Shown piece after piece: positions 1 through 64,000 of a stretch of 64,000 bases of DNA. Position numbers and translations under genes: made by a program. Within the stretch, counting starts at the first letter, position 1, and the number at the start of each line of letters is the position of its first letter. The DNA lies in assembly GCA_947304185.1 (NCBI GenBank), contig CAMZAM010000009.1, positions 1 through 64,000 on the forward strand. Direction: 5' to 3'. The notes beneath the pieces were generated by a model. That model was not told the origin of the DNA. It was given only the letters and a program-made list of their open reading frames with translations, and searched no databases. This DNA comes from an uncultured Bacteroidales bacterium. Its GTDB lineage: Bacteria; Bacteroidota; Bacteroidia; Bacteroidales; F082.

Positions 1-53
<53 letters not shown>

Positions 54-66
54 CAATGATATAAGT

Positions 67-151
67 GCCTGAGTGGCGGAATCGGTAGACGCGCCGGACT
101 TAAAATCCTGTGTCCATTGTGGACGTGCCGGTTCGACCCCGGCCTCAGGTA
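67..151 (+). tRNA. tRNA-Leu(TAA)
   Basis: A complete class II tRNA. The acceptor strand GCCTGAG at 67-73 pairs with CTCAGGT at 144-150, and the discriminator is A151. The anticodon TAA lies at 101-103, there is a long variable arm (about 110-126), and the T arm with TTCGACC follows. CCA is not encoded. It lies 13 bases after the glycine tRNA, so the two are probably one transcript. One anticodon-stem pair (C95-T109) looks mismatched. Confidence 0.95.
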
Positions 152-165
152 CTGAAAAAATCCCC

Positions 166-1062
166 TTATTTTCTTATCATTTCAAAGCCTTGTCCATAGG
201 CTCCCATCACTGTGTTCATAGTCATGAACGCCTTAGGGTCTTCTTCCTTGACGATACGGAAGATCTGTTGCGACTCGCGTTTGTGGGTGACTACCATCAG
301 GATGTCGCCGTCGCGTTTTGTATACCAGCCTGTTCCTTTGATGACTGTCACGCCGCGGTGCATCTCGTTGATGATACGGTCGGCTACCTTTTCAGGATGT
401 GAGGTGAAGATGAAAGCCTGCACCGACTGCTTGTTACCTGTGAGCACCAGGTCGATGCAATAGCTGCAGATGCCCATGGTCACGAAACCGTAGATGATGG
501 TCTGGATTTTGTCGCTCTCCACGACAAAATATGAGCATCCGATGATTATAACGTCTAAAAACAATATTACTTTGCCTTGCGAAATGTTACGGTATTTACA
601 TACCATCATGGCGACGATGTCGGTGCCGCCGGTGCTGCCGCCTTGAGTGAAGGCTATGCCGATGGAGATGCCAGCCAAGCCACCGCCGATAATTGCCGAG
701 AGGAATTTTTCATCGACAAAAAGAGGCATTTCGCCTGCCAGCATAGGCTCGGTGATGTAACGCTGTAAAACGTAGAAAAACACTGAAGCCATGATGATGG
801 AATACACCGTCTTTATGCCAAACGAAGGCCCCAACACCTTCAGCGATATCAGCACCAAAATAGCGTTGATGACGAATACCGACATACCTGTTGAGATGCC
901 TGTGGCATAGAATATCAAGGTGGCGATACCGCTCACTCCGCCGCCCAACACGTGGTTAGGGATGAGGAAGGCAGTCCATCCGAAAGCCATCATCAGCAAG
1001 GCAAGAGTGATGATGACGTAACGTTTTACTTCCAACAATACGTTGGCTTCAGTGTTTTTCAT
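166..1062 (-). CDS. YitT/DUF2179 family membrane protein
   Basis: A 298-residue inner-membrane protein of the YitT family, whose biochemical role is not established. The first 190 or so residues hold about five to six hydrophobic segments, including a glycine-rich stretch (LGGGVSGIATLIFYATGI). A second glycine-rich loop (TQGGSTGGTDIVAMMV), typical of the family, lies near residue 145. The last 80 residues are a soluble DUF2179-type domain (GVTVIKGTGWYTKRDGDILM). It is the last gene of a leftward operon, 18 bases downstream of the second C1B peptidase, and its stop lies only 15 bases from the end of the leucine tRNA on the other strand. A transport or export role is a guess. The family assignment is firm from length and motifs. 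Confidence 0.9.
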   Translation of the reverse strand: MKNTEANVLLEVKRYVIITLALLMMAFGWTAFLIPNHVLGGGVSGIATLIFYATGISTGMSVFVINAILVLISLKVLGPSFGIKTVYSIIMASVFFYVLQRYITEPMLAGEMPLFVDEKFLSAIIGGGLAGISIGIAFTQGGSTGGTDIVAMMVCKYRNISQGKVILFLDVIIIGCSYFVVESDKIQTIIYGFVTMGICSYCIDLVLTGNKQSVQAFIFTSHPEKVADRIINEMHRGVTVIKGTGWYTKRDGDILMVVTHKRESQQIFRIVKEEDPKAFMTMNTVMGAYGQGFEMIRK

Positions 1063-1080
1063 TATTTCTAATTTTTAACT

Positions 1081-2325
1081 TTACTTGATTCCGAGAGCTT
1101 TCTTGATGTTCTTCGGAAGAGCGTCTTTATGAACGACGCAGTTCAAGGTTTTGTAACGTACGAATGCTTCTGAAGCATACCATATTCCGTGGTAGTTTCC
1201 GGCGTCGCCCCATGAGTTCTTAACCAGAAAGTAGACATTGCCCATTTGGTCTTTTGCCTTACCGTAGATCACCATTCCGTGGTCGTCGGTGGTCTCGAAG
1301 TTGTTGTAAGCGTCGAGACGGTCTTGGTCGTTGACCCAGCGCTGTGGCGTCGGCTTGCTCATAGCTTCCTTCTGACGATCGGCCATGCTGAGGCCATTCC
1401 AATGTGCAAAGTCGGTGCCTGATTTATCTGACTGGTTCTCAAGGTCAGGAAGCACGCACACACCTGCCATCTTGCCGCGGAGCCAGCCCTTTTCACTGAC
1501 GTCGGCACCCCATGCGATAGGATAGTCGTTGTCAATAGCGTTGTTGAGGACTTCCATGAACTCGTCGATAGGGAGGTTGTAGGCCTTACCCCAGCGCCAG
1601 TTGTCCTGAACCTCGATGACGAACTCTTCGTACCATGGCTGATGAGCGAATGAAGCGATGTTGACATAGTCATCCATGTTCAAACCTGTCGACTCTGCAA
1701 ACTCCATAGGAGTGTATTCTTTGCCTTCGTAGGTGAACTTCTCTGGGCATTTGCCGATGTAGGCGTCGAGGATGCCTCTGAGAGCTGTCTTCCACAATGG
1801 TGTGTGTTTTTCGTCGGTGCCGAGTTGGAGGGTCTTGCATTTCTTTGCGGCTGCCTCAACGAATGGGTCGCAAACGGTTGAAAACTCTGAGAAATCGGAG
1901 AGACTGTCGCCGTGCATCTGACCTGCGCTCATCTCTGAATCAGGAACGAGACCGTAATGTCTGATGGCATAGATTACATCGCCAAACGCGCCGCCTTGTG
2001 AGAAAGAGACGTCGCCATGTGTGCGCACTGCCTTGTCAGCTCTGTCTTCATAAGTCTTATAAACTATGTACATTTCTGAGAAATCGTACTCAGGCTTGCC
2101 CATGCGGAGCAATTCTGCCTCGAAGAAACCGAGTGTCGAGTAGCACCAGCAGGTACCTGCTCTGTTCTGGTCTTTCACAGGAGTGATAGGCAATTCCTTG
2201 ATGATTTCAAATTTGTAGCCTTCTGCTTCCTCTGGTTTCTGATCGCCTTGTGGAGGCATCGGTTGTGCAAATGCTGACACGCTCATAATGAGAGCGGCTG
2301 CCAGGAATAAGTGTTTGAATTTCAT
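1081..2325 (-). CDS. Secreted C1B (bleomycin hydrolase/PepC-type) cysteine peptidase
   Basis: A 414-residue papain-fold peptidase of MEROPS family C1B, the family of aminopeptidase C and bleomycin hydrolase. All active-site positions are present: oxyanion Gln53 and nucleophile Cys59 in QNRAGTCWCYST, His349 in DDHGM, Asn370 in KNSWG. Unlike cytosolic PepC it starts with a signal peptide (about residues 1-20, ending SAFAQ), so it acts in the periplasm or outside. Family members trim peptides from the amino end, which would suit a peptide-feeding anaerobe. It follows a paralogue with a gap of only 10 bases, so the two are co-transcribed. No type IX C-terminal signal is present. Substrate specificity cannot be read from the sequence. 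Confidence 0.93.
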   Translation of the reverse strand: MKFKHLFLAAALIMSVSAFAQPMPPQGDQKPEEAEGYKFEIIKELPITPVKDQNRAGTCWCYSTLGFFEAELLRMGKPEYDFSEMYIVYKTYEDRADKAVRTHGDVSFSQGGAFGDVIYAIRHYGLVPDSEMSAGQMHGDSLSDFSEFSTVCDPFVEAAAKKCKTLQLGTDEKHTPLWKTALRGILDAYIGKCPEKFTYEGKEYTPMEFAESTGLNMDDYVNIASFAHQPWYEEFVIEVQDNWRWGKAYNLPIDEFMEVLNNAIDNDYPIAWGADVSEKGWLRGKMAGVCVLPDLENQSDKSGTDFAHWNGLSMADRQKEAMSKPTPQRWVNDQDRLDAYNNFETTDDHGMVIYGKAKDQMGNVYFLVKNSWGDAGNYHGIWYASEAFVRYKTLNCVVHKDALPKNIKKALGIK

Positions 2326-2335
2326 TTTGTAAAAA

Positions 2336-3538
2336 TTATTTGTTAATATTTAATTTATCTTTCATTTCGTCACTGAAAGCCTCTTTATTTACTGTGAAAA
2401 ACACAGTATGAAGCTTTACGAATTGCTCCGAGCAGTACCAGTAGCCTTTGTAAGGACCTGTTTCGCCCCATGAGTTCTTTACCTTATAATATTTTGTGCC
2501 GTTCTGGTCGTGGGCTATGCCTACTATGAGCATGCTGTGGTCGTCACCGGTGCTCCAGTCGTCGTAAGCCTGCTGATGAATCTCGGCTGTAATCTCTTTC
2601 TCAGGCATGACATATTCGAAAGAATATTGTTTCTCGAGGATTTCCTCATCGGTCATCTTTTTGAATTTCTTAGGATTACTCTCGCGAATCTTGTTGACGT
2701 CGTCTTCTGGAACGATGGCGACCCCGTCCTTGCGTGAGAATCCTTTGTCACTGACATCCTGAGCCCAACCTACAGTATAACCTTTAGTTAAAGCAGTGTC
2801 GACTTCAGCCATCATCTCATCAAAGCCCATGTTGTAAGTCATGGTGCATGTCCAGTTGTCGGGAATCTGAATCATGAACGGCTTATACATCTCCTGATCC
2901 ATGTACGAAGAAAATTGCACATAGTCGTCAATGTCAAGATTATATTTCTTTGCGAATGACTCAGGGAAATAACGCATTCCATCATAGTCGAACTTGGCCG
3001 GGACCTCGCCGAGATATGCATCGAGGATGGCTTCCAAAATTTTTGGATACGTCTCAAAGTTTATCTTTCCGCTGCTCTTTTGTGTCACAACTTTAGCATA
3101 GCCGTCGATGGTTTTATGAAGCTCCGAGTGATTATGCTTGTCTTCACCCGGCATCAAGCCTGTGTAGGCGTCGTTGGTTATCATGCCAGCGTCGTTGACG
3201 GCGTAGAGAACGTCGAATATCTCACCGCCTACGCTGAGGTTGGTGGCGCCGTGCATGCGGATGTAACGTTCGAATTTTTTACCGTAAGCCCAACGTACGA
3301 AGTACATCTCCGAAAGGTTAAGGGTCGCGTCATATTTTCTTAAAATCTCGGCTTCCACGAAACCAGTGCCGGCAAAACACCAGCATGTGCCCGACTTGGC
3401 CTGGTTTTGAACAATGGTGTGAGGCACTTCAACGTCATCGGTGAACTGATAGACAGGTTTCTCTTTTTTCTGAGCCTGAGCTGAAATCGCGAAAAGCATC
3501 GCAATTGCTAGTAAAAAGGTGTATTTAAAGTTTTTCAT
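2336..3538 (-). CDS. Secreted C1B (bleomycin hydrolase/PepC-type) cysteine peptidase, paralogue
   Basis: A 400-residue paralogue of the neighbouring C1B peptidase and first gene of the leftward operon. The active site is intact: Gln46, Cys52 (QAKSGTCWCFAG), His334 (DDHSM) and Asn355 (KNSWG). The signal peptide runs to about residue 22 (AISAQAQ). The two paralogues share the layout and the sequence around the catalytic residues but differ widely in between, so the duplication is not recent. The start at 3538 gives a clean signal peptide. A TAnnTTTG box on the minus strand (3569-3576) lies about 30 bases upstream of it. The paired arrangement suggests complementary peptide preferences, which is inference. 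Confidence 0.93.
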   Translation of the reverse strand: MKNFKYTFLLAIAMLFAISAQAQKKEKPVYQFTDDVEVPHTIVQNQAKSGTCWCFAGTGFVEAEILRKYDATLNLSEMYFVRWAYGKKFERYIRMHGATNLSVGGEIFDVLYAVNDAGMITNDAYTGLMPGEDKHNHSELHKTIDGYAKVVTQKSSGKINFETYPKILEAILDAYLGEVPAKFDYDGMRYFPESFAKKYNLDIDDYVQFSSYMDQEMYKPFMIQIPDNWTCTMTYNMGFDEMMAEVDTALTKGYTVGWAQDVSDKGFSRKDGVAIVPEDDVNKIRESNPKKFKKMTDEEILEKQYSFEYVMPEKEITAEIHQQAYDDWSTGDDHSMLIVGIAHDQNGTKYYKVKNSWGETGPYKGYWYCSEQFVKLHTVFFTVNKEAFSDEMKDKLNINK

Positions 3539-3625
3539 GATGTTAAGAATTACTCATTTTCGAGAGTACAAAAATATGAAATTCCTGTAAATAAATTTAA
3601 ACAAGGTGCAAATTTTTATCATTTT

Positions 3626-3657
3626 TTTGAAAAAAGTAAGATATTTTACTATCTTTG
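3626..3657 (+). promoter_or_regulatory. Bacteroidota-type promoter of the cysteate synthase gene
   Basis: TTTG at 3626-3629 and TATCTTTG at 3650-3657 are separated by 20 bases, a textbook match to the Bacteroidota housekeeping promoter. Transcription would start near 3663, after the upstream in-frame start candidates at 3606 and 3660. This decides for the ATG at 3678. Confidence 0.85.
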
Positions 3658-3677
3658 CAATGCTAAAATTAGTTTTT

Positions 3678-4973
3678 ATGGCTTTTATTCCGACAAAATA
3701 CAAAGTTCAATGTGTAGCCGACGGACGTATCGGCGAAGATTCAGGCTGGATGCTCGATTTCCCGAATTGTGAGAAGCCGAGCCTTATCCGCGCTATTTAT
3801 GAGAAGAAACAACTTGAGGTGAAAGAGGAAAACAGCGGTCTTTACCGTTTTGCTGACTGGCTCCCAATAAAAAAACTATTGAAAGGGGTCTCTTGTCCAG
3901 TTACTTATAAAAGTGAAAAACTTGCTAAGAAGCTGGGCCTCAATAACTTATATATCACTTTCAACGGTTATTATCCTGAGATAGGCGCAAAGATGCGCAC
4001 ATGCTCTTTCAAGGAGACAGAGGCTTATACCGTTTGTGCACGTCTTGGTGACGAGATGCGTGATAAGGTGATGGTGGTGTCGTCGGCAGGCAACACCGCA
4101 AGAGCATTCGCTCAGGTGTGCTCCGATAACAACATCAAGCTTTTACTGACGGTTCCGGAGGATAATATCAACGCTTTGTGGTTCGAAAAACCGCTTAACC
4201 CATGTGTGAAATTGCTATGCACAGAAAGCGGAAGCGATTATTTTGATGCTATTAACCTTGGAAATATCGTTTGCGAGATGGATGGGTTCTTTGCTGAGGG
4301 CGGCGCCAAGAACATCGCCCGTCGTGACGGCATGAGCACCACTATGATGTCGGCGGTGACGACCATCGGTCGCATCCCTGACTTTTATTTCCAGGCCGTT
4401 GGAAGCGGCACAGGCGCCATCGCTGCATGGGAGGCTAACCTGCGTTTCATCGAAGATGGAAGGTTCGGCTCAAACAAAGCAAAGATTTATGCCTCACAGA
4501 ACAAGCCGTTCATCCCGATGTATGATGCATGGAAGGCGCATTCAAGGGCTATGCTGCCTTACGATGCGGATCAGGCACGTAAAGACGCAGCTGAGATAGA
4601 TGCGAAGGTTCTTTCTAACCGTAAACCTCCATATTCGTTGGCTGGCGGACTCTTCGATGCGCTTGAAGACTCAAACGGAGATATGTTTGCGGTGAGCAAC
4701 GACGAATCGAAGAAGGCTTGCGATATGTTCAAAGATACTGAAGGTATCGACATCTATCACGCCGCCGGTGTGGCTACGGCTTCGCTGATTCAGGCAATCG
4801 CTAACAAACAAGTTAAACCCGACGACGTGGTGATGCTCAATATCACCGGCGGCGGTGAGGCGTTGTTCAAACAGCATAACGATGTCTGGTATCTGAAACC
4901 TGACAAGGTCTTCAGCGTGAATGCTTCAAAAGAGGAAATCAAAGGTTTCGTGAAAACGAAATTAGTATTTTAG
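3678..4973 (+). CDS. Cysteate synthase (threonine-synthase-like PLP enzyme)
   Basis: A 431-residue fold-type II PLP enzyme. It closely resembles the cysteate synthase family first described in Methanosarcina, which makes L-cysteate from phosphoserine and sulfite. The likely PLP lysine is Lys112 in the segment MRTCSFKETEAY. The phosphate loop (SSAGNTARAFA) and a C-terminal ITGGGEALF segment also fit threonine-synthase relatives. In archaea the product feeds coenzyme M; in Bacteroidota, homologues are linked to sulfonolipid (capnine-type) synthesis. The start at 3678 is chosen from the promoter; a longer reading frame from 3606 would begin upstream of the predicted transcript. It stands alone and converges on the carboxyltransferase gene. 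A diverged threonine synthase is the alternative. Confidence 0.8.
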   Translation: MAFIPTKYKVQCVADGRIGEDSGWMLDFPNCEKPSLIRAIYEKKQLEVKEENSGLYRFADWLPIKKLLKGVSCPVTYKSEKLAKKLGLNNLYITFNGYYPEIGAKMRTCSFKETEAYTVCARLGDEMRDKVMVVSSAGNTARAFAQVCSDNNIKLLLTVPEDNINALWFEKPLNPCVKLLCTESGSDYFDAINLGNIVCEMDGFFAEGGAKNIARRDGMSTTMMSAVTTIGRIPDFYFQAVGSGTGAIAAWEANLRFIEDGRFGSNKAKIYASQNKPFIPMYDAWKAHSRAMLPYDADQARKDAAEIDAKVLSNRKPPYSLAGGLFDALEDSNGDMFAVSNDESKKACDMFKDTEGIDIYHAAGVATASLIQAIANKQVKPDDVVMLNITGGGEALFKQHNDVWYLKPDKVFSVNASKEEIKGFVKTKLVF

Positions 4974-5066
4974 TTAAAAGATAAAAGTTAAAGGATAAAA
5001 GAGAGAGCGCAAGGCAACCAATGCCGCTTTGCGCTCTTTTAACTTTACTCTTCTAACTTTTAACTA
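4971..5066. terminator. Bidirectional terminator inside a 96-base imperfect palindrome joining two stop codons
   Basis: A hairpin at 5005-5036 (GAGCGC against GCGCTC, with inner pairs) is followed by T runs on both strands, as expected for a shared terminator of two converging genes. The symmetry continues outward. From 4971 rightward and from 5066 leftward each strand reads TAGTTAAAAG and ends TAAAAGAG, 33 bases in each case, and the first three bases are the stop codon of the gene on that strand. The right-hand copy recurs at 45787-45819. Confidence 0.8.
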
Positions 5067-6830
5067 TTTCTCGATAAAAGCCAAAATATCGCCTTTCTTA
5101 ACGACCTTGCCCTGTTCGGCAATGACCTCCACCAATTTTCCGCTCCAGTTGGTCTTTACTTCCTCGTTGGCGTAAGGTGTCTGCACATAACAGAAGGTGT
5201 CGCCTTCGTTGTATTTGGTGCCTGTCGCAGGCGGAATCGACTTCTCATAGGCATCGAGTTCCCAGATGATGCGGCCGCTCACAGGTGATGTGACGGCTTC
5301 GGCGTTCGGGTGACGCATCTTACGCAGGTCGTCGAGGTTGACGGTGATGCCGCTCGATTCGGCTTTTACCTTCATCTTAGCCTCTAATTCCTGGTTGAAA
5401 CGACGTTTTGCCTCGCCCGACTTATATTCACGATACTGTTTCTCATGCATTGCAAACTCGAACAGTTCTTCGTCGTCCTGACCGCGGTCCCAGCCTTCTT
5501 TCTTCATCTCTTCGATGAAATGCGGCAGTGCATCCGGGTAGTTGTCCTGCGGGTTGCCAGTGAAGAACTCGAATCCTTTCTTCTTGGCAAGCTCCACAAT
5601 CTCCGGTGCCAGTGTGCCCGGGAGTTTTCCGGCCTTGCCGAGGATCATATCCCATGCGGCAGGGTCGATTGAGCTCTCGTAACGTGGCTCGTCTTTGCTG
5701 AGCGCGAAGAGGTTCATCAAGGCGATGTTCTTGGTGTACTGGCTGAATGGCGTCACTAATGGCGGGTTGCCGAGTTTAGGCCAGATATCCTGCACTTCTT
5801 GGAACAGCTCGACGAGCATCTCGTCTTCGCTGAGCTCAGGTAGTCCTTGATTCTTACGGTTCATGTTGATGGCTGCGTGCACCGGCTTGAGGTCGGCCAT
5901 CAGCGAGCCCATCATGCCACCTGGAAGTCCGCAACCTACAAGCAATGAGTTGATGTAACGGTTACGCGGGTCGATCCAGTAGCCGAGGAAGTCGTCGATG
6001 AAACTCTGCGTCATGCTGCGGGCTGCCATGTAAGTCTTCATGTCGATGTCTTTCACAAGGAATCCTGCATCTTTCAACATGGCCTGCACGCTGATGACGT
6101 CAGGATGCACGGTGCCCCATGAGAGCGGCTCCATTGCCACGTCGACATAGTCGCAGCCAGCCTTACATACCTCTAGGACCGATGCCATCGAGAGGCCAGG
6201 GGTGGTGTGACCGTGGTACTGCACCTTGATGTCAGGATGCTGGGTCTTGATATGGTTCACAATCTTGCCTAATGACACCGGGCGACCGACGCCGGCCATG
6301 TCTTTCAATGCAATCTCCTTGGCACCGGCTTCAATGAGTTTCTCTGCCATCTCGATATAATACTCGGCTGTGTGAACCTGCGAATAAGTGATGCTCATGG
6401 CAGCCTGCGATATCATGCCGGCCTCGTTGGCCCACTGTATCGAAGGGATGATGTTACGCACGTCGTTCAAGCCGCAGAAGATACGTGTGATGTCGACACC
6501 TTGCGCCTTCTTCACCTTATACATCAGCTGACGCACGTCGGCAGGTACCGGGTTCATTCTCAACGCGTTAAGGGCGCGGTCGAGCATGTGACACTCAATG
6601 CCGCCCTTGTGCAACGCAGCAGTGAACGCGCGCACCGATGGATTCGGGTTCTCTCCGTAAAGCAGATTCACCTGCTCGGCCGCGCCTCCATTGGTCTCAA
6701 CACGGTCGAAACATCCCATGTCGATGATGAGCGGAGCGATCTTCTCCAGCTGGTCCTTGCGAGGCACGTATTTGCCCGAACTCTGCCACATATCGCGGTA
6801 GACAAGACTAAATTTAACTTCCTTTTTCAT
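5064..6830 (-). CDS. Carboxyltransferase subunit (oxaloacetate decarboxylase alpha / pyruvate carboxylase B type) with degenerate biotinyl domain
   Basis: A 588-residue protein with a PYC/OadA carboxyltransferase TIM barrel in the first 300 or so residues. Metal-site and catalytic positions are present: Asp13 (YRDMWQS), Lys176 (ALKDMAG) and His206/His208 (YHGHTTPG). A middle PYC_OADA-type region follows, and a biotinyl-like domain occupies about residues 515-588. In that last domain the AMKM biotinylation motif is replaced by TPYA, with Tyr553 where the biotinylated lysine should be; the rest of the fold (NWSGKLVEV, VVKKGD) is kept. It therefore may act on a separate biotin carrier, or without biotin. 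No biotin carboxylase or membrane decarboxylase subunit is adjacent. The start codon is 5' bounded by a divergent promoter region. Confidence 0.85.
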   Translation of the reverse strand: MKKEVKFSLVYRDMWQSSGKYVPRKDQLEKIAPLIIDMGCFDRVETNGGAAEQVNLLYGENPNPSVRAFTAALHKGGIECHMLDRALNALRMNPVPADVRQLMYKVKKAQGVDITRIFCGLNDVRNIIPSIQWANEAGMISQAAMSITYSQVHTAEYYIEMAEKLIEAGAKEIALKDMAGVGRPVSLGKIVNHIKTQHPDIKVQYHGHTTPGLSMASVLEVCKAGCDYVDVAMEPLSWGTVHPDVISVQAMLKDAGFLVKDIDMKTYMAARSMTQSFIDDFLGYWIDPRNRYINSLLVGCGLPGGMMGSLMADLKPVHAAINMNRKNQGLPELSEDEMLVELFQEVQDIWPKLGNPPLVTPFSQYTKNIALMNLFALSKDEPRYESSIDPAAWDMILGKAGKLPGTLAPEIVELAKKKGFEFFTGNPQDNYPDALPHFIEEMKKEGWDRGQDDEELFEFAMHEKQYREYKSGEAKRRFNQELEAKMKVKAESSGITVNLDDLRKMRHPNAEAVTSPVSGRIIWELDAYEKSIPPATGTKYNEGDTFCYVQTPYANEEVKTNWSGKLVEVIAEQGKVVKKGDILAFIEK

Positions 6831-6882
6831 GTTCGTTTTCTTTTATATTTTATACTTTTTTCGACTCTTTTAAATGGGATTG

Positions 6883-6911
6883 CAAAGTTACTAAAATTTT
6901 TCTTATCTTTG
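6883..6911. promoter_or_regulatory. Overlapping divergent promoters
   Basis: The minus strand carries TAACTTTG at 6890-6883 with CAAA (TTTG on that strand) at 6912-6915, spacing 21, aimed at the carboxyltransferase gene. The plus strand carries TATCTTTG at 6904-6911 aimed at the M20 peptidase gene. The minus-strand TTTG box touches the plus-strand box, so polymerases at the two sites should exclude each other. Confidence 0.7.
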
Positions 6912-6929
6912 CAAAAAATAAAATTTATA

Positions 6930-8165
6930 ATGAAGCAGCTGATAAAATCCAAGTGTGAGGCGTATTTCGATGAGGTTGTAGCCATCCGCCGACAGCTTCA
7001 TCAGCATCCTGAACTGAGCTTCTGCGAGAAAGAAACCGCCGATCTCATAAAAAAATGTCTTGCTTCAAAAAATATTGAATATCAATCGGATATCGCTGGA
7101 ACAGGTGTTGTGGCGACGATAAAAGGGGAACCGTCATTTCGACTGGAGCGTAGCGGAATGGAGAAATCTCATTCAATTGGAGGAGATTTCTCGACTTCGC
7201 TCGAAATGACGGGAAAGGTGATCGCTTTGCGTGCCGACATGGATGCTCTCCCAATCCAAGAAGTCACCGACCTTCCTTATCGTTCTGTGAACGACGGCGT
7301 GATGCATGCCTGCGGTCATGACGCGCATACTGCGATGTTAATTGGCGTTGCATTGATACTCAACAACTTACGTGATAAGTTTTCTGGCACGATAAAACTT
7401 ATTTTCCAACCTGGCGAAGAGAAACTGCCAGGCGGAGCGTCATTGATGATAAAAGAAGGCGTCCTCAACGATGTCGATATGATTATCGGGCAGCATGTTT
7501 ATCCTGATTTGCCTTGCGGTGAAGTAGGTTTCCATGCCGGGCCGTATATGGCCTCGTCCGATGAGGTCAACATCACCGTGAAAGGCAGAGGAGGCCATGC
7601 TGCTAAGCCGGCCGAACGCGAGAATTCTCTTCTCGCTGCAGCGAAAATAGTTTCTGAATTGTCGAAATTATACCCTGAAAAGGGTGGAGATGTCTTGTTG
7701 GCCTTTGGCAGCTTCGTCGCCGATGGCACATATAACGTCATCCCGTCGGAGGTGAATCTGAAAGGTACAATGCGCACTTTTGATGAAGAGAAACGTAAGT
7801 CAATGAAAGACAGTATCTTAAAAGTTGCAAAAGAAGTGGCGTCGGAATTCGGATGCGATGCAGATGTCTTTATCGAACAAGGCTATCCTTCACTGCAAAA
7901 TGATGTTGAATTGACTGAAAAATGCGCTGCTTTCGCGAAAGAGATTTTAGGTGAAGATAAGGTGAGAGATTTGCCACAGCTAATGACAGCAGAAGATTTT
8001 GCATGGTACTCGCAAAAAGTACCGTCATGTTTCTATCGTTTAGGTACCTCTAACTCTTCGAAAGGTATAGATTTTAAACAGCATACCGCGAATTTTAACA
8101 TCGATGAAAATGCAATGAAAATTGGAATTGAAACGATGACATTTATAACAATAAATATGTTATGA
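6930..8165 (+). CDS. M20D family amidohydrolase / N-acyl amino acid deacylase
   Basis: A 411-residue dinuclear zinc hydrolase of the M20D group (hippurate hydrolase, N-acyl-L-amino-acid amidohydrolase, IAA-amino-acid hydrolase). Visible motifs are RADMDALPI, CGHDAHTAML, FQPGEE and AEDFAWY, with a dimerisation domain between them (residues about 200-300). The start is ATG 6930, 19 bases after a TATCTTTG box; an open frame extends upstream to 6372 but overlaps the divergent gene. Residues 67-94 (7128-7211) are an extra segment between the conserved ATIKG and GKVIALRADMD stretches, encoded by a palindromic repeat described separately. The stop overlaps the next start (ATGA). Natural substrate is unknown; cytoplasmic, as no signal peptide is seen. 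Confidence 0.9.
   Translation: MKQLIKSKCEAYFDEVVAIRRQLHQHPELSFCEKETADLIKKCLASKNIEYQSDIAGTGVVATIKGEPSFRLERSGMEKSHSIGGDFSTSLEMTGKVIALRADMDALPIQEVTDLPYRSVNDGVMHACGHDAHTAMLIGVALILNNLRDKFSGTIKLIFQPGEEKLPGGASLMIKEGVLNDVDMIIGQHVYPDLPCGEVGFHAGPYMASSDEVNITVKGRGGHAAKPAERENSLLAAAKIVSELSKLYPEKGGDVLLAFGSFVADGTYNVIPSEVNLKGTMRTFDEEKRKSMKDSILKVAKEVASEFGCDADVFIEQGYPSLQNDVELTEKCAAFAKEILGEDKVRDLPQLMTAEDFAWYSQKVPSCFYRLGTSNSSKGIDFKQHTANFNIDENAMKIGIETMTFITINML
7131..7212. repeat. 82-base palindromic repeat inserted in frame in the M20 gene
   Basis: Outer arms CCGTCATTTCGA (7131-7142) and TCGAAATGACGG (7201-7212) are perfect inverted copies. Inner arms GAGAAATCTC (7161-7170) and GAGATTTCTC (7183-7192) are also perfect. 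The left 39 bases recur with two mismatches at 49436-49474. The right 29 bases (7184-7212) recur exactly, inverted, at 38357-38385. The insert contributes 28 codons without a stop. Confidence 0.9.
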
Positions 8166-8752
8166 AATTACTTTTAATTATGAAGGTTTTATTGGTTTAC
8201 GCAATCCCTGAGGAAAAGATCGAGGTTAACATCCCTAATGCGGAGGTGATTTACGTTGAAACAGGCATAGGTAAGGTAAATGCAGCGATGCATACTATGC
8301 GCGCTATCTGCGAATACCATCCTGACGTGGTGATAAACTTTGGCTCTGCTGGCACTTTGAACCACAAAGTTGGTGATATCATCGTCTGTAACCGTTTCGT
8401 TGACAGGGATTTACGCAATGTCATCCTTGATGGCGTGATATCGGAGATAGAGTTCGACAGAGATGCGATCAATCGTGTGTTTCTGTCAGAACATTTAATG
8501 GAGCACGCAAAATTGATTGGCACCTGCAACACTGGCGACAGCTTCATCACTCAAGGCTCCGATATTGAAGGCGATGTCATCGATATGGAATCATACGCTG
8601 TGGCTGATGTCTGTCGTGAAATGGGAATCCCTTTCGTCGCGGTGAAATATGTTACTGACATAGTCGGACAGAATTCAAGTCAGGAATGGTTTGCTAAACT
8701 GAAGGATGCGAGAGAGGGCTTGACGAAGTTCTTTAATGACGCTGTTAAATAA
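8162..8752 (+). CDS. MTA/SAH nucleosidase-like protein (nucleoside phosphorylase fold)
   Basis: A 196-residue protein of the PNP_UDP_1 fold, similar to methylthioadenosine/S-adenosylhomocysteine nucleosidase, which releases adenine and the thio-ribose. The family signature is seen as VETGIGKVNAAM (residues about 31-42), NFGSAGTL, a phosphorylase-like VIDMESYAVADVC segment with the substrate-binding Met-Glu pair, and the late Asp in KYVTDIV. It is shorter than the usual 230 residues. The start overlaps the M20 stop by four bases; a second in-frame ATG at 8180 begins at the first beta strand and is a good alternative. It is translated with the M20 hydrolase and lies 3 bases before ygiQ. A futalosine or other nucleoside substrate cannot be excluded. 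Confidence 0.82.
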   Translation: MKLLLIMKVLLVYAIPEEKIEVNIPNAEVIYVETGIGKVNAAMHTMRAICEYHPDVVINFGSAGTLNHKVGDIIVCNRFVDRDLRNVILDGVISEIEFDRDAINRVFLSEHLMEHAKLIGTCNTGDSFITQGSDIEGDVIDMESYAVADVCREMGIPFVAVKYVTDIVGQNSSQEWFAKLKDAREGLTKFFNDAVK

Positions 8753-8755
8753 AAG

Positions 8756-10570
8756 ATGGATCTCAAATGGCTGCCGATAACGAAGAAAGAATCCGACCTG
8801 CGCGGATGGGACGAGCTCGATATAGTGCTCGTGAGTGGTGACGCTTACGTTGACCATCCCTCGTTTGGGGCTGCAGTCATCGGTCGCACACTTGAGAAAG
8901 AAGGCTATAAAGTAGGCATAATACCGCAACCCAATTGGCGTGACGACCTTCGCGACTTCCGCAAGTTCGGCAAGCCACGGCTGTTTTTCGGTGTCTCGGC
9001 AGGCTGCATGGACTCGATGGTGAACCATTACACAGCCAACAAACGCCTGCGTTCCAACGACGCCTATACACCCGGTGGAGAAGCAGGATTTCGTCCGGAT
9101 TACGCCTCTGTTGTCTATTGCACTATCCTCAAACAGATCTATCCCGACGTGCCTGTCGTACTCGGCGGCATTGAGGCTTCGTTGCGTCGAGTGACACATT
9201 ATGACTACTGGTCGGATTCTCTGAAACCAAGTATTCTCGTTGATTCTCAAGCAGATATGGGCGTTTATGGCATGGGCGAGCTGGCTAATGTCGAGATTGC
9301 AAAAGCTCTTTCTGAAGGCAAGAAAATCGACGAGATAACAGATATCCCGCAGACATTTTTTCTGAAAAAGAAATCACAAAAGGTTGAGTCTCAATGGCAA
9401 GACATAAGACTCGTGTCGCATGAGGTCTGTCTGAAAGACAAGAAACTATACGCTTCGAATTTCAAGCATGTGGAGGAGGAGTCGAACAAAAAACACGCTG
9501 CCCGACTGCTTCAGGATGTCGGTGATTTTACCCTTTACATCAATCCGCCTTATCCGACATATACCACAGCGCAAATCGACGCTGCCTTCGACCTGCCATA
9601 TACCCGCATGCCGCATCCTAAATATGCCAAACGCGGTCCGATTCCGGCTTACGAGATGATTCGTCATTCGGTGAATATTCACCGCGGATGCTTCGGCGGA
9701 TGTGCCTTCTGCACCATATCGGCACATCAAGGGAAATTTGTGGCGTCAAGGAGTAAAGAATCGATTCTTAAAGAAGTCGAACAGGTGACGCAGATGCCTG
9801 ATTTTAAAGGCTATATCAGCGATTTGGGAGGCCCGTCGGCGAACATGTACCGTATGCGCGGCAAAGACGAGTCGTTATGCGAGAAATGCGTACGCCCGAC
9901 CTGCATACAGCCTAACATCTGCAAAAACCTGAACACCGACCATCATCCGCTTATCGAGCTTTACAAAGAGGTCGATAAAAACCCTAATGTTAAAAAGGTG
10001 ACCATCGGCTCGGGCATCCGCTACGATCTGTTTTTGACCAACGACGACCCCGATGGAAAACTCGGCTATGATGAATATTTCGAGCAGCTGATGCGCCGTC
10101 ATGTGAGTGGACGTCTGAAGGTGGCGCCAGAGCAGGTGAGCGATAACGTGTTGAGACTCATGCGTAAACCACCGTTCTCACTGTTCAACAAACTGAAGAA
10201 ACGTTTCGACCAGATTAACGACAAATATCATCTCAACCAACAACTGATACCTTATTTCATATCGAGTCATCCGGCATGCACCTTAATGGATATGGCCGAA
10301 CTTGCGGTGAAAACCAAAGAGTTAGGCTATCATCTCGAGCAGGTGCAGGACTTCACTCCAACCCCGATGACATTGGCAACTGAAATCTATTATTCTGGCT
10401 ACGATCCGTATACTTTGAAACCTGTGTTTGTGGCGAAAAACAAGGAGGATAAGCTAGCACAGCAACGGTTTTTCTTCTGGTATAAGCCCGAAAACCGTCA
10501 GTGGGTGAAGCAGACTCTAAGAAAAATGGGGAAAGCCGAATGGATCACGCGGCTTTACGGCAGAAACTAA
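8756..10570 (+). CDS. ygiQ: YgiQ family radical SAM protein (UPF0313)
   Basis: A 604-residue radical SAM enzyme of the YgiQ family, function unknown. The N-terminal 280 residues are the YgiQ-specific domain (SGDAYVDHPSFGAAVIGR; GGIEASLRR). The radical SAM cluster motif is CFGGCAFC in HRGCFGGCAFCTISAHQG, near residue 317. A further cysteine group (CEKCVRPTCIQPNIC, near residue 382) may hold a second metal. The C-terminal part (LEQVQDFTPTPMTLAT; FFWYKPENR) also matches the family. It follows the nucleosidase gene by 3 bases, so it is probably in the same transcript, and its 3' end overlaps the end of the converging sanA-like gene by four bases. Length is as expected. Confidence 0.95.
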   Translation: MDLKWLPITKKESDLRGWDELDIVLVSGDAYVDHPSFGAAVIGRTLEKEGYKVGIIPQPNWRDDLRDFRKFGKPRLFFGVSAGCMDSMVNHYTANKRLRSNDAYTPGGEAGFRPDYASVVYCTILKQIYPDVPVVLGGIEASLRRVTHYDYWSDSLKPSILVDSQADMGVYGMGELANVEIAKALSEGKKIDEITDIPQTFFLKKKSQKVESQWQDIRLVSHEVCLKDKKLYASNFKHVEEESNKKHAARLLQDVGDFTLYINPPYPTYTTAQIDAAFDLPYTRMPHPKYAKRGPIPAYEMIRHSVNIHRGCFGGCAFCTISAHQGKFVASRSKESILKEVEQVTQMPDFKGYISDLGGPSANMYRMRGKDESLCEKCVRPTCIQPNICKNLNTDHHPLIELYKEVDKNPNVKKVTIGSGIRYDLFLTNDDPDGKLGYDEYFEQLMRRHVSGRLKVAPEQVSDNVLRLMRKPPFSLFNKLKKRFDQINDKYHLNQQLIPYFISSHPACTLMDMAELAVKTKELGYHLEQVQDFTPTPMTLATEIYYSGYDPYTLKPVFVAKNKEDKLAQQRFFFWYKPENRQWVKQTLRKMGKAEWITRLYGRN

Positions 10571-11253
10571 ATCCAGCCCTTGATTTTATAATAAAGAAGC
10601 GCGAAATACTCGCGATAAGTGTCGATTTCTAGCTTTAGATAATTCCAGAAAGTGTAGCGCAGATTGGTGCTTTCGACATTCGGCACCGATTCTTTACCTT
10701 TCAGTTTCTGTTTCTTCAATGAAAGATTGAAGTCGACAGTGCCTTCGTAAGCCGCCATGCCTCTAACCTGTTGAAAACCGGCTTTGTTGAAACATTTTAC
10801 CGTCCTTCTGATATGTTCGGGCGAGGTCACCACAAGGATGTTTGTCGTCAGCAACTCGGGATAGTTTTCGGCCAGACCGAGAACCTGCGAGCGGGTGTTT
10901 GTGCCAATTGTATCGTACACGACATAATTCGTAATCCCTTGACTGACAATGAATTTATCCATATCGGCATGACAAGCCGAGTCGTAAGGATGCACTATGG
11001 TTAAAGGGCAATCCAATACTTTCGCTATGCCTGTGACATAGTAAAGTCGCATGAGGTTGCTCGCTGATGGCATCCCGGCGCCGCCCATCATGATGACATG
11101 CTGAGGCTCAAACACATACGACGTATCCTTATTTGGGTCATTGCCCAGATTGCTATGCATGTAATAAGGCGCCGGCGTGATCGCCAGAATCAGGAAAAGG
11201 GTGAACATGACACCCAAAACAACAAAAACCCGATTGAGAAATTTCTTAATCAT
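10567..11253 (-). CDS. SanA/YdcF (DUF218) family membrane-anchored protein
   Basis: A 228-residue protein with one N-terminal membrane segment (about residues 5-25) and a DUF218 domain facing the periplasm. DUF218 members SanA and ElyC are linked to envelope integrity and vancomycin exclusion in enterobacteria; the reaction is unknown. Matching segments are VIMMGGAGMPSASNLMRLYY, DTIGTNTRSQVLGLAE and VVTSPEHIRRT. The reading frame extends to 11343, but the start is placed at 11253. A minus-strand TACTTTTG box at 11266-11259 lies directly upstream, so the longer form would start before the promoter. The first transcribed base then falls almost on the start codon, giving a leaderless or nearly leaderless message. 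Confidence 0.85.
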   Translation of the reverse strand: MIKKFLNRVFVVLGVMFTLFLILAITPAPYYMHSNLGNDPNKDTSYVFEPQHVIMMGGAGMPSASNLMRLYYVTGIAKVLDCPLTIVHPYDSACHADMDKFIVSQGITNYVVYDTIGTNTRSQVLGLAENYPELLTTNILVVTSPEHIRRTVKCFNKAGFQQVRGMAAYEGTVDFNLSLKKQKLKGKESVPNVESTNLRYTFWNYLKLEIDTYREYFALLYYKIKGWI

Positions 11254-11258
11254 CAGTG

Positions 11259-11316
11259 CAAAAGTACATTTTTTTTGAAAAACAAGGCCCAAAAATCGAA
11301 AAAATCTGTACTTTTG
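11259..11316. promoter_or_regulatory. Divergent promoters of sanA-like gene and recX
   Basis: A minus-strand TACTTTTG box (11266-11259) serves the sanA-like gene and a plus-strand TACTTTTG box (11309-11316) serves recX. In both cases the start codon lies only 5-6 bases after the box (11253 and 11321), where transcription itself would be expected to begin. No ribosome binding site fits in that space. No good TTTG element at 19-21 bases is seen for recX. Confidence 0.65.
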
Positions 11317-11320
11317 TGGT

Positions 11321-11773
11321 ATGGAATTGTCGAATGATGTCATATTAAAGAAGGTGTTGCGCTACTGCGCTTATCAAGATAGGTGCACACAGGAGGTAAG
11401 GAATAAACTCGCCACTTTCGACATGCCCGATTCCGAAAAAGCTAAAATACTAAAACTTCTTGTTGATGAAGGCTATCTCGACGATGAACGTTATGCATCA
11501 ACTTTCGTGAGGAGTAAGATACATCTCAAAAAATGGGGTGTAAACAAGATAAAAATGGCGTTGCGAATGAAGGGAATTTCTGACGAGACAATAAAAAACG
11601 CCCTTTCGGAAATCGACCCCAATATTTATCGTGAAGAGCTAGTTAAAGTGCTGAAAACCAAGAAGATAAACGAATCCGACCCATACAAACGCAAGGCAAA
11701 ACTTGCCCAATACGCCATGCAGAAAGGGTACGAGCCTGGGCTGGTTTGGGAAGTTATTAAAAGCATTGTGTGA
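11321..11773 (+). CDS. recX: RecX family regulatory protein
   Basis: A 150-residue, almost entirely helical protein with the three-repeat layout of RecX, which binds RecA filaments and limits their growth. Recognisable segments are LRYCAYQDRCTQEVRNKL (repeat 1), LVDEGYLDDERYASTFVRSKIHLKKWGVNKIKMAL (repeat 2, split here by the usual YLDDERYA core) and YAMQKGYEPGLVWEVI (repeat 3). Length is typical. It is not next to recA, which is common in Bacteroidota. It starts 5 bases after a promoter box, and it lies 50 bases upstream of prfB, which has its own promoter. Confidence 0.92.
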   Translation: MELSNDVILKKVLRYCAYQDRCTQEVRNKLATFDMPDSEKAKILKLLVDEGYLDDERYASTFVRSKIHLKKWGVNKIKMALRMKGISDETIKNALSEIDPNIYREELVKVLKTKKINESDPYKRKAKLAQYAMQKGYEPGLVWEVIKSIV

Positions 11774-11787
11774 GACTAAAAATTTTG

Positions 11788-11795
11788 TAATTTTG
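11788..11795 (+). promoter_or_regulatory. -7 box of the prfB promoter
   Basis: TAATTTTG, a TAnnTTTG match, 28 bases before the prfB ATG. The upstream TTTG element is weak (ATTG near 11765). Confidence 0.55.
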
Positions 11796-11823
11796 CAACC
11801 TGAAAACTACACCTTATATTAAT

Positions 11824-12934
11824 ATGGTCACTTTAGACAGCATAAAAGAACTGAGTAAGAGGATTGATGCCTTGAGGAGGTATCTTTGACATCGACACCA
11901 AACTGTCGAAAATAGCTGAATTAGAAGAGAAAACGAAAGCCGACGGCTTCTGGGACGACCCTAAAAACGGCAAGGTCATCATGCGCCAGATCCGCGACGT
12001 GAAGAGTTGGGTGACGGCTTACGACGAGATTGTGAAAGCCAACGACGACCTCGGAGTTTTGTACGATTTCGCCAAGGAAGGCGAGGCGACGGAAGAGGAA
12101 GTCGACCAGCAATATGCCGACGTCATCAAACTCGTTGAAGACCTTGAGTTCCGCAATATGCTTCACGATGAGGCCGACTCGATGAGCTGCGTGCTGAAAA
12201 TCAACGCGGGCGCAGGCGGAACGGAATCGCAGGACTGGGCCGACATGCTCATGCGTATGTATATGCGCTACGCCGAGGCTCATAACTATAAGGTAAGAAT
12301 AAGTAACATTTTGGAAGGCGACGATGCCGGAATAAAATCATGCACCATGGAGATCGACGGCGACTACGCCTATGGTTACCTAAAAGGTGAGAACGGAGTG
12401 CACCGTCTCGTGCGCGTGTCGCCATTCAACGCTCAGGGCAAACGCATGACGTCGTTCAGCTCGGTGTTTGTGACACCTCTCATCGACGACACCATCGAAA
12501 TCGTCATCGACCCGTCGCGCTTGACATGGGACACATTCCGCAGCGGCGGTGCTGGCGGTCAGAACGTCAACAAAGTGGAGTCGGGAGTGCGCTTGAGATA
12601 TCAATATAAAGACCCTTACGACGGTCACGAAGAGGAGATTCTGATTGAGAATACTGAGACTCGCGACCAGCCGAAAAACAAGGAAAACGCTATGCGACTG
12701 CTGAAGTCACAGCTGTACGACAAGGAGCTTCAGCATCGCATGGAGGAGAAAAACAAGATCGAGGCGTCGAAGAAGAAGATTGAGTGGGGCTCGCAGATCC
12801 GCTCTTATGTGTTCGACGACCGCCGCGTGAAAGACCATCGCACCAACTATCAGACCAGCAACGTGCAGGCCGTGATGGATGGTAAAATCGATGAGTTTAT
12901 TAAGGCTTACCTAATGGAATTTGGACAAAAATAA
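11824..12934 (+). CDS. prfB: Peptide chain release factor 2, made by +1 programmed frameshift
   Basis: RF2 ends translation at UGA and UAA. The frame opens at ATG 11824 and meets TGA at 11887-11889 after 21 codons; a +1 shift at CTT continues at GAC 11888 to the stop at 12934, giving 369 residues. The hydrolysis motif GGQ is at about residues 244-246 (GGAGGQNVNK), and the RF2-type stop recognition tripeptide SPF is present (RVSPFNAQGKR). The catalytic domain and helical N-domain are complete. The gene sits between recX and cstA with an 8-base gap to the latter. The CDS should be annotated as joined segments 11824-11886 and 11888-12934; reading only from 11981 loses the N-terminus. Confidence 0.97.
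11875..11890 (+). promoter_or_regulatory. prfB: RF2 autoregulatory frameshift signal
   Basis: AGGAGG, a three-base spacer TAT, slippery CTT, then TGA C. The internal Shine-Dalgarno-like AGGAGG and the weak UGA-C context push the ribosome +1 when RF2 is scarce, so RF2 controls its own synthesis. The arrangement is the same as in Escherichia coli. Confidence 0.96.
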
Positions 12935-12942
12935 TTAAGATT

Positions 12943-14397
12943 ATGATAACATTTTTCATAGCCCTTGCCGTCTTGATTGTCGGCTATATCGTTTACGGAA
13001 AGTTTATCGAGAAGCTTTTCGGCGCTGATCCGAAACGTGCAACACCGGCTATCACCATGGCCGACGGTGTCGACTACGTGCCTATGAAGCCGTGGCGCAT
13101 CTTCTTGATTCAGTTTTTGAATATCGCCGGCGTCGGTCCAATCGTCGGCGCTATCATGGGAGCTCAGTTCGGAACGGCTTCGTTCCTGTGGATTGTGCTT
13201 GGCAGCATCTTTGCCGGTGCCGTCCACGACTATCTTGCAGGCATGATCTCGTTACGTACAAAGGGTTCAAGTCTGCCTGAGATTCACGGCATGTTTCTTG
13301 GCAACGGCATGAAACAGGTAATGCGTGGATTCACGGTTTTATTGATGATTCTGGTGGGCGTGGTGTTTGTCAATACCCCAGCGACGTTGTTAATCAACAA
13401 CTTCACTCCAGGTTGGAACCCGTACATCTGGGTCATCATCATCTTGGCATATTATCTCATCGCGACATTGCTTCCTATCGACAAGCTGATAGGACGACTT
13501 TACCCGATTTTCGGAATACTTTTGCTCGGCATGGCGGTCGCTATCTTTGTGGCGTTTATCATTTATCGTCCCGAGATTCCTGAAATCTGGAGCGGATTAT
13601 ACAATCGTCATCCGGGAGGTGAACACTGTCCTATCTTCCCGATGATGTTTATCAGCATCGCATGCGGCGCAATTTCAGGTTTTCATGCCACACAGTCTCC
13701 GTTGATGGCACGTTGCATGGTCAACGAGAAGCAGGGACGTCCGATTTTTTATGGTGCGATGATCACTGAAGGCATCGTCGCCTTGATTTGGGCAGCCGCA
13801 GCAGCTTATTTCTTCAGTCCCGACAGCATCGTTGATGTGACAGGCAAGAGCGGAGCCGCCATCGTGGGCGTGATTGCCAACACTTGGTTTACCCCAGTGA
13901 TTGCTGTGATTACCATCCTCGGCGTCATCTCGGCAGCCGTCACCTCGGGCGATACAGCATTACGTTCGGCTCGTCTCATCATCGCCGACTTCCTGCACTA
14001 CGACCAGAAGCCCATCAAGAACCGTCTGATCATCGCCATCCCGATGTTCGCGGTGACAGCAATAATCTTGGTTTACAGCCTTGCCGACGCGAGAGGCTTC
14101 GACATGATCTGGCGTTATTTCGCTTGGGCAAATCAGGTCTTGGCAATGGTAACTCTCTGGGCTATAACGGTTTATCTTGCGAAGGAAAAGAAAAATTACA
14201 TCTTCAGCCTCATCCCTGCGATGTTCATGACGATGGTCACGATGACATACATTTTTGAGTTCCCTGCCGGAAAATATGTCGAAGGCGTAGGCTTCTCGAA
14301 TGTCGTCGCTCCGATAATTGCGGGCTGCATAACGATATTGTTCACGGTTTTGTTCTTCAATTTCCGTAGGAAATACAATAACGCCTTAAAAAGCTGA
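12943..14397 (+). CDS. cstA: CstA family peptide/pyruvate transporter
   Basis: A 484-residue inner-membrane protein of the carbon-starvation CstA family, with about thirteen hydrophobic segments. CstA relatives import peptides or pyruvate during nutrient limitation. Conserved pieces are NIAGVGPIVGAIMGAQFG, AGAVHDYLAGMISLR, ISIACGAISGFHATQSP and ISAAVTSGDTALRSARLIIAD (interrupted here for length as ISAAVTSGDTALRS). It is far shorter than the 700-residue E. coli protein and matches the compact form found in many anaerobes. It lies 8 bases after prfB and overlaps the next start by one base. In a peptide-degrading organism a peptide or pyruvate uptake role is plausible, but the substrate is not readable. 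Confidence 0.93.
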   Translation: MITFFIALAVLIVGYIVYGKFIEKLFGADPKRATPAITMADGVDYVPMKPWRIFLIQFLNIAGVGPIVGAIMGAQFGTASFLWIVLGSIFAGAVHDYLAGMISLRTKGSSLPEIHGMFLGNGMKQVMRGFTVLLMILVGVVFVNTPATLLINNFTPGWNPYIWVIIILAYYLIATLLPIDKLIGRLYPIFGILLLGMAVAIFVAFIIYRPEIPEIWSGLYNRHPGGEHCPIFPMMFISIACGAISGFHATQSPLMARCMVNEKQGRPIFYGAMITEGIVALIWAAAAAYFFSPDSIVDVTGKSGAAIVGVIANTWFTPVIAVITILGVISAAVTSGDTALRSARLIIADFLHYDQKPIKNRLIIAIPMFAVTAIILVYSLADARGFDMIWRYFAWANQVLAMVTLWAITVYLAKEKKNYIFSLIPAMFMTMVTMTYIFEFPAGKYVEGVGFSNVVAPIIAGCITILFTVLFFNFRRKYNNALKS

Positions 14398-15587
14398 TGA
14401 ATACAGCTACACGAGATTTCATCGAGTTGCATCTGAAGGATGACGTGCGCCAATTGGCGTTGCAGAAGTTTCCTGATGATGTAGATAAGGCGTTGGTGCT
14501 CAATCAGATAGAGGCTCGGCAGCTTCTGTCGAAGAAGGTGCCGTCGTGGGCTTCTAATCCCGATTTGCTGTTTCCGAGACATCTCTCCATTGAGCAATGT
14601 TCTTCCGAACTTACTGCGAAATATAAAGCTTCTATCATCGAAGGAGGTGACACGTTTGTCGACTTGACAGGCGGTCTGGGTGTCGATTCATATTTTCTTT
14701 CGGAGAAATTCAAAACCTCCTATTACGTTGAAAATCAAAAGGAACTATGTGATTTGGCGAAGCATAATTTTGAGGTTTTAGGACGAAAAATAAAGGTTGT
14801 TAATGATGATTCTGAATCATTTTTATCCAAAAATAAAGGTTTTGATTTGGTTTTCATTGACCCTGCCCGCAGGGATGTATATAACCGAAAAATGGTTTCT
14901 CTGCATGATTGTTCGCCTGATGTCATTGATTTGCAAAATATTTTGTTAAAAAATGCAAAAAATGTTTTAATCAAGGCATCTCCGATGTTGGATATTTCCT
15001 TGATTACCAACGAATTGCAAAATATTTCGGAGATTCACATCGTGTCGGTGAGAAACGAATGCAAGGAGGTTTTGATAAAGATTGAACTGGGATTTGATGG
15101 GGAAATAAAATTTTCATGTGTTGATTTAAGACAGGATTTACATGATTTACAGGATATTCATTCCGTCAGTTTTACTGAAAACGAAGAAAAATCAGCCGTT
15201 TCGACATTTTCATCGGTCGTAAAAAAATATTTATACGAGCCCAACGCCTCCCTCATGAAATCCGGCGCCTTCAAATTGGTGTCGCAGCGTTTCGGAATCG
15301 ATAAGTTGCACATTAACAGCCATTTATACACATCAGATAATCTTATTCCTGATTTCCCGGGACGTGTTTTCGAGGTTGTATGTTTTGCGCCTTATAGCAA
15401 AAAAATCAAAAAAGAATTATTAAAAGATATCACCGAAGCATCAGTTGCTACCCGTAATTTCCCTTTGAGCGCCAATGATTTACGCAAGAATCTAAATCTC
15501 AAGGAAAGCGATAAAAACTTCGTTTTCGGCACGACCTTGATAGGGGAGAAGAAGGTGGTGATTTTGGCTAAAAAATATAAAGAATGA
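14397..15587 (+). CDS. THUMP-like domain class I SAM methyltransferase
   Basis: A 396-residue predicted methyltransferase of a type common in Bacteroidota. The SAM-binding motif I is FVDLTGGLGVDSYFLS (about residues 87-102) and the motif IV region is LVFIDPARRD (about 151-160). The C-terminal third (LKESDKNFVFGTTL and upstream) resembles the THUMP-like domain that often accompanies RNA methyltransferases. The substrate is unknown; tRNA or rRNA is inferred from the domain. The start overlaps the cstA stop by one base, and the end overlaps the DNPH1-like gene by four, so the three are translationally linked. Confidence 0.8.
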   Translation: MNTATRDFIELHLKDDVRQLALQKFPDDVDKALVLNQIEARQLLSKKVPSWASNPDLLFPRHLSIEQCSSELTAKYKASIIEGGDTFVDLTGGLGVDSYFLSEKFKTSYYVENQKELCDLAKHNFEVLGRKIKVVNDDSESFLSKNKGFDLVFIDPARRDVYNRKMVSLHDCSPDVIDLQNILLKNAKNVLIKASPMLDISLITNELQNISEIHIVSVRNECKEVLIKIELGFDGEIKFSCVDLRQDLHDLQDIHSVSFTENEEKSAVSTFSSVVKKYLYEPNASLMKSGAFKLVSQRFGIDKLHINSHLYTSDNLIPDFPGRVFEVVCFAPYSKKIKKELLKDITEASVATRNFPLSANDLRKNLNLKESDKNFVFGTTLIGEKKVVILAKKYKE

Positions 15588-16006
15588 AAAAGAAAATCTA
15601 TTTTGCAGGTTCCATCCGTGGCGGTCGCGTCGATGCCGACCTATACAACCGCATCATTTCTTATATCCAGCGCACCGATATCGTGCTTACCGAGCATGTC
15701 GGCGGCAGCAATTTATGCCTCGAAGAGCAAGGTTTTGCTCGCGATTCGAAGATTTACAACCAAGACACTTCTTGGCTTCGTGAAAGCGACCTTCTTATTG
15801 GTGAATGCACCTGTCCGTCGCTCGGTGTCGGCTATGAACTCGCCTACGCCGAACGCTTCGGAATTCCGTGCCACATCTTCTACAACAGAACAAAAACCCA
15901 TCTCTCCGCGATGCTCACCGGCAATCCTTATTTCAAAATTCATCCTTACGAAAAGGAAGCGGAGATTTATGAGGTGATTGATGAAATTTTGAAAAGAGCA
16001 CAATAA
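15584..16006 (+). CDS. 2'-deoxynucleoside 5'-phosphate N-hydrolase (DNPH1/Rcl)-like protein
   Basis: A 140-residue protein of the nucleoside deoxyribosyltransferase fold. The opening YFAGSIRGGR followed by DADLYNRI and VLTEHVGG closely matches vertebrate DNPH1/Rcl, which cleaves the glycosidic bond of deoxynucleotide monophosphates. The segments LIGECTCPSLGVGYELAYAE include the active-site glutamate region of the family. It is probably a nucleotide-pool cleaning enzyme in the cytoplasm. The start overlaps the preceding methyltransferase gene (ATGA). It could also be a nucleoside 2-deoxyribosyltransferase; the SIRGGR loop favours DNPH1. Confidence 0.87.
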   Translation: MKKKIYFAGSIRGGRVDADLYNRIISYIQRTDIVLTEHVGGSNLCLEEQGFARDSKIYNQDTSWLRESDLLIGECTCPSLGVGYELAYAERFGIPCHIFYNRTKTHLSAMLTGNPYFKIHPYEKEAEIYEVIDEILKRAQ

Positions 16007-16069
16007 TATAACTATAAGATAGTTAACATATTATTAACGTACATTTCCCGATAGAAGATATTTGAAACA

Positions 16070-17476
16070 ATGAAGGTTAAGATGATTTTGCCAGCTTTGG
16101 AAGAGGCTGAAAGTCCATATTGGCGGCCAATAAAATATTCATTGTTTCCTCCTATAGGATTAGCAACACTTGCTGCATATTTCTCTGATGATGACGATGT
16201 GGAAATTCAGGATCAGCATGTGGAGAAGCTGACACTTGACGATACACCTGACCTTGTGTGCATCCAAGTGTATATCACCAACGCTTATCGTGCATATAAA
16301 ATCGCTGATGATTATCGACAAAGAGGTGTATATGTGGCAATGGGAGGTCTTCATGTAACAAGTCTTCCTGATGAAGCTGCACAACATGCCGATACTATAT
16401 TTATAGGACCAGGTGAGGAGGCATTCCCTCGTTTTGTAAAAGACCTACGCGATGGGCGTCCCGAAAAGCGTTATGTAGCCAGCTGGAGAAGCCTTGAAAA
16501 TATACCTCCAGTCCGTCGTGACCTCATCAAGAGGGAAAAGTATTTTGTTCCCAACTCCCTTGTCGTCTCACGAGGTTGTCCCCATCATTGTGATTTTTGT
16601 TATAAAGATGCATTTTATGGCAATGGGAAATCTTTTTATACCCAAAAAGTGGATAATGCATTAGCTGAGATAGATCGGCTTCCTGGCAGACATCTATATT
16701 TTCTTGATGACCATTTGTTGGGGAACCCTCGGTTTGCTTCCGAACTTTTCGAAGGAATGAGAGGTATGGGTAGGGTGTTCCAAAGTGCGGCGACTATAGT
16801 CTCGGTTTTAAATGGTAATCTTATAGAAAAGGCGGCAGAAGCAGGTTTGCGTAGTTTGTTTTTAGGTTTTGAGACTTTTTCGCCGGAAAACCTTCGTTCA
16901 AGCAATAAATTGCAAAATCTCTCGAAAGATTATGTGGCTGCAGTAGAACGTTTACACAGCCTTGGCATTATGATCAACGGCAGTTTCGTGTTCGGTCTTG
17001 ATCACGATGATAGCGATGTATTTCGTAGAACTGTGGATTGGGGTATTGAACATAGCATCACAACTGCAACCTTCCACATTTTGACACCATATCCTGGCAC
17101 ACGTCTATTTAAGCAGATGGAGCAAGAAGGTCGAATATTATCACACGACTGGAGTAAGTATGACACTCGCACAGTTGTCTATAAGACAGTCGCTCTGTCT
17201 GCTGAAGAATTGAAGCAAGGTTACGATTGGGCTTATAAAGAATTTTATTCGTGGAACAATATTTTAAAAGCTAGTTTTGGTCACGACAATCTGAAACAAC
17301 AATTATCACATCTCTTTTATATGGGAGGATGGAAAAAATTTGAGCCATTTTGGAATTTCATGATTCAGTATGGCAATCTTAATCGTATGTTGCCAGTGCT
17401 GGAAAAATTACTAGCAAATACACGTAGTCGCAGAAGTAAAATTAGTAACTCAGAACCTGTATCCTATCCCATATAA
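16070..17476 (+). CDS. B12-binding-domain radical SAM protein
   Basis: A 468-residue radical SAM protein. Residues 1-140 look like a cobalamin-binding Rossmann domain (VAMGGLHVTSLPDEA; TIFIGPGEEAF), although the classical DxHxxG cobalamin motif is not evident. The cluster motif CPHHCDFC is at about residues 169-176 (SRGCPHHCDFCYKDAFY). Later segments GLRSLFLGFETFSPENL and FVFGLDHDD fit the radical SAM barrel, and the last 90 residues resemble the DUF4070-type tail. Base composition is a little more A+T rich than its neighbours and it has its own gap on both sides (63 and 184 bases), so a separate origin is possible. The substrate is unknown. Confidence 0.82.
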   Translation: MKVKMILPALEEAESPYWRPIKYSLFPPIGLATLAAYFSDDDDVEIQDQHVEKLTLDDTPDLVCIQVYITNAYRAYKIADDYRQRGVYVAMGGLHVTSLPDEAAQHADTIFIGPGEEAFPRFVKDLRDGRPEKRYVASWRSLENIPPVRRDLIKREKYFVPNSLVVSRGCPHHCDFCYKDAFYGNGKSFYTQKVDNALAEIDRLPGRHLYFLDDHLLGNPRFASELFEGMRGMGRVFQSAATIVSVLNGNLIEKAAEAGLRSLFLGFETFSPENLRSSNKLQNLSKDYVAAVERLHSLGIMINGSFVFGLDHDDSDVFRRTVDWGIEHSITTATFHILTPYPGTRLFKQMEQEGRILSHDWSKYDTRTVVYKTVALSAEELKQGYDWAYKEFYSWNNILKASFGHDNLKQQLSHLFYMGGWKKFEPFWNFMIQYGNLNRMLPVLEKLLANTRSRRSKISNSEPVSYPI

Positions 17477-17555
17477 AACTAAAAGTACTTTTCCTTACCA
17501 ACACAATTTATCCAAAAGTGTTGTCTGTAAAAAGTATTTTTTGACGAAAAGAAAA

Positions 17556-17621
17556 GCTAATGGCTAACGGCTAATAGCCAATGGCTAAAAATCTTTTATC
17601 TTTTATCTCTTATCTTTTAAC
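17556..17621. repeat. Intergenic simple repeats before hisS
   Basis: Bases 17556-17587 are repeats of GGCTAA in both orientations (GCTAATGGCTAACGGC then TAATAGCCAATGGC), able to fold on themselves. Bases 17591-17621 are pyrimidine-rich repeats of CTTTTAT. The latter, read on the minus strand, belong to the same TTAAAAGATAAAAG type as the repeats at 4971 and 45787. They end 10 bases before the hisS -7 box. Confidence 0.65.
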
Positions 17622-17630
17622 AAAAATTCC

Positions 17631-17638
17631 TATCTTTG
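17631..17638 (+). promoter_or_regulatory. -7 box of the hisS-hutH promoter
   Basis: TATCTTTG, a perfect TAnnTTTG element, 22 bases before the hisS ATG. The -33 element is replaced by the pyrimidine repeat and no clear TTTG is seen at the right distance. Confidence 0.65.
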
Positions 17639-17660
17639 CAGTTTGTAAATCTTTCAAAAA

Positions 17661-19022
17661 ATGGCACAGAAACCGTCAATTCCTAAGGGCACTCGCGACT
17701 TCCTTCCGGATGTCATGATGCGCCGAAATTATATATTCGACACCATCAAGACTGTCTTCAAACGCTTTGGTTTTCAACCGATTGAGACCCCGTCGATGGA
17801 GAACCTCTCCACCCTGATGGGCAAATACGGCGACGAAGGCGACAAACTGCTGTTCCGCATCCTCAACTCCGGCGACTTCATGTCGGGCGTGGAGCAGAAC
17901 GGCCAGCCGCTTGACTCTCAGAAGCTCTCAAGCAAGATCTGTGAAAAAGGTCTTCGTTACGACCTCACAGTGCCGTTCGCGCGCTTCGTGGTGCAGTACC
18001 GTGACCAGATAGCTTTCCCGTTCAAACGCTACCAGATGCAGCCGGTGTGGCGCGCCGACCGCCCTCAGAAAGGACGCTACCGCGAGTTCTATCAGTGCGA
18101 CGTCGATATCATCGGCAGCGACTCACTCCTCAACGAAGCTGAACTCGTCCAGATAGTCGACGAGGTGTTCAACAACCTGAAAATCAACGTGGTGCTGAAG
18201 ATTAACAACCGCAAGGTGCTCGCCGGAATAGCCGAATATATCGGAAAACCTGACGCCTTGGTTGACATCACCGTGGCTATCGACAAGCTCGATAAGATCG
18301 GCATCGACGCGGTGAACGCCGAACTCGCCGAGAAAGGCCTCGACAATGAAGCCATCGCTAAGCTGCAGCCTATCCTCTTCATGAAAGGTACAGCCCGCGA
18401 GAAATTTGCCCAGCTCAAATCTTTGATGAGCGGCATTGAAGTTGGCGCAAAAGGAATAGAAGAATTAGAAACTCTCTTCAATTATCTCGATATTTTAGGT
18501 TTGAAGATTGAATATGAGCTTGATTTGACATTGGCTCGCGGCCTCAACTACTACACAGGTGCCATCTTCGAGGTCAAGGCGAAAGACGTGGCGATGGGCA
18601 GCATCTCGGGCGGCGGACGTTACGACAACCTCACCGGAATCTTCGGTCTGCCTAACGTCTCTGGCGTGGGCATCAGTTTCGGCGCCGACCGTATCTACGA
18701 CGTCTTGAACGAACTCAACCTCTTCCCGGAGAAGAATGCTGAGAACACCGAGGTCATCTTCCTTAATTTTGGAAAAAATGAAGAATTATATTGCCTCCCA
18801 TATCTGCAACAGCTTCGCCGTCAAGGCGTTAACGCTGAAATCTATCCCGACGCAAGCAAGATTCAGAAACAGATGAAATATGCCGACCAGCGCAATATCC
18901 CGGTGGTGGTGATGGCAGGCGAGACTGAGGTCAACGACAAGACTTTCACCGTGAAATGGATGAAAGAAGGCCGTCAGGAAAGCGTGAAAGCCGATACTTT
19001 ATTGGAAATAATCAAAAAATAA
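17661..19022 (+). CDS. hisS: Histidine-tRNA ligase
   Basis: A 453-residue class II aminoacyl-tRNA synthetase that charges tRNA-His. Motif 1 region is [10 protein letters not shown], motif 2 is [21 protein letters not shown] with [11 protein letters not shown] following (residues about 112-160), and the histidine-specific loop is [15 protein letters not shown]. Motif 3 is [13 protein letters not shown] with GISFGADRI. The anticodon-binding domain fills the last 95 residues. It carries about 60 more residues than some short forms, inserted in the middle, as is usual in Bacteroidota. The hutH gene starts 6 bases downstream, so a histidine-using pair shares one transcript. Confidence 0.97.
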
Positions 19023-19028
19023 CATACA

Positions 19029-20537
19029 ATGAAGACACATTATATCTCAACAGAAACCCTCACATTTGAGGAAGTCAACCGAATCATCAGCGAGCATTAT
19101 CAACTCGCATTGTCAGAAGATGCAAAACAGCGCATCCAGAAATGCCGCGACTATCTCGACAAGAAGATGGAGACACAGAAGACCCCGATTTACGGTGTCA
19201 CAACAGGCTTCGGCTCACTCTGTAACGTCAACATCTCGAAGGAAGACCTCAGCACTCTCCAGAAAAACCTGGTGATGTCGCACGCTTGCGGCACCGGTGA
19301 CCTCGTCCCGGAAGAGATTATCCGCATCATGCTTCTGCTGAAGATTCAGAACATGTCGTATGGTAACTCAGGTGTGCAACTCGTTACAGTTCAGCGACTT
19401 ATTGACTTTTTCAACAACGACGTTTTGCCTGTCGTTTATGACGAAGGTTCACTCGGCGCTTCAGGCGACCTCGCACCTTTGGCCAACCTCATGCTGCCTT
19501 TGCTGGGCCTTGGTGAGGTTCATTATAAAGGCGAGATCCGTCCGGCCGCGGAAGTCAGCAAGATCTTCGGTTGGAAGCCTATCACCCTTCAGTCGAAGGA
19601 AGGTCTGGCACTGCTCAACGGTACGCAGTTCATGTGCTCATACGGCACCTACGTGTTGCTCAAGGCATTCCGTCTGCAGTACCTCGCCGATATGATTGGC
19701 GCCGTCTCATTGGACGCTTTCGACGGCCGCATCGAGCCGTTCTTCGATCAGATTCATCAGATTCGTCATCACCGCGGACAGATTGTCACCGCTGAGCGTT
19801 TCCGTAACTTCCTGAAAGGCAGCGAGATGATAGCACGCGAGAAACAGCATGTCCAGGATCCATATTCGTTCCGTTGTATCCCGCAGGTGCACGGCGCTTC
19901 AAAAGACGCCATCGCGTACGTGTCGCAGATCCTCGGAGAGGAAATCAACGCCGTCACCGACAACCCGACAGTGTTCCCTGATGAGGACATGGTCATCTCG
20001 GCAGGAAACTTCCACGGACAGCCTCTGGCATTGAGCCTTGACTTCTTGGCCATCGCAATGGCTGAGCTCGGCAACATCTCAGAGCGCAGAACATACCAGC
20101 TCATCGCCGGAAAACGCGGTCTGCCGTCGTTCCTTGTCGCTGAGCCGGGTCTGAACTCAGGCTTCATGATTCCTCAGTATGCAGCAGCAGCTATCGTCAG
20201 CCAGAACAAACAGCTCTGCACACCGGCATCTGTCGACAGCATCGAGTCGTCACAGGGTCAGGAAGACCACGTGAGTATGGGTGCCAACGCAGCAACAAAG
20301 GCATTGCGCGTCGCCAACAACCTCGAGCGTATCCTCGCCATCGAGCTCTTCAACGCGGCACAGGCTCTCGACTTCCGCAAACCTATCAAATCATCAGCAT
20401 TTATTGAGAATTTCGTGGCTGAATACCGTAAGAAAGTCGAATTCGTTAAAGTCGACAAGGTGATGTACACTGAAATCGCGAAATCAGTGGAATTCTTGCA
20501 GAATTACGATCTTGGAGAAAAAATCTTTGAAAAATAA
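19029..20537 (+). CDS. hutH: Histidine ammonia-lyase
   Basis: A 502-residue lyase that converts L-histidine to urocanate and ammonia. The self-forming MIO cofactor tripeptide is Ala144-Ser145-Gly146 in GSLGASGDLAPL. The residue pair after the N-terminal loop reads LVMSHACGTG, with the Ser-His selector of histidine lyases rather than the His-Leu type of tyrosine lyases, and QEDHVSMG is also the histidine form. It follows hisS by 6 bases. None of the other hut genes is present in the window, so urocanate must be handled by genes elsewhere or released. Confidence 0.94.
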   Translation: MKTHYISTETLTFEEVNRIISEHYQLALSEDAKQRIQKCRDYLDKKMETQKTPIYGVTTGFGSLCNVNISKEDLSTLQKNLVMSHACGTGDLVPEEIIRIMLLLKIQNMSYGNSGVQLVTVQRLIDFFNNDVLPVVYDEGSLGASGDLAPLANLMLPLLGLGEVHYKGEIRPAAEVSKIFGWKPITLQSKEGLALLNGTQFMCSYGTYVLLKAFRLQYLADMIGAVSLDAFDGRIEPFFDQIHQIRHHRGQIVTAERFRNFLKGSEMIAREKQHVQDPYSFRCIPQVHGASKDAIAYVSQILGEEINAVTDNPTVFPDEDMVISAGNFHGQPLALSLDFLAIAMAELGNISERRTYQLIAGKRGLPSFLVAEPGLNSGFMIPQYAAAAIVSQNKQLCTPASVDSIESSQGQEDHVSMGANAATKALRVANNLERILAIELFNAAQALDFRKPIKSSAFIENFVAEYRKKVEFVKVDKVMYTEIAKSVEFLQNYDLGEKIFEK

Positions 20538-20542
20538 TCATT

Positions 20543-21037
20543 ATGGAAGAAAACAATCAAATCCCGACATTTACCGATCAGGAGAACCCCAAGCCGGAAC
20601 GTCCGTTCGGTTTATCGTTCATCTGCGTGCTATCGTTCATCAATGCAGTTTGGCAGTTTATAGTCAATTTCCTGTCGTTTTCGGTGTTTAATACTATGAA
20701 AACCGTTACCAGCGATGAGAAATTTACTGATTTATATGAGAATATGGGCGTCGATGAGGACCAGTTGGAGACTGCTTTGGCAGCGTTTTTTGCTCCAGGC
20801 ATGTTCTATTATCTCTTCACCGCATTACTCTACATCGGTTCATTTTTCGGCGTATTGTACATGTGGAGGATGCAGAAAAAAGGCTTCCATTATTATGCCA
20901 TCGCGCAGATTCTGATTCTTATCGTCGCAGCTCTGATGTTCTTCGGAGTAACAGGTACATCGCCATGGAGCAGTATCATCTTTACGGCGGTATTTATCGG
21001 ACTTTATTTCATCTATTATAAAAAGGTAATGGAATAA
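20543..21037 (+). CDS. Small membrane protein of unknown function
   Basis: A 164-residue protein, not recognised. The first 25 residues are polar and proline-rich (PTFTDQENPKPERP). About four hydrophobic helices follow: residues about 27-50, 85-105, 115-135 and 138-157. A charged stretch between the first two (SDEKFTDLYENMGVDEDQLE) would lie on one side of the membrane. It starts 5 bases after hutH and its stop overlaps the next start by one base. The next gene is also a small membrane protein, so the two may form a complex; this rests on neighbourhood only. Confidence 0.75.
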   Translation: MEENNQIPTFTDQENPKPERPFGLSFICVLSFINAVWQFIVNFLSFSVFNTMKTVTSDEKFTDLYENMGVDEDQLETALAAFFAPGMFYYLFTALLYIGSFFGVLYMWRMQKKGFHYYAIAQILILIVAALMFFGVTGTSPWSSIIFTAVFIGLYFIYYKKVME

Positions 21038-21519
21038 TGGAACAGGAAGTGAAGGAGAAAAGAAGTATATTCCAGGAGCGTACGCATGTCACTCTTGGCA
21101 TGAAGTTGGTGTGCGCTTTTGCAATCACCTATTATATTATGTTTTTCGCTTTCACGACCTATATCCTGATAAAATACAACACTGTTTTCAATGAGGAGTA
21201 TTTTGATGAAAGCTTGAATGGGATGGTGGCTTCCAATCATCTTGCCATCTTTGTCACCAAATGGGCTTTGTTAGGCATGATAGTCACCAGTCTTTTCCTC
21301 GTCTTCTTCAAGAAACGCTGGGGAAAGTTCCTGTTTATGCTTTTCACCATATTGCTTCTTGTACTGCAGATCAACACTACATATCCTCCGGCGTGGATCT
21401 CGTATATCCTTGAAATTGCTTTGGTTTTGATAATCGCGCCGCTTAGGGTGATATCGAAATTCACCGAGAGGATTCAGAATGAAACACAAAAAATTAACCC
21501 TTTTAAAGAAGAAAAATGA
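21037..21519 (+). CDS. Small membrane protein of unknown function
   Basis: A 160-residue protein, not recognised, with about four hydrophobic segments (residues about 20-45, 68-88, 97-110 and 115-135). The tail is basic (ISKFTERIQNETQKINPFKEEK). The start overlaps the previous stop (TAATG) and its own stop overlaps the start of the kinase-like gene (ATGA), so it is fixed within a hisS-hutH-membrane-membrane-kinase operon. No catalytic motif is visible. Confidence 0.75.
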   Translation: MEQEVKEKRSIFQERTHVTLGMKLVCAFAITYYIMFFAFTTYILIKYNTVFNEEYFDESLNGMVASNHLAIFVTKWALLGMIVTSLFLVFFKKRWGKFLFMLFTILLLVLQINTTYPPAWISYILEIALVLIIAPLRVISKFTERIQNETQKINPFKEEK

Positions 21520-22253
21520 ACCACATCACATTGTCGGGCGAGCTGGGTAGTGGCAAGAGCACCGTCGCCAATTATCTGATCAGTAAAATGCCTTTCAAGA
21601 TAGTTTCTGCAGGCTTGTTATTTAGACAATTAGCAGCCAAACACGGCATGTCGGCAAAGGAATTCAACGAGTTTATCGAGAACGACCCTAAGTACGACCA
21701 TTATGTCGACGATACCATGGCTGAACTGGGTAAGACCGACGAAAAAATCATCTTCGACTCGCGCATGGCATGGCATTTTGTGCCTTCGTCGTTCAAGATT
21801 TATCTTTATGTCGATGTGGACACCGCTACTGAAAGAATCTTCAATGATAGAGGCCGCGTGAGCGAGTCGTATTCCGACAAGGCGACGGCCCGTCAGGAAA
21901 TCATTGACAGACGTAAGAGTGAGCTGCTGAGATATCAGAATTTTTATCATTGCAACCTCGACGATTACAGCAATTACGATTTGATTGTCGATACAAGCCA
22001 TGCAAGTCGTGATGAGGTTAACGAATTGATATTCAATAGCTTCAAAGCTTTTGAAGAAGGAAAAGAATATACTAAGATATGGCTTTCTCCAAAGTCATTA
22101 ATGTTAAAAGGTGACGAGCCTGACAACACCGGTGAAAAATTAATTATCAACAAAAAAGACGGCAAATTTATCGTCGAAAAAGGTTTTTCGAAGGTGAAAA
22201 AAGCACTCGAAAATCGTCAAAGCCTTGTGGCTGTTGATGTTGTAAAATGTTGA
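21516..22253 (+). CDS. Cytidylate-kinase-like P-loop kinase with C-terminal extension
   Basis: A 245-residue protein whose first 175 residues form a nucleoside-monophosphate kinase domain. It has the P-loop GELGSGKST (about residues 8-16), an IVSAGLLFRQLA segment like the CMP kinase 2 group, FDSRMAWHF, and a lid with RIFNDRGR. The last 70 residues (WLSPKSLMLKGD to VDVVKC) are an extension not found in ordinary cytidylate kinase. It may phosphorylate CMP or another small substrate; an ordinary cmk would be expected elsewhere in the genome. It is the last gene before the nrdD promoter. Confidence 0.78.
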   Translation: MNHITLSGELGSGKSTVANYLISKMPFKIVSAGLLFRQLAAKHGMSAKEFNEFIENDPKYDHYVDDTMAELGKTDEKIIFDSRMAWHFVPSSFKIYLYVDVDTATERIFNDRGRVSESYSDKATARQEIIDRRKSELLRYQNFYHCNLDDYSNYDLIVDTSHASRDEVNELIFNSFKAFEEGKEYTKIWLSPKSLMLKGDEPDNTGEKLIINKKDGKFIVEKGFSKVKKALENRQSLVAVDVVKC

Positions 22254-22307
22254 TATTTTTGTTGAAAAAATTATAAAATTTTGTATTTCCAAGCGAAAAG
22301 TTTTGTA

Positions 22308-22315
22308 TAATTTTG
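22308..22315 (+). promoter_or_regulatory. -7 box of the nrdD promoter
   Basis: TAATTTTG, 88 bases before the nrdD ATG. A TTTG lies at 22280-22283 but the spacing of 24 is long. The 5' leader of about 80 bases shows no recognisable riboswitch or NrdR box. Confidence 0.5.
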
Positions 22316-22402
22316 CAAAGAGATAATTCAAAAATTAGCGTTTTTGAGTCTATCAATAATTACTAACAAAACGAGCATTAACAATATACAAAAACTAGTA
22401 GC

Positions 22403-24493
22403 ATGGAGTTTAACCAGGTCTTTATTATCAAGAGAAATGGTAAGCGCGAGCCTTTCTCGGTCGATAAAATCAAAAATGCAATCCAGAAAGCCTTCCTCAG
22501 CGTCGGTAGCTTCGCTCCGCAGGAGGTTCTCACCAACATCATGAGCCGTGTCAGCATCCACGATGGTATCTCGGTCGAAGAGATCCAGAACCAGGTGGAA
22601 AACGCTCTCATGGCTGAACGTTATTACAACGTCGCCAAGTCGTATATCCTCTATCGTCAGCGTCACTACGAAGATCGTGAGGTGAAGGATAAACTCGACT
22701 TCCTTATCAACTACTGCAACGCACAGAACGCGGCAACCGGAAGTAAGTACGACGCTAACGCCAACGTCGAGAAGAAAAACATCGCCACACTCATCGGCGA
22801 GCTCCCGAAGTCGAACTTCATCCGTCTGAACCGCCGTATGCTTTGCGACCGTATCAAGGACATGTACGGTAAGGAAGTGGCCGACAAATATATCGAGTTG
22901 CTCAACCATCATTTTATCTACAAAAATGATGAGACGAGCATCGCTAATTATTGCGCATCAATCACCATGTATCCTTGGCTGCTTGAAGGCACCAAGTCGA
23001 TAGGCGGCAATGCCACACGTCCGACCAACCTCAAGTCGTTCTGCGGCGGCTTCATCAACATGGTGTTCATGGTGTCGAGCATGCTTAGCGGCGCCTGCGC
23101 AACTCCGGAGTTCCTGATGTATCTCAACTATTTCATTCAGATGGAATACGGAAAGGATTACTATAATCGCGCTAACGAAGTGGTCGAGCTGTCGAACCGC
23201 CGTCGTACCCTCGACAAGGTCATCACCGACTGCTTCGAACAGATAGTTTACTCCATCAATCAGCCTACTGGTGCCCGTAACTACCAGTCGGTGTTCTGGA
23301 ACATCTCCTACTACGACAAGTATTATTTCAAGAGCCTCTTCGGTAACTTCTACTTCCCTGATGGCAGCCAGCCTGACTGGGATTCGCTCAACTGGCTCCA
23401 GAAACGTTTCATGAAATGGTTCAACGCCGAACGTCTCAAGACCGTCTTGACATTCCCTGTCGAGACTATGGCTCTCCTTTCGGAAAATGGCGACATTGCC
23501 GACAAGGAATATGCCGACTTCACCGCTGAGATGTATGCTGAAGGCCATTCGTTCTTCACCTATGTCAGTGACAGTCCTGACTCATTAAGCTCCTGCTGCC
23601 GTCTCCGCAACGAGATCCAAGACAACGAGTTCAGCTATACCCTCGGTGCCGGTGGCGTGTCAACAGGCTCGAAGAGCGTGCTCACCATCAACATGAACCG
23701 CTGCATCCAGTACGAAGAGCAGAACCGTCTGCCGTTCCTGAGCTTCGTCGAAGAAGTCATCGACCTCATGCATAAGGTCCAGATGGCTTACGACACCAAC
23801 CTCCGTTATCTCCGCGAGAAAGGCATGCTTCCGCTGTTCGACGCCGGCTATATAGCCATCGACCGTCAGTACCTCACAATAGGTGTCAACGGCATCGTCG
23901 AGGCAGCCGAATTTAAAGGCATCGAGATTAGCGATAATCCTGATTATCAACACTTTGTGGAAGAAATCCTCAGCCTTATCGAGAAGTACAACAAACAGTA
24001 CAGAAAGCCAGGCTTGATGTTCAACTGCGAGATGATCCCAGCCGAAAACGTGGGCGTGAAACATGCCAAGTGGGATAAGGAAGACGGCTATAAGGTGCCT
24101 CGTGACTGCTATAACAGTTACTTCTATGTCGTTGAGAATCAGAACACTAACGTTCTCGACAAGTTCAAACTGCACGGCGAGCGTTACATCAAGCACCTCA
24201 CAGGCGGCTCGGCATTGCACTGCAACCTCGAGGAACACCTCACACAGGATCAGTACCGCCAGCTCCTCAAAGTGGCATCGAAAGAAGGCTGTAACTACTT
24301 CACTTTCAACATTCCTAACACCGTTTGCAACGAATGCGGTCACATCGACAAACGTTACCTCAAGAAGTGCCCGAAGTGCGGCAGCGAGAACCTCGACTAC
24401 CTCACACGCGTCATCGGCTATATGAAACGCGTCAGCAACTTCTCACAGGCACGCCAAGTGGAAGCAAGCAAACGTTTCTACGCCAAATTCTAG
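22403..24493 (+). CDS. nrdD: Anaerobic (class III) ribonucleoside-triphosphate reductase
   Basis: A 696-residue glycyl radical enzyme that reduces ribonucleotides to deoxyribonucleotides without oxygen. An ATP-cone regulatory domain occupies about residues 1-95 (VFIIKRNGKREPFSVDKI). Near the C-terminus a zinc site (CNECGHIDKRYLKKCPKCG) precedes the radical loop RVIGYMKR, with the radical glycine at Gly672, 25 residues from the end. Active-site cysteines are in the DSLSSCCRLRNEI segment. The activase gene nrdG follows 12 bases downstream. The pair implies DNA synthesis under anoxia; no aerobic reductase lies in the window. Confidence 0.96.
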   Translation: MEFNQVFIIKRNGKREPFSVDKIKNAIQKAFLSVGSFAPQEVLTNIMSRVSIHDGISVEEIQNQVENALMAERYYNVAKSYILYRQRHYEDREVKDKLDFLINYCNAQNAATGSKYDANANVEKKNIATLIGELPKSNFIRLNRRMLCDRIKDMYGKEVADKYIELLNHHFIYKNDETSIANYCASITMYPWLLEGTKSIGGNATRPTNLKSFCGGFINMVFMVSSMLSGACATPEFLMYLNYFIQMEYGKDYYNRANEVVELSNRRRTLDKVITDCFEQIVYSINQPTGARNYQSVFWNISYYDKYYFKSLFGNFYFPDGSQPDWDSLNWLQKRFMKWFNAERLKTVLTFPVETMALLSENGDIADKEYADFTAEMYAEGHSFFTYVSDSPDSLSSCCRLRNEIQDNEFSYTLGAGGVSTGSKSVLTINMNRCIQYEEQNRLPFLSFVEEVIDLMHKVQMAYDTNLRYLREKGMLPLFDAGYIAIDRQYLTIGVNGIVEAAEFKGIEISDNPDYQHFVEEILSLIEKYNKQYRKPGLMFNCEMIPAENVGVKHAKWDKEDGYKVPRDCYNSYFYVVENQNTNVLDKFKLHGERYIKHLTGGSALHCNLEEHLTQDQYRQLLKVASKEGCNYFTFNIPNTVCNECGHIDKRYLKKCPKCGSENLDYLTRVIGYMKRVSNFSQARQVEASKRFYAKF

Positions 24494-24505
24494 GTCAAAG
24501 AAACA

Positions 24506-24961
24506 ATGTTGAAATACTACAACTATGACGTCGTCTTTCAGGAAGTACCTGATGAAGTGAGTCTGGCGATAAACCTCACAAACTGCCCGAATCACTGTCC
24601 CGACTGCCATAGTAAACATCTCTGGGAGGATATAGGCGAGGAACTCTCAGAGGATGAAACGAGCAGACTCGTTGATATTTATAGAGGCGACATCACCTGC
24701 GTGCTTATCATGGGTGGTGACGCCTCGAAAAACGAGGTAGAAGCACTCGCTCACTATATCAAACATAATTTGAAACTTAAAGTCGCTTGGTATTCTGGCA
24801 GATATGATAAGCCGCTGAATATCAGCGACTTTGATTATTTAAAGTTCGGGCCTTATCTTGAAGACAAAGGCGGACTGAAGTCACCGGGCACCAACCAACG
24901 TTACTACAAAGTAGTCGAAGGCGAACTCATCGACCAGACCGAAAGGTTCCGTAAACATTAA
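24506..24961 (+). CDS. nrdG: Anaerobic ribonucleoside-triphosphate reductase activating protein
   Basis: A 151-residue radical SAM activase that places the glycyl radical on NrdD. The iron-sulfur motif is CPNHCPDC (residues about 28-35, CX3CX2C), the glycine-rich SAM-binding stretch is LIMGGDAS, and LKFGPYLEDKGGL matches the family end. Length is typical for this compact activase. It is directly downstream of nrdD and upstream of a lipid acyltransferase pair. Confidence 0.95.
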   Translation: MLKYYNYDVVFQEVPDEVSLAINLTNCPNHCPDCHSKHLWEDIGEELSEDETSRLVDIYRGDITCVLIMGGDASKNEVEALAHYIKHNLKLKVAWYSGRYDKPLNISDFDYLKFGPYLEDKGGLKSPGTNQRYYKVVEGELIDQTERFRKH

Positions 24962-24974
24962 ACAATTCCGTAAG

Positions 24975-25778
24975 ATGGGTGAGAAGCAGATAAATCATAT
25001 CGACCTGACTAAGGTATTGGCTTCAAAAGGCATAAAGCCACGACGCTGGATTGTGCGTCTGCTCAACCGTCTGCTGCATGTCAAAGATATCAACGACACC
25101 CTCGATATTTGTGGCGACAAGGAAGGGGTGGAGTTTGCTAAGGCCGTGATGGATCATCTCAACATCACCGTCGAGCTGGTCAACTCCGAGCGTATACCCA
25201 AGGAAGGTAACCCTATTATCATCGCCAACCATCCGCTGGGTGGTCCCGACGGCATGGCTCTCATCGCCGCCGTTGGCGAAGTACGCAGCGACATCCTCTT
25301 TCCCGTCAATGACTTCCTGATGTATGTCGAACAGCTGAAGCCTGTGTTTGTGCCAATCGACAAGGTACATGGCAACCGTAACACTGCCAGCGGCATCAAC
25401 GCGGCGTTTGCGGGACAAAACGTACTGCTGTATTTCCCCGCCGGACTGTGCTCACGTCGCATCAAAGGCAAAATCGTCGACCTCGAGTGGAAACCCACGG
25501 TGATAAAGAAAGCCATCCAACATCAGCGCGACCTCATCCCAGTGCATATCGAGGCCCGCAACCGCCGCCGTTTCTACACAATAGCCAACTGGCGCAAACG
25601 ACTGGGCATCAAGTTCAACTTCGAGATGGCACTGCTTCCAGGCGAGATGTTCGCACAACACGGCAAGACCTTCCGCATGACGGTGGGCGAGCCTATCCCA
25701 TGGCAGACCCTCGACGACGGCACTCCTGCCATCGAGTGGGCACAACGTCTGCATGATCAAATATATACCATTAAATAA
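24975..25778 (+). CDS. PlsC-type O-acyltransferase, GlsA/OlsA-like
   Basis: A 267-residue lysophospholipid-acyltransferase-like protein. The catalytic block is IIANHPLGGPDGMALI (the usual HX4D form, here His and Asp in NHPLGGPD), and the second block is VLLYFPAGLCSRR. In Bacteroides the homologous GlsA adds the second acyl chain to monoacyl glycine, making glycine lipids. The next gene matches the partner N-acyltransferase GlsB, so the pair probably makes a glycine- or ornithine-type aminolipid. It lies 13 bases after nrdG, in an order O-acyl then N-acyl. An ordinary phosphatidic-acid acyltransferase is the alternative, made less likely by the partner. Confidence 0.82.
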   Translation: MGEKQINHIDLTKVLASKGIKPRRWIVRLLNRLLHVKDINDTLDICGDKEGVEFAKAVMDHLNITVELVNSERIPKEGNPIIIANHPLGGPDGMALIAAVGEVRSDILFPVNDFLMYVEQLKPVFVPIDKVHGNRNTASGINAAFAGQNVLLYFPAGLCSRRIKGKIVDLEWKPTVIKKAIQHQRDLIPVHIEARNRRRFYTIANWRKRLGIKFNFEMALLPGEMFAQHGKTFRMTVGEPIPWQTLDDGTPAIEWAQRLHDQIYTIK

Positions 25779-25797
25779 ACTTAAAACACTGAAAATC

Positions 25798-26841
25798 ATG
25801 GATTTATCTTATATCGTTCCTCCTGTGCCAAGGGAGCTTATCAAGAAAGAACTGAAGAGAAGGCATTTTCTTCGTAAAACCAACCACGGCGACAAGGAAA
25901 TATATGTAACTACAGCAGCTCTCTCGCCAAACATCATGCAGGAGATAGGTCGTCTGCGTGAGCTGTCGTTTGCCACTGAAGGCGGCGGCACCGGCAAGCC
26001 GCTCGACATCGATGAGTTCGACCTCCTGCCGGAACCATATTGCTTCAAGCAGCTCTTCGTATGGGATCCTGTGGAGGAAGAGATAGTGGGCGGCTACCGT
26101 TTCATACACGGCAGCAACATGTTCCGCTCAGTCGACGGCGCTATCTACACACCGACATCCGAACTGTTCCATTATACTGACACTTTTATAGAGAAATACC
26201 TGCCTTACACCCTCGAGCTGGGTCGTTCGTTTGTACAGCCAGCCTACCAGCCCGGCGCCGACATCCGTAAAGGCATGTATTCACTCGATAACCTCTGGGA
26301 TGGCCTCGCCACACTGGCAATGGAGATACGCGGCACGAAATATTATTTCGGCAAGATCACCATGTATCCGCATATGAACCGCCAGGCAAAAGATATGATC
26401 CTGTATTTCTATCAGAAACATTTTCCTGATAAAGACGGACTGGTATGGCCTAACGAGCCTCTCCTTATCGAGACCGACTACAACAAGCTTCATGATCTTT
26501 TTACCGGCCGAAACTATAAGGAAGACTACCAGATATTGCAGCGCTCGGTGCGCGAGCTCGGCTCTTACGTACCGCCACTCGTCAACGCCTACATGAACCT
26601 CTCATCAACGATGCGGTCGTTCGGAACAGCCTACAACCATGCCTTTGGCGAGACCGATGAGACAGGTATCCTCGTGGCGGTGAGCGATATCTATCCTGAG
26701 AAGAGCGAGCGCCACTTTAAGTCATACATAACACGTAACCCGTTGTTTATGAGGCGCAAACTGTTTAAGACAAGTCTCACTATGTCACAACTTCGAAGGC
26801 TTTTATTAAAGAAAAAAGATAAAAACCAAAATACCCATTAA
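25798..26841 (+). CDS. GNAT-type N-acyltransferase, GlsB/OlsB-like
   Basis: A 347-residue protein of the OlsB/GlsB acyltransferase group, which attaches a 3-hydroxy fatty acid from ACP to the amino group of glycine or ornithine. Family segments are RLRELSFATEGGGTGKPLDIDEFD, IVGGYRFI, LELGRSFVQPAYQP and TKYYFGKITMYPHM, all written here as shorter parts of the conserved core. The frame opens at 25753 inside the previous gene, but the ATG at 25798, 20 bases after that gene, leads directly into the conserved N-terminus. A perfect palindrome just after the stop (26845-26874) probably ends the transcript. Which amino acid is used cannot be read. Confidence 0.85.
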   Translation: MDLSYIVPPVPRELIKKELKRRHFLRKTNHGDKEIYVTTAALSPNIMQEIGRLRELSFATEGGGTGKPLDIDEFDLLPEPYCFKQLFVWDPVEEEIVGGYRFIHGSNMFRSVDGAIYTPTSELFHYTDTFIEKYLPYTLELGRSFVQPAYQPGADIRKGMYSLDNLWDGLATLAMEIRGTKYYFGKITMYPHMNRQAKDMILYFYQKHFPDKDGLVWPNEPLLIETDYNKLHDLFTGRNYKEDYQILQRSVRELGSYVPPLVNAYMNLSSTMRSFGTAYNHAFGETDETGILVAVSDIYPEKSERHFKSYITRNPLFMRRKLFKTSLTMSQLRRLLLKKKDKNQNTH

Positions 26842-26844
26842 TGA

Positions 26845-26874
26845 TGTTGAGGCGCGCCACGGCGCGCCTCAACA
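26845..26874. repeat. 30-base perfect palindrome (14-2-14), probable terminator
   Basis: Arms TGTTGAGGCGCGCC and GGCGCGCCTCAACA enclose AC, starting 4 bases after the GlsB-like stop and followed by ATTTTCT. The 14-2-14 architecture is shared with elements at 29581, 46975, 62845 and 41175. It would form a very stable RNA hairpin. Confidence 0.8.
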
Positions 26875-27000
26875 TTTTCTAAACTAAAAATATGGCCTGT
26901 TTTTGTCATTCATTCTGATTGCAAAAATATGGCGTTTCTCCGACCTGACATCTCCCCATAATTGGTGAATTTATGAAAAATTTATACCTAAATATGGTTA

Positions 27001-27032
27001 TTTGCCATTATTTCGAAATTTTATTATTTTTG
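27001..27032 (+). promoter_or_regulatory. Promoter of the hemerythrin-regulator operon
   Basis: TTTG at 27001-27004 and TATTTTTG at 27025-27032 with 20 bases between them. The hemerythrin gene starts at 27049. The preceding 125 bases (26875-27000) are A+T rich with no gene. Confidence 0.82.
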
Positions 27033-27048
27033 CAAAAAATAGATTGAT

Positions 27049-27729
27049 ATGCAGAAAGTATTCTCTGAAAATATGAAGATGGCCGACCTCGTCCTCGGAA
27101 ACTCCAAGCTCCTGCTGATGTTTCCGCGTTTCGGTATGGCTCTCGGCTTCGGCGACCACAGCATAGCGGAAGTGTGCGCGATGAATAACGTATCGACGCC
27201 TTTCTTCCTCATGATATGCAACGTTTACTGTAACGATGACTACACTCCGTCGCCGGAAGATATCGCCAACGTCGACCTTAAAGCGTTGATAAACTATCTG
27301 TTAGAATCGCATAAATATTATCTCAACGAGCGTCTACCACATATTGAGGAGCATCTCGACCGTATCATCAAGGCTTGTAACCCGAAGTATGGCAACATGT
27401 TGCACCGTTTCTTCGAAGAGTATAAAAACGAGGTTGTAGATCATTTCGTTTATGAAGAGAAAAACGTGTTTCCATATCTGCAACAGCTTGTAAATCAGAA
27501 TGTTAAGACCGATTATAAGATTCGCGTCTTTCATGAGAATCACACTAACATCGAAGATAAGCTCTCCGATTTGATGAATATCCTCGTGAAATATCTCCCT
27601 GCCGATGTGTTTCCGAAGGAACGTATCGAGATTGCATTGGATATCAATGAGTTATCAGCCGATTTGATGAGCCACACCCTCATCGAAGAACGCGTGCTTA
27701 TCCCATTTGTCGAATCTTTAGAAGCTTAA
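27049..27729 (+). CDS. Hemerythrin HHE-domain protein (RIC/ScdA-like)
   Basis: A 226-residue protein with a ScdA_N/DUF542-like N-terminal domain (residues 5-60) and an HHE hemerythrin four-helix domain. Likely di-iron ligands are in SHKYYLNERLPHIEEH, VDHFVYEEKNVF, FHENHTNIEDK and MSHTLIEERVLIPF. Family members bind oxygen or nitric oxide, or repair iron-sulfur clusters after such stress. The cysteine pair expected in ScdA_N domains is missing (the loop reads FGMALGFGDHS), so classical cluster repair is doubtful. The gene is 3 bases upstream of a LuxR-type regulator in one operon. An oxygen- or NO-sensing input to that regulator is an inference from this coupling. Confidence 0.85.
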   Translation: MQKVFSENMKMADLVLGNSKLLLMFPRFGMALGFGDHSIAEVCAMNNVSTPFFLMICNVYCNDDYTPSPEDIANVDLKALINYLLESHKYYLNERLPHIEEHLDRIIKACNPKYGNMLHRFFEEYKNEVVDHFVYEEKNVFPYLQQLVNQNVKTDYKIRVFHENHTNIEDKLSDLMNILVKYLPADVFPKERIEIALDINELSADLMSHTLIEERVLIPFVESLEA

Positions 27730-27732
27730 ACG

Positions 27733-28335
27733 ATGAAATCTGACAACAAAATAATCATTGTGGAGCCGTCGCCGATAGTAAGTGCCGGCCTCGCGTCGTA
27801 TTTTGACGACTGCAAGCAGATTTCCATCGTCTCACAACTCGATAGAATCGACAGGATGGAGGAGAAGCTTGCCGCATACAATCCGGATATCTTGATAATC
27901 AATCCGTTGCTGATTGCTTATGACTCCAACGAGCAGTTTATGAAAATCTGCCGCGACTTCTCAAACGTGATACCAGTGGCTTTGGTGAGCACCTACGTCG
28001 ATGCCAGCATCCTCAAACAATTCAAGGATGTCATTGAGATCAACGACAGCAAACAAAAAGTTGTTACTAAAATATTTAACATATTGAGTGATAATAAGAT
28101 AGCTCAAGATAAACCAGAAAGCGTCGAACTTTCAAACCGCGAGACAGATGTACTCATCGCTCTCGTGAAAGGTATGACAAATAAGGAGATTTCCGATAAA
28201 CTGTTTATCTCGGTTCACACCGTCATCACACATCGCAAAAACATCATCCGCAAAACCGGCATCAAATCGGTGTCGGGCCTTACGGTATATGCGCTGCTGA
28301 ATAATCTTGTTGATGAAACAGAAATCTATGGATAA
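27733..28335 (+). CDS. LuxR-type regulator with atypical receiver domain
   Basis: A 200-residue NarL/LuxR-family transcription factor. Residues 1-125 follow a response-regulator receiver, but the phospho-acceptor position is Asn57 (PDILIINPLL) and the acidic pair near the start is replaced (IIIVEPSPIVSAG). Phosphorylation by a kinase is therefore unlikely. Residues 130-195 are a canonical LuxR helix-turn-helix (LSNRETDVLIALVKGMTNKE, ISVHTVITHRKNI). No histidine kinase is nearby; the co-transcribed hemerythrin is the best candidate for signal input. From memory, Porphyromonas gingivalis has a similar LuxR gene (cdhR) linked to haemin response; orthology was not tested. Confidence 0.88.
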   Translation: MKSDNKIIIVEPSPIVSAGLASYFDDCKQISIVSQLDRIDRMEEKLAAYNPDILIINPLLIAYDSNEQFMKICRDFSNVIPVALVSTYVDASILKQFKDVIEINDSKQKVVTKIFNILSDNKIAQDKPESVELSNRETDVLIALVKGMTNKEISDKLFISVHTVITHRKNIIRKTGIKSVSGLTVYALLNNLVDETEIYG

Positions 28336-28351
28336 TTGCTTTTCAGAAAGC

Positions 28352-29560
28352 TTAATGTTCTCTTAAAATCTTCATTAACACCTCGATATCCTTCTTGTAC
28401 TGCTCCATGTTTTCGCTCTTCACTGGGTCGGCACTCGGTGATTTGAACTTCAACGGGTCGATGTATGTGCCGTTTTTCTGCAGACGGAAGTCGAGATGCG
28501 GTCCCGTGGCAGTGCCCGTCATTCCTACATATCCTATCGTCTGACCTTGTTTTACCTTGCTTCCCTGCGCAATGCCCTTTGCGAAGCCTTTGAGGTGCAT
28601 ATAAGTCGTGGTATAAGTGCTGTTATGTTTGATTTTCAGGTAGTTTCCGCCGCCTTTTTTATCCCAGCCTTTAGCGATGACAGTGCCGTCACCGATCGAC
28701 TGCACCGGCGTCCCACTTGGCGCCGCGTAATCGACTCCATGATGCGGACGCACAATCTTATGCACCGGGTGCATTCTCGCCTCGGAAAACGTTGAGCTGA
28801 TGCGACGATAGTTCAGCGGCGCCTTCAAAAAAGCCTTCCTCAGGTTGTCGCCGTTCTCGTCGAAGTATTCCTTTCGGCCGTTTTGCTCATAGCAGAAGGC
28901 ATATTTGCTGTCGCCGCCACTCTTGAAATAAGCCGCAAGCACGTTACCAATGCCGAAGGGAATTGTGTCGTGCACGATATATTTTTCTTCATAGATAACT
29001 TTGCACGAGTCGCCTGGCTGTATGCCGAAGAAGTCGATGGTCCAAGCGTAGATATCGGATAACTCGAGGATCAGACTGGCATCGCAGCCTGCCTCTTTCA
29101 TGGCGTTCCATAGGCTCGACTTTATCTCTACGCCTACATGTTCAACTCTCGTGATGACTTCTTTTTCGCCTTTCCACGCTGATAATGAATCGGTTAGCTG
29201 AAAAACGGCGTAGTTGGTTCTGTCGATTTCATAAATCCAGTATTTCGCCGTCGGGATGCTGTCGCGTGTCTTCAAAAACACGTATTTATTTCCGACTTTG
29301 ATCTTTCGTACGTCGAATACACCGCGATGGTTTCTGTCGATGTAGTTGACGGTGTTATAACTCACACCTTCGCGTTGCAAAATGTTAGCCAAAAACTCGT
29401 TTTTCTGCACTTGGCCTTCCATCACATCAAGTGAATCGATGCAGACGCCGTACAGATACTGAGGCTCGGCTTGTTTCTTTGTCTCTTTCGTTCCTTCCGA
29501 ACCACCTTTACAGGAAACCAGGAATAACAATACGATTAGAAATGGTGTGAATCTCTTCAT
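28352..29560 (-). CDS. M23 family murein endopeptidase lipoprotein
   Basis: A 402-residue lipoprotein with a lipobox at FLVSC (Cys about residue 17), so anchored on the outer face of the inner membrane or the outer membrane. The N-terminal 270 residues are a long stalk-like region. The M23 LytM domain lies at about 275-370, with the metal motif RPHHGVDYAA and the second motif GPHLDFRL. In the latter the usual His-X-His is His-X-Asp, a substitution seen in some active relatives. Expected activity is cleavage of peptide cross-links in peptidoglycan during growth or division. The start at 29560 is chosen because it gives a compact lipoprotein signal; an upstream TTG at 29578 would add six residues. 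It converges on the LuxR gene with 16 bases between stops. Confidence 0.9.
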   Translation of the reverse strand: MKRFTPFLIVLLFLVSCKGGSEGTKETKKQAEPQYLYGVCIDSLDVMEGQVQKNEFLANILQREGVSYNTVNYIDRNHRGVFDVRKIKVGNKYVFLKTRDSIPTAKYWIYEIDRTNYAVFQLTDSLSAWKGEKEVITRVEHVGVEIKSSLWNAMKEAGCDASLILELSDIYAWTIDFFGIQPGDSCKVIYEEKYIVHDTIPFGIGNVLAAYFKSGGDSKYAFCYEQNGRKEYFDENGDNLRKAFLKAPLNYRRISSTFSEARMHPVHKIVRPHHGVDYAAPSGTPVQSIGDGTVIAKGWDKKGGGNYLKIKHNSTYTTTYMHLKGFAKGIAQGSKVKQGQTIGYVGMTGTATGPHLDFRLQKNGTYIDPLKFKSPSADPVKSENMEQYKKDIEVLMKILREH

Positions 29561-29580
29561 AATGATTTGTTTTTTCAAAA

Positions 29581-29610
29581 TGTAGAGACGTGCCGCGGCA
29601 CGTCTCTACA
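29581..29610. repeat. 30-base perfect palindrome (14-2-14)
   Basis: Arms TGTAGAGACGTGCC and GGCACGTCTCTACA around GC, located between the M23 gene and iorB, both read leftward. It is the same design as the element at 26845. As it lies just upstream of the M23 start and downstream of iorB it may end the ior transcript. Confidence 0.82.
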
Positions 29611-29636
29611 ATAATCCGTAAACTGTTAACAGTAAA

Positions 29637-30206
29637 CTATTTTTTTGCAATTTCGTATCCTGCCTTCACAGCCTTGATGTTAAGGTCGACCACATCCTGG
29701 CCTTTCTTGCCGAAGATATGTGTTATGGCCTCTTCCACCTTGGCCAGCTCAATGCCGAGATATGGGATTGTAGCTCCGAGAAGCACCATGTTTGAACGTG
29801 CCTTCAGTTGTTTTGCCACCTCGTTGGCATCGAACGACACCACATGTTTGAGTTTCTTTAACTCGGCATACACCTTCTCAATGTCAGGATAGTTGCCTAT
29901 GTTGATGAACGGGTCGGAGTTGGTTATCACCCAGCCTTCCTTGCTAAGCCATGGCAGATAGCGCAGAGCCTCCATCGGCTCGCTTGACAGAATAATATCA
30001 GCCTTGCCTTCAGGAATGACATCGGCAAAGATAGGCTCGTCTGACAAGCGCAGGTGCGAGAACACTGAGCCGCCACGCTGCGACATGCCGTGGATTTCCG
30101 ATTGTTTCAGGTTCATACCCATGTTGAGGGCAGCATCTGAGATGATTTTGGCAACTGACACGATGCCGTCACCACCAACACCACACAAAACGATATCTTT
30201 TTTCAT
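29637..30206 (-). CDS. iorB: Indolepyruvate oxidoreductase subunit beta
   Basis: A 189-residue gamma-type 2-oxoacid oxidoreductase subunit. With IorA it converts aryl pyruvates, from transamination of aromatic amino acids, to aryl acetyl-CoA and reduced ferredoxin. Motifs are VGGDGIVSVAKIISDAA near the N-terminus, SEIHGMSQRGGSV and the late LGATIPYL. Length is normal. It lies 20 bases downstream of iorA, in the order iorA-iorB, leftward. Confidence 0.93.
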   Translation of the reverse strand: MKKDIVLCGVGGDGIVSVAKIISDAALNMGMNLKQSEIHGMSQRGGSVFSHLRLSDEPIFADVIPEGKADIILSSEPMEALRYLPWLSKEGWVITNSDPFINIGNYPDIEKVYAELKKLKHVVSFDANEVAKQLKARSNMVLLGATIPYLGIELAKVEEAITHIFGKKGQDVVDLNIKAVKAGYEIAKK

Positions 30207-30226
30207 ATTGACTTCTTTTTTAATGG

Positions 30227-31807
30227 TTATTTCTTCAAATGTTTCTTCAGCTCAACGATGCAGGTGCGGTGAGGTATGATGACCGACACACCGTTATAGT
30301 TGACCTCTTCCTCGATGATCTTGACATTCTCTTCGTGGTTCTTTGGCAACGGCACGATGTCGCGAATATGCTCTGGCTCTACGCCGAGACCTTCGCAGAT
30401 GCGGCGGATCTTGTTGTGTGCCGATGACGGCTGACCACCAGTCATGGCAGTGATGTCATTGTCAAGAATCATAACGACGACGTTGGCCTTCTCGTTGACG
30501 CAGTCCATAAGGCCTGTCAAGCCGCTGTGACCGAAGGTACCGTCACCGATGACAGCTACGCTCGGGAAGATGCCTACCTCGCTGGCTCCCTTGGCCATGG
30601 TGATGGAGGCTCCCATACATACTGTGGTGTTGATGGCGCCCATATTGAAGCCTAAAGTATAGCAACCGATGTCGCCGAATACCTTACCACCTTTATGTTT
30701 AGCCATGACTTCGTTCAATGCATTGTAGCTGTCGACGTGAGGACATCCCTGGCACAACGCTGGAGGACGGTTGGTTACGACATCCGGCACAACAAATGTC
30801 GAATCATTCTTCATGCCCAATGCATGAGCGACCTTTTCGGCGTTGAGTTCTCCATCACGACGGATTGTCTCGTCAAGACGGCCTCTCACTTTCTTTCCCT
30901 TGCCGAGGAAGCCTTTTATCAGCTCCTCTACGAATGGCTGTCCGTCTTCGAGAACGAGAATCTCATCGCATTCGTCATAAAGACGGTTGATCATGTTGTA
31001 TGGCAATGGATATTGCGTTATTTTCACCACTGGATATGGGCATTTCCCGTTAGGGAAGTTCTCCATGAGATAATTGTATGCTATGCCTGTCGTGATGATG
31101 CCTACTTTCTTGTCGGTGCCTTCAATGAATTTGTTGTATCCTGATTCCTCAGACATCTTTGTGAATGTCGGCTGTTTGTCTATCAGCTGTCTGTAAAGAC
31201 GTTTGGCGTTGGCAGGAAGGAGCACGAACGACTTTGCGTCGGCTGGTTCAGTGAGTTCGTTCTGCTTGCGGGCAGGTCTCAACTCAACACCGGCGCGGCT
31301 GTGTGCCAGACGGGTAGGGATGCGGTAAAGCACTGGAGTGCCAAGCTGCTCGCTTAACTCAAAACCATAATGTACCATATCGTAAGCCTCTTGTTGGTTC
31401 GAAGGCTCCAACATCGGAATCATGGCCCAATGACCGTAGAAACGGCTGTCTTGCTCGTCCTGCGAAGAGAACATGCTCGGGTCGTCAGCAACAACTATCA
31501 ATACGCCTTTTGTACCAATGATGGCGGCATTCATAAACGGGTCGCCACACACGTTAAGTCCGACATGCTTCATACATGTCATGGCGCGTTTTCCAGCATA
31601 AGCTACACCTAATGATGCCTCAAGAGCTGTCTTCTCATTAGCACACCAATTGGCCCTGACACCGAGTTCCTTGGCCTGTTTAGAGTTAATGACATACTCC
31701 GTAATCTGCGTAGAAGGAGTGCCCGGATAACTGTTGATGGCACTGCCTCCGGCATCAATAAAGCCCTGTGCAATGGCCTCATCACCAAGTAATAAGATTT
31801 TCTTCAT
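30227..31807 (-). CDS. iorA: Indolepyruvate oxidoreductase subunit alpha, without ferredoxin domain
   Basis: A 526-residue fused pyruvate-site and TPP-binding subunit. The N-terminal half starts with GDEAIAQGFIDAGG and includes YPGTPSTQI; the TPP half has CQGCPHVDS, GDIGCYTLGF and VIGDGTFGHSGLTG with the metal ligands of TPP enzymes. Many IorA proteins end with two CX2CX2CX3C ferredoxin-type motifs and are about 80-100 residues longer. Here the chain stops after RTCIVELKKHLKK, so no such cluster domain is encoded. Electrons must leave by another route, for example a separate ferredoxin. The operon fits fermentation of aromatic amino acids. Confidence 0.93.
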   Translation of the reverse strand: MKKILLLGDEAIAQGFIDAGGSAINSYPGTPSTQITEYVINSKQAKELGVRANWCANEKTALEASLGVAYAGKRAMTCMKHVGLNVCGDPFMNAAIIGTKGVLIVVADDPSMFSSQDEQDSRFYGHWAMIPMLEPSNQQEAYDMVHYGFELSEQLGTPVLYRIPTRLAHSRAGVELRPARKQNELTEPADAKSFVLLPANAKRLYRQLIDKQPTFTKMSEESGYNKFIEGTDKKVGIITTGIAYNYLMENFPNGKCPYPVVKITQYPLPYNMINRLYDECDEILVLEDGQPFVEELIKGFLGKGKKVRGRLDETIRRDGELNAEKVAHALGMKNDSTFVVPDVVTNRPPALCQGCPHVDSYNALNEVMAKHKGGKVFGDIGCYTLGFNMGAINTTVCMGASITMAKGASEVGIFPSVAVIGDGTFGHSGLTGLMDCVNEKANVVVMILDNDITAMTGGQPSSAHNKIRRICEGLGVEPEHIRDIVPLPKNHEENVKIIEEEVNYNGVSVIIPHRTCIVELKKHLKK

Positions 31808-31907
31808 GTATTTTAAATTTTAATATTGTTGTTCTTGTAGAATTCGGCAAATTTATGAAAAATTTTTGATATGGCAATGCCTTTTTGAATAATTAAATAA
31901 AAATTAA

Positions 31908-31941
31908 TTTGCTTGGTGTATTGAAAAAAGTTGTATATTTG
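31908..31941 (+). promoter_or_regulatory. Promoter of the OlsF-like gene
   Basis: TTTG at 31908-31911 and TATATTTG at 31934-31941, spacing 22, 18 bases before ATG 31960. The rest of 31808-31907, between the divergent iorA and this gene, is A+T rich with no further feature. Confidence 0.7.
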
Positions 31942-31959
31942 CAAGTTTAAAAACGAGTG

Positions 31960-33741
31960 ATGAAAAAACTGATTACAAGCGACGACCTCATCAGGTATTT
32001 TCACTGGAGCAAGCTGACCAAACCGTTCGTAGCTCTGGCCTTGAATATCATGGGCTTCAGGAAGATTAACCGTTTGTATTCACCATCTGCCGACCTCGAG
32101 AATCTGCCGTTTACCGACGACATGCTCATGCGTTATAACACCACTTATGACATAAATGAGAATGAGCTCAACTGCATCCCTAAGGAAGGCCCGTTCATGC
32201 TCGTCTGCAACCATCCGTTCGGAGCTATCGAAGGCATCATACTTTACAACGCCATCGCCAAGGTGCGTCCCGACTTTAAGATCATGGCGAATTTCGTCCT
32301 CGGCTTTATCCCGAATCTTAAAGATGTGTTCTTCTCCGTCAATCCTTTTGAGAATAACAAGGAACTGGCTGGTAGTAACGGCGGCATCAGAGCTTCGCTG
32401 AACCAACTCAAAGAAGGTCACGGCCTCGGAGTGTTCCCTGCAGGTGAGGTGGCTCGTTATCACGGACATAGCTATCCGGAAGATATCGATTGGTCACCGT
32501 CGATAGCAAAACTCATCCAGAAGACCAACGTGCCGGTCATCCCGGTATATTTCGACGGCAACAACTCGCATAAGTTCTACTTCTTGACGAGAATTCATCC
32601 TATACTCGGTACATTCCGTCTCGTCAAGGAATTGCTCAACAAGCGTAACAAGAAGATTATCATCAAGATAGGTAAGCCTATACTCCAATCGGAGGTGGCG
32701 CAATACGATACTCCGCAAGCTTTGGCTGCATATCTCAAAAACCGCAGCTACGCCCTGCAAGCCAACATCTCGCAGGAGACCAAGCGCTTCCGTACACGTG
32801 TCAGCGACCCTATCGACCCGCCGTTCCGTCCGTCGGATCTCGCCCGTGAGCTACGCGCCATCCGTAAGAAATCGCTGCTGTTCACCACAGCCGACTTCGA
32901 GTGCTATCTCGCCGACTATGACAAGATCCCGCATGTTATGCATGAGATGGGACGTCGCCGCGAAGAGGCATTCCGCGCCGTGGGTGAAGGCACCGGCAAG
33001 AGCATCGACACCGATAACTACGACACCTACTATAAACATCTCATCCTCTGGGATACTAAGGAACAGACTATCGCTGGAGGTTATCGTATCGGCATAGGCA
33101 ACGAGATCTATCCTAAGTACGGCGCACGCGGCTTTTACGTCGACTCGCTGTTTAACATCGACCCGCAATTTGAGCCGTATCTTAAAGAGACCATCGAACT
33201 GGGCCGCTCGTTTGTGTCGGTCGACTACCAGAAAGACATACTTCCACTCATGCTGCTCCTCAAAGGACTGATGGAGACAATAATGCGCTTCCCAGAGATG
33301 AACTACTTCATCGGACCTGTCAGCATCAGCAGCTGGTATCCGAAGTTCTACCAAAGCCTCATGGTCTACTACGTCACCACGAAACATACCAACGAGGAGA
33401 TGTCGAAACTGTTCCATCCTAAGACTCCGTTCGTACCTAACTTCAACAAGTGTGACATCAACATCCTGATGGAGAAGAACATGGAGACAGTCGATAAGTT
33501 CGACCGCTATATCATGAAGCTCAGCAACGGCGACTACCGTATGCCTACGTTGTTCAAGAAATATCTCAAGATCAACTCTAAGTTCTTGTGCTTCAATGTT
33601 GACCCTGACTTCAACGATACCCTTGACGGACTCCTTCTGTTGAACTTTACCGACTATCCGAAAGAAGAGCTCGACATGATGCTCAAAGATATTCCGGAAG
33701 AGAAACGTCCTGCCTACTATAAACGATTTGGCAAAGAATAA
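31960..33741 (+). CDS. Bifunctional OlsF-like aminolipid acyltransferase (fused OlsA- and OlsB-type domains)
   Basis: A 593-residue fusion. Residues 1-280 are a PlsC-type O-acyltransferase (VCNHPFGAIEGIILYNAI with His-X4-Glu-type catalytic block; LGVFPAGEVARY). Residues 310-590 are a GNAT-type N-acyltransferase of the OlsB/GlsB group (MGRRREEAFRAVGEGTGKSI, IAGGYRIGIG, IELGRSFVSVDYQ). The same two functions occur as separate genes at 24975 and 25798. Fused OlsF enzymes make ornithine and related lipids in gammaproteobacteria and flavobacteria by first acylating the amino group and then the hydroxyl of the bound fatty acid. The start is ATG 31960; the frame also opens at GTG 31957. The amino acid substrate is unknown. 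Confidence 0.87.
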   Translation: MKKLITSDDLIRYFHWSKLTKPFVALALNIMGFRKINRLYSPSADLENLPFTDDMLMRYNTTYDINENELNCIPKEGPFMLVCNHPFGAIEGIILYNAIAKVRPDFKIMANFVLGFIPNLKDVFFSVNPFENNKELAGSNGGIRASLNQLKEGHGLGVFPAGEVARYHGHSYPEDIDWSPSIAKLIQKTNVPVIPVYFDGNNSHKFYFLTRIHPILGTFRLVKELLNKRNKKIIIKIGKPILQSEVAQYDTPQALAAYLKNRSYALQANISQETKRFRTRVSDPIDPPFRPSDLARELRAIRKKSLLFTTADFECYLADYDKIPHVMHEMGRRREEAFRAVGEGTGKSIDTDNYDTYYKHLILWDTKEQTIAGGYRIGIGNEIYPKYGARGFYVDSLFNIDPQFEPYLKETIELGRSFVSVDYQKDILPLMLLLKGLMETIMRFPEMNYFIGPVSISSWYPKFYQSLMVYYVTTKHTNEEMSKLFHPKTPFVPNFNKCDINILMEKNMETVDKFDRYIMKLSNGDYRMPTLFKKYLKINSKFLCFNVDPDFNDTLDGLLLLNFTDYPKEELDMMLKDIPEEKRPAYYKRFGKE

Positions 33742-33762
33742 TGACTTTTTGTCATTTTTTTC
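33740..33762 (+). terminator. Rho-independent terminator after the OlsF-like gene
   Basis: ATGAC, loop TTTTT, GTCAT, then a run of T. It starts within the last base of the stop codon, so the gene ends flush with the hairpin. Confidence 0.7.
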
Positions 33763-33862
33763 ATTTTCCATGCAGCAAAATCCACTTTTTTTCGTTATAA
33801 AGACGAGAATTCATCATTTTGGTATGAATTTTGATGGAGTTTTATTGTAACATTTTATAGAT

Positions 33863-34309
33863 ATGGAAAACAACAAAAGACTTGAACGTTCCCGCACCAA
33901 CAGAGTGATCGCGGGTGTTTGCGCAGGATTGGCCAACTATTTTAACATCGACATAGCTTTAATGCGCGTGCTTTTCGTGGTGGCTTTTATCTGTGGAAGT
34001 TTCGGATTCTGGATGTATGTCATCCTTTGGATCGTAGTGCCTGAAGAGAATATCCTCGGACAGGGAAGCAGCAGCACTAAAGCTACCGACGATACCATTG
34101 ACATCACGCCTAAGGAAACGAAAGAAGAAAAAAAAACGGGTAACGGAGCTTTGATCGCCGGTCTGATACTGATATTCGTCGGATTGGTGGCGCTGGCCGA
34201 CAACTTCCTGTATATGGCATGGGTGTGGAAACTGTGGCCAATGATACTAATCATCATAGGTGCAGTGATTCTTGTTAACTCTTTAAAAAACGAAAAACAT
34301 GAGCAATAA
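33863..34309 (+). CDS. PspC domain and LiaF-type membrane protein
   Basis: A 148-residue protein. Residues 4-62 are a PspC domain (LERSRTNRVIAGVCAGLANYF, then a hydrophobic helix ending in VILWIVVPEE). A charged linker (about 63-92) leads to two short hydrophobic helices of the DUF5668/LiaF transmembrane type (ALIAGLILIFVGLVAL; WPMILIIIGAVILV). PspC proteins take part in the envelope stress response. The next gene repeats the second half and overlaps by 11 bases. The preceding 33763-33862 shows no clear promoter of the usual type. Confidence 0.88.
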   Translation: MENNKRLERSRTNRVIAGVCAGLANYFNIDIALMRVLFVVAFICGSFGFWMYVILWIVVPEENILGQGSSSTKATDDTIDITPKETKEEKKTGNGALIAGLILIFVGLVALADNFLYMAWVWKLWPMILIIIGAVILVNSLKNEKHEQ

Positions 34310-34616
34310 CGAAAACAATAAGAATGTAGGCTTCGGAAATGGCTTAGTCCTGATAGTCATAGGTGTTATAGCACTTTGCGTGACATTCTTCGAAATTGAT
34401 TTGGATTGGGATATCTTGCTTGATTTATGGCCTATCCTGCTGATAATAATAGGAATATGTATTATGCCTATCAATAAATGGATAAAGACGGCATTGGCAT
34501 TGTCGCTGTTGGCGTTGGGCATCATGGCTTATCAGAATAGGGTTGAAGACGATAAAGAAATCAATAAAGTCGAAATCATCTCGTCTTTCTCAGATGACGA
34601 TGACGACGACTTCTAA
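34299..34616 (+). CDS. Small LiaF-type (DUF5668) membrane protein
   Basis: A 105-residue protein with three or so hydrophobic helices (GLVLIVIGVIALCVTFF; LWPILLIIIGICIMPI; ALALSLLALGIMAY) and a very acidic end (SDDDDDDF). It resembles the C-terminal half of the preceding PspC protein and overlaps its gene by 11 bases, so the two are co-translated and probably act together at the inner membrane. No enzyme motif is present. Confidence 0.8.
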   Translation: MSNNENNKNVGFGNGLVLIVIGVIALCVTFFEIDLDWDILLDLWPILLIIIGICIMPINKWIKTALALSLLALGIMAYQNRVEDDKEINKVEIISSFSDDDDDDF

Positions 34617-34639
34617 ATAAAAACAATATATAATTATTT

Positions 34640-34672
34640 GGTAGGGACGGGCTTTGGTCTGTCCCTTAACCG
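34640..34672 (+). repeat. Degenerate 30-base palindromic element / hairpin
   Basis: GGGACGGGC, loop TTTG, GTCTGTCCC, flanked by GTA and TTAAC. As RNA it forms a full stem using G-U pairs; as DNA the symmetry is imperfect. It appears to be a decayed member of the GTAGGGAC family seen at 46975 and 62845. Confidence 0.6.
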
Positions 34673-34705
34673 CATTGAAGGTATTTGATAAAAGGAGGAA
34701 AAACT

Positions 34706-35605
34706 ATGGAATATAAAGATTATTACAAGGTTTTAGGTGTTGACCGTTCTGCAAAGCAGGATGAGATAAAAAAGGCATACCGTAAGCTCGCTGTGAAGTA
34801 TCATCCGGATAAGAACCCGGGTGACAAGGCGGCAGAGGAGAAGTTTAAGGAGATCTCAGAGGCGTACCAGGTGCTTGGCAACGAGGAGTCGCGTAAGAAA
34901 TACGATGAGCTCGGCGCCAACTGGAAACAGTATGAGAATATGAACTACGGAGGTCAGGGGTTCCAAGGTTTTGAGGGGTTCCAAGGCTTCGGTGGAAGCG
35001 GCTTCTCCGACTTCTTCGACGCTTTCTTTGGAGGTGGCGGAGGCTTCGATTTCAGCAATATCGAAGGTTTCGGTGGCGGTCGCCGTTCTCGCACCCGGAC
35101 GATGAAAGGTCAGGACCTCACGGCGTCAATCGATTTGACGCTGCGTGAGGCTTATACTGGCTCGCAAAGACTCATCAACGTGGGCAACGAGACGATAAAA
35201 ATCAGCATCAAGCCTGGTGTGAAGTCGGGACAGACGCTGAGAGTGAAAGGCAAAGGCGGCCGTGGTGTCAACGGAGGCGAGAACGGCGACCTTCTGATGA
35301 AGATCAATGTCTTGCAAGACCCAGTGTATCAACGCGATGGCGATGATCTGACAAGGATTGTCAACATTGACGTCTATACTGCCATCCTCGGCGGAAAGAT
35401 TGAAATCGACACCATGAAAGGCAACGTTAGCGTGCCGATAAAACCACAGACACAAAACAACAGTCTGCTTCGTCTGAAAGGCCTCGGAATGCCACATTAC
35501 GGCAAGGAAGGCGCTGGTGCTCTGCTCCTGAAAATACAGATAGTGCTGCCAAATCATTTCTCCGAAAAGGAAATCGACTTGATAAGAAAGGCTAAAGAAG
35601 CGTAA
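34706..35605 (+). CDS. CbpA-type J-domain co-chaperone
   Basis: A 299-residue class B J-protein. Residues 1-70 are the J domain with HPD in [10 protein letters not shown]; a Gly/Phe-rich linker with a repeated GFQGF unit follows (about 78-130); the C-terminal two substrate-binding domains ([28 protein letters not shown]) complete the protein. The cysteine zinc-finger of DnaJ is absent, as in CbpA/DnaJ2. It would stimulate DnaK. The frame opens at 34685, but the ATG at 34706 has a strong ribosome binding site (AAAGGAGG at 34691-34698). No cbpM-like modulator gene follows. Confidence 0.93.
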
Positions 35606-35622
35606 ATTCTTAAGAAAAAAAG

Positions 35623-35653
35623 TTGGTTGGTAATAAAAAAATCATTATCTTTG
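35623..35653 (+). promoter_or_regulatory. Promoter of the TonB receptor-oligopeptidase-amylase operon
   Basis: TTGG at 35623-35626 and TATCTTTG at 35646-35653, spacing 19. The receptor ATG follows at 35690. Confidence 0.75.
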
Positions 35654-35689
35654 CACGTTTTTAATGACCCTATTTAAAACTGCTTGATA

Positions 35690-38029
35690 ATGAATATGAT
35701 TACGGCCGAGACAAGGCGGATATTTCTGCTGGTTTTCATGATGATGACCGGCATTTTGGCATTTGCACAAGGTGACAACTCCATAAAAGGTTTCGTTTAT
35801 GAAAAGTCGAACGGTGAACCGGTGATGTTCGCCAACGTGTTTCTGAAGGGCACCACTCATGGTTCAACCACCGATATCAACGGATATTTCAGCATCACAC
35901 GTGTCCCTGATGGCAACTATACCATCATGGTGACCTCAGTGGGTTATGACACCATCGCCGAGCAGGTTTCCGTTAAGGGTAATCAGATATTAAACAAGAA
36001 GTTCAGCATTGAAGAGGCGTCGATTCAGCTCGCGGCAGTGAGCATCAGCGCTGACAAAATCGAGGCTAAGACGGAGACCAAGACCTCTGTTGTGTATATC
36101 ACCCCGAAGACCATCACCAAGATCCCTTCAGTGGGTGGTCAGGCCGACTTGGCCCAGTATCTGCAGGTCATCCCGGGTGTCGTGTTTACCGGCGACCAGG
36201 GCGGACAGCTTTATATTCGTGGTGGCTCGCCGATTCAGAACAAGGTGCTCCTTGACGGAATGATAGTCTATAACCCGTTCCACAGCATCGGTCTGTTCTC
36301 GGTGTTTGATACCGATATCATTAGAAATGCTGAGGTTTACACAGGTGGCTTCGGCGCTGAATATGGCGGCAGAGTGTCATCAATAATGGATATCACAACT
36401 CGAGACGGTAACAAAAAACGTATCTCGGGTAAGATAGGCGGCTCGACATTTGGTGCCAAGGTGATGGTGGAAGGCCCGTTGAAGAAGGCAAAGACCGACA
36501 ACGACATGACGATTTCATTCCTCGTATCAGCCAAGAACTCATACCTCGAGCAGACTAGTCAGTCGGTATACAAAGAGATATTGAAAGGTGAGATTTTACC
36601 ATATAACTTCCAGGATGTTTACGGAAAGGTGTCGCTGAACGCTCCAAACGGCAGTAAAATCAACTTCTTCGGCTTCAGCTTCAACGACCAGGTGAACAAC
36701 TACAAAGCTATCTCCGACTTCAGCTGGAAATCGTATGGCGGAGGCTCAAATTTCGTGCTTATCCCAGGAAAATCGCCGGTTCTCATCGAAGGTAACGTGG
36801 CATATTCAAAATACGACGCTAACCTTTCTGAAGAAAACAACCCTGGCCGCTCAAGTTCTATCGACGGCTTCAACGCAGGCTTCACATTCTCATATTTCCT
36901 TGGCAAAAACACTTTGAAATATGGTGTCGAGCTTCTCGGATTCAAGACAATATTCGACTACACCAAGTCGAACGGCATCAAGCTTAACCAGACGGAAAAC
37001 ACTACCGAGCTCGGCGCTTTCATCAAGTACAAATGGCAACTCGACAAACTTATCATCGAGCCGAGCATGCGTGTGCAGTGGTATGCCTCTTTGGCGGAAG
37101 TGTCGCCTGAACCGCGTATCGCAATCAAATACAACGTAACCGACTGGTTCCGCCTAAAAGCAGCCGCAGGTATGTATTCACAGAACCTCATTGCAGCAAA
37201 CAGCGACCGTGACGTGGTGAACCTCTTCTACGGATTCCTCTCCGGACAAGACAACATCCCTAAGAAATTTAATGGAAAAGAAGTCAACACTAAGCTTCAG
37301 AAAGCCAATCATTATATTGTAGGAACCGAATTCGACGTGTTCGACAATATCACACTTAACGTGGAAGGCTACTTCAAGGATTTCCGTCAGTTGACGAACA
37401 TGAACCGTAATCAGATCTACTCGGAGAGCAACCATCCGTCATACGCCTCAGAAGTCGAATGGCGTGACTTTATGCTTGAGAACGGTAAGGCATACGGTAT
37501 CGACGTGTCGGTGAAATATGAATACCTTAGATGGTATTTCTGGGCTGCTTATTCTTTGGCTTACGTCAATAAAAACTACGAGAATGCCGAACGTGAGATG
37601 ATAAACTACCGCACCCACTACGACCGTCGTCATAACATCAACCTCATTATGACATACACTGGCGGAGCACGTAAACAATGGGAGTTCAGCGGTCGTTGGA
37701 ACGTAGGCTCAGGCTTCCCGTTCACCCAGGTCAGTGGATTCTATGAACATTACCAGTTTAGCAGCATGGGCATGAGCATAATCCAGAACAACGGCGACCT
37801 CGGTATCATCTACGGTGACCTCAACAAAGGACAGCTGCCATGGTATCACCGTCTCGACCTCGACGTGAAACGTAAATTCTGGTTCACCGACAATATCGTG
37901 CTCGAAGCTGACTTCAGTGTTACTAACGTATATAACAGAGACAACATCTTCTATGTTGATATCATCACAAGCGAAAATATCTATCAACTGCCGCTGATGC
38001 CGAGCTTGGGCCTGACTTTAACATTCTAA
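35690..38029 (+). CDS. TonB-dependent outer-membrane receptor with carboxypeptidase-like N-domain
   Basis: A 779-residue outer-membrane active transporter. After a signal peptide (ending ILAFAQ) comes a CarboxypepD_reg-like domain (about residues 28-110, IKGFVYEKSNGEPVMFANV), then the plug (VGGQADLAQYLQVIPGV; LYIRGGSPIQNKVLLDGMIV) and a beta barrel ending in the aromatic GLTLTF. No SusD partner follows, so it is not a classical polysaccharide locus; it belongs to the receptor group used for metals, peptides or unknown ligands. The oligopeptidase gene starts 2 bases after its stop, which hints at peptide uptake. First codons at 35684 (TTG), 35690 and 35696 are all possible. Confidence 0.9.
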   Translation: MNMITAETRRIFLLVFMMMTGILAFAQGDNSIKGFVYEKSNGEPVMFANVFLKGTTHGSTTDINGYFSITRVPDGNYTIMVTSVGYDTIAEQVSVKGNQILNKKFSIEEASIQLAAVSISADKIEAKTETKTSVVYITPKTITKIPSVGGQADLAQYLQVIPGVVFTGDQGGQLYIRGGSPIQNKVLLDGMIVYNPFHSIGLFSVFDTDIIRNAEVYTGGFGAEYGGRVSSIMDITTRDGNKKRISGKIGGSTFGAKVMVEGPLKKAKTDNDMTISFLVSAKNSYLEQTSQSVYKEILKGEILPYNFQDVYGKVSLNAPNGSKINFFGFSFNDQVNNYKAISDFSWKSYGGGSNFVLIPGKSPVLIEGNVAYSKYDANLSEENNPGRSSSIDGFNAGFTFSYFLGKNTLKYGVELLGFKTIFDYTKSNGIKLNQTENTTELGAFIKYKWQLDKLIIEPSMRVQWYASLAEVSPEPRIAIKYNVTDWFRLKAAAGMYSQNLIAANSDRDVVNLFYGFLSGQDNIPKKFNGKEVNTKLQKANHYIVGTEFDVFDNITLNVEGYFKDFRQLTNMNRNQIYSESNHPSYASEVEWRDFMLENGKAYGIDVSVKYEYLRWYFWAAYSLAYVNKNYENAEREMINYRTHYDRRHNINLIMTYTGGARKQWEFSGRWNVGSGFPFTQVSGFYEHYQFSSMGMSIIQNNGDLGIIYGDLNKGQLPWYHRLDLDVKRKFWFTDNIVLEADFSVTNVYNRDNIFYVDIITSENIYQLPLMPSLGLTLTF

Positions 38030-38031
38030 AT

Positions 38032-40110
38032 ATGATAGAGCCTTCTTTAAAAAAGATACCGCACGAGATGACAATACACGGTCATACTCGTGTGGATAAC
38101 TATTATTGGCTCAACCAACGCGAGAATCCTGAGGTTCTGGAATATCTGAAGGCCGAAAACGCCTATCAGGAAGCGATGATGAAACATACAGAGCCGCTGC
38201 AAAAACAGCTGTTCGACGAGATAGTGGGGCGCATCAAACAAGACGACATGTCGATACCTGTGAAACATCATGGTTACTGGTATTATACGCGCTACGAAGA
38301 GGGGATGGAATACCCTCTATATTGCCGTAAACTCGCTAAAGAAGGCGACAATCCAACCGTCATTTCGAGCGAAGTCGAGAAATCTCCTACTGATGAGCAG
38401 GTTCTTCTCGACGGCTACCAGATGTCAAAAGGCTACACCTTCTTCGACGTCGGCGGCTATAGCATTAGTCCCAACAACGAATTGATAGCATATAGCATCG
38501 ATACAGTTAGTCGCCGACAGTATAAGATTTTCTTCAAGGAAATTGCGACAGGCAAGATGTTTTCAGAAATGATTGACAACACGTCGGGCAATATGGTGTG
38601 GGCTAACGACAACAAAACGATTTTCTATACCGTAAAGGATGAGTCGTTGCGTCCGTGCAAGGTTATGCGTCATGAACTCGGCACCGACCCGAAAGACGAT
38701 GTAGAGGTGTTTTTTGAAGATGACGACACCTTTGTTTCTTTTGTAAGTAAAACAAAATCAGAGAGATACATTGTAATAATTTCAGAAAGCACCCTGACAT
38801 CGGAGGTGCGTTTCATCGATGCCGGCCATCCGAAAGATGAGTTTAAAGTCGTAAACAGACGTCAGCATGACCTGCTTTATGGCCTTGGACACTATGGCAA
38901 TTATTTCTATATCATCACCAATGCCGATGGGGCGAAGAACTACAAGGTGATGCGAACACCAGTAAATGCTACTGAAAAAGAGCATTGGGAAGAAGTCTTG
39001 CCGCATCGCGATGATGTGCTGATTGAAGACATCGACCTGTTTTCGGAGTTTATGGTCATCGAAGAACGCTCGAAAGGCCTTGTCAATATTCGGGTTATGT
39101 CGTGGGACGGCAAAGTAGACTATTACATCAACTTCGGTGAGCCTACATACACTGTCGAAACATCAGCAAATCCTGAGTTTGACACGCATCTGTTGAGATA
39201 TGTCTACACCTCGATGACGACACCGGCCTCTGTGTATCAATATGATATGAAGGCTAAGGCGGCTGAGTTGCTGAAGCGTCAGGAGATAGTCGGAGGATAT
39301 GAACCGACTGATTACGTCACCGAGAGGCTTTATGCACCTGCAAAAGACGGCATCCAGGTTCCTATTTCGCTGGTTTACAAGAAAGGACTGATGAAGAACG
39401 GCGACAATCCGCTGGTTTTGTTCGGCTACGGCTCGTATGGCAACAGCGTCGATGCCTATTTCTCGACGGCCCGGCTCAGCATGCTCGACCGTGGCTTTGT
39501 GTGGGCTATTGCGCATATCAGAGGAGGTGAGGACTTGGGTCGTTGGTGGTATGAAGACGGAAAACTTTTGAAGAAGAAAAATACTTTCACCGATTTCATT
39601 GCTTGCGCAGAATATCTTGTTCAACAGGGGTTTACGAACAGTAAGAAAATGTTCGCCATGGGTGGTAGCGCCGGCGGACTGCTGGTGGGAGCGGTGGCAA
39701 ACATGGCACCACAGCTGTTCAGAGGCATCATAGCACAAGTGCCTTTTGTCGACGTGGTGACGACTATGTTAGACGACACAATTCCACTTACCACAGGCGA
39801 ATACGACGAGTGGGGAAATCCTAATGAGAAGGAGTATTACGACTACATGCTGTCGTATTCGCCATACGACAACGTGGAGGCGAAAGATTATCCCGCAATG
39901 CTTGTCACTACCGGACTTCATGACAGTCAGGTTCAGTACTGGGAGCCGGCGAAATGGGTCGCTAAACTGCGCGAACTCAAGACCGACCATAACCCGTTGT
40001 ACCTTCGCACGGAGATGGACTTCGGCCATGGCGGAGCGTCGGGGAGATTTGAACCATACCACGAGGTGGCGATGGAATACGCTTTTATGCTCGATTTGAT
40101 TGAAAAATGA
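38032..40110 (+). CDS. ptrB: Oligopeptidase B-type S9 serine peptidase
   Basis: A 692-residue prolyl-oligopeptidase-family enzyme that cuts short peptides after basic residues. The catalytic triad is Ser546 (GGSAGG), Asp631 (GLHDSQV) and His666 (FGHGGASG). The N-terminal beta-propeller spans about 75-410. No signal peptide is present, so it acts in the cytoplasm on imported peptides. Residues 109-118 are encoded by a 29-base copy of the palindromic repeat also found in the M20 gene; they lie in a propeller loop between conserved YCRK and VLLDG-type strands. It sits between the TonB receptor and a GH13 gene, with a four-base overlap to the latter. Arg/Lys preference is inferred from the family. 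Confidence 0.93.
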   Translation: MIEPSLKKIPHEMTIHGHTRVDNYYWLNQRENPEVLEYLKAENAYQEAMMKHTEPLQKQLFDEIVGRIKQDDMSIPVKHHGYWYYTRYEEGMEYPLYCRKLAKEGDNPTVISSEVEKSPTDEQVLLDGYQMSKGYTFFDVGGYSISPNNELIAYSIDTVSRRQYKIFFKEIATGKMFSEMIDNTSGNMVWANDNKTIFYTVKDESLRPCKVMRHELGTDPKDDVEVFFEDDDTFVSFVSKTKSERYIVIISESTLTSEVRFIDAGHPKDEFKVVNRRQHDLLYGLGHYGNYFYIITNADGAKNYKVMRTPVNATEKEHWEEVLPHRDDVLIEDIDLFSEFMVIEERSKGLVNIRVMSWDGKVDYYINFGEPTYTVETSANPEFDTHLLRYVYTSMTTPASVYQYDMKAKAAELLKRQEIVGGYEPTDYVTERLYAPAKDGIQVPISLVYKKGLMKNGDNPLVLFGYGSYGNSVDAYFSTARLSMLDRGFVWAIAHIRGGEDLGRWWYEDGKLLKKKNTFTDFIACAEYLVQQGFTNSKKMFAMGGSAGGLLVGAVANMAPQLFRGIIAQVPFVDVVTTMLDDTIPLTTGEYDEWGNPNEKEYYDYMLSYSPYDNVEAKDYPAMLVTTGLHDSQVQYWEPAKWVAKLRELKTDHNPLYLRTEMDFGHGGASGRFEPYHEVAMEYAFMLDLIEK
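38357..38385. repeat. 29-base half copy of the CCGTCATTTCGA repeat, in frame in ptrB
   Basis: An exact inverted copy of 7184-7212. It begins CCGTCATTTCGAGCGAAG and ends GAGAAATCT. It is translated here as TVISSEVEKS, in a different frame and strand from the copy in the M20 gene, so the shared DNA cannot be due to protein homology. Confidence 0.9.
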
Positions 40111-41504
40111 TAATATACCAGCTTTTCCCACGGGTCTACGGCGCCACGCCGACGAAGCGATGCGGCACCTTCAGCGACATCAGCGATGATGAGGTTGAAA
40201 GGATAAAGTCGCTGAGCGTCAGTCATATATGGCTGACAGGTGTGATACGTCACTCGGGCTGGAGAGATACCAATCCGGCTGTCACCAAAGGGAATGCGGG
40301 TTCGCCTTATGCCATCGTCGACTACTACGACATCGACCCCGATCTGGCCGACAATGAGGCGAATAGGATGGAGGAGTTTGAAAAATCCGTTGAACGTATT
40401 CATAATCACGGACTTAAAGTTATAATCGACTTCGTTCCCAATCACCTGGCACGCGAGTATAAAGGCGATTTCACTGCTGAGAATTTTTATATTCTTGAGA
40501 ATCAGAAGTTTGTTGTCCCGGCGGAAAATGCCAGTAATTATTATGAGTTCCCGGCAAAAGCCACTGGCAATGACGTGTTCTCGCCAACACCTTCGCTTAA
40601 CGATTGGTACGACACTGTAAAATTGAACTATGGGAATCGTGACACATGGCATAAGATGCTGAAAATCATGCAGTTTTGGTGTGGTAAAGGTGTCGACGGA
40701 TTCCGTTGCGATATGGCCGAGATGGTTCCCGTGGACTTCTGGAGATGGGCAATAGCTGAACTGCGTAAGTCGTTCACTGTTACGATGATAGCTGAGATTT
40801 ATCAGCCGAATCTTTATCAAAGTTACATCGAAGCTGGGTTTGATTATCTTTACGATAAGGTTGGGCTGTATAATACGTTGGAAAACATTTACCGTTACGG
40901 GCAACGTGCCGATAGCATTTCAGATGTCTGGAAAAATCTTAACGGATTGGATGACAATATGTTACGATTTATGGAAAACCACGACGAAGTCCGTTTGGCA
41001 TCACGATTTTTCATGCAGAAACCTGAAAATGCATATCCGTTTGTGGCGTTGTCAGCTCTTATGAACCGCGGCCCGTTTATGATCTACAACGGTCAGGAAT
41101 ATGGCGAAAACGCTGAGGATTCTGATAATGGAAAAACGTCGATCTTCGATTACACGTGTATGCCATCAATAGAACGTAAGGGCGAATCATCATTCGCCCG
41201 TATATTTGATTGGTATAAACAATTATTGCATTTTCGCGAATCACATCCTGCCATCATGCAAGGTGACTTTTACGACCTGATGTGGGCGAATCCATGGTAT
41301 AACAATTTTGATCCACAATATGTTTATGCGTTTTTGCGTTATCATGAGGAAGATAAATTGTTGATAGTCATCAACTTCAACCTGAATGATGGTCGAAATG
41401 TGGCGGTTGCAATACCCGATGATGCTCGTAAATTGGTTGGCGGTTGCGGATCCACATATGATTTGGTATTAAAAGCAGGCGAATATAAAATCATTGAATT
41501 ATGA
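40107..41504 (+). CDS. GH13 alpha-amylase family glycoside hydrolase, cytoplasmic
   Basis: A 465-residue GH13 enzyme acting on alpha-1,4-glucans. The catalytic residues are Asp202 (FRCDMAE), Glu230 (IAEIYQ) and Asp293 (ENHDEV); the first barrel strand motif is VIIDFVPNH. No signal peptide is present, so it works on internal glycogen or imported oligosaccharides, in keeping with the branching enzyme encoded next. It overlaps both neighbours by four bases (ATGA). Residues about 357-366 (ERKGESSFAR) are encoded by a palindromic element, just after the conserved KTSIFDY, and differ from what is usual at that place. The exact GH13 subfamily is not clear. Confidence 0.88.
   Translation: MIIYQLFPRVYGATPTKRCGTFSDISDDEVERIKSLSVSHIWLTGVIRHSGWRDTNPAVTKGNAGSPYAIVDYYDIDPDLADNEANRMEEFEKSVERIHNHGLKVIIDFVPNHLAREYKGDFTAENFYILENQKFVVPAENASNYYEFPAKATGNDVFSPTPSLNDWYDTVKLNYGNRDTWHKMLKIMQFWCGKGVDGFRCDMAEMVPVDFWRWAIAELRKSFTVTMIAEIYQPNLYQSYIEAGFDYLYDKVGLYNTLENIYRYGQRADSISDVWKNLNGLDDNMLRFMENHDEVRLASRFFMQKPENAYPFVALSALMNRGPFMIYNGQEYGENAEDSDNGKTSIFDYTCMPSIERKGESSFARIFDWYKQLLHFRESHPAIMQGDFYDLMWANPWYNNFDPQYVYAFLRYHEEDKLLIVINFNLNDGRNVAVAIPDDARKLVGGCGSTYDLVLKAGEYKIIEL
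41175..41204. repeat. 28-30-base palindromic element in frame in the GH13 gene
   Basis: Core GGGCGAATCATCATTCGCCC with outer arms GTAA and GTAT, giving the 14-2-14 layout with AT in the centre. It closely resembles the intergenic element at 62845-62874 (GGGGCAAATCATCATTTGCC core). The ends have three mismatches, as expected for an older insertion under coding constraint. Confidence 0.75.
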
Positions 41505-43498
41505 AAATCGTTGAACGTGACAGTTGGTTAAATCCTGTGGCCGATGAGGTTGAAAAACGTTTTAAACGTTATCAGAATCGTTTGAAAGCCATTGAAAATC
41601 AATTCGGGAGCCTGAATAATTTCGCCTCGGCTTACGAGTTCTTCGGTTTTCATCACGATGCTGTCCGCCGAGGCTGGTGGTATCGCGAATGGGCCCCTGC
41701 AGCACATTATCTTTCTTTGTACGGCGATTTCAATGGTTGGAACCGTTACGCAAATCCGCTCGAAAATGTTGGCAACGGCGTCTGGGAGATTTTTTTGCCT
41801 GATTCGGAGTATAAAGACAAACTCATACACGGTAGTCTGCTGAAAGTACTGGTGCAGTCAAGCATTGGCGAGCAGGAGCGCATACCTATATACATAGACA
41901 GGGTGCTTCAGGATGAGAATACAAAAGACTTTTCGGCGCAGTTTTGGAATCCCGAAACGCCGTATGCCTTTGAAAATCATACGCCTAAGCTGAAAAATGA
42001 ACCTCTGCTGATTTACGAGTCACATGTCGGTATGGCTCAGGAGAAAGAAGAGGTCGGAAGTTATAACGAATTCATTACCAACGTATTACCTCGTATCAAG
42101 GCGGATGGCTACAATGCAGTGCAGCTCATGGCTATAGCTGAGCATCCTTACTACGGCTCGTTTGGCTATCATGTGTCGAATTTCTTCGCGGCCAGCTCAC
42201 GTTTCGGGACGCCTGAAGAGCTGAAAAAGCTTGTGGATACTGCTCATGGCATGGGTTTACTCGTTATCATGGACCTCGTGCATTCGCATACCGTGAAAAA
42301 CGTCCGTGAAGGCATCAACCTCTTCGATGGTACTGAATATCAATATCTTAAGCCTGGACAAGAAGGCATACATCCGCAGTGGGATTCGAAGCTGTTTAAC
42401 TACGGCAAGACCGAGACCCTTCAGTTTTTGCTTTCGAATGTGCGTTATTGGCTTAAGGAATATCATTTCGACGGCTACCGCTTTGACGGCGTTACCTCGA
42501 TGTTGTATAAAAACCATGGCATTGGCGAGACTTTCGACGATCCGTGGAAATATTTCGGCGATAATATCGACAATGATGCTGTGACATATCTGCAGTTGGC
42601 AAATAAATTGATTCATGATATTGATAATCAGAATGTTACTATCGCTGAAGACGTGAGCGGTATGCCAGGTATCTGCGCCAAGATTGAGGACGGAGGCATA
42701 GGTTTCGACTACCGCCTCGGCATGGGTCTGCCTGATTTCTGGATAAAAGTGTTGAAAGACCAGACCGACGAGCAATGGAACATGCATGAGTTTTTCTTCA
42801 CCATGACGAACCGTCTGCAGGACGTGAAAACCATAGCTTACGCTGAGTCGCACGATCAGGCGCTGGTAGGGGATAAGACCCTCGCGTTCAGGCTCATGGA
42901 CAAGGAGATGTATACGGCGATGGCGAAGAATCAGGAGAACCTCATCATCGACAGGGGAATAGCGCTGCATAAGATGATACGCTTCTTCACTATCTGCCTC
43001 GGCGGTGATGCATGGCTTAATTTCATGGGTAATGAGTTCGGACATCCCGAGTGGATCGACTTCCCGCGATATGATAACGGCTGGAGCTATAAATACGCAA
43101 AACGTCAATGGTCGCTGGCCGATGCCGACTATCTGAAATATCATTGGCTTGGCGATTTCGACAAGGCGATGCTTGATTTTGTGAAGAAGACCAAGGTGAT
43201 GCAGTCTGCTCCGGCATGGCTTATGCAGGCCGATGAGGACAACAAAACCATTGTCTTTGAACGGAATAACCTGATTTTTGTGTTCAATTGGGGACAAAAA
43301 TCTCTTCCTGACTATAAAATAAAAGTTAAGCGGACCGGCGATTATAAAATTATCTTCAGCAGCGATGCAAAATGTTTCGGAGGCTTTGAAAATATTGATG
43401 AAAACGCAATCTTTCCGTCAGAGAGAAACGGCAACGAAATAACAATGAAGATATATAATGTCGCGAGGACGGCGGTTGTTTATAGTGTAAAAAAATGA
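41501..43498 (+). CDS. glgB: 1,4-alpha-glucan branching enzyme
   Basis: A 665-residue branching enzyme of the eukaryote-like GH13_8 group, forming alpha-1,6 branches in glycogen. A CBM48 domain is at about residues 55-140 (WYREWAPAAHYLSLYGDFNG). Catalytic residues are Asp329 (YRFDGVTSM), Glu383 (IAEDVSG) and Asp452 (ESHDQALVG). WLNFMGNEFGHPEW near residue 505 is a strong family marker. It is translationally coupled to the GH13 gene. No glgA or glgC lies here, so glycogen synthesis genes must be elsewhere. Confidence 0.95.
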   Translation: MKIVERDSWLNPVADEVEKRFKRYQNRLKAIENQFGSLNNFASAYEFFGFHHDAVRRGWWYREWAPAAHYLSLYGDFNGWNRYANPLENVGNGVWEIFLPDSEYKDKLIHGSLLKVLVQSSIGEQERIPIYIDRVLQDENTKDFSAQFWNPETPYAFENHTPKLKNEPLLIYESHVGMAQEKEEVGSYNEFITNVLPRIKADGYNAVQLMAIAEHPYYGSFGYHVSNFFAASSRFGTPEELKKLVDTAHGMGLLVIMDLVHSHTVKNVREGINLFDGTEYQYLKPGQEGIHPQWDSKLFNYGKTETLQFLLSNVRYWLKEYHFDGYRFDGVTSMLYKNHGIGETFDDPWKYFGDNIDNDAVTYLQLANKLIHDIDNQNVTIAEDVSGMPGICAKIEDGGIGFDYRLGMGLPDFWIKVLKDQTDEQWNMHEFFFTMTNRLQDVKTIAYAESHDQALVGDKTLAFRLMDKEMYTAMAKNQENLIIDRGIALHKMIRFFTICLGGDAWLNFMGNEFGHPEWIDFPRYDNGWSYKYAKRQWSLADADYLKYHWLGDFDKAMLDFVKKTKVMQSAPAWLMQADEDNKTIVFERNNLIFVFNWGQKSLPDYKIKVKRTGDYKIIFSSDAKCFGGFENIDENAIFPSERNGNEITMKIYNVARTAVVYSVKK

Positions 43499-43515
43499 CA
43501 TTTTTTGAAAAATAA

Positions 43516-43548
43516 TTGTCGAACGTATAAAATTATTGTTTAACTTTG
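43516..43548 (+). promoter_or_regulatory. Promoter of the 43.6 kb outer-membrane protein gene
   Basis: TTGT at 43516-43519 and TAACTTTG at 43541-43548, spacing 21. A block GAACGTATAAAA at 43521-43532 between them is repeated at 51113-51124, at the same distance (20 bases) from the next -7 box, ahead of the first gingipain-like gene. Confidence 0.72.
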
Positions 43549-43573
43549 CCCCTGTTAATAAAAAATTATAACT

Positions 43574-44332
43574 ATGAAGAAGTTTACTTTAGTAGCGTTT
43601 TTAATGCTTTTTGCCGTTAGTGCATTCGCACAGAAGACAATTGATTTCGGTGTTTATTTAAGTGGAGCCATGCCAATGGGTGACCTTGGAGCTGGTGACA
43701 GAATTAAAAATTTCGATTATCGCGATTATGCGTTATTGTCTGAAGATGGCCGTCAGGGATATGCCGATTTCGGTGGTGGTATTGGTTTTGATGTAACATT
43801 CCATCTCCCAAAAGGATTTGGCATTTTAGCCGGTTTTGATTATTTTGCCAATTTGAACAAGAGCGAGATTAAAGATTGTTTCGATGACCATAGGGTTGTT
43901 GTAGAAAATACTAGTGGTACTTCATATAAATATACATTACCTATGATTATGAATATACCGCTTTACATAGGTGTCAATTATACTGCAAATCGTGAAAAGA
44001 ATTTCACTTTTTATGCTGAGGCAGCTACAGGTCCTAACTTCAGACTCATCTCAGATTTCAAAGAAGAATTAAAATATGACGATGAACTTATAGATGACGT
44101 AACCTTTACCGCTGATTACAAATCGGCAACGACTTTTGCTTTCAAAATCGGCGCCGGTGTGTTGATGTGGAATCGCATGAGTATCGTTCTTGACTACTAT
44201 TCATTGGGAAAAGCAAAGATTGAAGGCACAGGAACAACAAAGGTTGGCTCTGTGGCAACTGATAGATCTTTCAAAGGCAAAAAGGCCATGTCGTCTTCAG
44301 AACTTGTCTTGAGAGTAGGTTATCACTTCTAA
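43574..44332 (+). CDS. Outer-membrane beta-barrel protein (porin-like)
   Basis: A 252-residue secreted protein with a signal peptide (FAVSAFAQ, cut near residue 20) and alternating hydrophobic strands of a small outer-membrane barrel (OmpW/OprF-like fold). It ends with a strand closing in VLRVGYHF, the terminal aromatic residue expected for barrel insertion. No ligand can be assigned. The promoter lies directly upstream. A second, unrelated-looking small barrel gene follows with its own promoter. Confidence 0.8.
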   Translation: MKKFTLVAFLMLFAVSAFAQKTIDFGVYLSGAMPMGDLGAGDRIKNFDYRDYALLSEDGRQGYADFGGGIGFDVTFHLPKGFGILAGFDYFANLNKSEIKDCFDDHRVVVENTSGTSYKYTLPMIMNIPLYIGVNYTANREKNFTFYAEAATGPNFRLISDFKEELKYDDELIDDVTFTADYKSATTFAFKIGAGVLMWNRMSIVLDYYSLGKAKIEGTGTTKVGSVATDRSFKGKKAMSSSELVLRVGYHF

Positions 44333-44409
44333 TCGTTTCGGCGGTTTTTGAATGTTGATAACTATTTTTTGTGTTGATAAAAAAATGTCGCAGGTATAGA
44401 TTTAATGCA

Positions 44410-44417
44410 TATCTTTG
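44410..44417 (+). promoter_or_regulatory. -7 box of the 44.5 kb outer-membrane protein gene
   Basis: TATCTTTG followed by a leader of about 65 bases to ATG 44488. No clear TTTG at 19-21 bases upstream. Confidence 0.55.
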
Positions 44418-44487
44418 CGGTGAGAAATAAAGAGAGGATGCCGAAAATCTCATAAAGAGTAGGCGTAATTAAAATTATTTACAAAAA

Positions 44488-45162
44488 ATGAAAAAATTAT
44501 TTATCACAATTGCTTTCGTAGCAGCAACAATGTTCGCATCAGCACAGTTGTACGTTGGCGGTAGCCTCGGAATGGACATGCAGAATGGTAAGTACAAAGC
44601 AGAAGGTAATGGTGTGTCAATCACACAGGATATGCCAAAAGCTTTCACTTTCACATTTGCTCCAGAAGCTGGTTTTATGTTCGCTGACAACATGGGTGTC
44701 GGTTTAAAACTTGGTTTCGGTATGGGTAAAGAAGTTTCAACTGAGTACTACTATGACCCAGACTTCACAGTGAAAACAACCACCAAGACAACTATTCTCG
44801 CTTTTGCTCCTTACTTCCGTTATGTGTTTGCAGAAGTTGACAACTTCAAATTCTATGCAGATGCGCAGCTTGCATATGCAATGGAGAAACCAAAAGTAAC
44901 TTCAGAGAGCGATGGCACAACAGTTACAGTTGATGGTCCAAAGACAACAGCACTTGGCTTCGGTATCGTTCCAGGTATGGCTTATCAGCTCACCGACAAC
45001 ATTTCAATGAACTGCGCTCTTAACATCCTTGAGCTCGGTTTCACAACAACAAAGACAAAACGGACTGAGGACAATGTCACATACACAGAGACAGCCAACG
45101 ACTTTGGCTTTGGTGTTAACAACGCAACCCCAATCACAATTGGTTTCTACTACACATTCTAA
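44488..45162 (+). CDS. Outer-membrane beta-barrel protein
   Basis: A 224-residue protein with a signal peptide (ATMFASAQ, cut near residue 20) and an eight-strand-like barrel pattern: LYVGGSLGMDMQNG, APEAGFMFADNMGVGLKLGF, FRYVFAEVDNFKFYADAQLA; it ends TIGFYYTF. Threonine-rich loops (KTTTKTTI; GTTVTVDGPKTT) face outward. Codon use is strongly biased to a few codons, like the gingipain genes, suggesting high expression. Function unknown. It ends before a strong shared terminator. Confidence 0.82.
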   Translation: MKKLFITIAFVAATMFASAQLYVGGSLGMDMQNGKYKAEGNGVSITQDMPKAFTFTFAPEAGFMFADNMGVGLKLGFGMGKEVSTEYYYDPDFTVKTTTKTTILAFAPYFRYVFAEVDNFKFYADAQLAYAMEKPKVTSESDGTTVTVDGPKTTALGFGIVPGMAYQLTDNISMNCALNILELGFTTTKTKRTEDNVTYTETANDFGFGVNNATPITIGFYYTF

Positions 45163-45180
45163 TATTTGAAGTGTAATTAT

Positions 45181-45213
45181 AAAAAAAGGCGCTGAATTTC
45201 AGCGCCTTTTTTT
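45181..45213. terminator. Bidirectional terminator
   Basis: A run of seven A, the perfect hairpin GGCGCTGAA/TTCAGCGCC (45188-45206), then seven T. It serves both the outer-membrane protein gene and the converging slyD-type gene. Confidence 0.92.
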
Positions 45214-45225
45214 ATTTGATCATTT

Positions 45226-45762
45226 TTATTTGCAACCTTCGCAACCACTGTCACAACTGCTGCATCCTTCACTGCCACCGCAGTGGCCGCATCCTCCGCC
45301 GAAATCTTCCTCTTTGAGCTCGCGCACATTGAGGATCTCGCCTTCGAAATAAAGCGGTACGCCAGCTAACTGATGGTTGAAGTCGATAACCACAGTCTCA
45401 ATGCTTACCTTTTTAATAGTTCCCGGCACTATGCCGTTTCCTACGTTGAACTGAAGGGTGTTGCCTTCCTTGCAATGCTCGCTGAGCTTGCCGTTCTCGT
45501 CGAGGAACATGTCTTTCTTCACGGTGTAGGCCATCTCCTCGTTACGCTCTCCGTATCCTTCGGCAGGGGTGAGGTGGAAACCGAAAGTGTCGCCCGGCTC
45601 AAGACCTTGCAGACTCTCCTCAAAACGTGGTAAGAACATTCCGTGACCGAAGATGCCCTCGAGCGGATGTTCCTTGGTGGCCTGGTCGATGACCACGCCG
45701 TCCTTAGTGTCGTTGTGTAACGTGTAAGTCAACGTTACAACGGTGTTGTTTGCTACTTTCAT
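45226..45762 (-). CDS. slyD: SlyD-type FKBP peptidyl-prolyl isomerase
   Basis: A 178-residue cis-trans prolyl isomerase and chaperone. The FKBP part (VTLTYTLHND; MFLPRFEESLQGLEPGD; AEGYGERNEE) surrounds the inserted chaperone flap (about residues 70-125). The C-terminal tail has six cysteines and a histidine (CGHCGGSEGCSSCDSGCEGC), the nickel/zinc-binding tail of SlyD, which in other bacteria supports hydrogenase maturation. No hydrogenase gene is nearby. It is 7 bases... upstream of the VWA gene's repeat region and read in the same direction. Confidence 0.92.
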   Translation of the reverse strand: MKVANNTVVTLTYTLHNDTKDGVVIDQATKEHPLEGIFGHGMFLPRFEESLQGLEPGDTFGFHLTPAEGYGERNEEMAYTVKKDMFLDENGKLSEHCKEGNTLQFNVGNGIVPGTIKKVSIETVVIDFNHQLAGVPLYFEGEILNVRELKEEDFGGGCGHCGGSEGCSSCDSGCEGCK

Positions 45763-45786
45763 TTGTTTAAAATTTATAATTCTTTT

Positions 45787-45819
45787 CTCTTTTAACTTTA
45801 CTCTTTTAACTTTTAACTA
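45787..45819 (-). repeat. 33-base purine-rich repeat supplying the VWA gene stop codon
   Basis: Read on the minus strand it begins TAGTTAAAAGTTAAAAG, where TAG is the stop of the VWA gene, and ends GTTAAAAGAG. It matches the element at 5034-5066 with one mismatch, where TAG is again the stop codon of the gene on that strand. Confidence 0.8.
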
Positions 45820-47811
45820 ATAAATCCCGAACATCTTCCTCAGCACCCATTCTATTGTGATTAATCCTAAAATACTGAATAACAACCACTTAATGTTAAT
45901 CAAGTCGTCGTAACGAGTCTCCTCACGTGAAACAGATGTGATACGTTCGTCGTTGTTCAAATCTTGTATAATCTTTTGAATATCAGTGATATAGTAATGA
46001 TGACCGCCTGTCTGTGATGCCAACGAGCGCATCCGTTCGATGTCGGCAGTGAGGTCTTGGGCTTCCACACCGAGCGATTCCACCGTGAAGGTGCCGCTGG
46101 CATTGTATTCCGCGCCTCCAAACGAGGTGTGGGCGCGGTAATTGTAGATGCCTTCAGGCAACATGCCAATGTTCAGATTGTAATTGCTGTCGCCTTTGGA
46201 AAACACATATTCGTACGCATTGTTGATGGAAATATGCAGATCCGGCTCGTTTATCAGTTCGCGGCTCGGGTTGCGTAATTCTGCCGAAATGCTGATGTTC
46301 TCGGTGCTCAGATAACTCTCTTTGTGGTTGATGGTAAGTTCCTTGTCTTTTTCCGTTAGCAGGTATTTCACCGTTTTGCTGAAAATCTCGTTGAATCCTT
46401 CGTTGTTCTTATGATGGAAATATTCATAGAGTTTCCAGCGCCAGCAGCCTGTTCCGAACATAAAAGCGTGTTTGTTGCCTTCGTTATCGTTGGCAAAGGC
46501 AAGGAGTGGATTCGGAGTCTCCAAATCCATGATGTTCATCAAAAGAACGTCGTCGTGATGAGCGTTGAACGCAATCTCACAATGTGGCAACGCCAGCGGC
46601 GGATATGAAGATATTTCATTTTTGATGCCGGAGTTGATTGTGAACAACCCGAAAGCATTGTTAAACCTGCCTTTTACATCGAGGTTGGTGTTTGCCGCGC
46701 CACGCTTGATTTTCACAATATCCTGCGATTCGTTAAATGCGTCGAAATCTGAACCGATTATTGATAATGATGGAATCGACGATCTCATTGAATAATTGTG
46801 CAAAATCACCAAATCATATCGGCTCCAATCATCTACGTTGTCGTCATATCTCACATCGAATTCAAAATGATCATCCAATGCCGATTTTATTGCTGCGATG
46901 TCGGGATGCGGCGCGCCCGCAATGCACAAAACCCTATATTTTTTGTCGGTGACGTTGATGAAAATACGTCGGGACGTAGGGACGTGGCGCGCCGCGTCCG
47001 TACAAATAATATCAATTTGTTTAGTGCCTTCATCGCCCGAATCAATATTGAAATCAAAGGTTTTCGAAAATCTGTTGGATGTCACAGGCACCACCATATT
47101 TTCGACCTCGGCGCCGTCCATTTTCACCACCACATTCATGTCGGAACCCTTGAAATTGGTGGCATTGGCGGTCACGCGAAGCGGAAACAGCATATTAGCC
47201 TGCACTGTCTTGTTGTAGCGAACCTCTTTGATGGTCATGCTGGGATACGCAACGGTGTCGCCGAGCGTGACCGTATATATCGGGAAAGGATAGTTTTCGA
47301 TATTCAACTCAGGATTAATCCCTTGGTTAACAATACCATCCGATAGAAGAAGGACGGCGCCGACGTTTCTTTTATAAAACTGACGACTGATGGTAGTGAG
47401 GGCTTCTGTAATATTTGAGTATTGCTCTTTAAAAACGTCATTTCGCTCGAAATGACGACCTAGGTCAGTTACATCACTACCAAATAAAATAATTTCGACA
47501 TCATAATTCTTTCCAAATACTTCGGTAAGCGAATCGATCAGTTTTGGATATTTCGTCTTGTAAAAGACAGAGTCTTTAGTCAAAATTATCGATTCAGAGT
47601 TATCTTGAGCTAAAACGATTATCGGCTGTTCGATTTTATACGTTCTCTGCTTGATGTAAGGGTTGATAAACAGCATCACCACGGTGGCGACGACAACGGT
47701 TCGCAAGGCAAAAAGCAAAATGGTAAGTCCTCTGCCGTATTTTTTCGAGAAAAGATACAGCAGCGAAGCGTAAACCGCACCGATTGCTAATGCTATTAGA
47801 ACCAACCACAT
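45817..47811 (-). CDS. Membrane-anchored VWA-like (BatA/aerotolerance-type) protein
   Basis: A 664-residue protein common in Bacteroidota. Two membrane helices at the N-terminus (about 2-20 and 28-52) and one at the C-terminus (about 635-655) enclose a large periplasmic part. It contains a von Willebrand A-like region (IIVLAQDNSES; GAVLLLSDGIVNQG), though the metal-binding DXSXS reads DNSES. Ig-like and glutamine-amidotransferase-like segments follow. Function unknown. The start is ATG 47811; the frame opens at TTG 47832, which would lie in the promoter. Residues 119-126 and about 270-279 are encoded by two different palindromic elements, and the stop codon by a third repeat family. Confidence 0.8.
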   Translation of the reverse strand: MWLVLIALAIGAVYASLLYLFSKKYGRGLTILLFALRTVVVATVVMLFINPYIKQRTYKIEQPIIVLAQDNSESIILTKDSVFYKTKYPKLIDSLTEVFGKNYDVEIILFGSDVTDLGRHFERNDVFKEQYSNITEALTTISRQFYKRNVGAVLLLSDGIVNQGINPELNIENYPFPIYTVTLGDTVAYPSMTIKEVRYNKTVQANMLFPLRVTANATNFKGSDMNVVVKMDGAEVENMVVPVTSNRFSKTFDFNIDSGDEGTKQIDIICTDAARHVPTSRRIFINVTDKKYRVLCIAGAPHPDIAAIKSALDDHFEFDVRYDDNVDDWSRYDLVILHNYSMRSSIPSLSIIGSDFDAFNESQDIVKIKRGAANTNLDVKGRFNNAFGLFTINSGIKNEISSYPPLALPHCEIAFNAHHDDVLLMNIMDLETPNPLLAFANDNEGNKHAFMFGTGCWRWKLYEYFHHKNNEGFNEIFSKTVKYLLTEKDKELTINHKESYLSTENISISAELRNPSRELINEPDLHISINNAYEYVFSKGDSNYNLNIGMLPEGIYNYRAHTSFGGAEYNASGTFTVESLGVEAQDLTADIERMRSLASQTGGHHYYITDIQKIIQDLNNDERITSVSREETRYDDLINIKWLLFSILGLITIEWVLRKMFGIY
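46975..47004. repeat. 30-base palindromic element in frame in the VWA gene
   Basis: GTAGGGACGTGGC, centre GC, GCCGCGTCCGTAC: 14-2-14 layout with two arm mismatches, of the GTAGGGAC family. It encodes part of AARHVPTSRR, just before a conserved FINVTDKKY segment. Confidence 0.78.
47436..47457. repeat. 22-base palindrome of the CGTCATTTCG family in frame in the VWA gene
   Basis: CGTCATTTCG, CT, CGAAATGACG: perfect arms of ten bases. The minus strand reads CGTCATTTCGAGCGAA, as in the repeat at 38357. It encodes RHFERND, which separates a conserved GSDVTDLG from KEQYSN. Confidence 0.82.
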
Positions 47812-47825
47812 TTTTAATGAAAATT

Positions 47826-47859
47826 TTTGCAAAAATACGAAAAATAATTAGTATCTTTG
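47826..47859. promoter_or_regulatory. Overlapping divergent promoters of VWA gene and GT9 gene
   Basis: Plus strand: TTTG 47826-47829 and TATCTTTG 47852-47859 (spacing 22). Minus strand: TATTTTTG at 47837-47830. The minus-strand box lies between the two plus-strand elements, so the promoters overlap. Confidence 0.7.
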
Positions 47860-47878
47860 TAGATTGTTTTTGTGCATT

Positions 47879-48865
47879 ATGAAGAAATTTCTTGTCATCC
47901 AAACCGCTTCAATTGGCGATGTGATTCTCGCGACAGCCGTTGCGGAAAAGCTGCATTCGTATTTCCCTGACAGTCAAATAGATATGTTGATTAAGAAGGG
48001 CTACGAGAGCCTCTTCGGGAATCATCCCTATATAAATAAGGTGTATGCGTGGGATAAGAAACATCATAAATACCGCAATTTGTTCTCGATTTGGCGTCAG
48101 ATTCGCGATGAGCGTTACGACCTGATTGCTAATATTCAGCGTTATGCCGCCACAGGTTTCATAACCGCTTTCGGCAAGGCGAAGGAGACATCGGGATTCA
48201 ATAAAAACCCGTTCAGCTGTTTCTTTACCCATAAAATAAAGCATGAGATAGGGGTGAAGGGAGTGCATGAAGTCGACCGCAACCAAAGGCTTATTGAGCA
48301 TCTCACCGACAATAAACCTATGCGTCCGGCGTTATATCCTTGTGAAGAGATCTTTGAAAAGGTGAAGCATTACAAGGCCGACCCGTATATTTGCGTGGCA
48401 CCGTGCTCGCTGTGGTTTACAAAGCAGTTCCCGGAAGACCTCTGGGAGCAGTTTTTGCGTCAGGTTCCCGATGACTTGAAGGTCTATCTCCTTGGCGGAA
48501 AAGACGACATCGCCCTTTGCGACCGTATCATAGCCAACGTGCCGAACAAACAGATTGAGAGTCTTGCCGGACAGCTGAATCTGCTGGAATCTGCGGCTCT
48601 GATGAAGGATGCGAAGATGAACTACGTCTGCGACTCGTCGCCGATGCACCTCGCCAGCTCACAGAACGCCCCTACGACGGCAATCTACTGCTCGACGGTG
48701 GCTGACTTCGGATTCGGTCCGCTTTCGGAAGACTCGGTGGTGGTGCAGGAGAACCATAACCTGAAATGCCGTCCTTGTGGTCTGCACGGCTATAAAGAAT
48801 GTCCGAAAGAGCATTTTAACTGTGCCTATTTCATTGATATTAAAGAACTTATAGATAGATTATGA
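47879..48865 (+). CDS. Glycosyltransferase family 9 (heptosyltransferase-like)
   Basis: A 328-residue GT-B fold enzyme of the LPS heptosyltransferase family. The N-terminal motif IQTASIGDVILATAVAEKLH is diagnostic. The sugar-nucleotide half has VYLLGGKDDIALCDRI and the CDSSPMHLASSQNAPTTAIY segment, equivalent to the D-(S/T)-G-x-x-H site; here the glycine is replaced by serine. It probably adds heptose or another sugar to lipopolysaccharide core. Start ATG 47879; the frame opens at TTG 47864. It overlaps the tsaC-type gene by four bases. Confidence 0.9.
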   Translation: MKKFLVIQTASIGDVILATAVAEKLHSYFPDSQIDMLIKKGYESLFGNHPYINKVYAWDKKHHKYRNLFSIWRQIRDERYDLIANIQRYAATGFITAFGKAKETSGFNKNPFSCFFTHKIKHEIGVKGVHEVDRNQRLIEHLTDNKPMRPALYPCEEIFEKVKHYKADPYICVAPCSLWFTKQFPEDLWEQFLRQVPDDLKVYLLGGKDDIALCDRIIANVPNKQIESLAGQLNLLESAALMKDAKMNYVCDSSPMHLASSQNAPTTAIYCSTVADFGFGPLSEDSVVVQENHNLKCRPCGLHGYKECPKEHFNCAYFIDIKELIDRL

Positions 48866-49431
48866 ACACTTTTGAACAAGAAGTCGAACTCTGTGTGAAG
48901 TTGCTACAAGAAGGTAAGGTCTTTATTTACCCGACCGACACCATCTGGGGAATAGGCTGTGACGCCACTAACGCCAAAGCCATCGACAAGATTTTCAAGA
49001 TTAAGAACCGTCCCGCAGGCAAGGGACTGATTATCTTGGTCGATTCCGTCGAACGCCTGAAAGACTATGTCAAGAACCCGTCGCCGATAGCAGCCGACCT
49101 GATTAAGGCAGCGTGTAACCCATTGAGTATCATATATAAAGAATCAAAAGGACTTGCAAAGAACCTGTCGGCCGACGGCAGCGTGTGCATCCGTGTGACA
49201 ACCAACGAGTTCTGCAAAGAGGTGATACGCCGCCTCGGTCACCCTATAACATCTACATCGGCTAACCTGAGCGGCGAGCCATCGCCAGCCAACTACATCG
49301 ACATCTCGGAGACAATGAAAAAATCAGCGGACTACGTTGTGAGCCTCTATCACGATGTCATCGTGAAGCCGAAAGCGTCGACGATAATCAAAATAGACGA
49401 CGATAACACTTTTGAAATAGTACGAAGCTAA
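48862..49431 (+). CDS. tsaC: L-threonylcarbamoyladenylate synthase
   Basis: A 189-residue YrdC/Sua5-family enzyme that makes threonylcarbamoyl-AMP from threonine, bicarbonate and ATP for the t6A modification at position 37 of ANN-decoding tRNAs. Motifs: IYPTDTIWGIGCDATN near the N-terminus, KIKNRPAGKGLIILV, and the LGHPITSTSANLSGEP segment. It is the short, TsaC-like form without the Sua5 C-terminal domain. The start overlaps the GT9 stop (ATGA), and a repeat follows 5 bases after its own stop. Confidence 0.94.
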   Translation: MNTFEQEVELCVKLLQEGKVFIYPTDTIWGIGCDATNAKAIDKIFKIKNRPAGKGLIILVDSVERLKDYVKNPSPIAADLIKAACNPLSIIYKESKGLAKNLSADGSVCIRVTTNEFCKEVIRRLGHPITSTSANLSGEPSPANYIDISETMKKSADYVVSLYHDVIVKPKASTIIKIDDDNTFEIVRS

Positions 49432-49435
49432 CCTC

Positions 49436-49474
49436 CCGTCATTTCGACTGAAGCGAAGCGGAATGGAGAAATCT
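49436..49474. repeat. 39-base half copy of the CCGTCATTTCGA repeat, intergenic
   Basis: It starts CCGTCATTTCGACTGAAGCG and ends GAATGGAGAAATCT; it differs from 7131-7169 at two positions. It fills most of the gap between the tsaC-type and S41 genes, so it lies in the leader or promoter region of the latter. Confidence 0.9.
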
Positions 49475-49484
49475 TAAAATACAT

Positions 49485-51080
49485 ATGAAAAGGATATATT
49501 TTGTAATATTATTGATAATCAGTCAGTTATGCTTGGCGCAAAATAAGAAACCGAGTGCATCGGAGACCACGCAGAAGCTGGCTACTACGATGTATCTCAT
49601 CGAAAATTTCTATGTCGACAGCACCGATATGCCCAAGCTGACTGAGGAAGCCATAATCGCAATGCTGAAATCGCTCGATCCGCACAGCGCCTACATCGCC
49701 GCCAAGGACGTGCAGAAGGCTAACGAAGAGCTGGTGGGCAACTTCGAAGGCATAGGAGTAACGTTCCAGATTTTGCGCGACACCATCCTCGTCGTTTCAG
49801 CCGTGCCGGGCGGTCCGTCGGAGAAAGTAGGTATCATGGCCGGCGACCGAATAGTGACTATCGATGGGGAAGAGGCATTCGGTAAAAAGGTTAACAACGA
49901 GTTTGTTACAACACATCTACGCGGCAAAAAAGGAACCAAGGTAAAACTTGGAATACGTCGTGGCATGGATGCGCAACTTATTGATTTTGAGGTTGTTAGG
50001 GATAAGATTCCGTTGAATAGCATCAACACATATTTTATGGTCGACAAGAAGATCGGCTACATCAAGCTCGACAAGTTCGCCCAGCAGTCGGTGGAGGAAT
50101 TTGAAAATGCTCTTAAAGACCTGAAAAAGCAGGGTATGCAGTCATTGATTCTTGACTTGAGAGGTAACTCGGGTGGATATCTTCTGACGGCTTTCGGTTT
50201 GGGCAATGAGTTTCTTGGAAGCGGTAAACCAGTGGTGTTTACTGAAGGTTTGAAGAGTGAGAAACAGATTTATTATACTGACAGAAACGGCAACTTCCGT
50301 GATGGCCGTCTGGTGGTCCTTGTCGACGAGGGCAGTGCGTCGGCCAGTGAGATTGTCTCGGGTGCCATCCAGGACTGGGACAGAGGCGTGCTCATCGGGC
50401 GTCGTACCTTCGGCAAGGGCTTGGTGCAGAGGCCGTTTAACCTCCCTGACGGAGCTCAGATACGCCTTACAACGGCGCGTTATTATACTCCGACAGGCCG
50501 GTGCATACAGCGTTCTTACGATCAAGGCTCGGAAGATTATTTCAAGGAGATGACGAAACGTCTTGAGCATGGTGAATATTATCATGCCGACAGCATCAAA
50601 TTCGCTGATTCGCTCAAGTATTACACGTTGAACAGCGGTCGTATGGTCTATGGTGGCGGAGCTATCATGCCCGACATTTTCATGCCTGCAGACACCTCAT
50701 ATTCGACAAAGTTGTTGACCGATTTGATAAGAAAAACGGTGTTTAACGCCTATTGTATCGACTATGTTCTGAAGAATAGGGAAGACCTCAACAAGCGGTA
50801 TCCTGATTTCGAGAAATTCAACAAGGATTTCACTGTCGATGGAGAGATGTTGGATGATTTCAAGAAACTTGCGTCTGAAAAAGAGGTGAGTTGGAATGAG
50901 GAACAGTTTGAGCGTTCGGAGATGTGGGTCAAGTTAAGGATCAAGGCGATGATAGCTCAGGATTTGTGGGATATCGACAAGTTTTACCGTGTGGTTTCGT
51001 CGGAAGACAAGATGATTGAAAGGGCCGTTGAGGTGCTGAAATCGAAGAAAGAATACGATAAAATATTAGGAGTAAAGTGA
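49485..51080 (+). CDS. S41 C-terminal processing peptidase (CtpA family)
   Basis: A 531-residue periplasmic serine peptidase with a signal peptide (ISQLCLAQ, cut near residue 19), a PDZ domain (about residues 88-170, VPGGPSEKVGIMAGDRIV) and the S41 core. Catalytic parts are LDLRGNSGGYLLTA, the serine segment DEGSASASEIVSG and the lysine segment RRTFGKGLVQ. A helical C-terminal domain of about 120 residues follows. Such peptidases trim or degrade envelope proteins. The gene is the last before the gingipain cluster and is preceded by a repeat rather than by an obvious promoter. Confidence 0.93.
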   Translation: MKRIYFVILLIISQLCLAQNKKPSASETTQKLATTMYLIENFYVDSTDMPKLTEEAIIAMLKSLDPHSAYIAAKDVQKANEELVGNFEGIGVTFQILRDTILVVSAVPGGPSEKVGIMAGDRIVTIDGEEAFGKKVNNEFVTTHLRGKKGTKVKLGIRRGMDAQLIDFEVVRDKIPLNSINTYFMVDKKIGYIKLDKFAQQSVEEFENALKDLKKQGMQSLILDLRGNSGGYLLTAFGLGNEFLGSGKPVVFTEGLKSEKQIYYTDRNGNFRDGRLVVLVDEGSASASEIVSGAIQDWDRGVLIGRRTFGKGLVQRPFNLPDGAQIRLTTARYYTPTGRCIQRSYDQGSEDYFKEMTKRLEHGEYYHADSIKFADSLKYYTLNSGRMVYGGGAIMPDIFMPADTSYSTKLLTDLIRKTVFNAYCIDYVLKNREDLNKRYPDFEKFNKDFTVDGEMLDDFKKLASEKEVSWNEEQFERSEMWVKLRIKAMIAQDLWDIDKFYRVVSSEDKMIERAVEVLKSKKEYDKILGVK

Positions 51081-51112
51081 CATTTTTTTTGAAAAAAACG
51101 AAAAAAAAGGCT

Positions 51113-51140
51113 GAACGTATAAAAAATATTTGTACCTTTG
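51113..51140 (+). promoter_or_regulatory. Promoter region of the first gingipain-like gene
   Basis: TACCTTTG at 51133-51140 with the shared block GAACGTATAAAA at 51113-51124. The whole region 51078-51140 resembles 43496-43548, including TGACATTTTTT at the upstream gene's stop codon. The leader to ATG 51205 is about 60 bases. Confidence 0.65.
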
Positions 51141-51204
51141 CCTGCTTTTAACTCAAGCTAATAAGCGAAAATAACAGATTTAATAATAACTTAAATTAAA
51201 CAAA

Positions 51205-54200
51205 ATGAAGAAATTTCAACTCACAAGACTCGCAATGGCATTGGTAGTCATTATGTTTGGCTTCCAGGCTTTTGCTCAGGGGCGCATTGAACTTAACGGT
51301 GCAAAAAGCGCTCAGCAGTGCACAACCGCATCACAAGACGGTTTGAGTGCAACATTCTCATTTGGTAGCATCGAAGCTACTGAAGTTTCAACTGAAAGAG
51401 GTGTGTTCTCTGAACTTACTATGGATAACACATATCCAGCAGGTATCGTTGGAGAGCCTATGCTTCCTGCAGCTAACAAGCTTATTGCTGTCCCGGTTGG
51501 AGCAAAGGATGTGACTGTTAATGTGAAGGGTTACACCACAGAGGTTTATAATCTTGCAGATTATGGTATTCATCAGGTTTATCCTCAGCAGCCTCTCCTC
51601 AAGAAGGATCAGGATCCTAAGGATGTTCCATTCGAATACAATGAAAAAGCTTATGCACTCCGCGGCTTCGCAGAGCGTCCGATAGCTCAAATTGAAATCG
51701 AAGGAACAATGCGTGGTATTCAGATTGCTGCATTGACAATCAATCCTGTTCAATACGACGCTGTTAACAACACTATCCGTGTTTACAACAACATCGATGT
51801 TGAAGTGAGCTTCGGTAGCTATGACAAGAAAGCAGCTGAAGATTACTTTGTGAGCACATTCAACCCTTATTTTGCAGGTGTTTACAAGACCATGTTCAAC
51901 AACAGGGCTATCAACGACATCTATGATGAGCACCCGGATATGTGGCAGAATCCTGTCAAGATGTTGGTTATCGCAAACCGCGAATTCGAATCAACAATTC
52001 AGGAGTGGGTTAACTGGAAGACTGAAAAAGGTTTCTATGTTGATGTGAACTACACAGACCAGATCGGTTCAAATGCTGCAGCTATCAAGACTTTCATCCA
52101 GAACAAATATGCTGAGGATGCTCCTTCATTCCTCATGATCATGGGTGACAAGAATATGGTTCCTCAGTCAGGTACAGGTAGCGAAACAAGCTGTGTGACA
52201 GACCTTGGTTATTCATCAGTTGATGGTGACGAGTTCTCAGATATGTACCACAGCCGTTTCCCAGCTGAGAATGTCTCTCAGATGGCAGCTATGCTGAACA
52301 AAGCTCTTGAATATGAGCAGTTAACCATGCCAGATCCTAGCTATTTGAGCAATGTTCTACTCATCGCTGGTGAAGATTCCGGTTGGGGTGTCACACTAGG
52401 TCGTCCTACCATTTGGAACGCAACAAACAACTACTACAACACAGAACATGGTTTCAATAACGTTTATGAGTACAGCCATGGCACATGGACAGGTTGCTAC
52501 AACAACCTCAACACAGGTGTCGGTTTCGTGAACTACACCGCTCACGGCTCGAACACCAGCTGGTCAGGTCCTCAGTTCACTGTAAGTGATGTCAACAACT
52601 TGACCAACCAGCACAAATACTTCCTTGCAATGGGTAACTGCTGCCAGGCAGCCGACTGGGGTATCTCTGGCACATGCTTTGGTGAGGCTATGGTGCGTGC
52701 AGAAAACAAAGCTGCTTATGCCTACATCGGCTCATGCCCTTCAACTTACTGGCTCAACGACTACTACTTTGGTGTTGGTGCAACAAGCCAGGCTAATGGT
52801 CAGATGCCTGACATCAGCATCACAACAATGGGTTGCTATGACGCTATTTGGGATAACGACGCTTACAATGTTGTCGACGCTATCAGATTTGTTGGTAACT
52901 TGGCTGGTAATGCAGCAGGTGCTCTCGGTTACACTTTGCACATCAGCACATTATACTGCTGGCAGGCTTACCACACACTTGGTGACGGTTCTATCCTCCC
53001 ATATCGTGTACAGCCAACTGACAATGAGGTTTCACACATGCCTACACTTCCTATCGGAATGGATTTCTACACAGTGTCAGCAGCTCCTGGCTCATACGTA
53101 GGTATCTCAAAGGACGGTGTTCTTTATGGTGCAGGTATGATTGATGAGACTGGTACAACAGATATCGCTATCACTCCTGTGACATCAGGTGGTAATGCAA
53201 AGATCGTTGTGACACATCCACAGCACGTTCCTTATATCGCTGAGGTTCCAGCAGCGGCTATGACAGGCGCTTATATTTCTGTCGATGCTTTCGCATTGAG
53301 CGAAGAACAGGCCAACTATGGCGAGACTCTCGATATGACAATCGATCTCAAGAACGTCGGTACACTGGCTTCAGGCGCTCTCACAGCTACACTCACAACA
53401 GACTGCGAGTATGTTGAGATTCTTGGTGGCAGCGCTACAACAGCAGCTTTGGATCCAGATCAGTTGGCAACATTGACTGGCTATCAGTTCTCAGTGGCAG
53501 AAAACGTCCCTGACAAGACAAAGGCACAGTTCGTACTTGAGGTGACAGACGGCACCGATACATGGAACTCAAATATCAATATCACACTCCATGCTCCAGT
53601 TCTCCAAGCTGAAAGCATCGTTGTGTCAGACACAGAAGTGGCACTCACATTCAAGAATGACGGTACAGCTCCATTCTATGGTGGTGAACTGACACTCACA
53701 AGCTGCTCACCAGATCTCGTGTTCGAGCCAGCTACAATGACTATTAGCGATGTTGTCGCCGGAGGCGAAAACGTCACACTCAGTGTAAACTACACTGTTG
53801 ACGAGAGTGTTGAACTTGGTACAACATTTGAGGCTGCTTACGACTTTACAACAGGTCAGTTCGAACTTAGCGATATCTTCGTTGTGTCATACGGTTCAAT
53901 CCAGGAAGACTTCGAATCAGGTGTCTTCGGTGATGGTTGGTCATTCACTCCAGTGGCAAATGCTTGGGTTATCGTCGACGGTGGCTCAAAGGGAACTAAA
54001 TGCGCCAAATCAACCAACGAAGGTATCAACAGCTCAGATTACTCAGCAATTTTGACTGTTAACGTTTTGGCAGCTGGTGATCTTACCTTTATGTACAAAG
54101 TCTCATCAGAGACAGGTTCATCAACAATGTGGGATAACCTCACATTCTACATGGACAATCAGCAGAAAGGACAGTGGGCCGGTACTTCAATGACTAACTT

Positions 54201-54828
54201 CGAGCAGTTTGTGCAGCCAGTGACAGCAGGTACACACACATTCAAGTGGACTTATCATAAAGACAGTTCAGTGAGCAGCGGTGAAGACTGCGCTTGGATT
54301 GATGAGATCACATTCCCACCAACCAATGTCATCGGATTTATCGATCCAGCTACTAACCTCGAGGCAGCTGTCGACGGTCACAATGTGAACCTCACATGGG
54401 ATGCCTCATCAGATGCAGTATCATACGTTGTAAAACGTGATGGCGAGACAATCGCTACTATTGCTGAAACATCATATACTGATGTTGTCGCAACATCTGG
54501 TACATACAAATATCAGGTCCACGCTCTCGGCGCAAGTGGCTCGATGTCAGCTCCTGTTTCAGTGTTCGCAACAGTCTCATTCACAGGTGTTATCGAGAAT
54601 CAGAATGTTAACATCAGCGTGTATCCAAACCCAACAGAAGGCGTTTTGAATATCGTCACAAATGCTAACAACTTCGAATACCAGGTGATCAACTGCGTTG
54701 GCCAGGTCGTTCTCAACGGCAATGCAAACGGCAGAACAACTGTAAACGTCAGCGAACTCAGTGGTGTATACTTCTTAAGAATCATTGCTGATGGTGATGT
54801 TGTCGTAAGAAAAGTCACTGTTAAGTAA
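51205..54828 (+). CDS. Kgp-like C25 (gingipain-family) cysteine protease with T9SS signal
   Basis: A 1207-residue secreted protease. Order: signal peptide (to about 25, FGFQAFAQ), C25 pro-domain (to about 225), catalytic C25 domain (about 240-620), an Ig-like/CARDB pair (about 690-890), a cleaved-adhesin-like jelly roll (901-1042), fibronectin III (about 1046-1128) and a type A T9SS C-terminal domain (from about 1132, VYPNPTEG to RKVTVK). Catalytic His447 (NYTAHGSNT) and Cys480 (GNCCQAADWG) are 33 apart as in gingipains. Thr445 and Asp519 (WLNDYY) match, from memory of Kgp, Thr442 and Asp516 of its lysine pocket, so cleavage after Lys is predicted. It is exported by the type IX system, whose machinery is not in the window. 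First of three. Confidence 0.92.
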   Translation: MKKFQLTRLAMALVVIMFGFQAFAQGRIELNGAKSAQQCTTASQDGLSATFSFGSIEATEVSTERGVFSELTMDNTYPAGIVGEPMLPAANKLIAVPVGAKDVTVNVKGYTTEVYNLADYGIHQVYPQQPLLKKDQDPKDVPFEYNEKAYALRGFAERPIAQIEIEGTMRGIQIAALTINPVQYDAVNNTIRVYNNIDVEVSFGSYDKKAAEDYFVSTFNPYFAGVYKTMFNNRAINDIYDEHPDMWQNPVKMLVIANREFESTIQEWVNWKTEKGFYVDVNYTDQIGSNAAAIKTFIQNKYAEDAPSFLMIMGDKNMVPQSGTGSETSCVTDLGYSSVDGDEFSDMYHSRFPAENVSQMAAMLNKALEYEQLTMPDPSYLSNVLLIAGEDSGWGVTLGRPTIWNATNNYYNTEHGFNNVYEYSHGTWTGCYNNLNTGVGFVNYTAHGSNTSWSGPQFTVSDVNNLTNQHKYFLAMGNCCQAADWGISGTCFGEAMVRAENKAAYAYIGSCPSTYWLNDYYFGVGATSQANGQMPDISITTMGCYDAIWDNDAYNVVDAIRFVGNLAGNAAGALGYTLHISTLYCWQAYHTLGDGSILPYRVQPTDNEVSHMPTLPIGMDFYTVSAAPGSYVGISKDGVLYGAGMIDETGTTDIAITPVTSGGNAKIVVTHPQHVPYIAEVPAAAMTGAYISVDAFALSEEQANYGETLDMTIDLKNVGTLASGALTATLTTDCEYVEILGGSATTAALDPDQLATLTGYQFSVAENVPDKTKAQFVLEVTDGTDTWNSNINITLHAPVLQAESIVVSDTEVALTFKNDGTAPFYGGELTLTSCSPDLVFEPATMTISDVVAGGENVTLSVNYTVDESVELGTTFEAAYDFTTGQFELSDIFVVSYGSIQEDFESGVFGDGWSFTPVANAWVIVDGGSKGTKCAKSTNEGINSSDYSAILTVNVLAAGDLTFMYKVSSETGSSTMWDNLTFYMDNQQKGQWAGTSMTNFEQFVQPVTAGTHTFKWTYHKDSSVSSGEDCAWIDEITFPPTNVIGFIDPATNLEAAVDGHNVNLTWDASSDAVSYVVKRDGETIATIAETSYTDVVATSGTYKYQVHALGASGSMSAPVSVFATVSFTGVIENQNVNISVYPNPTEGVLNIVTNANNFEYQVINCVGQVVLNGNANGRTTVNVSELSGVYFLRIIADGDVVVRKVTVK
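53905..54828 (+). repeat. 924-base adhesin-FnIII-CTD module, copy 1
   Basis: This segment of the Kgp-like gene and 57580-58503 of the next gene have exactly the same length (924 bases to the stop codon) and very high nucleotide identity, with long identical runs in the adhesin part (for instance around 54121-54165 against 57796-57840). Upstream of it the two proteins are only distantly alike. Confidence 0.88.
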
Positions 54829-54851
54829 AAGATTTTTTCAAAAAAAATTAA

Positions 54852-54890
54852 GGATGTCGGTTCACGGCATCCTTTTTTTTTATATCTTTG
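54852..54890 (+). terminator. Terminator fused to the next promoter
   Basis: Hairpin GGATG..CATCC with inner CG pairs and T run (54852-54880), followed two bases later by TATCTTTG (54883-54890), the -7 box for the Rgp-like gene at 54952. A homologous unit occurs at 58547-58585. Confidence 0.85.
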
Positions 54891-54951
54891 CAAGTTAATA
54901 TATATTAAGGTGTAAAAATTGAGTATTAATTATTAAACCATTTTATACGTT

Positions 54952-57900
54952 ATGAAAAAATCATCATTACTAACAGCTTTATTCCTGATGTTTTCCTTCA
55001 TGGGATTTGCACAGGAGTGGCATGGAATCACAAGTGATTCTCCCACAAAGATGAAGAAGACATTGGTCTCTTCAACAGAAAATGAGGTCGTCGTTAACAT
55101 CAATATCGACGGTTTCTACACACAGAACGTCATGACACCTAACGGCAAGCAGGTTGTCGTCAGTGCTGACAGAATGGCAAGCATGCTTGAGGCTGGTGCT
55201 CCAGACCTCCCGATGGCTCCTGTTCCGGTTATCATCGGCGATCGCGCTGAGATGAGAGTTGACGTTGTAAATTCTACATACGTTGATTTTGAAAACATCG
55301 AGGTGGCACCTTCAAAAGGTAACTTCAGCCGTCAGATCAATCCTGATGATGTCCCTTACACCTATGGTGAGATGTATCAGAAGGACGCTTTCTGGCCAGC
55401 AACACCGGCATACCTTGAAAGTCCTTATATCTTGAGAGACTTCCGTGGTCAGAACATCATGGTTCGCCCATTCGCTTATAACCCTGTGACAAAGACCTTG
55501 CGTGTTTACACAAGCATGACAATCGCTATGACAAAAGTCAGCGATAACGGCGAAAACCAGAAAGCCAGCCGTAAGAGCAACACCATCGGCGTTGACCCTG
55601 ACTTCAAGGCCACTTATGAAAACACATTCATCAACTTCGGTGAGACAGGAGCTAAGTACGACTTTATCGTCGACCAGGGCTCGATGCTTGTCGTCTGCGT
55701 TGATGCTTACTTGGATGCCATCCAGCCGTTGGTTGACTGGAAGAACCTCTCAGGCCGTCCTTGCACAATGGTTGCCTCATCAACAACAGGTACCGACACA
55801 CAGCTCAAGAGCTACATCCAAAACTATTATGCAGAACACCCTGAATTGACCTACATCCTTTTAGTCGGTGAACACAATAATCTGCCTGGTCACTATCAGA
55901 ATGGCGGCCGTTCAGATATTTACTACGGTATGCTTGAAGGATCAGATTTGTATGCCGAGGCATTGGTAGGTCGTTTCAGCCCATCAAACTATGATGACGC
56001 TGCAAATCAGGCTAACAGAACTATCTACTACGAACGCGATGTTCCGGCAGGTGCTACCTGGTGCAACCACGGTATGGGTATCGGTCACACCGACGGTCCA
56101 GGTCACTATGGAGAGACCGACTGGCAGCACATCGACAAGGTCCGTGACACCCTGATGCATTACACATACACTCAGGTTACACAGAGATATGTCAACTATA
56201 ACACTGTGACAAATGATATCATTTCACAGGATATCAATGACGGTATCAGTATCGCCAACTACTGTAACCACGGTTCAGCGACAACGTGGGCAGCTACAGA
56301 TTATTCAACAAGTCACGTCAACGCTTTGGTTAACGACTACATGTTGCCATACGTCATTTCAGTTGCATGTAACAATGGTCAGTTTGATGTCGGCGAGTGC
56401 TTCGGTGAGTCATGGATGCGTTCCAAGAACGAGATAACAGGTGCTCCTTGCGGCGCTATCGGCGGTATGTTCTCATGGATCTCACAGCCATGGCAGCCAC
56501 CTATGTACGGACAGGATGAGATGAACAGAATTCTTACCGAATGGATCGGCGACTTCCATCACACAATGGGTGCCGTTTCAATCAACGGAAGTATGTTTGT
56601 GCATCAGTCATGCCCAAGCGATCAAGGTGATACCTACACTACATGGATTCTCTTCGGTGACCCGTCGTTGATGTTGAGAACCGACACACCAACTGACATG
56701 AATGTCACTGCCAACCCATCAGTCTTGATGCTCGGCATGAATACACTTACAATCGATGCTGACGCTGACTTTGGTATCGCAACATTGTCGATGGACGGTG
56801 AAGTCATAGCATCAGGAGAGGTTATCAATGGTACATGCACACTCTCATTCCCTGAATTATCATCAGTGGGTGATGCCGACCTTGTTGTGCTTGGTTACAA
56901 TAAAGTGACACACGTAGGTACTGTTGAGATTGTCCCTGCAGAAGGCGCCTATATGTCAGTCAATGCATACGAGATGAGTGCACCAGCCAACTATGGTGAG
57001 ACAGTCGATTTGAGCATCGAGTTCAAGAACGTCGGTGTTGAGACTGCTAACAACGTTGCTGTGACATTGTCATCAGACAGTGAGTACATCAACATCACTT
57101 CAGGTGAAGCTACTATTGCATCAATCAATGCCGGTGCAACAGTGACTCTTGATGGCTTCCAGTTTGAGGTGGCCGAGAATGCAATCGATGGTATGAGAGC
57201 CCAGATTAATGCTACTATGACCGACGGTACCGACACATGGACAGGTAAAGTTCTTGTTGAGCTTCACGCTCCTGTCATTACTATGTCAGGATTGTTAGTC
57301 GCTGAAGATGCTGTGACATTCACATTCTCTAACGAAGGCTCAGCTCCATTCCATGGTGGCGAGATGTTACTCACAAGCTGCTCACCAGACCTTGTCTTTG
57401 ATCCGGAATCACAGACGTTTACTGATGATGTTATGGGTGGCGAATCAATTGAATTGTCATTCCAGTATTCATTTGATGAAAGCGTTGAACCAGGTAGTGT
57501 ATTTGAAGTGGCTTATGACATGACAAGCGGTCTGTTCAATACCAACGGCATCTTCCAAGTAGGATTTGGCTCTATTGGCGAAGACTTTGAATCTGGTTTG
57601 TTTGGCTCAGGTTGGTCATTCACTCCGGTCAACAACGCCTGGACCATCGTCGATGGTGGCACAAAGGGAACAAAATGCGCTAAGTCAACCAATGAAGGTA
57701 TCAGCAGCTCGGACTACTCAGCAATCTTGACGGTTGACATTGCGGCAGCCGGTGATATGTCGTTCATGTATAAAGTCTCTTCAGAGACAGGTTCGTCAAC
57801 AATGTGGGATAACCTCACATTCTATTACGATGGACAACAGAAAGGACAGTGGGCCGGTACTTCAATGACAGACTTCGCACAGTTTGTACAGCCAGTGACA

Positions 57901-58503
57901 ACAGGTACACACACATTCAAGTGGACTTATCATAAAGACGGTTCAGTGAACAGTGGTCAAGACTGCGCTTGGATTGATGACATCAAATTCCCACCAACCA
58001 ATGTCTATGGCTTCATCGATCCAGCTACAAACCTCGAGGCTGTTGTCGACGGTCATAATGTGAACCTCACATGGGATGCATCAGCTGACGCTGTTTCATA
58101 CGTCGTGAAACGTGATGGTCAGAACGTCGGTGCAGTTACCACAACAACATTCGCTGATGTGGTTGCAGAATCAGGCACTTACAAATATCAGGTGTATGCA
58201 CTCAACGATGGTGGCTCGATGTCAGCTCCTGTCACAGTGATGGTAACAGTTACATTCACAGGTGTTGATGAGAACGAAGTAGTGTTCGGTGTTTATCCTA
58301 ACCCGGCAGACAATGTGTTATACATCAATTCAAATGCTGAAAGCTTTGAGTATCAGGTTATTAACAGCGTCGGTCAGGTGATGTTGAGCGGTATTGTCAA
58401 CGGCAATGCTGAACTCAACGTGAGCGACCTCGAAAACGGTGTTTACTTCTTGAAAGTCATCGCTAACGGCAACGCTAAAGTTGAGAAAGTCGTCATCAAG
58501 TAA
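54952..58503 (+). CDS. Rgp-like C25 (gingipain-family) cysteine protease with T9SS signal, 1
   Basis: A 1183-residue secreted protease. Signal peptide (ending FMGFAQ near 21), pro-domain (to about 225), C25 catalytic domain with an Ig-like end (about 230-665), CARDB-like repeats, then the cleaved-adhesin (877-1018), FnIII and type A T9SS domains shared with the preceding gene. Catalytic His440 (YCNHGSAT) and Cys473 (VACNNGQF) fall at the same precursor positions as in P. gingivalis RgpB. Asp390 (GETDWQHID) matches the arginine-pocket Asp163 of mature RgpB, and QPWQPPMYGQDEM keeps the pocket Trp and Met, so cleavage after Arg is predicted. Typical propeptide length suggests similar activation. 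Confidence 0.92.
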   Translation: MKKSSLLTALFLMFSFMGFAQEWHGITSDSPTKMKKTLVSSTENEVVVNINIDGFYTQNVMTPNGKQVVVSADRMASMLEAGAPDLPMAPVPVIIGDRAEMRVDVVNSTYVDFENIEVAPSKGNFSRQINPDDVPYTYGEMYQKDAFWPATPAYLESPYILRDFRGQNIMVRPFAYNPVTKTLRVYTSMTIAMTKVSDNGENQKASRKSNTIGVDPDFKATYENTFINFGETGAKYDFIVDQGSMLVVCVDAYLDAIQPLVDWKNLSGRPCTMVASSTTGTDTQLKSYIQNYYAEHPELTYILLVGEHNNLPGHYQNGGRSDIYYGMLEGSDLYAEALVGRFSPSNYDDAANQANRTIYYERDVPAGATWCNHGMGIGHTDGPGHYGETDWQHIDKVRDTLMHYTYTQVTQRYVNYNTVTNDIISQDINDGISIANYCNHGSATTWAATDYSTSHVNALVNDYMLPYVISVACNNGQFDVGECFGESWMRSKNEITGAPCGAIGGMFSWISQPWQPPMYGQDEMNRILTEWIGDFHHTMGAVSINGSMFVHQSCPSDQGDTYTTWILFGDPSLMLRTDTPTDMNVTANPSVLMLGMNTLTIDADADFGIATLSMDGEVIASGEVINGTCTLSFPELSSVGDADLVVLGYNKVTHVGTVEIVPAEGAYMSVNAYEMSAPANYGETVDLSIEFKNVGVETANNVAVTLSSDSEYINITSGEATIASINAGATVTLDGFQFEVAENAIDGMRAQINATMTDGTDTWTGKVLVELHAPVITMSGLLVAEDAVTFTFSNEGSAPFHGGEMLLTSCSPDLVFDPESQTFTDDVMGGESIELSFQYSFDESVEPGSVFEVAYDMTSGLFNTNGIFQVGFGSIGEDFESGLFGSGWSFTPVNNAWTIVDGGTKGTKCAKSTNEGISSSDYSAILTVDIAAAGDMSFMYKVSSETGSSTMWDNLTFYYDGQQKGQWAGTSMTDFAQFVQPVTTGTHTFKWTYHKDGSVNSGQDCAWIDDIKFPPTNVYGFIDPATNLEAVVDGHNVNLTWDASADAVSYVVKRDGQNVGAVTTTTFADVVAESGTYKYQVYALNDGGSMSAPVTVMVTVTFTGVDENEVVFGVYPNPADNVLYINSNAESFEYQVINSVGQVMLSGIVNGNAELNVSDLENGVYFLKVIANGNAKVEKVVIK
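57580..58503 (+). repeat. 924-base adhesin-FnIII-CTD module, copy 2
   Basis: Second copy of the module at 53905-54828. Identity is highest in the adhesin part and falls toward the C-terminal signal, as expected from gene conversion or recombination of the middle region. Confidence 0.88.
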
Positions 58504-58546
58504 TTGATAGTTGATAATTGACAATTGATTATTTGTAAAAAAAGAG

Positions 58547-58585
58547 GGACGTCGGTTGCCGGCGTCCTTTTTTTGTTTATATTTG
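58547..58585 (+). terminator. Terminator fused to the next promoter, second copy
   Basis: Hairpin GGACG..CGTCC with inner CG pairs and T run (58547-58574), then TATATTTG (58578-58585) ahead of ATG 58601. Against 54852 the stem shows a paired change (T-A to C-G), which supports a real RNA hairpin. Confidence 0.85.
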
Positions 58586-58600
58586 CAAAAATTTTGTAAT

Positions 58601-61420
58601 ATGAAAAAATTGTTCTTTTTAGCTATAAGTTTGATGTGCATGCAGTTAGCATTTGCACAAAGTTGGAATTCACGTCTGATTTCATCGACAGATAATGAGA
58701 TAAAAGTTGAAGTTACTGTCAAAGGTTTCGACATGAAAAATGTGGTGACACCTAATGGCGATGCCGTCATCGTGACAGGCGAGAAGATGATGAGTCTGGC
58801 GCTGGCCGGTGAACCGAATGTTCCGAGTATAGTAATTCCTGCTGTCATTGGAGATGATGCTTTGATGAGCTTGCAAGTTACTGATGCTCAGTATGTTGAC
58901 TATGAAAATGTCAATATAGCACCATCTAAGGGCGACTTCCCGCGCAGCATCGACCCTGAGGATGTGCCATATACCTATGGCGCTATGTATCAGCAAGATG
59001 CATTCTTCCCAAAGGAGATAGCCAGACTTGACGAGCCTTATATCCATCGTGATGTGAGAGGCCAAAACATGATGGTTACGCCGTTTGCATATAACGCAGT
59101 AACGAAGACACTCAGAGTTTACACTCATTTTGTCTTGAAGATGGAAAAAATCGGTAAAGATGATAGAAATGTCATCGTAAATCGCTCAAAATCAGTGAGT
59201 TTAGATCCTGAGTTTGATAAGATGTACGAGAGCCGTTATATCAACTATGCCGAGTCGATGGCAAAATACACAGCCATTGCGGAAGACGGTGAGTTGCTCA
59301 TCATCTGCCATGATGCATTCATGACGGCGATGGAGCCTTTTGTGGCTTGGAAGAAGCAGATCGGACGTCCGACCACAATGGTTGGAACAAGCGAGACCGG
59401 TAACAATGCCAATGCGATAAAAGCGTATATTCAGTCATATTATGCATCGCATCCGAATATGACAGATATTCTTTTGGTTGGTGACGTGGCACAGATCCCG
59501 GGAGTGTATATCTCGGCAGGTTCTGGAAGTTATGGTTATTCAGGCTATGGTGACGTTCAATATGGACAACTCGCAGGTAACGACTATTACAACGAGGTGA
59601 TTGTGGGTCGTTTCTGCTGTGAGACTGAGGCTCAGGTGACGAATCATGTTAACAAGGTCTTGAATTATGAGAGAGATTTGGATGAGACAGCCACATGGCT
59701 TACGGTAGGACAGGGCGTCAGCAAGAATGAAGGTGCAGGCAGCGGCCATTACGGTGAAGCCGATTATGAGCATATCGACCTTATCAGAGATGATTTGTTG
59801 AATTATAATTATACTGAGGTGCATCGTGATTATCAGGGTGTGACTGGTGTTTCTTCGAGTGCGGCTGTTGTCAGTCAGCACATCAATGCGGGAGTGAGCA
59901 TTATCAACTATTGTAATCATGGTAACATCACATTATGGGGTGTATTTAACTACAGCAATTCCAATGTTAATTCTTTGACTAACGATTATAAGCTTCCATA
60001 TGTCATTTCGGTGGCGTGTCTCAATGGAAAATACGACCACAGCAGTGCTTGTTTTGCAGAGGCATGGATGCGCGCCACTAACAATAGCACCGGCAATCCT
60101 ACGGGTGCTATAGGTGGAATGTTCTCATACATCTCACAGCCTTGGACACCACCTCAATACGGTCAGGATGAGATGGTCGACATCTTGGTGGAGTCGCAGA
60201 GTAATAATATCCGTCGCACCATGGGAGGCGTTTCAATCAATGGAAACATGAAGGTTTTGGATCAGGGTGCGTCTCAAAATGATAAGAAAGGAACATATAA
60301 CACCTGGATTTTGTTTGGCGACCCTACCTTGACGTTACGTAACGCTGTTCCTCAGGTGATGAACGTGACTGTGGCATCATCGATGAATACTACTGAAACA
60401 AGTTTCACTGTAAACGCCACCAACGCTGAAGGCGCTTTGGCTACATTGACGTTAGATGGAGAGATTATGGGTTCGGCAACCATTACAAGTGGCACAGCTA
60501 ATATAACTTTTGATGCACCTGGCAGAACAGGTCAGGCAACACTGACAGTGTTCGGATACAATAAGAAGACTTATATTACGAATGTTGACATTACCGAAGG
60601 TGGTAGCGTAACTCCATTGCTCGTTATCGCAATTGCTGACCCTGAGACGATAAATTTGGGCGAGTCGACAACTTTGACGGCTAATGCTGTTGGAGGTAAT
60701 CCACCTTATACATATTCATGGACACCAGCTGCTACAATAGCTAATCCAACAGCTGTTACTACATCTGCAACTCCAACAGAGACAACGGTTTACGTTGTGA
60801 CGGTTAGTGACGGTACAAGCACAGCATCAGCTGAAGTCACGGTGACGGTGGAAAATCCAGTGGTCGTATGCCCGAAGCCGAGAAATTTTGTAGGTGTTAA
60901 CTATTGGGATGAGGGTGAATTTGGAGCACGTCTCTCGTGGGATAGGTCAAATTACGAATATACTCTCGACAGATTTGAGATTGAGAGAAGCATTGATGGC
61001 ATAGTCTTTGAGACGGTTAAGCGTATCGTCAACACACCGTCGATATCGCATTATGAGTGTATGGATCAGGTTGAGAGACCAGGTTTGTATTTTTATAGAA
61101 TCAGAGCCTTCTATCAGAATGAGTGCCAATCAGACTATATTGAAATTGAGGTGGAAGTGCATGATTATACTGGAGTTAGCGAGGATCAGGCAAGCAATGT
61201 CACACTCTATCCTAATCCAACCTCAGGTGTGGTGAATATCAAAGCAGAGTCAATACAACAGATCACCATCGTCAATATGATGGGACAAGTAGTGATTACA
61301 CAAAGTTTTGGTACTGACGAGGCTGTGTTAGACCTAAGCGCATTCAATAATGGAATGTATCTGGTCAACGTGATGACAGAAAACGGTAGATTCGTAAAAG
61401 TTTTAAACGTCATAAGATAA
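58601..61420 (+). CDS. Rgp-like C25 (gingipain-family) cysteine protease with T9SS signal, 2
   Basis: A 939-residue secreted protease: signal peptide (QLAFAQ, near 20), pro-domain, C25 catalytic domain with Ig-like end (to about 665), a PKD-like domain (about 670-755), an FnIII-like domain (about 760-860) and a type A T9SS signal (LYPNPTSG to VLNVIR). His440 (YCNHGNIT) and Cys473 (VACLNGKY) are conserved. Asp388 (GEADYEHID) fits the arginine pocket, and the Trp of the pocket is kept (QPWTPPQYGQDEM) while the following Met is Gln. The adhesin module of the other two is absent. The start is the ATG at 58601, after the promoter; the frame extends to 58556. Its stop overlaps the next start by one base. 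Confidence 0.92.
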   Translation: MKKLFFLAISLMCMQLAFAQSWNSRLISSTDNEIKVEVTVKGFDMKNVVTPNGDAVIVTGEKMMSLALAGEPNVPSIVIPAVIGDDALMSLQVTDAQYVDYENVNIAPSKGDFPRSIDPEDVPYTYGAMYQQDAFFPKEIARLDEPYIHRDVRGQNMMVTPFAYNAVTKTLRVYTHFVLKMEKIGKDDRNVIVNRSKSVSLDPEFDKMYESRYINYAESMAKYTAIAEDGELLIICHDAFMTAMEPFVAWKKQIGRPTTMVGTSETGNNANAIKAYIQSYYASHPNMTDILLVGDVAQIPGVYISAGSGSYGYSGYGDVQYGQLAGNDYYNEVIVGRFCCETEAQVTNHVNKVLNYERDLDETATWLTVGQGVSKNEGAGSGHYGEADYEHIDLIRDDLLNYNYTEVHRDYQGVTGVSSSAAVVSQHINAGVSIINYCNHGNITLWGVFNYSNSNVNSLTNDYKLPYVISVACLNGKYDHSSACFAEAWMRATNNSTGNPTGAIGGMFSYISQPWTPPQYGQDEMVDILVESQSNNIRRTMGGVSINGNMKVLDQGASQNDKKGTYNTWILFGDPTLTLRNAVPQVMNVTVASSMNTTETSFTVNATNAEGALATLTLDGEIMGSATITSGTANITFDAPGRTGQATLTVFGYNKKTYITNVDITEGGSVTPLLVIAIADPETINLGESTTLTANAVGGNPPYTYSWTPAATIANPTAVTTSATPTETTVYVVTVSDGTSTASAEVTVTVENPVVVCPKPRNFVGVNYWDEGEFGARLSWDRSNYEYTLDRFEIERSIDGIVFETVKRIVNTPSISHYECMDQVERPGLYFYRIRAFYQNECQSDYIEIEVEVHDYTGVSEDQASNVTLYPNPTSGVVNIKAESIQQITIVNMMGQVVITQSFGTDEAVLDLSAFNNGMYLVNVMTENGRFVKVLNVIR

Positions 61421-62823
61421 TGAAAATCAAGTTTATAGGCGCAGCGAAAGAAGTCACTGGCAGCAAACATCTGCTTGTCACTGACAAGGGCAAGAAACTG
61501 CTTTTAGATTGCGGAATGTTTCAGGGCAAGGGTTTGGAGACCGATGCCATGAACCGCAATATCATGGTGGAGCCGTCGGAAATCGACAGCATCATCCTGA
61601 CGCACGCGCATATCGACCATTCGGGACTGATACCTTATTTTTATAAGAAAGGATTCCGTGGTTCGGTGATTTGCACTCATGCTACGCGTGAGCTGTGTTC
61701 TATAATGCTTCCTGACAGCGGCTTCATTCAAGAGAATGATACTCATTGGTTTAATAAGAAGCGCTCACGTCAGGGTTTGAAGCCGGTGGAGCCTATCTAC
61801 ACGGAAAAAGATGCCCGTGATTGCATGGAGTTGTTTATCGCCACTGAGGCAAACCGTCGTTTTTACATCGATAATAACATAAGTGTGAAGTTTTACAACA
61901 CAGGTCATATGCTTGGCAGTGCCTGTGCCACTATTAGAGTCGATGAAAACGGTCATATCACTCAGATAGGATATACAGGTGATATCGGACGTTATAACAG
62001 CTATCTGCTAAAGTCGCCGAATGCCTTCCCGCAATGCGATTATCTCATCACAGAGAGTACTTATGGCGATAGGCTGCATCAGGATAGAGAAGGTGCGGAG
62101 AGTCGACTTCTGGAGATTATTGAAGACACCTGTGTGCGGAAGAAAGGCAAGCTTATAATCCCGTCGTTTGCCATCGGCAGGACGCAAGAGATAGTTTATA
62201 TCTTGAATAACTTCTACAACGCCAATAAGTTACCGAAGATTCCGGTATATGTCGACAGCCCGCTGGCTACCAATGCCACAGACATCTTCAGGATGCACCT
62301 CGATCAGTTTAACAAAGAGGTAGCCGAGGTGTTGCGATACGATGACGATCCATTCGGATTTAACAGTCTGCATTATATAACCGATGTGGCGAAAAGCAAG
62401 GCTTTGAACGAGACGAAGGAGCCGTGCATCATCATCTCGGCATCGGGCATGATGGAGGCCGGACGAGTGAAACACCATCTGGCCAATAACATTGACAACC
62501 CTAAGAATTCGGTTCTTTCAATAGGTTATTGCGCTCCGACGACTCTTGGTGCGCGCATCGTTGCCGGCGAGAAAGATATCTCGATCTTCGGCACGCCGCA
62601 TAAGGTCAACGCCGACGTGTATAACATCGACACCTTCAGTGGTCATGGTGACTACCAGGAGATGGGAGAGTATCTGAAATGCCAGAATCCTGACAAGGTT
62701 AAGAAGGTGTTTATAGTACATGGCGAGGCCAAGGTGCAGGAAAAATATGCCGCCTACCTCAAGAAAAACAATGGGTTCAAGGATATTGTCATTCCTGAAC
62801 CTGGAGAGACATTTAAAATTTAG
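61420..62823 (+). CDS. Beta-CASP metallo-beta-lactamase-fold nuclease
   Basis: A 467-residue protein of the CPSF73/YsH1-like beta-CASP group. The metal motif is THAHIDHSGL (about residues 62-71) with a later GHMLGSAC and YTGDIGRY; the beta-CASP domain carries IPSFAIGRTQEI, VDSPLATNATDIF and the C-terminal FSGHGDYQEM. Members cut RNA; in bacteria the precise role of this non-RNase-J branch is unclear. It starts on the last base of the third gingipain gene stop, so it may be co-transcribed with it. The end is followed by a 20-base tandem duplication of its last codons. Confidence 0.9.
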   Translation: MKIKFIGAAKEVTGSKHLLVTDKGKKLLLDCGMFQGKGLETDAMNRNIMVEPSEIDSIILTHAHIDHSGLIPYFYKKGFRGSVICTHATRELCSIMLPDSGFIQENDTHWFNKKRSRQGLKPVEPIYTEKDARDCMELFIATEANRRFYIDNNISVKFYNTGHMLGSACATIRVDENGHITQIGYTGDIGRYNSYLLKSPNAFPQCDYLITESTYGDRLHQDREGAESRLLEIIEDTCVRKKGKLIIPSFAIGRTQEIVYILNNFYNANKLPKIPVYVDSPLATNATDIFRMHLDQFNKEVAEVLRYDDDPFGFNSLHYITDVAKSKALNETKEPCIIISASGMMEAGRVKHHLANNIDNPKNSVLSIGYCAPTTLGARIVAGEKDISIFGTPHKVNADVYNIDTFSGHGDYQEMGEYLKCQNPDKVKKVFIVHGEAKVQEKYAAYLKKNNGFKDIVIPEPGETFKI

Positions 62824-62842
62824 GAGAGACGTTTAAAATTTA
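62803..62842 (+). repeat. 20-base tandem duplication across the stop codon
   Basis: GGAGAGACATTTAAAATTTA at 62803-62822 and GGAGAGACGTTTAAAATTTA at 62823-62842, one difference. The stop codon TAG spans the junction, so the second copy is untranslated. Confidence 0.9.
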
Positions 62843-62844
62843 AT

Positions 62845-62874
62845 AGTAGGGGCAAATCATCATTTGCCCCTACA
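62845..62874. repeat. 30-base palindromic element, probable terminator
   Basis: GTAGGGGCAAATC, AT, CATTTGCCCCTAC with one central mismatch, followed by ATTTTTT. It follows the beta-CASP gene and precedes the RNase P promoter, and is the closest relative of the coding element at 41175. Confidence 0.82.
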
Positions 62875-62904
62875 TTTTTTATCTTATGATATCCAAAAAT
62901 TTTG

Positions 62905-62912
62905 TATTTTTG
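62905..62912 (+). promoter_or_regulatory. -7 box of the rnpB promoter
   Basis: TATTTTTG, seven bases before the 5' end of the RNase P RNA as set by its P1 helix. Confidence 0.7.
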
Positions 62913-62918
62913 CGCCCT

Positions 62919-63252
62919 GAAAGGCGATTGTCGCGGGCGGAAGCGATTCCGCGTGAGGAAAGTCGGGACAGCGCAGAGCACCATACTTCCTAACGGGAAG
63001 GCGTCGGAGACGACGACAGCTAGTGCCACAGAAAATTACCGCCCGAAAGGGTAAGGGTGAAAACGCGAGGTAAGAGCTCACGCCATGGCATGGTGACATG
63101 CTCTGGAGGTAAACCTTATGGGCTGCAAAACCAAATATACCGGCGGTTGAGGGCTGCTCGTCCGAGCCGGGTGGGTAGGTTGCTGAAGCCTGATGGTGAC
63201 GTCAGGATTAGAGAAATGACAATCAAATACAGAATCCCGCTTATGCCTTTCT
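62919..63252 (+). ncRNA. rnpB: RNase P RNA, bacterial class A
   Basis: The catalytic RNA that trims 5' leaders from pre-tRNAs. Helix P1 is formed by GAAAGGC at 62919-62925 and GCCTTTC at 63245-63251. Universally conserved blocks are present: GAGGAAAGTCGGGAC near 62956, ACAGAAAATTACCGCC near 63027, GGTAAGGGTGAAA near 63049, and the 3' AGAGAAATGACAATCA with ACAGAATCCCGCTTA near 63210-63244. Length about 333 bases. It has its own promoter and terminator. Confidence 0.96.
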
Positions 63253-63292
63253 TTTGCCTTTGGATTTTTCGGAGTCCAGAGGCAAAATTTTT
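63252..63292 (+). terminator. Rho-independent terminator of rnpB
   Basis: TTTTGCCTTTGGA at 63252-63264 pairs with TCCAGAGGCAAAA at 63275-63287 (one mismatch), followed by TTTTT. Confidence 0.9.
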
Positions 63293-63350
63293 ATAATATT
63301 TCTGCAAAAATTCCGTTTTAATTTCGTATATTCGCAAAAAATTATTTTGT

Positions 63351-64000
63351 ATGTCGATTTTGAAAAAAATATTGATTCTGTCGATATTTATTATTGCTGT
63401 AACATGTTCATTATCAGCGCAAAAGAGGATGGAGAACTACGATCCTGAGTCGTTGTTCACTGAGGCGAAAACTCTTTTCGACAATAAGAATTACGGCTCG
63501 GCAGCGGAACTTTTTCATAAATACCTTGAGATAGCCGGCGGCTATAACAGCCAGAAGGCCGTGGAAGCCAAGTTTTACGAGGCGGCATGTTCGTCATATA
63601 TGGGCGCCGGTGAGCAGCAGCTCATGATGTTTTCGAAAGAAAACCCTACGAGTGTGTTCGCTCCAAAAGCTGACTTGCTGTATGCCAATATGCTTTTCCA
63701 GAACAAAAAATACCGCGATGCTCTGAAGCAATACGAAGCTATTGACGAAGAAGGCTTGTCGGAAAGCGAAAAAGCTGAGTTTTATTTCAAAAAAGGACTT
63801 GCATATTACCAGACTAACGATGCAGGGAAGGCCGCTCCATTGTTTTATAAATCGGCTTTCATGAACAGTCCGTATAAAGACGACTCACGTTACTATTACG
63901 CTCATATTCAATATGTTAATAAAAAATATGAGGAGGCTAAATATCATTTCAAAAAGATAGAAAATTCGCCCAAATATAAAGACGTGGTGCCGTTGTACCT
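63351..64000 (+). CDS. TPR-repeat secreted protein, truncated by the window end
   Basis: An open frame from ATG 63351 that runs beyond the window (216 residues visible). It starts with a signal peptide (SIFIIAVTCSLSAQ) and then helical TPR-like repeats: LFTEAKTLFDNKNYGSAAEL, APKADLLYANMLFQNKKYRD, YYFKK-like and ARYYYAHIQYVNKKYEEAKY-like units. Such proteins act as periplasmic scaffolds, for instance in the outer-membrane or gliding/T9SS context, but nothing here fixes the role. A near-consensus TATATTCG box lies about 20 bases upstream. The rest of the gene is needed for a better call. Confidence 0.85.
   Translation, partial: MSILKKILILSIFIIAVTCSLSAQKRMENYDPESLFTEAKTLFDNKNYGSAAELFHKYLEIAGGYNSQKAVEAKFYEAACSSYMGAGEQQLMMFSKENPTSVFAPKADLLYANMLFQNKKYRDALKQYEAIDEEGLSESEKAEFYFKKGLAYYQTNDAGKAAPLFYKSAFMNSPYKDDSRYYYAHIQYVNKKYEEAKYHFKKIENSPKYKDVVPLY

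Follow-up and report, generated by a model that had tools for sequence, protein, structure and literature searches.

Palindromic repeats that lie in frame within genes are best known from Rickettsia. Rickettsia palindromic elements insert in frame into many unrelated genes, as described in the accessible text of two reports (PMC10969869, PMC3733652). The latter, the survey of Di Nocera et al. 2013, describes in its accessible sections CGTC-tagged REPs with 8-9 bp stems, 4-5 nt loops and mostly a CCA tail. These repeats include Rickettsia RPE-4/6 and are known from Bacteroidetes, with G. forsetii named; the same text reports that recB carries one REP in one Xanthomonas species and another, at roughly the same position, in a second (PMC3733652). 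The available account of nematomorph mitochondria describes palindromes inside translated genes, in which both arms encode conserved protein (PMC6649704).

We analysed a window of 64,000 nucleotides from an uncultured Bacteroidales bacterium (contig CAMZAM010000009.1). It contains copies of a CGTC-tagged palindromic repeat between and within genes, with several reading frames and either strand represented (Table 1). The first-pass annotation, made from the sequence alone, had pointed out four copies and this distribution, and all four are present about as described. The ptrB monomer is a 30/30 inverted copy of positions 7183-7212, and the mini-palindrome is probably a dimer with a deleted centre. 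A search of the genome for a donor of the non-repeat flank of the insert at 47435, allowing up to 3 mismatches, matched only the site itself. Folded as DNA, the dimer (z -6.3) and the mini-palindrome (z -4.8) perform better than shuffled sequences, and the two monomers do no better (z -0.1 and +0.9).

Table 1. Palindromic repeats in the window and the genes that contain the CGTC-type copies.
Feature	Position	Strand	Remark
CGTC-type dimer of 82 bases: C-type arm, 18-nt spacer, G-type arm	7131..7212	.	in frame in M20 gene
M20 peptidase gene with dimer	6930..8165	+	start 6930 from our own ORF reading
CGTC-type monomer (type G arm)	38357..38386	+	in frame in ptrB
Oligopeptidase B (ptrB) gene	38032..40110	+	
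Mini-palindrome	47435..47458	.	in frame in minus-strand gene 45817..47832
Gene called VWA in the first-pass annotation	45817..47832	-	Pfam: no match at E 0.001
Intergenic CGTC-type monomer	49436..49474	+	
Copy of another palindrome (GGGCGAATCATCATTCGCCC), probably decayed	41177..41202	+	in frame in gene 40107-41504
Probable decayed GTAGAGACG-type palindrome	8456..8487	+	within gene 8162-8752
GTAGAGACGTGCCGCGGCACGTCTCTAC palindrome	29582..29609	.	just upstream of minus-strand gene 28352-29578

The repeat unit reads CGTC + ATTTC-GA-x…x'-GA-GAAAT + CTC, and the x·x' pairing is present in 83/83 units from 50 loci, a sample gathered around exact CCGTC copies. As in CGTC REPs (families 1-4), a terminal tag adjoins AT and the palindrome ends in AT; at least 77 of the 83 units carry the tag CGTC and at least four TGTC, with stems starting AT/AT under a search that itself required AT and TC. 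Further likenesses to the survey, within its accessible text, are the prevalence of inverted dimers, many of them heterodimers, the intragenic copies and the lack of an adjoining transposase, examined here for Y1 (PMC3733652). Close pairs are inverted with tags outward in 25 of 27 cases (one has tags inward, one is direct), and 22 of the 25 are heterodimers of a C-type and a G-type unit. Unlike the REPs described there, however, the units have a stem of 5 bp, a GA-GA double mismatch and one further pair, a longer, variable loop, and a tail that is mostly CTC (62 units, with 15 CCT, 5 CTT and 1 CCC) rather than CCA.

Across the 2.08 Mb genome, CGTCATTTCGA occurs 137 times versus 2 for its backward control, and the exact 12-mer occurs 56 times versus 0. 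This whole-genome search for the arms, which the first-pass annotation had proposed, confirms a real dispersed repeat that extends well beyond the four sites. In the window by itself, the 12-mer is not above chance when up to two mismatches are allowed (8 versus 7.43 expected), and complete units identified by structure number 4, compared with none in the reversed window and no more than 1 in any of 10 Markov shuffles. Of 36 genomes from the genus, 8 are rich in the repeat and 28 are repeat-poor; these genomes are 58-100% complete, all are drafts, and the named near relatives are nearly all metagenome-assembled or uncultured. No Rfam family covers the repeat at gathering scores, an exact 37-mer of one arm gave 0 matches in viral contigs, and of the papers that contain the repeat or its relatives as exact strings, none, judged by title, concerns bacterial repeats.

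All three coding copies are free of stops, as had been claimed, and every loop tested has a length that is a multiple of three and a stop-free translation, including the M20 loop in 12/12 loci and all lengthened PtrB loops among the best 80 of 363 loci. In-frame inserts are found in the unrelated genes M20, PtrB, RibD, KsgA and U32, supporting the earlier comparison with Rickettsia palindromic elements as a likeness of behaviour. They differ from the Rickettsia elements, as far as the accessible accounts describe these, in belonging to another phylum and in that several unlike families share loops in sister species. Like the nematomorph palindromes in their available description, they are inverted repeats within translated genes; unlike those, they fill variable loops. 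The earlier figure of 7-28 added residues is only roughly right: with flanking non-repeat residues counted in, the loops of the source genome hold 31 residues versus 7 in three outgroups (M20), 20 versus 6 in 60/80 loci (PtrB) and 18 versus 1 in five sisters (gene 45817-47832). The inserted copies are presumably translated. Skipping of inserts occurs in other systems, and the strong fold of the dimer would suit removal from the mRNA or skipping by the ribosome; skipping, however, would not impose the frame and stop constraint seen in all tested loops, making such processing extremely improbable.

In PtrB, the insert is flanked by strands 96-101 and 123-127, both in the N-terminal beta-propeller domain (pLDDT 64, residues 111-120). 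Among the best 80 of 363 loci, the loop measures 18 nt (6 residues) in 60 and 42 nt in 5, and in the 15 nearest loci it spans 42-102 nt (14-34 residues) and contains repeats of three families. A comparison of orthologues for presence or absence of the insert, also proposed in the first-pass annotation, sets the PtrB and M20 inserts against short loops in more distant orthologues. That annotation had named extra residues kept without the repeat as contrary to its reading; the distant orthologues do not keep them, and two of the 16 near PtrB copies, L218 and L227, retain similar residues where the repeat has decayed, as an old insert would. Shared occupants, such as these decayed ones in PtrB and the one common to G011 and G032 in M20, are what would be seen if the inserts were ancient, inherited by descent and diverged by mutation only. 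On a loop-free PtrB tree (16 clade rows), however, the occupants fit the gene tree poorly, needing at least 10 changes, and a single-clade origin is rejected for F1TCC (p-AU 6e-7), F3 (2e-4) and F4 (0.005). Strict descent is refuted for the PtrB loop, the sole loop placed on a tree, and other loops speak against it through unlike families at one loop and empty loops inside the clade (KsgA and gene 45817-47832); overall, we consider it very improbable.

Sister species carry unlike repeat families in one and the same loop, in M20, PtrB and others in the window, a feature that the first-pass annotation could not see. The M20 loop holds a CGTC dimer (G000, G005), a CGTC monomer or remnant (G011, G032, G035), a TTCAAAC repeat (G017), a CTCCACACTCC repeat (G025), a AATTGTCAATTATC repeat (G015) or a GGACAGAC palindrome (G026). 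Several loops of gene 45817-47832 hold repeats in one or other sister, and at the site in gene 8162-8752, G015 has a clearer GTAGAGACG-type copy and both G026 and G032 have an unrelated palindrome of 42 bp. At the intergenic site 49436, G015 has only CCCGTCAT, G011 another CGTC variant and G026 another palindrome; the G015 site resembles a deletion scar. Between G000 and its nearest sister G015, 7/7 compared loops differ, in three cases by CGTC variants. For four loops outside the window, outcomes predicted beforehand held in three (RibD, KsgA and U32 site 2), where sisters show another family or an empty site; at U32 site 1 the sisters show no second family, and the expected short outgroup loops failed at that site and partly in RibD.

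Six repeat kinds, CGTC and five further, are involved, three from an unsupervised k-mer scan and the others recognised by eye; short-pattern counts also catch ordinary coding sequence, and rows were used only where the alignment supports them. One of the further kinds, the GTAGAGACG...CGTCTCTAC family, starts with GTAG and shares loops, and as a short palindrome it resembles GTAG REPs as characterised in the available text of two studies (PMC6006769, PMC8266576). A family-free hairpin scan gives counts above the codon-shuffled mean in 11/12 species, with a clear excess in G005 (12 versus 3.0) and G011 (16 versus 4.3) and a bare one in G026 (7 versus 6.7), G027 (5 versus 4.7) and G035 (2 versus 1.7). 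Of the set of 51 genes, 7 were excluded: three adhesin-like genes were removed by hand, and for the other four the orthologues were too few or too short. The closest precedent among the open-licence papers listed, most of them judged by title and the start of the abstract, is Xanthomonas recB, where unlike repeats occupy one coding site; that case comprises one gene in two species, whereas here several loops, at least eight species and about six repeat kinds are involved. The metagenomic or uncultured origin of the named near relatives raises the question of whether errors in the binning or assembly of repeats could have produced the swapping. Against this, the frame is kept in every case, gene sequence lies on both flanks, and assembly RUG079 (L223) carries the PtrB insert of G011 with one base changed; we give such an artefact hardly any credence.

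Co-location of unlike palindromes greatly exceeds uniform placement (17 pairs versus a mean of 2.1; 0/2000), and the excess is lost against a variable-column null (mean 12.7; 361/2000), which is partly circular in that the inserts themselves create variable columns. With stems of at least 11 bp, 11 co-located pairs stand against 3.9 under that null (19/2000). Because the excess over all stems vanishes against the variable-column null, co-location alone was dropped as proof of targeting, and tolerance by a few loops is the favoured reading.

Loop alleles could also move between species by short-tract homologous recombination, the repeats being passengers that do not actively insert today. Distant PtrB lineages with the same occupant have neighbouring residues in common, and same-allele pairs score higher for flank identity when this is set against the remainder of the gene (+0.57 versus -2.77; 3/5000 permutations). 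Identity in the sister pair L224/L225 drops from 93% elsewhere to 78% over the 60 nt on the left side of the loop, and G011 and G026 share an identical RibD loop over 60 nt. However, no recent transfer is shown, because identity between same-allele flanks reaches only about 82%; the RibD tract does not stand out clearly from the sequence around it, with nothing beyond the identical loop to mark a recent G011/G026 transfer, and how each family first came to occupy a loop is left unexplained. As the main process, recombination is possible but rather unlikely.

The first-pass annotation had suggested a REP-type Y1 transposase as mobiliser and a search for its gene. The source genome has two Y1_Tnp genes, and GTAG-type REPs are tied to such enzymes (TnpA-REP/RAYT) in the accessible parts of the literature (PMC6006769, PMC8266576). 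However, no copy of the repeat lies closer than about 1.5 kb to either gene, and both are surrounded by other palindromes. Five of the eight repeat-rich genomes lack a Y1_Tnp match and one of the remaining three has only a partial one, some of these drafts being only 76-82% complete, and 25 of the 28 repeat-poor genomes have a match. The 2013 survey, in its accessible text, likewise met no transposase adjoining CGTC repeats (PMC3733652). Unlike RAYT-mobilised GTAG REPs, the CGTC repeat has neither a GTAG tag nor a Y1 gene beside it, and mobilisation by a Y1 enzyme of this genome is improbable. In the drafts compared, no insertion event, inserting enzyme or target duplication of the kind that marks a MITE is seen; the relatives are too distant to fix junctions.

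The explanation that we consider probable is a CGTC-tagged, non-autonomous repeat whose in-frame copies are filtered to a few tolerant loops, with occupants swapped as species diverge. The element is a palindrome with a GA-GA-interrupted stem, usually an inverted heterodimer, whose copies would be spread through the genome by some enzyme. Genic copies would survive only if the frame is open and the protein tolerates extra residues, restricting them to few loops, and the five further short repeat kinds of the clade would be filtered likewise. If few tolerant loops filter several repeat kinds, unlike repeats would therefore succeed one another in the same loops, which would be filled, decayed, emptied and refilled during species divergence. 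Refilling would combine new insertion, deletion mediated by short direct repeats and, to some extent, interspecies transfer of loop alleles.

A bolder reading, which we put forward tentatively and think rather doubtful, is that a fixed, small set of loops serves as exchange sites for repeat cassettes. Unlike families, among them the CGTC and GTAG types, which are catalogued as separate super-families, would swap at the pace of speciation via one shared DNA-end process, possibly one that cleaves the cruciform already present in a loop and then captures a different repeat. If true, one shared DNA-end process would drive the diversity of protein loops.

Across the many species of this gut Bacteroidales clade, a given loop can be compared in its filled, decayed, empty and refilled states, providing a natural record of small mobile DNA reshaping proteins. 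What moves CGTC repeats, how coding sites are chosen or survived, and at what rate new protein segments arise from mobile DNA are testable now, and the GA-GA-interrupted arm provides a defined substrate for an enzyme hunt.

The CGTC repeat, a CGTC-tagged palindromic unit, is dispersed as the first-pass annotation had proposed, and all four copies listed there were found in place in the window. A whole-genome search with a 12-mer of its arm returns 56 exact copies and no backward match, and an 11-base core returns 137 copies versus two backward. With two mismatches allowed, the 12-mer shows no excess inside the window; a structure-based search recovers four complete units there and none in the reversed window. 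Across the genus, core copies number 27-189 in eight of 36 genomes, its own included, and at most eight in the remaining 28.

Repeat copies, repeat-bearing genes and neighbouring features
Feature	Position	Remark
M20 dimer	7131-7212	
ptrB monomer	38357-38386	
Mini-palindrome	47435-47458	
Intergenic monomer	49436-49474	
Gene with unlike palindromes in different species	8162-8752	sisters' 34-42 bp AT-rich palindromes where other species have GC-rich repeats
Gene with unlike palindromes in different species	14397-15587	
Gene with unlike palindromes in different species	40107-41504	AT-rich palindromes as in 8162-8752
Gene with unlike palindromes in different species	45817-47832	several loops
GTAG-type palindrome	29582-29609	just upstream of a gene
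DUF805b RNA motif	44431-44465	Rfam RF02914, 42.8 bits; just upstream of gene at 44488
Y1 transposase-like gene L031	own genome, contig C5:9746-10090	motif YIENQKEHH; amid GCCCCGAAGGGGC palindromes
Y1 transposase-like gene L032	own genome, contig C31:9842-10183	motif YIKNQKEHH; amid GCGTGCC/GGCACGC palindromes

Fifty loci collected around exact copies, a biased sample, hold 83 units, including one overlapping pair at L007. The unit reads CGTC, ATTTC (79 units) or ATTCC (4), GA, x, loop, x', GA, stem complement and a tail, which is CTC in 62 of the 83. The outer stem was imposed by the search, and the x and x' bases were unconstrained; they pair as C-G in 52 units and G-C in 31, and are unpaired in none. 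Tags point outward in 25 of 27 close pairs, 22 of these 25 combining a C-type with a G-type arm. Nine of 23 dimers of 78-116 nt have a length that is a multiple of three, so the element itself does not dictate frame. The window dimer and mini-palindrome fold as DNA far above shuffles; the two window monomers fold no better than shuffles, which may reflect an interrupted stem. The repeat seems to decay by deletion; the mini-palindrome looks like a dimer that lost its centre, and where the intergenic copy would stand the nearest sister species (G015) has just CCCGTCAT left. In the RibD loop of G035 (L184), a second hairpin (CCCGAGCGAAGCGAGAGCTTTTGCCAAAGGC...) apparently splits a dimer, which looks like insertion of one repeat into another.

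In-frame insertion, also claimed in the first-pass annotation, holds in PtrB, where the loop length is a multiple of three in all 80 kept loci (the best 80 of 363, all anchored). This loop measures 18 nt in 60 loci, including some records from other phyla, 42 nt with no recognised repeat in five, and 42-102 nt in the 15 nearest. By our own labels, the occupants of these 15 loci and the window copy are CGTC monomers (six, two decayed), a TCATTCC variant (three), CGTC dimers or combinations (three), GGGCGAAT palindromes (two) and GGACAC palindromes (two, one decayed). The AlphaFold model (mean pLDDT 86.9) shows the insert as a short, low-confidence helix (pLDDT 64, residues 111-120) lying between two propeller-domain strands, and matches solved oligopeptidase B, whose sequence is gapped at the insert. 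Frame is likewise kept in all 12 M20 loci, and the solved relative yxeP aligns on either side of the insert, not across it.

Seven sister species and four outgroups supplied syntenic contigs for a comparison of 51 window genes; the M20 and PtrB searches took in 30 of 36 genomes. Unlike palindromes occur in different species in M20, PtrB and the genes so marked in the table, the M20 loop holding CGTC, TTCAAAC, AATTGTC and GGACAGAC repeats. We predicted beforehand that the repeat-bearing loops of RibD, KsgA and the U32 peptidase would hold another family or be empty in some sister, and would be short in outgroups; twelve genomes were covered. The first half was borne out in three of four loops. 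RibD carries CGTC dimers in the own genome, G035 and G032, a TCC monomer in G015, GTAGAGACG palindromes in G011 and G026, another GTAG palindrome in G005, and no recognised repeat in G017 or three outgroups. U32 site 2 holds CGTC in the own genome, G026, G017 and G011, GTAG in G005 and G032, and GGACAC in G015. The KsgA loop holds CGTC in the own genome, G035 and G005, a partial unit in G032 and six nucleotides in G015, G026 and G011, with no match in G017. At U32 site 1, six of seven clade species have CGTC variants and G017 a partial unit, with no second repeat family among the seven. The outgroup half did not hold at U32 site 1, with loops of 81-123 nt in outgroups, or in RibD, whose loop is 60 nt long both in outgroups and in four sisters; the RibD repeat replaces other sequence instead of lengthening the loop. 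The KsgA loop of outgroup G025 spans 54 nt and shows no recognised repeat. All RibD, U32 and KsgA loop lengths are multiples of three. The intergenic GTAG-type palindrome has four different cores at apparently the same place in five species, and intergenic sites thus swap repeat variants too.

In a species tree of 37 genes, the own genome groups with G015, and the two differ in all seven loops (M20, PtrB, that of the mini-palindrome, RibD, both U32 sites and KsgA); in PtrB, RibD and U32 site 1 both hold CGTC-type units, of distinct variants. On the loop-free PtrB tree (16 rows, five states) the occupants need at least ten changes, and for three occupant types the tree test rejects a single clade; states were named before tree building, and those tested were chosen afterwards. 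PtrB flanks are relatively more alike in the 21 same-occupant pairs than in 99 other pairs (3 of 5000 permutations), the former being only ~82% identical. Plain descent, in which ancient inserts are inherited and differ by mutation only, is very improbable; repeats probably spread, survive in a few tolerant loops and are swapped as species diverge. Because the tree test covered PtrB only, we lowered our confidence in such swapping, and raised that in plain descent, by a hair.

Palindromes of at least 10 bp in 44 aligned genes gave 17 co-located unlike pairs between species, versus about 2.1-2.2 for uniform placement; a few are diverged copies of one hairpin, and 15 are left after their removal. 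The excess vanishes against placement on variable columns (mean 12.7; 361 of 2000), and we therefore favour tolerance over targeting, a few loops accepting inserts and being hit repeatedly. Stems of at least 11 bp show a modest excess over variable columns (11 versus 3.9; 19 of 2000).

An unsupervised scan for 13-mers present in at least five gene neighbourhoods found 52, versus none in a shuffled control, and recovered the CGTC repeat, the AGTTTGAAG repeat, the AGAGACGCACGGC palindrome, the promoter-like TATTTTTGCAAAA and a few others. The GGGCGAAT, GGACA and CAATTATCAATT kinds, recognised by eye, recur elsewhere on fetched contigs and are less well established as families. The AT-rich palindromes may be further mobile families.

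The CGTC repeat works like a Rickettsia palindromic element. It resembles CGTC-tagged REPs (short palindromic repeats) but departs in stem, loop and tail from the four described families (PMC3733652), and is therefore not filed among them. The nearest precedent for swapping is a single sentence about recB in two Xanthomonas species, and the mobilising enzyme of CGTC repeats is given as unknown as of 2013 (PMC3733652); searches of open-licence papers turned up none in which several families repeatedly occupy the same loops. The REP-type Y1 transposase suggested earlier as mobiliser fits poorly, since five of eight repeat-rich genomes lack a Y1_Tnp match and 25 of 28 repeat-poor genomes have one; the own genome's two Y1_Tnp genes are adjoined by other palindromes. 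The motifs of L031 and L032 resemble subclass 1.2 of PMC6006769, which that source describes as generally lacking typical terminal structures, yet each gene sits among palindromes of its own.

The named near relatives of the window PtrB come from Bacteroidales that are uncultured or assembled from metagenomes; red deer, water buffalo, yak, goat or horse is the source of many, and 'Candidatus Limimorpha' is among the next-nearest. Among 147 other genomes sampled from the phylum, an extended pattern has at least one match in 35, versus 10 for its backward form, and 10-57 matches in six. Two distant genomes, G196 and G139, have 57 and 32 matches, often as inverted pairs ~55-90 bp apart, and are good places to seek the same loop behaviour beyond the genus.
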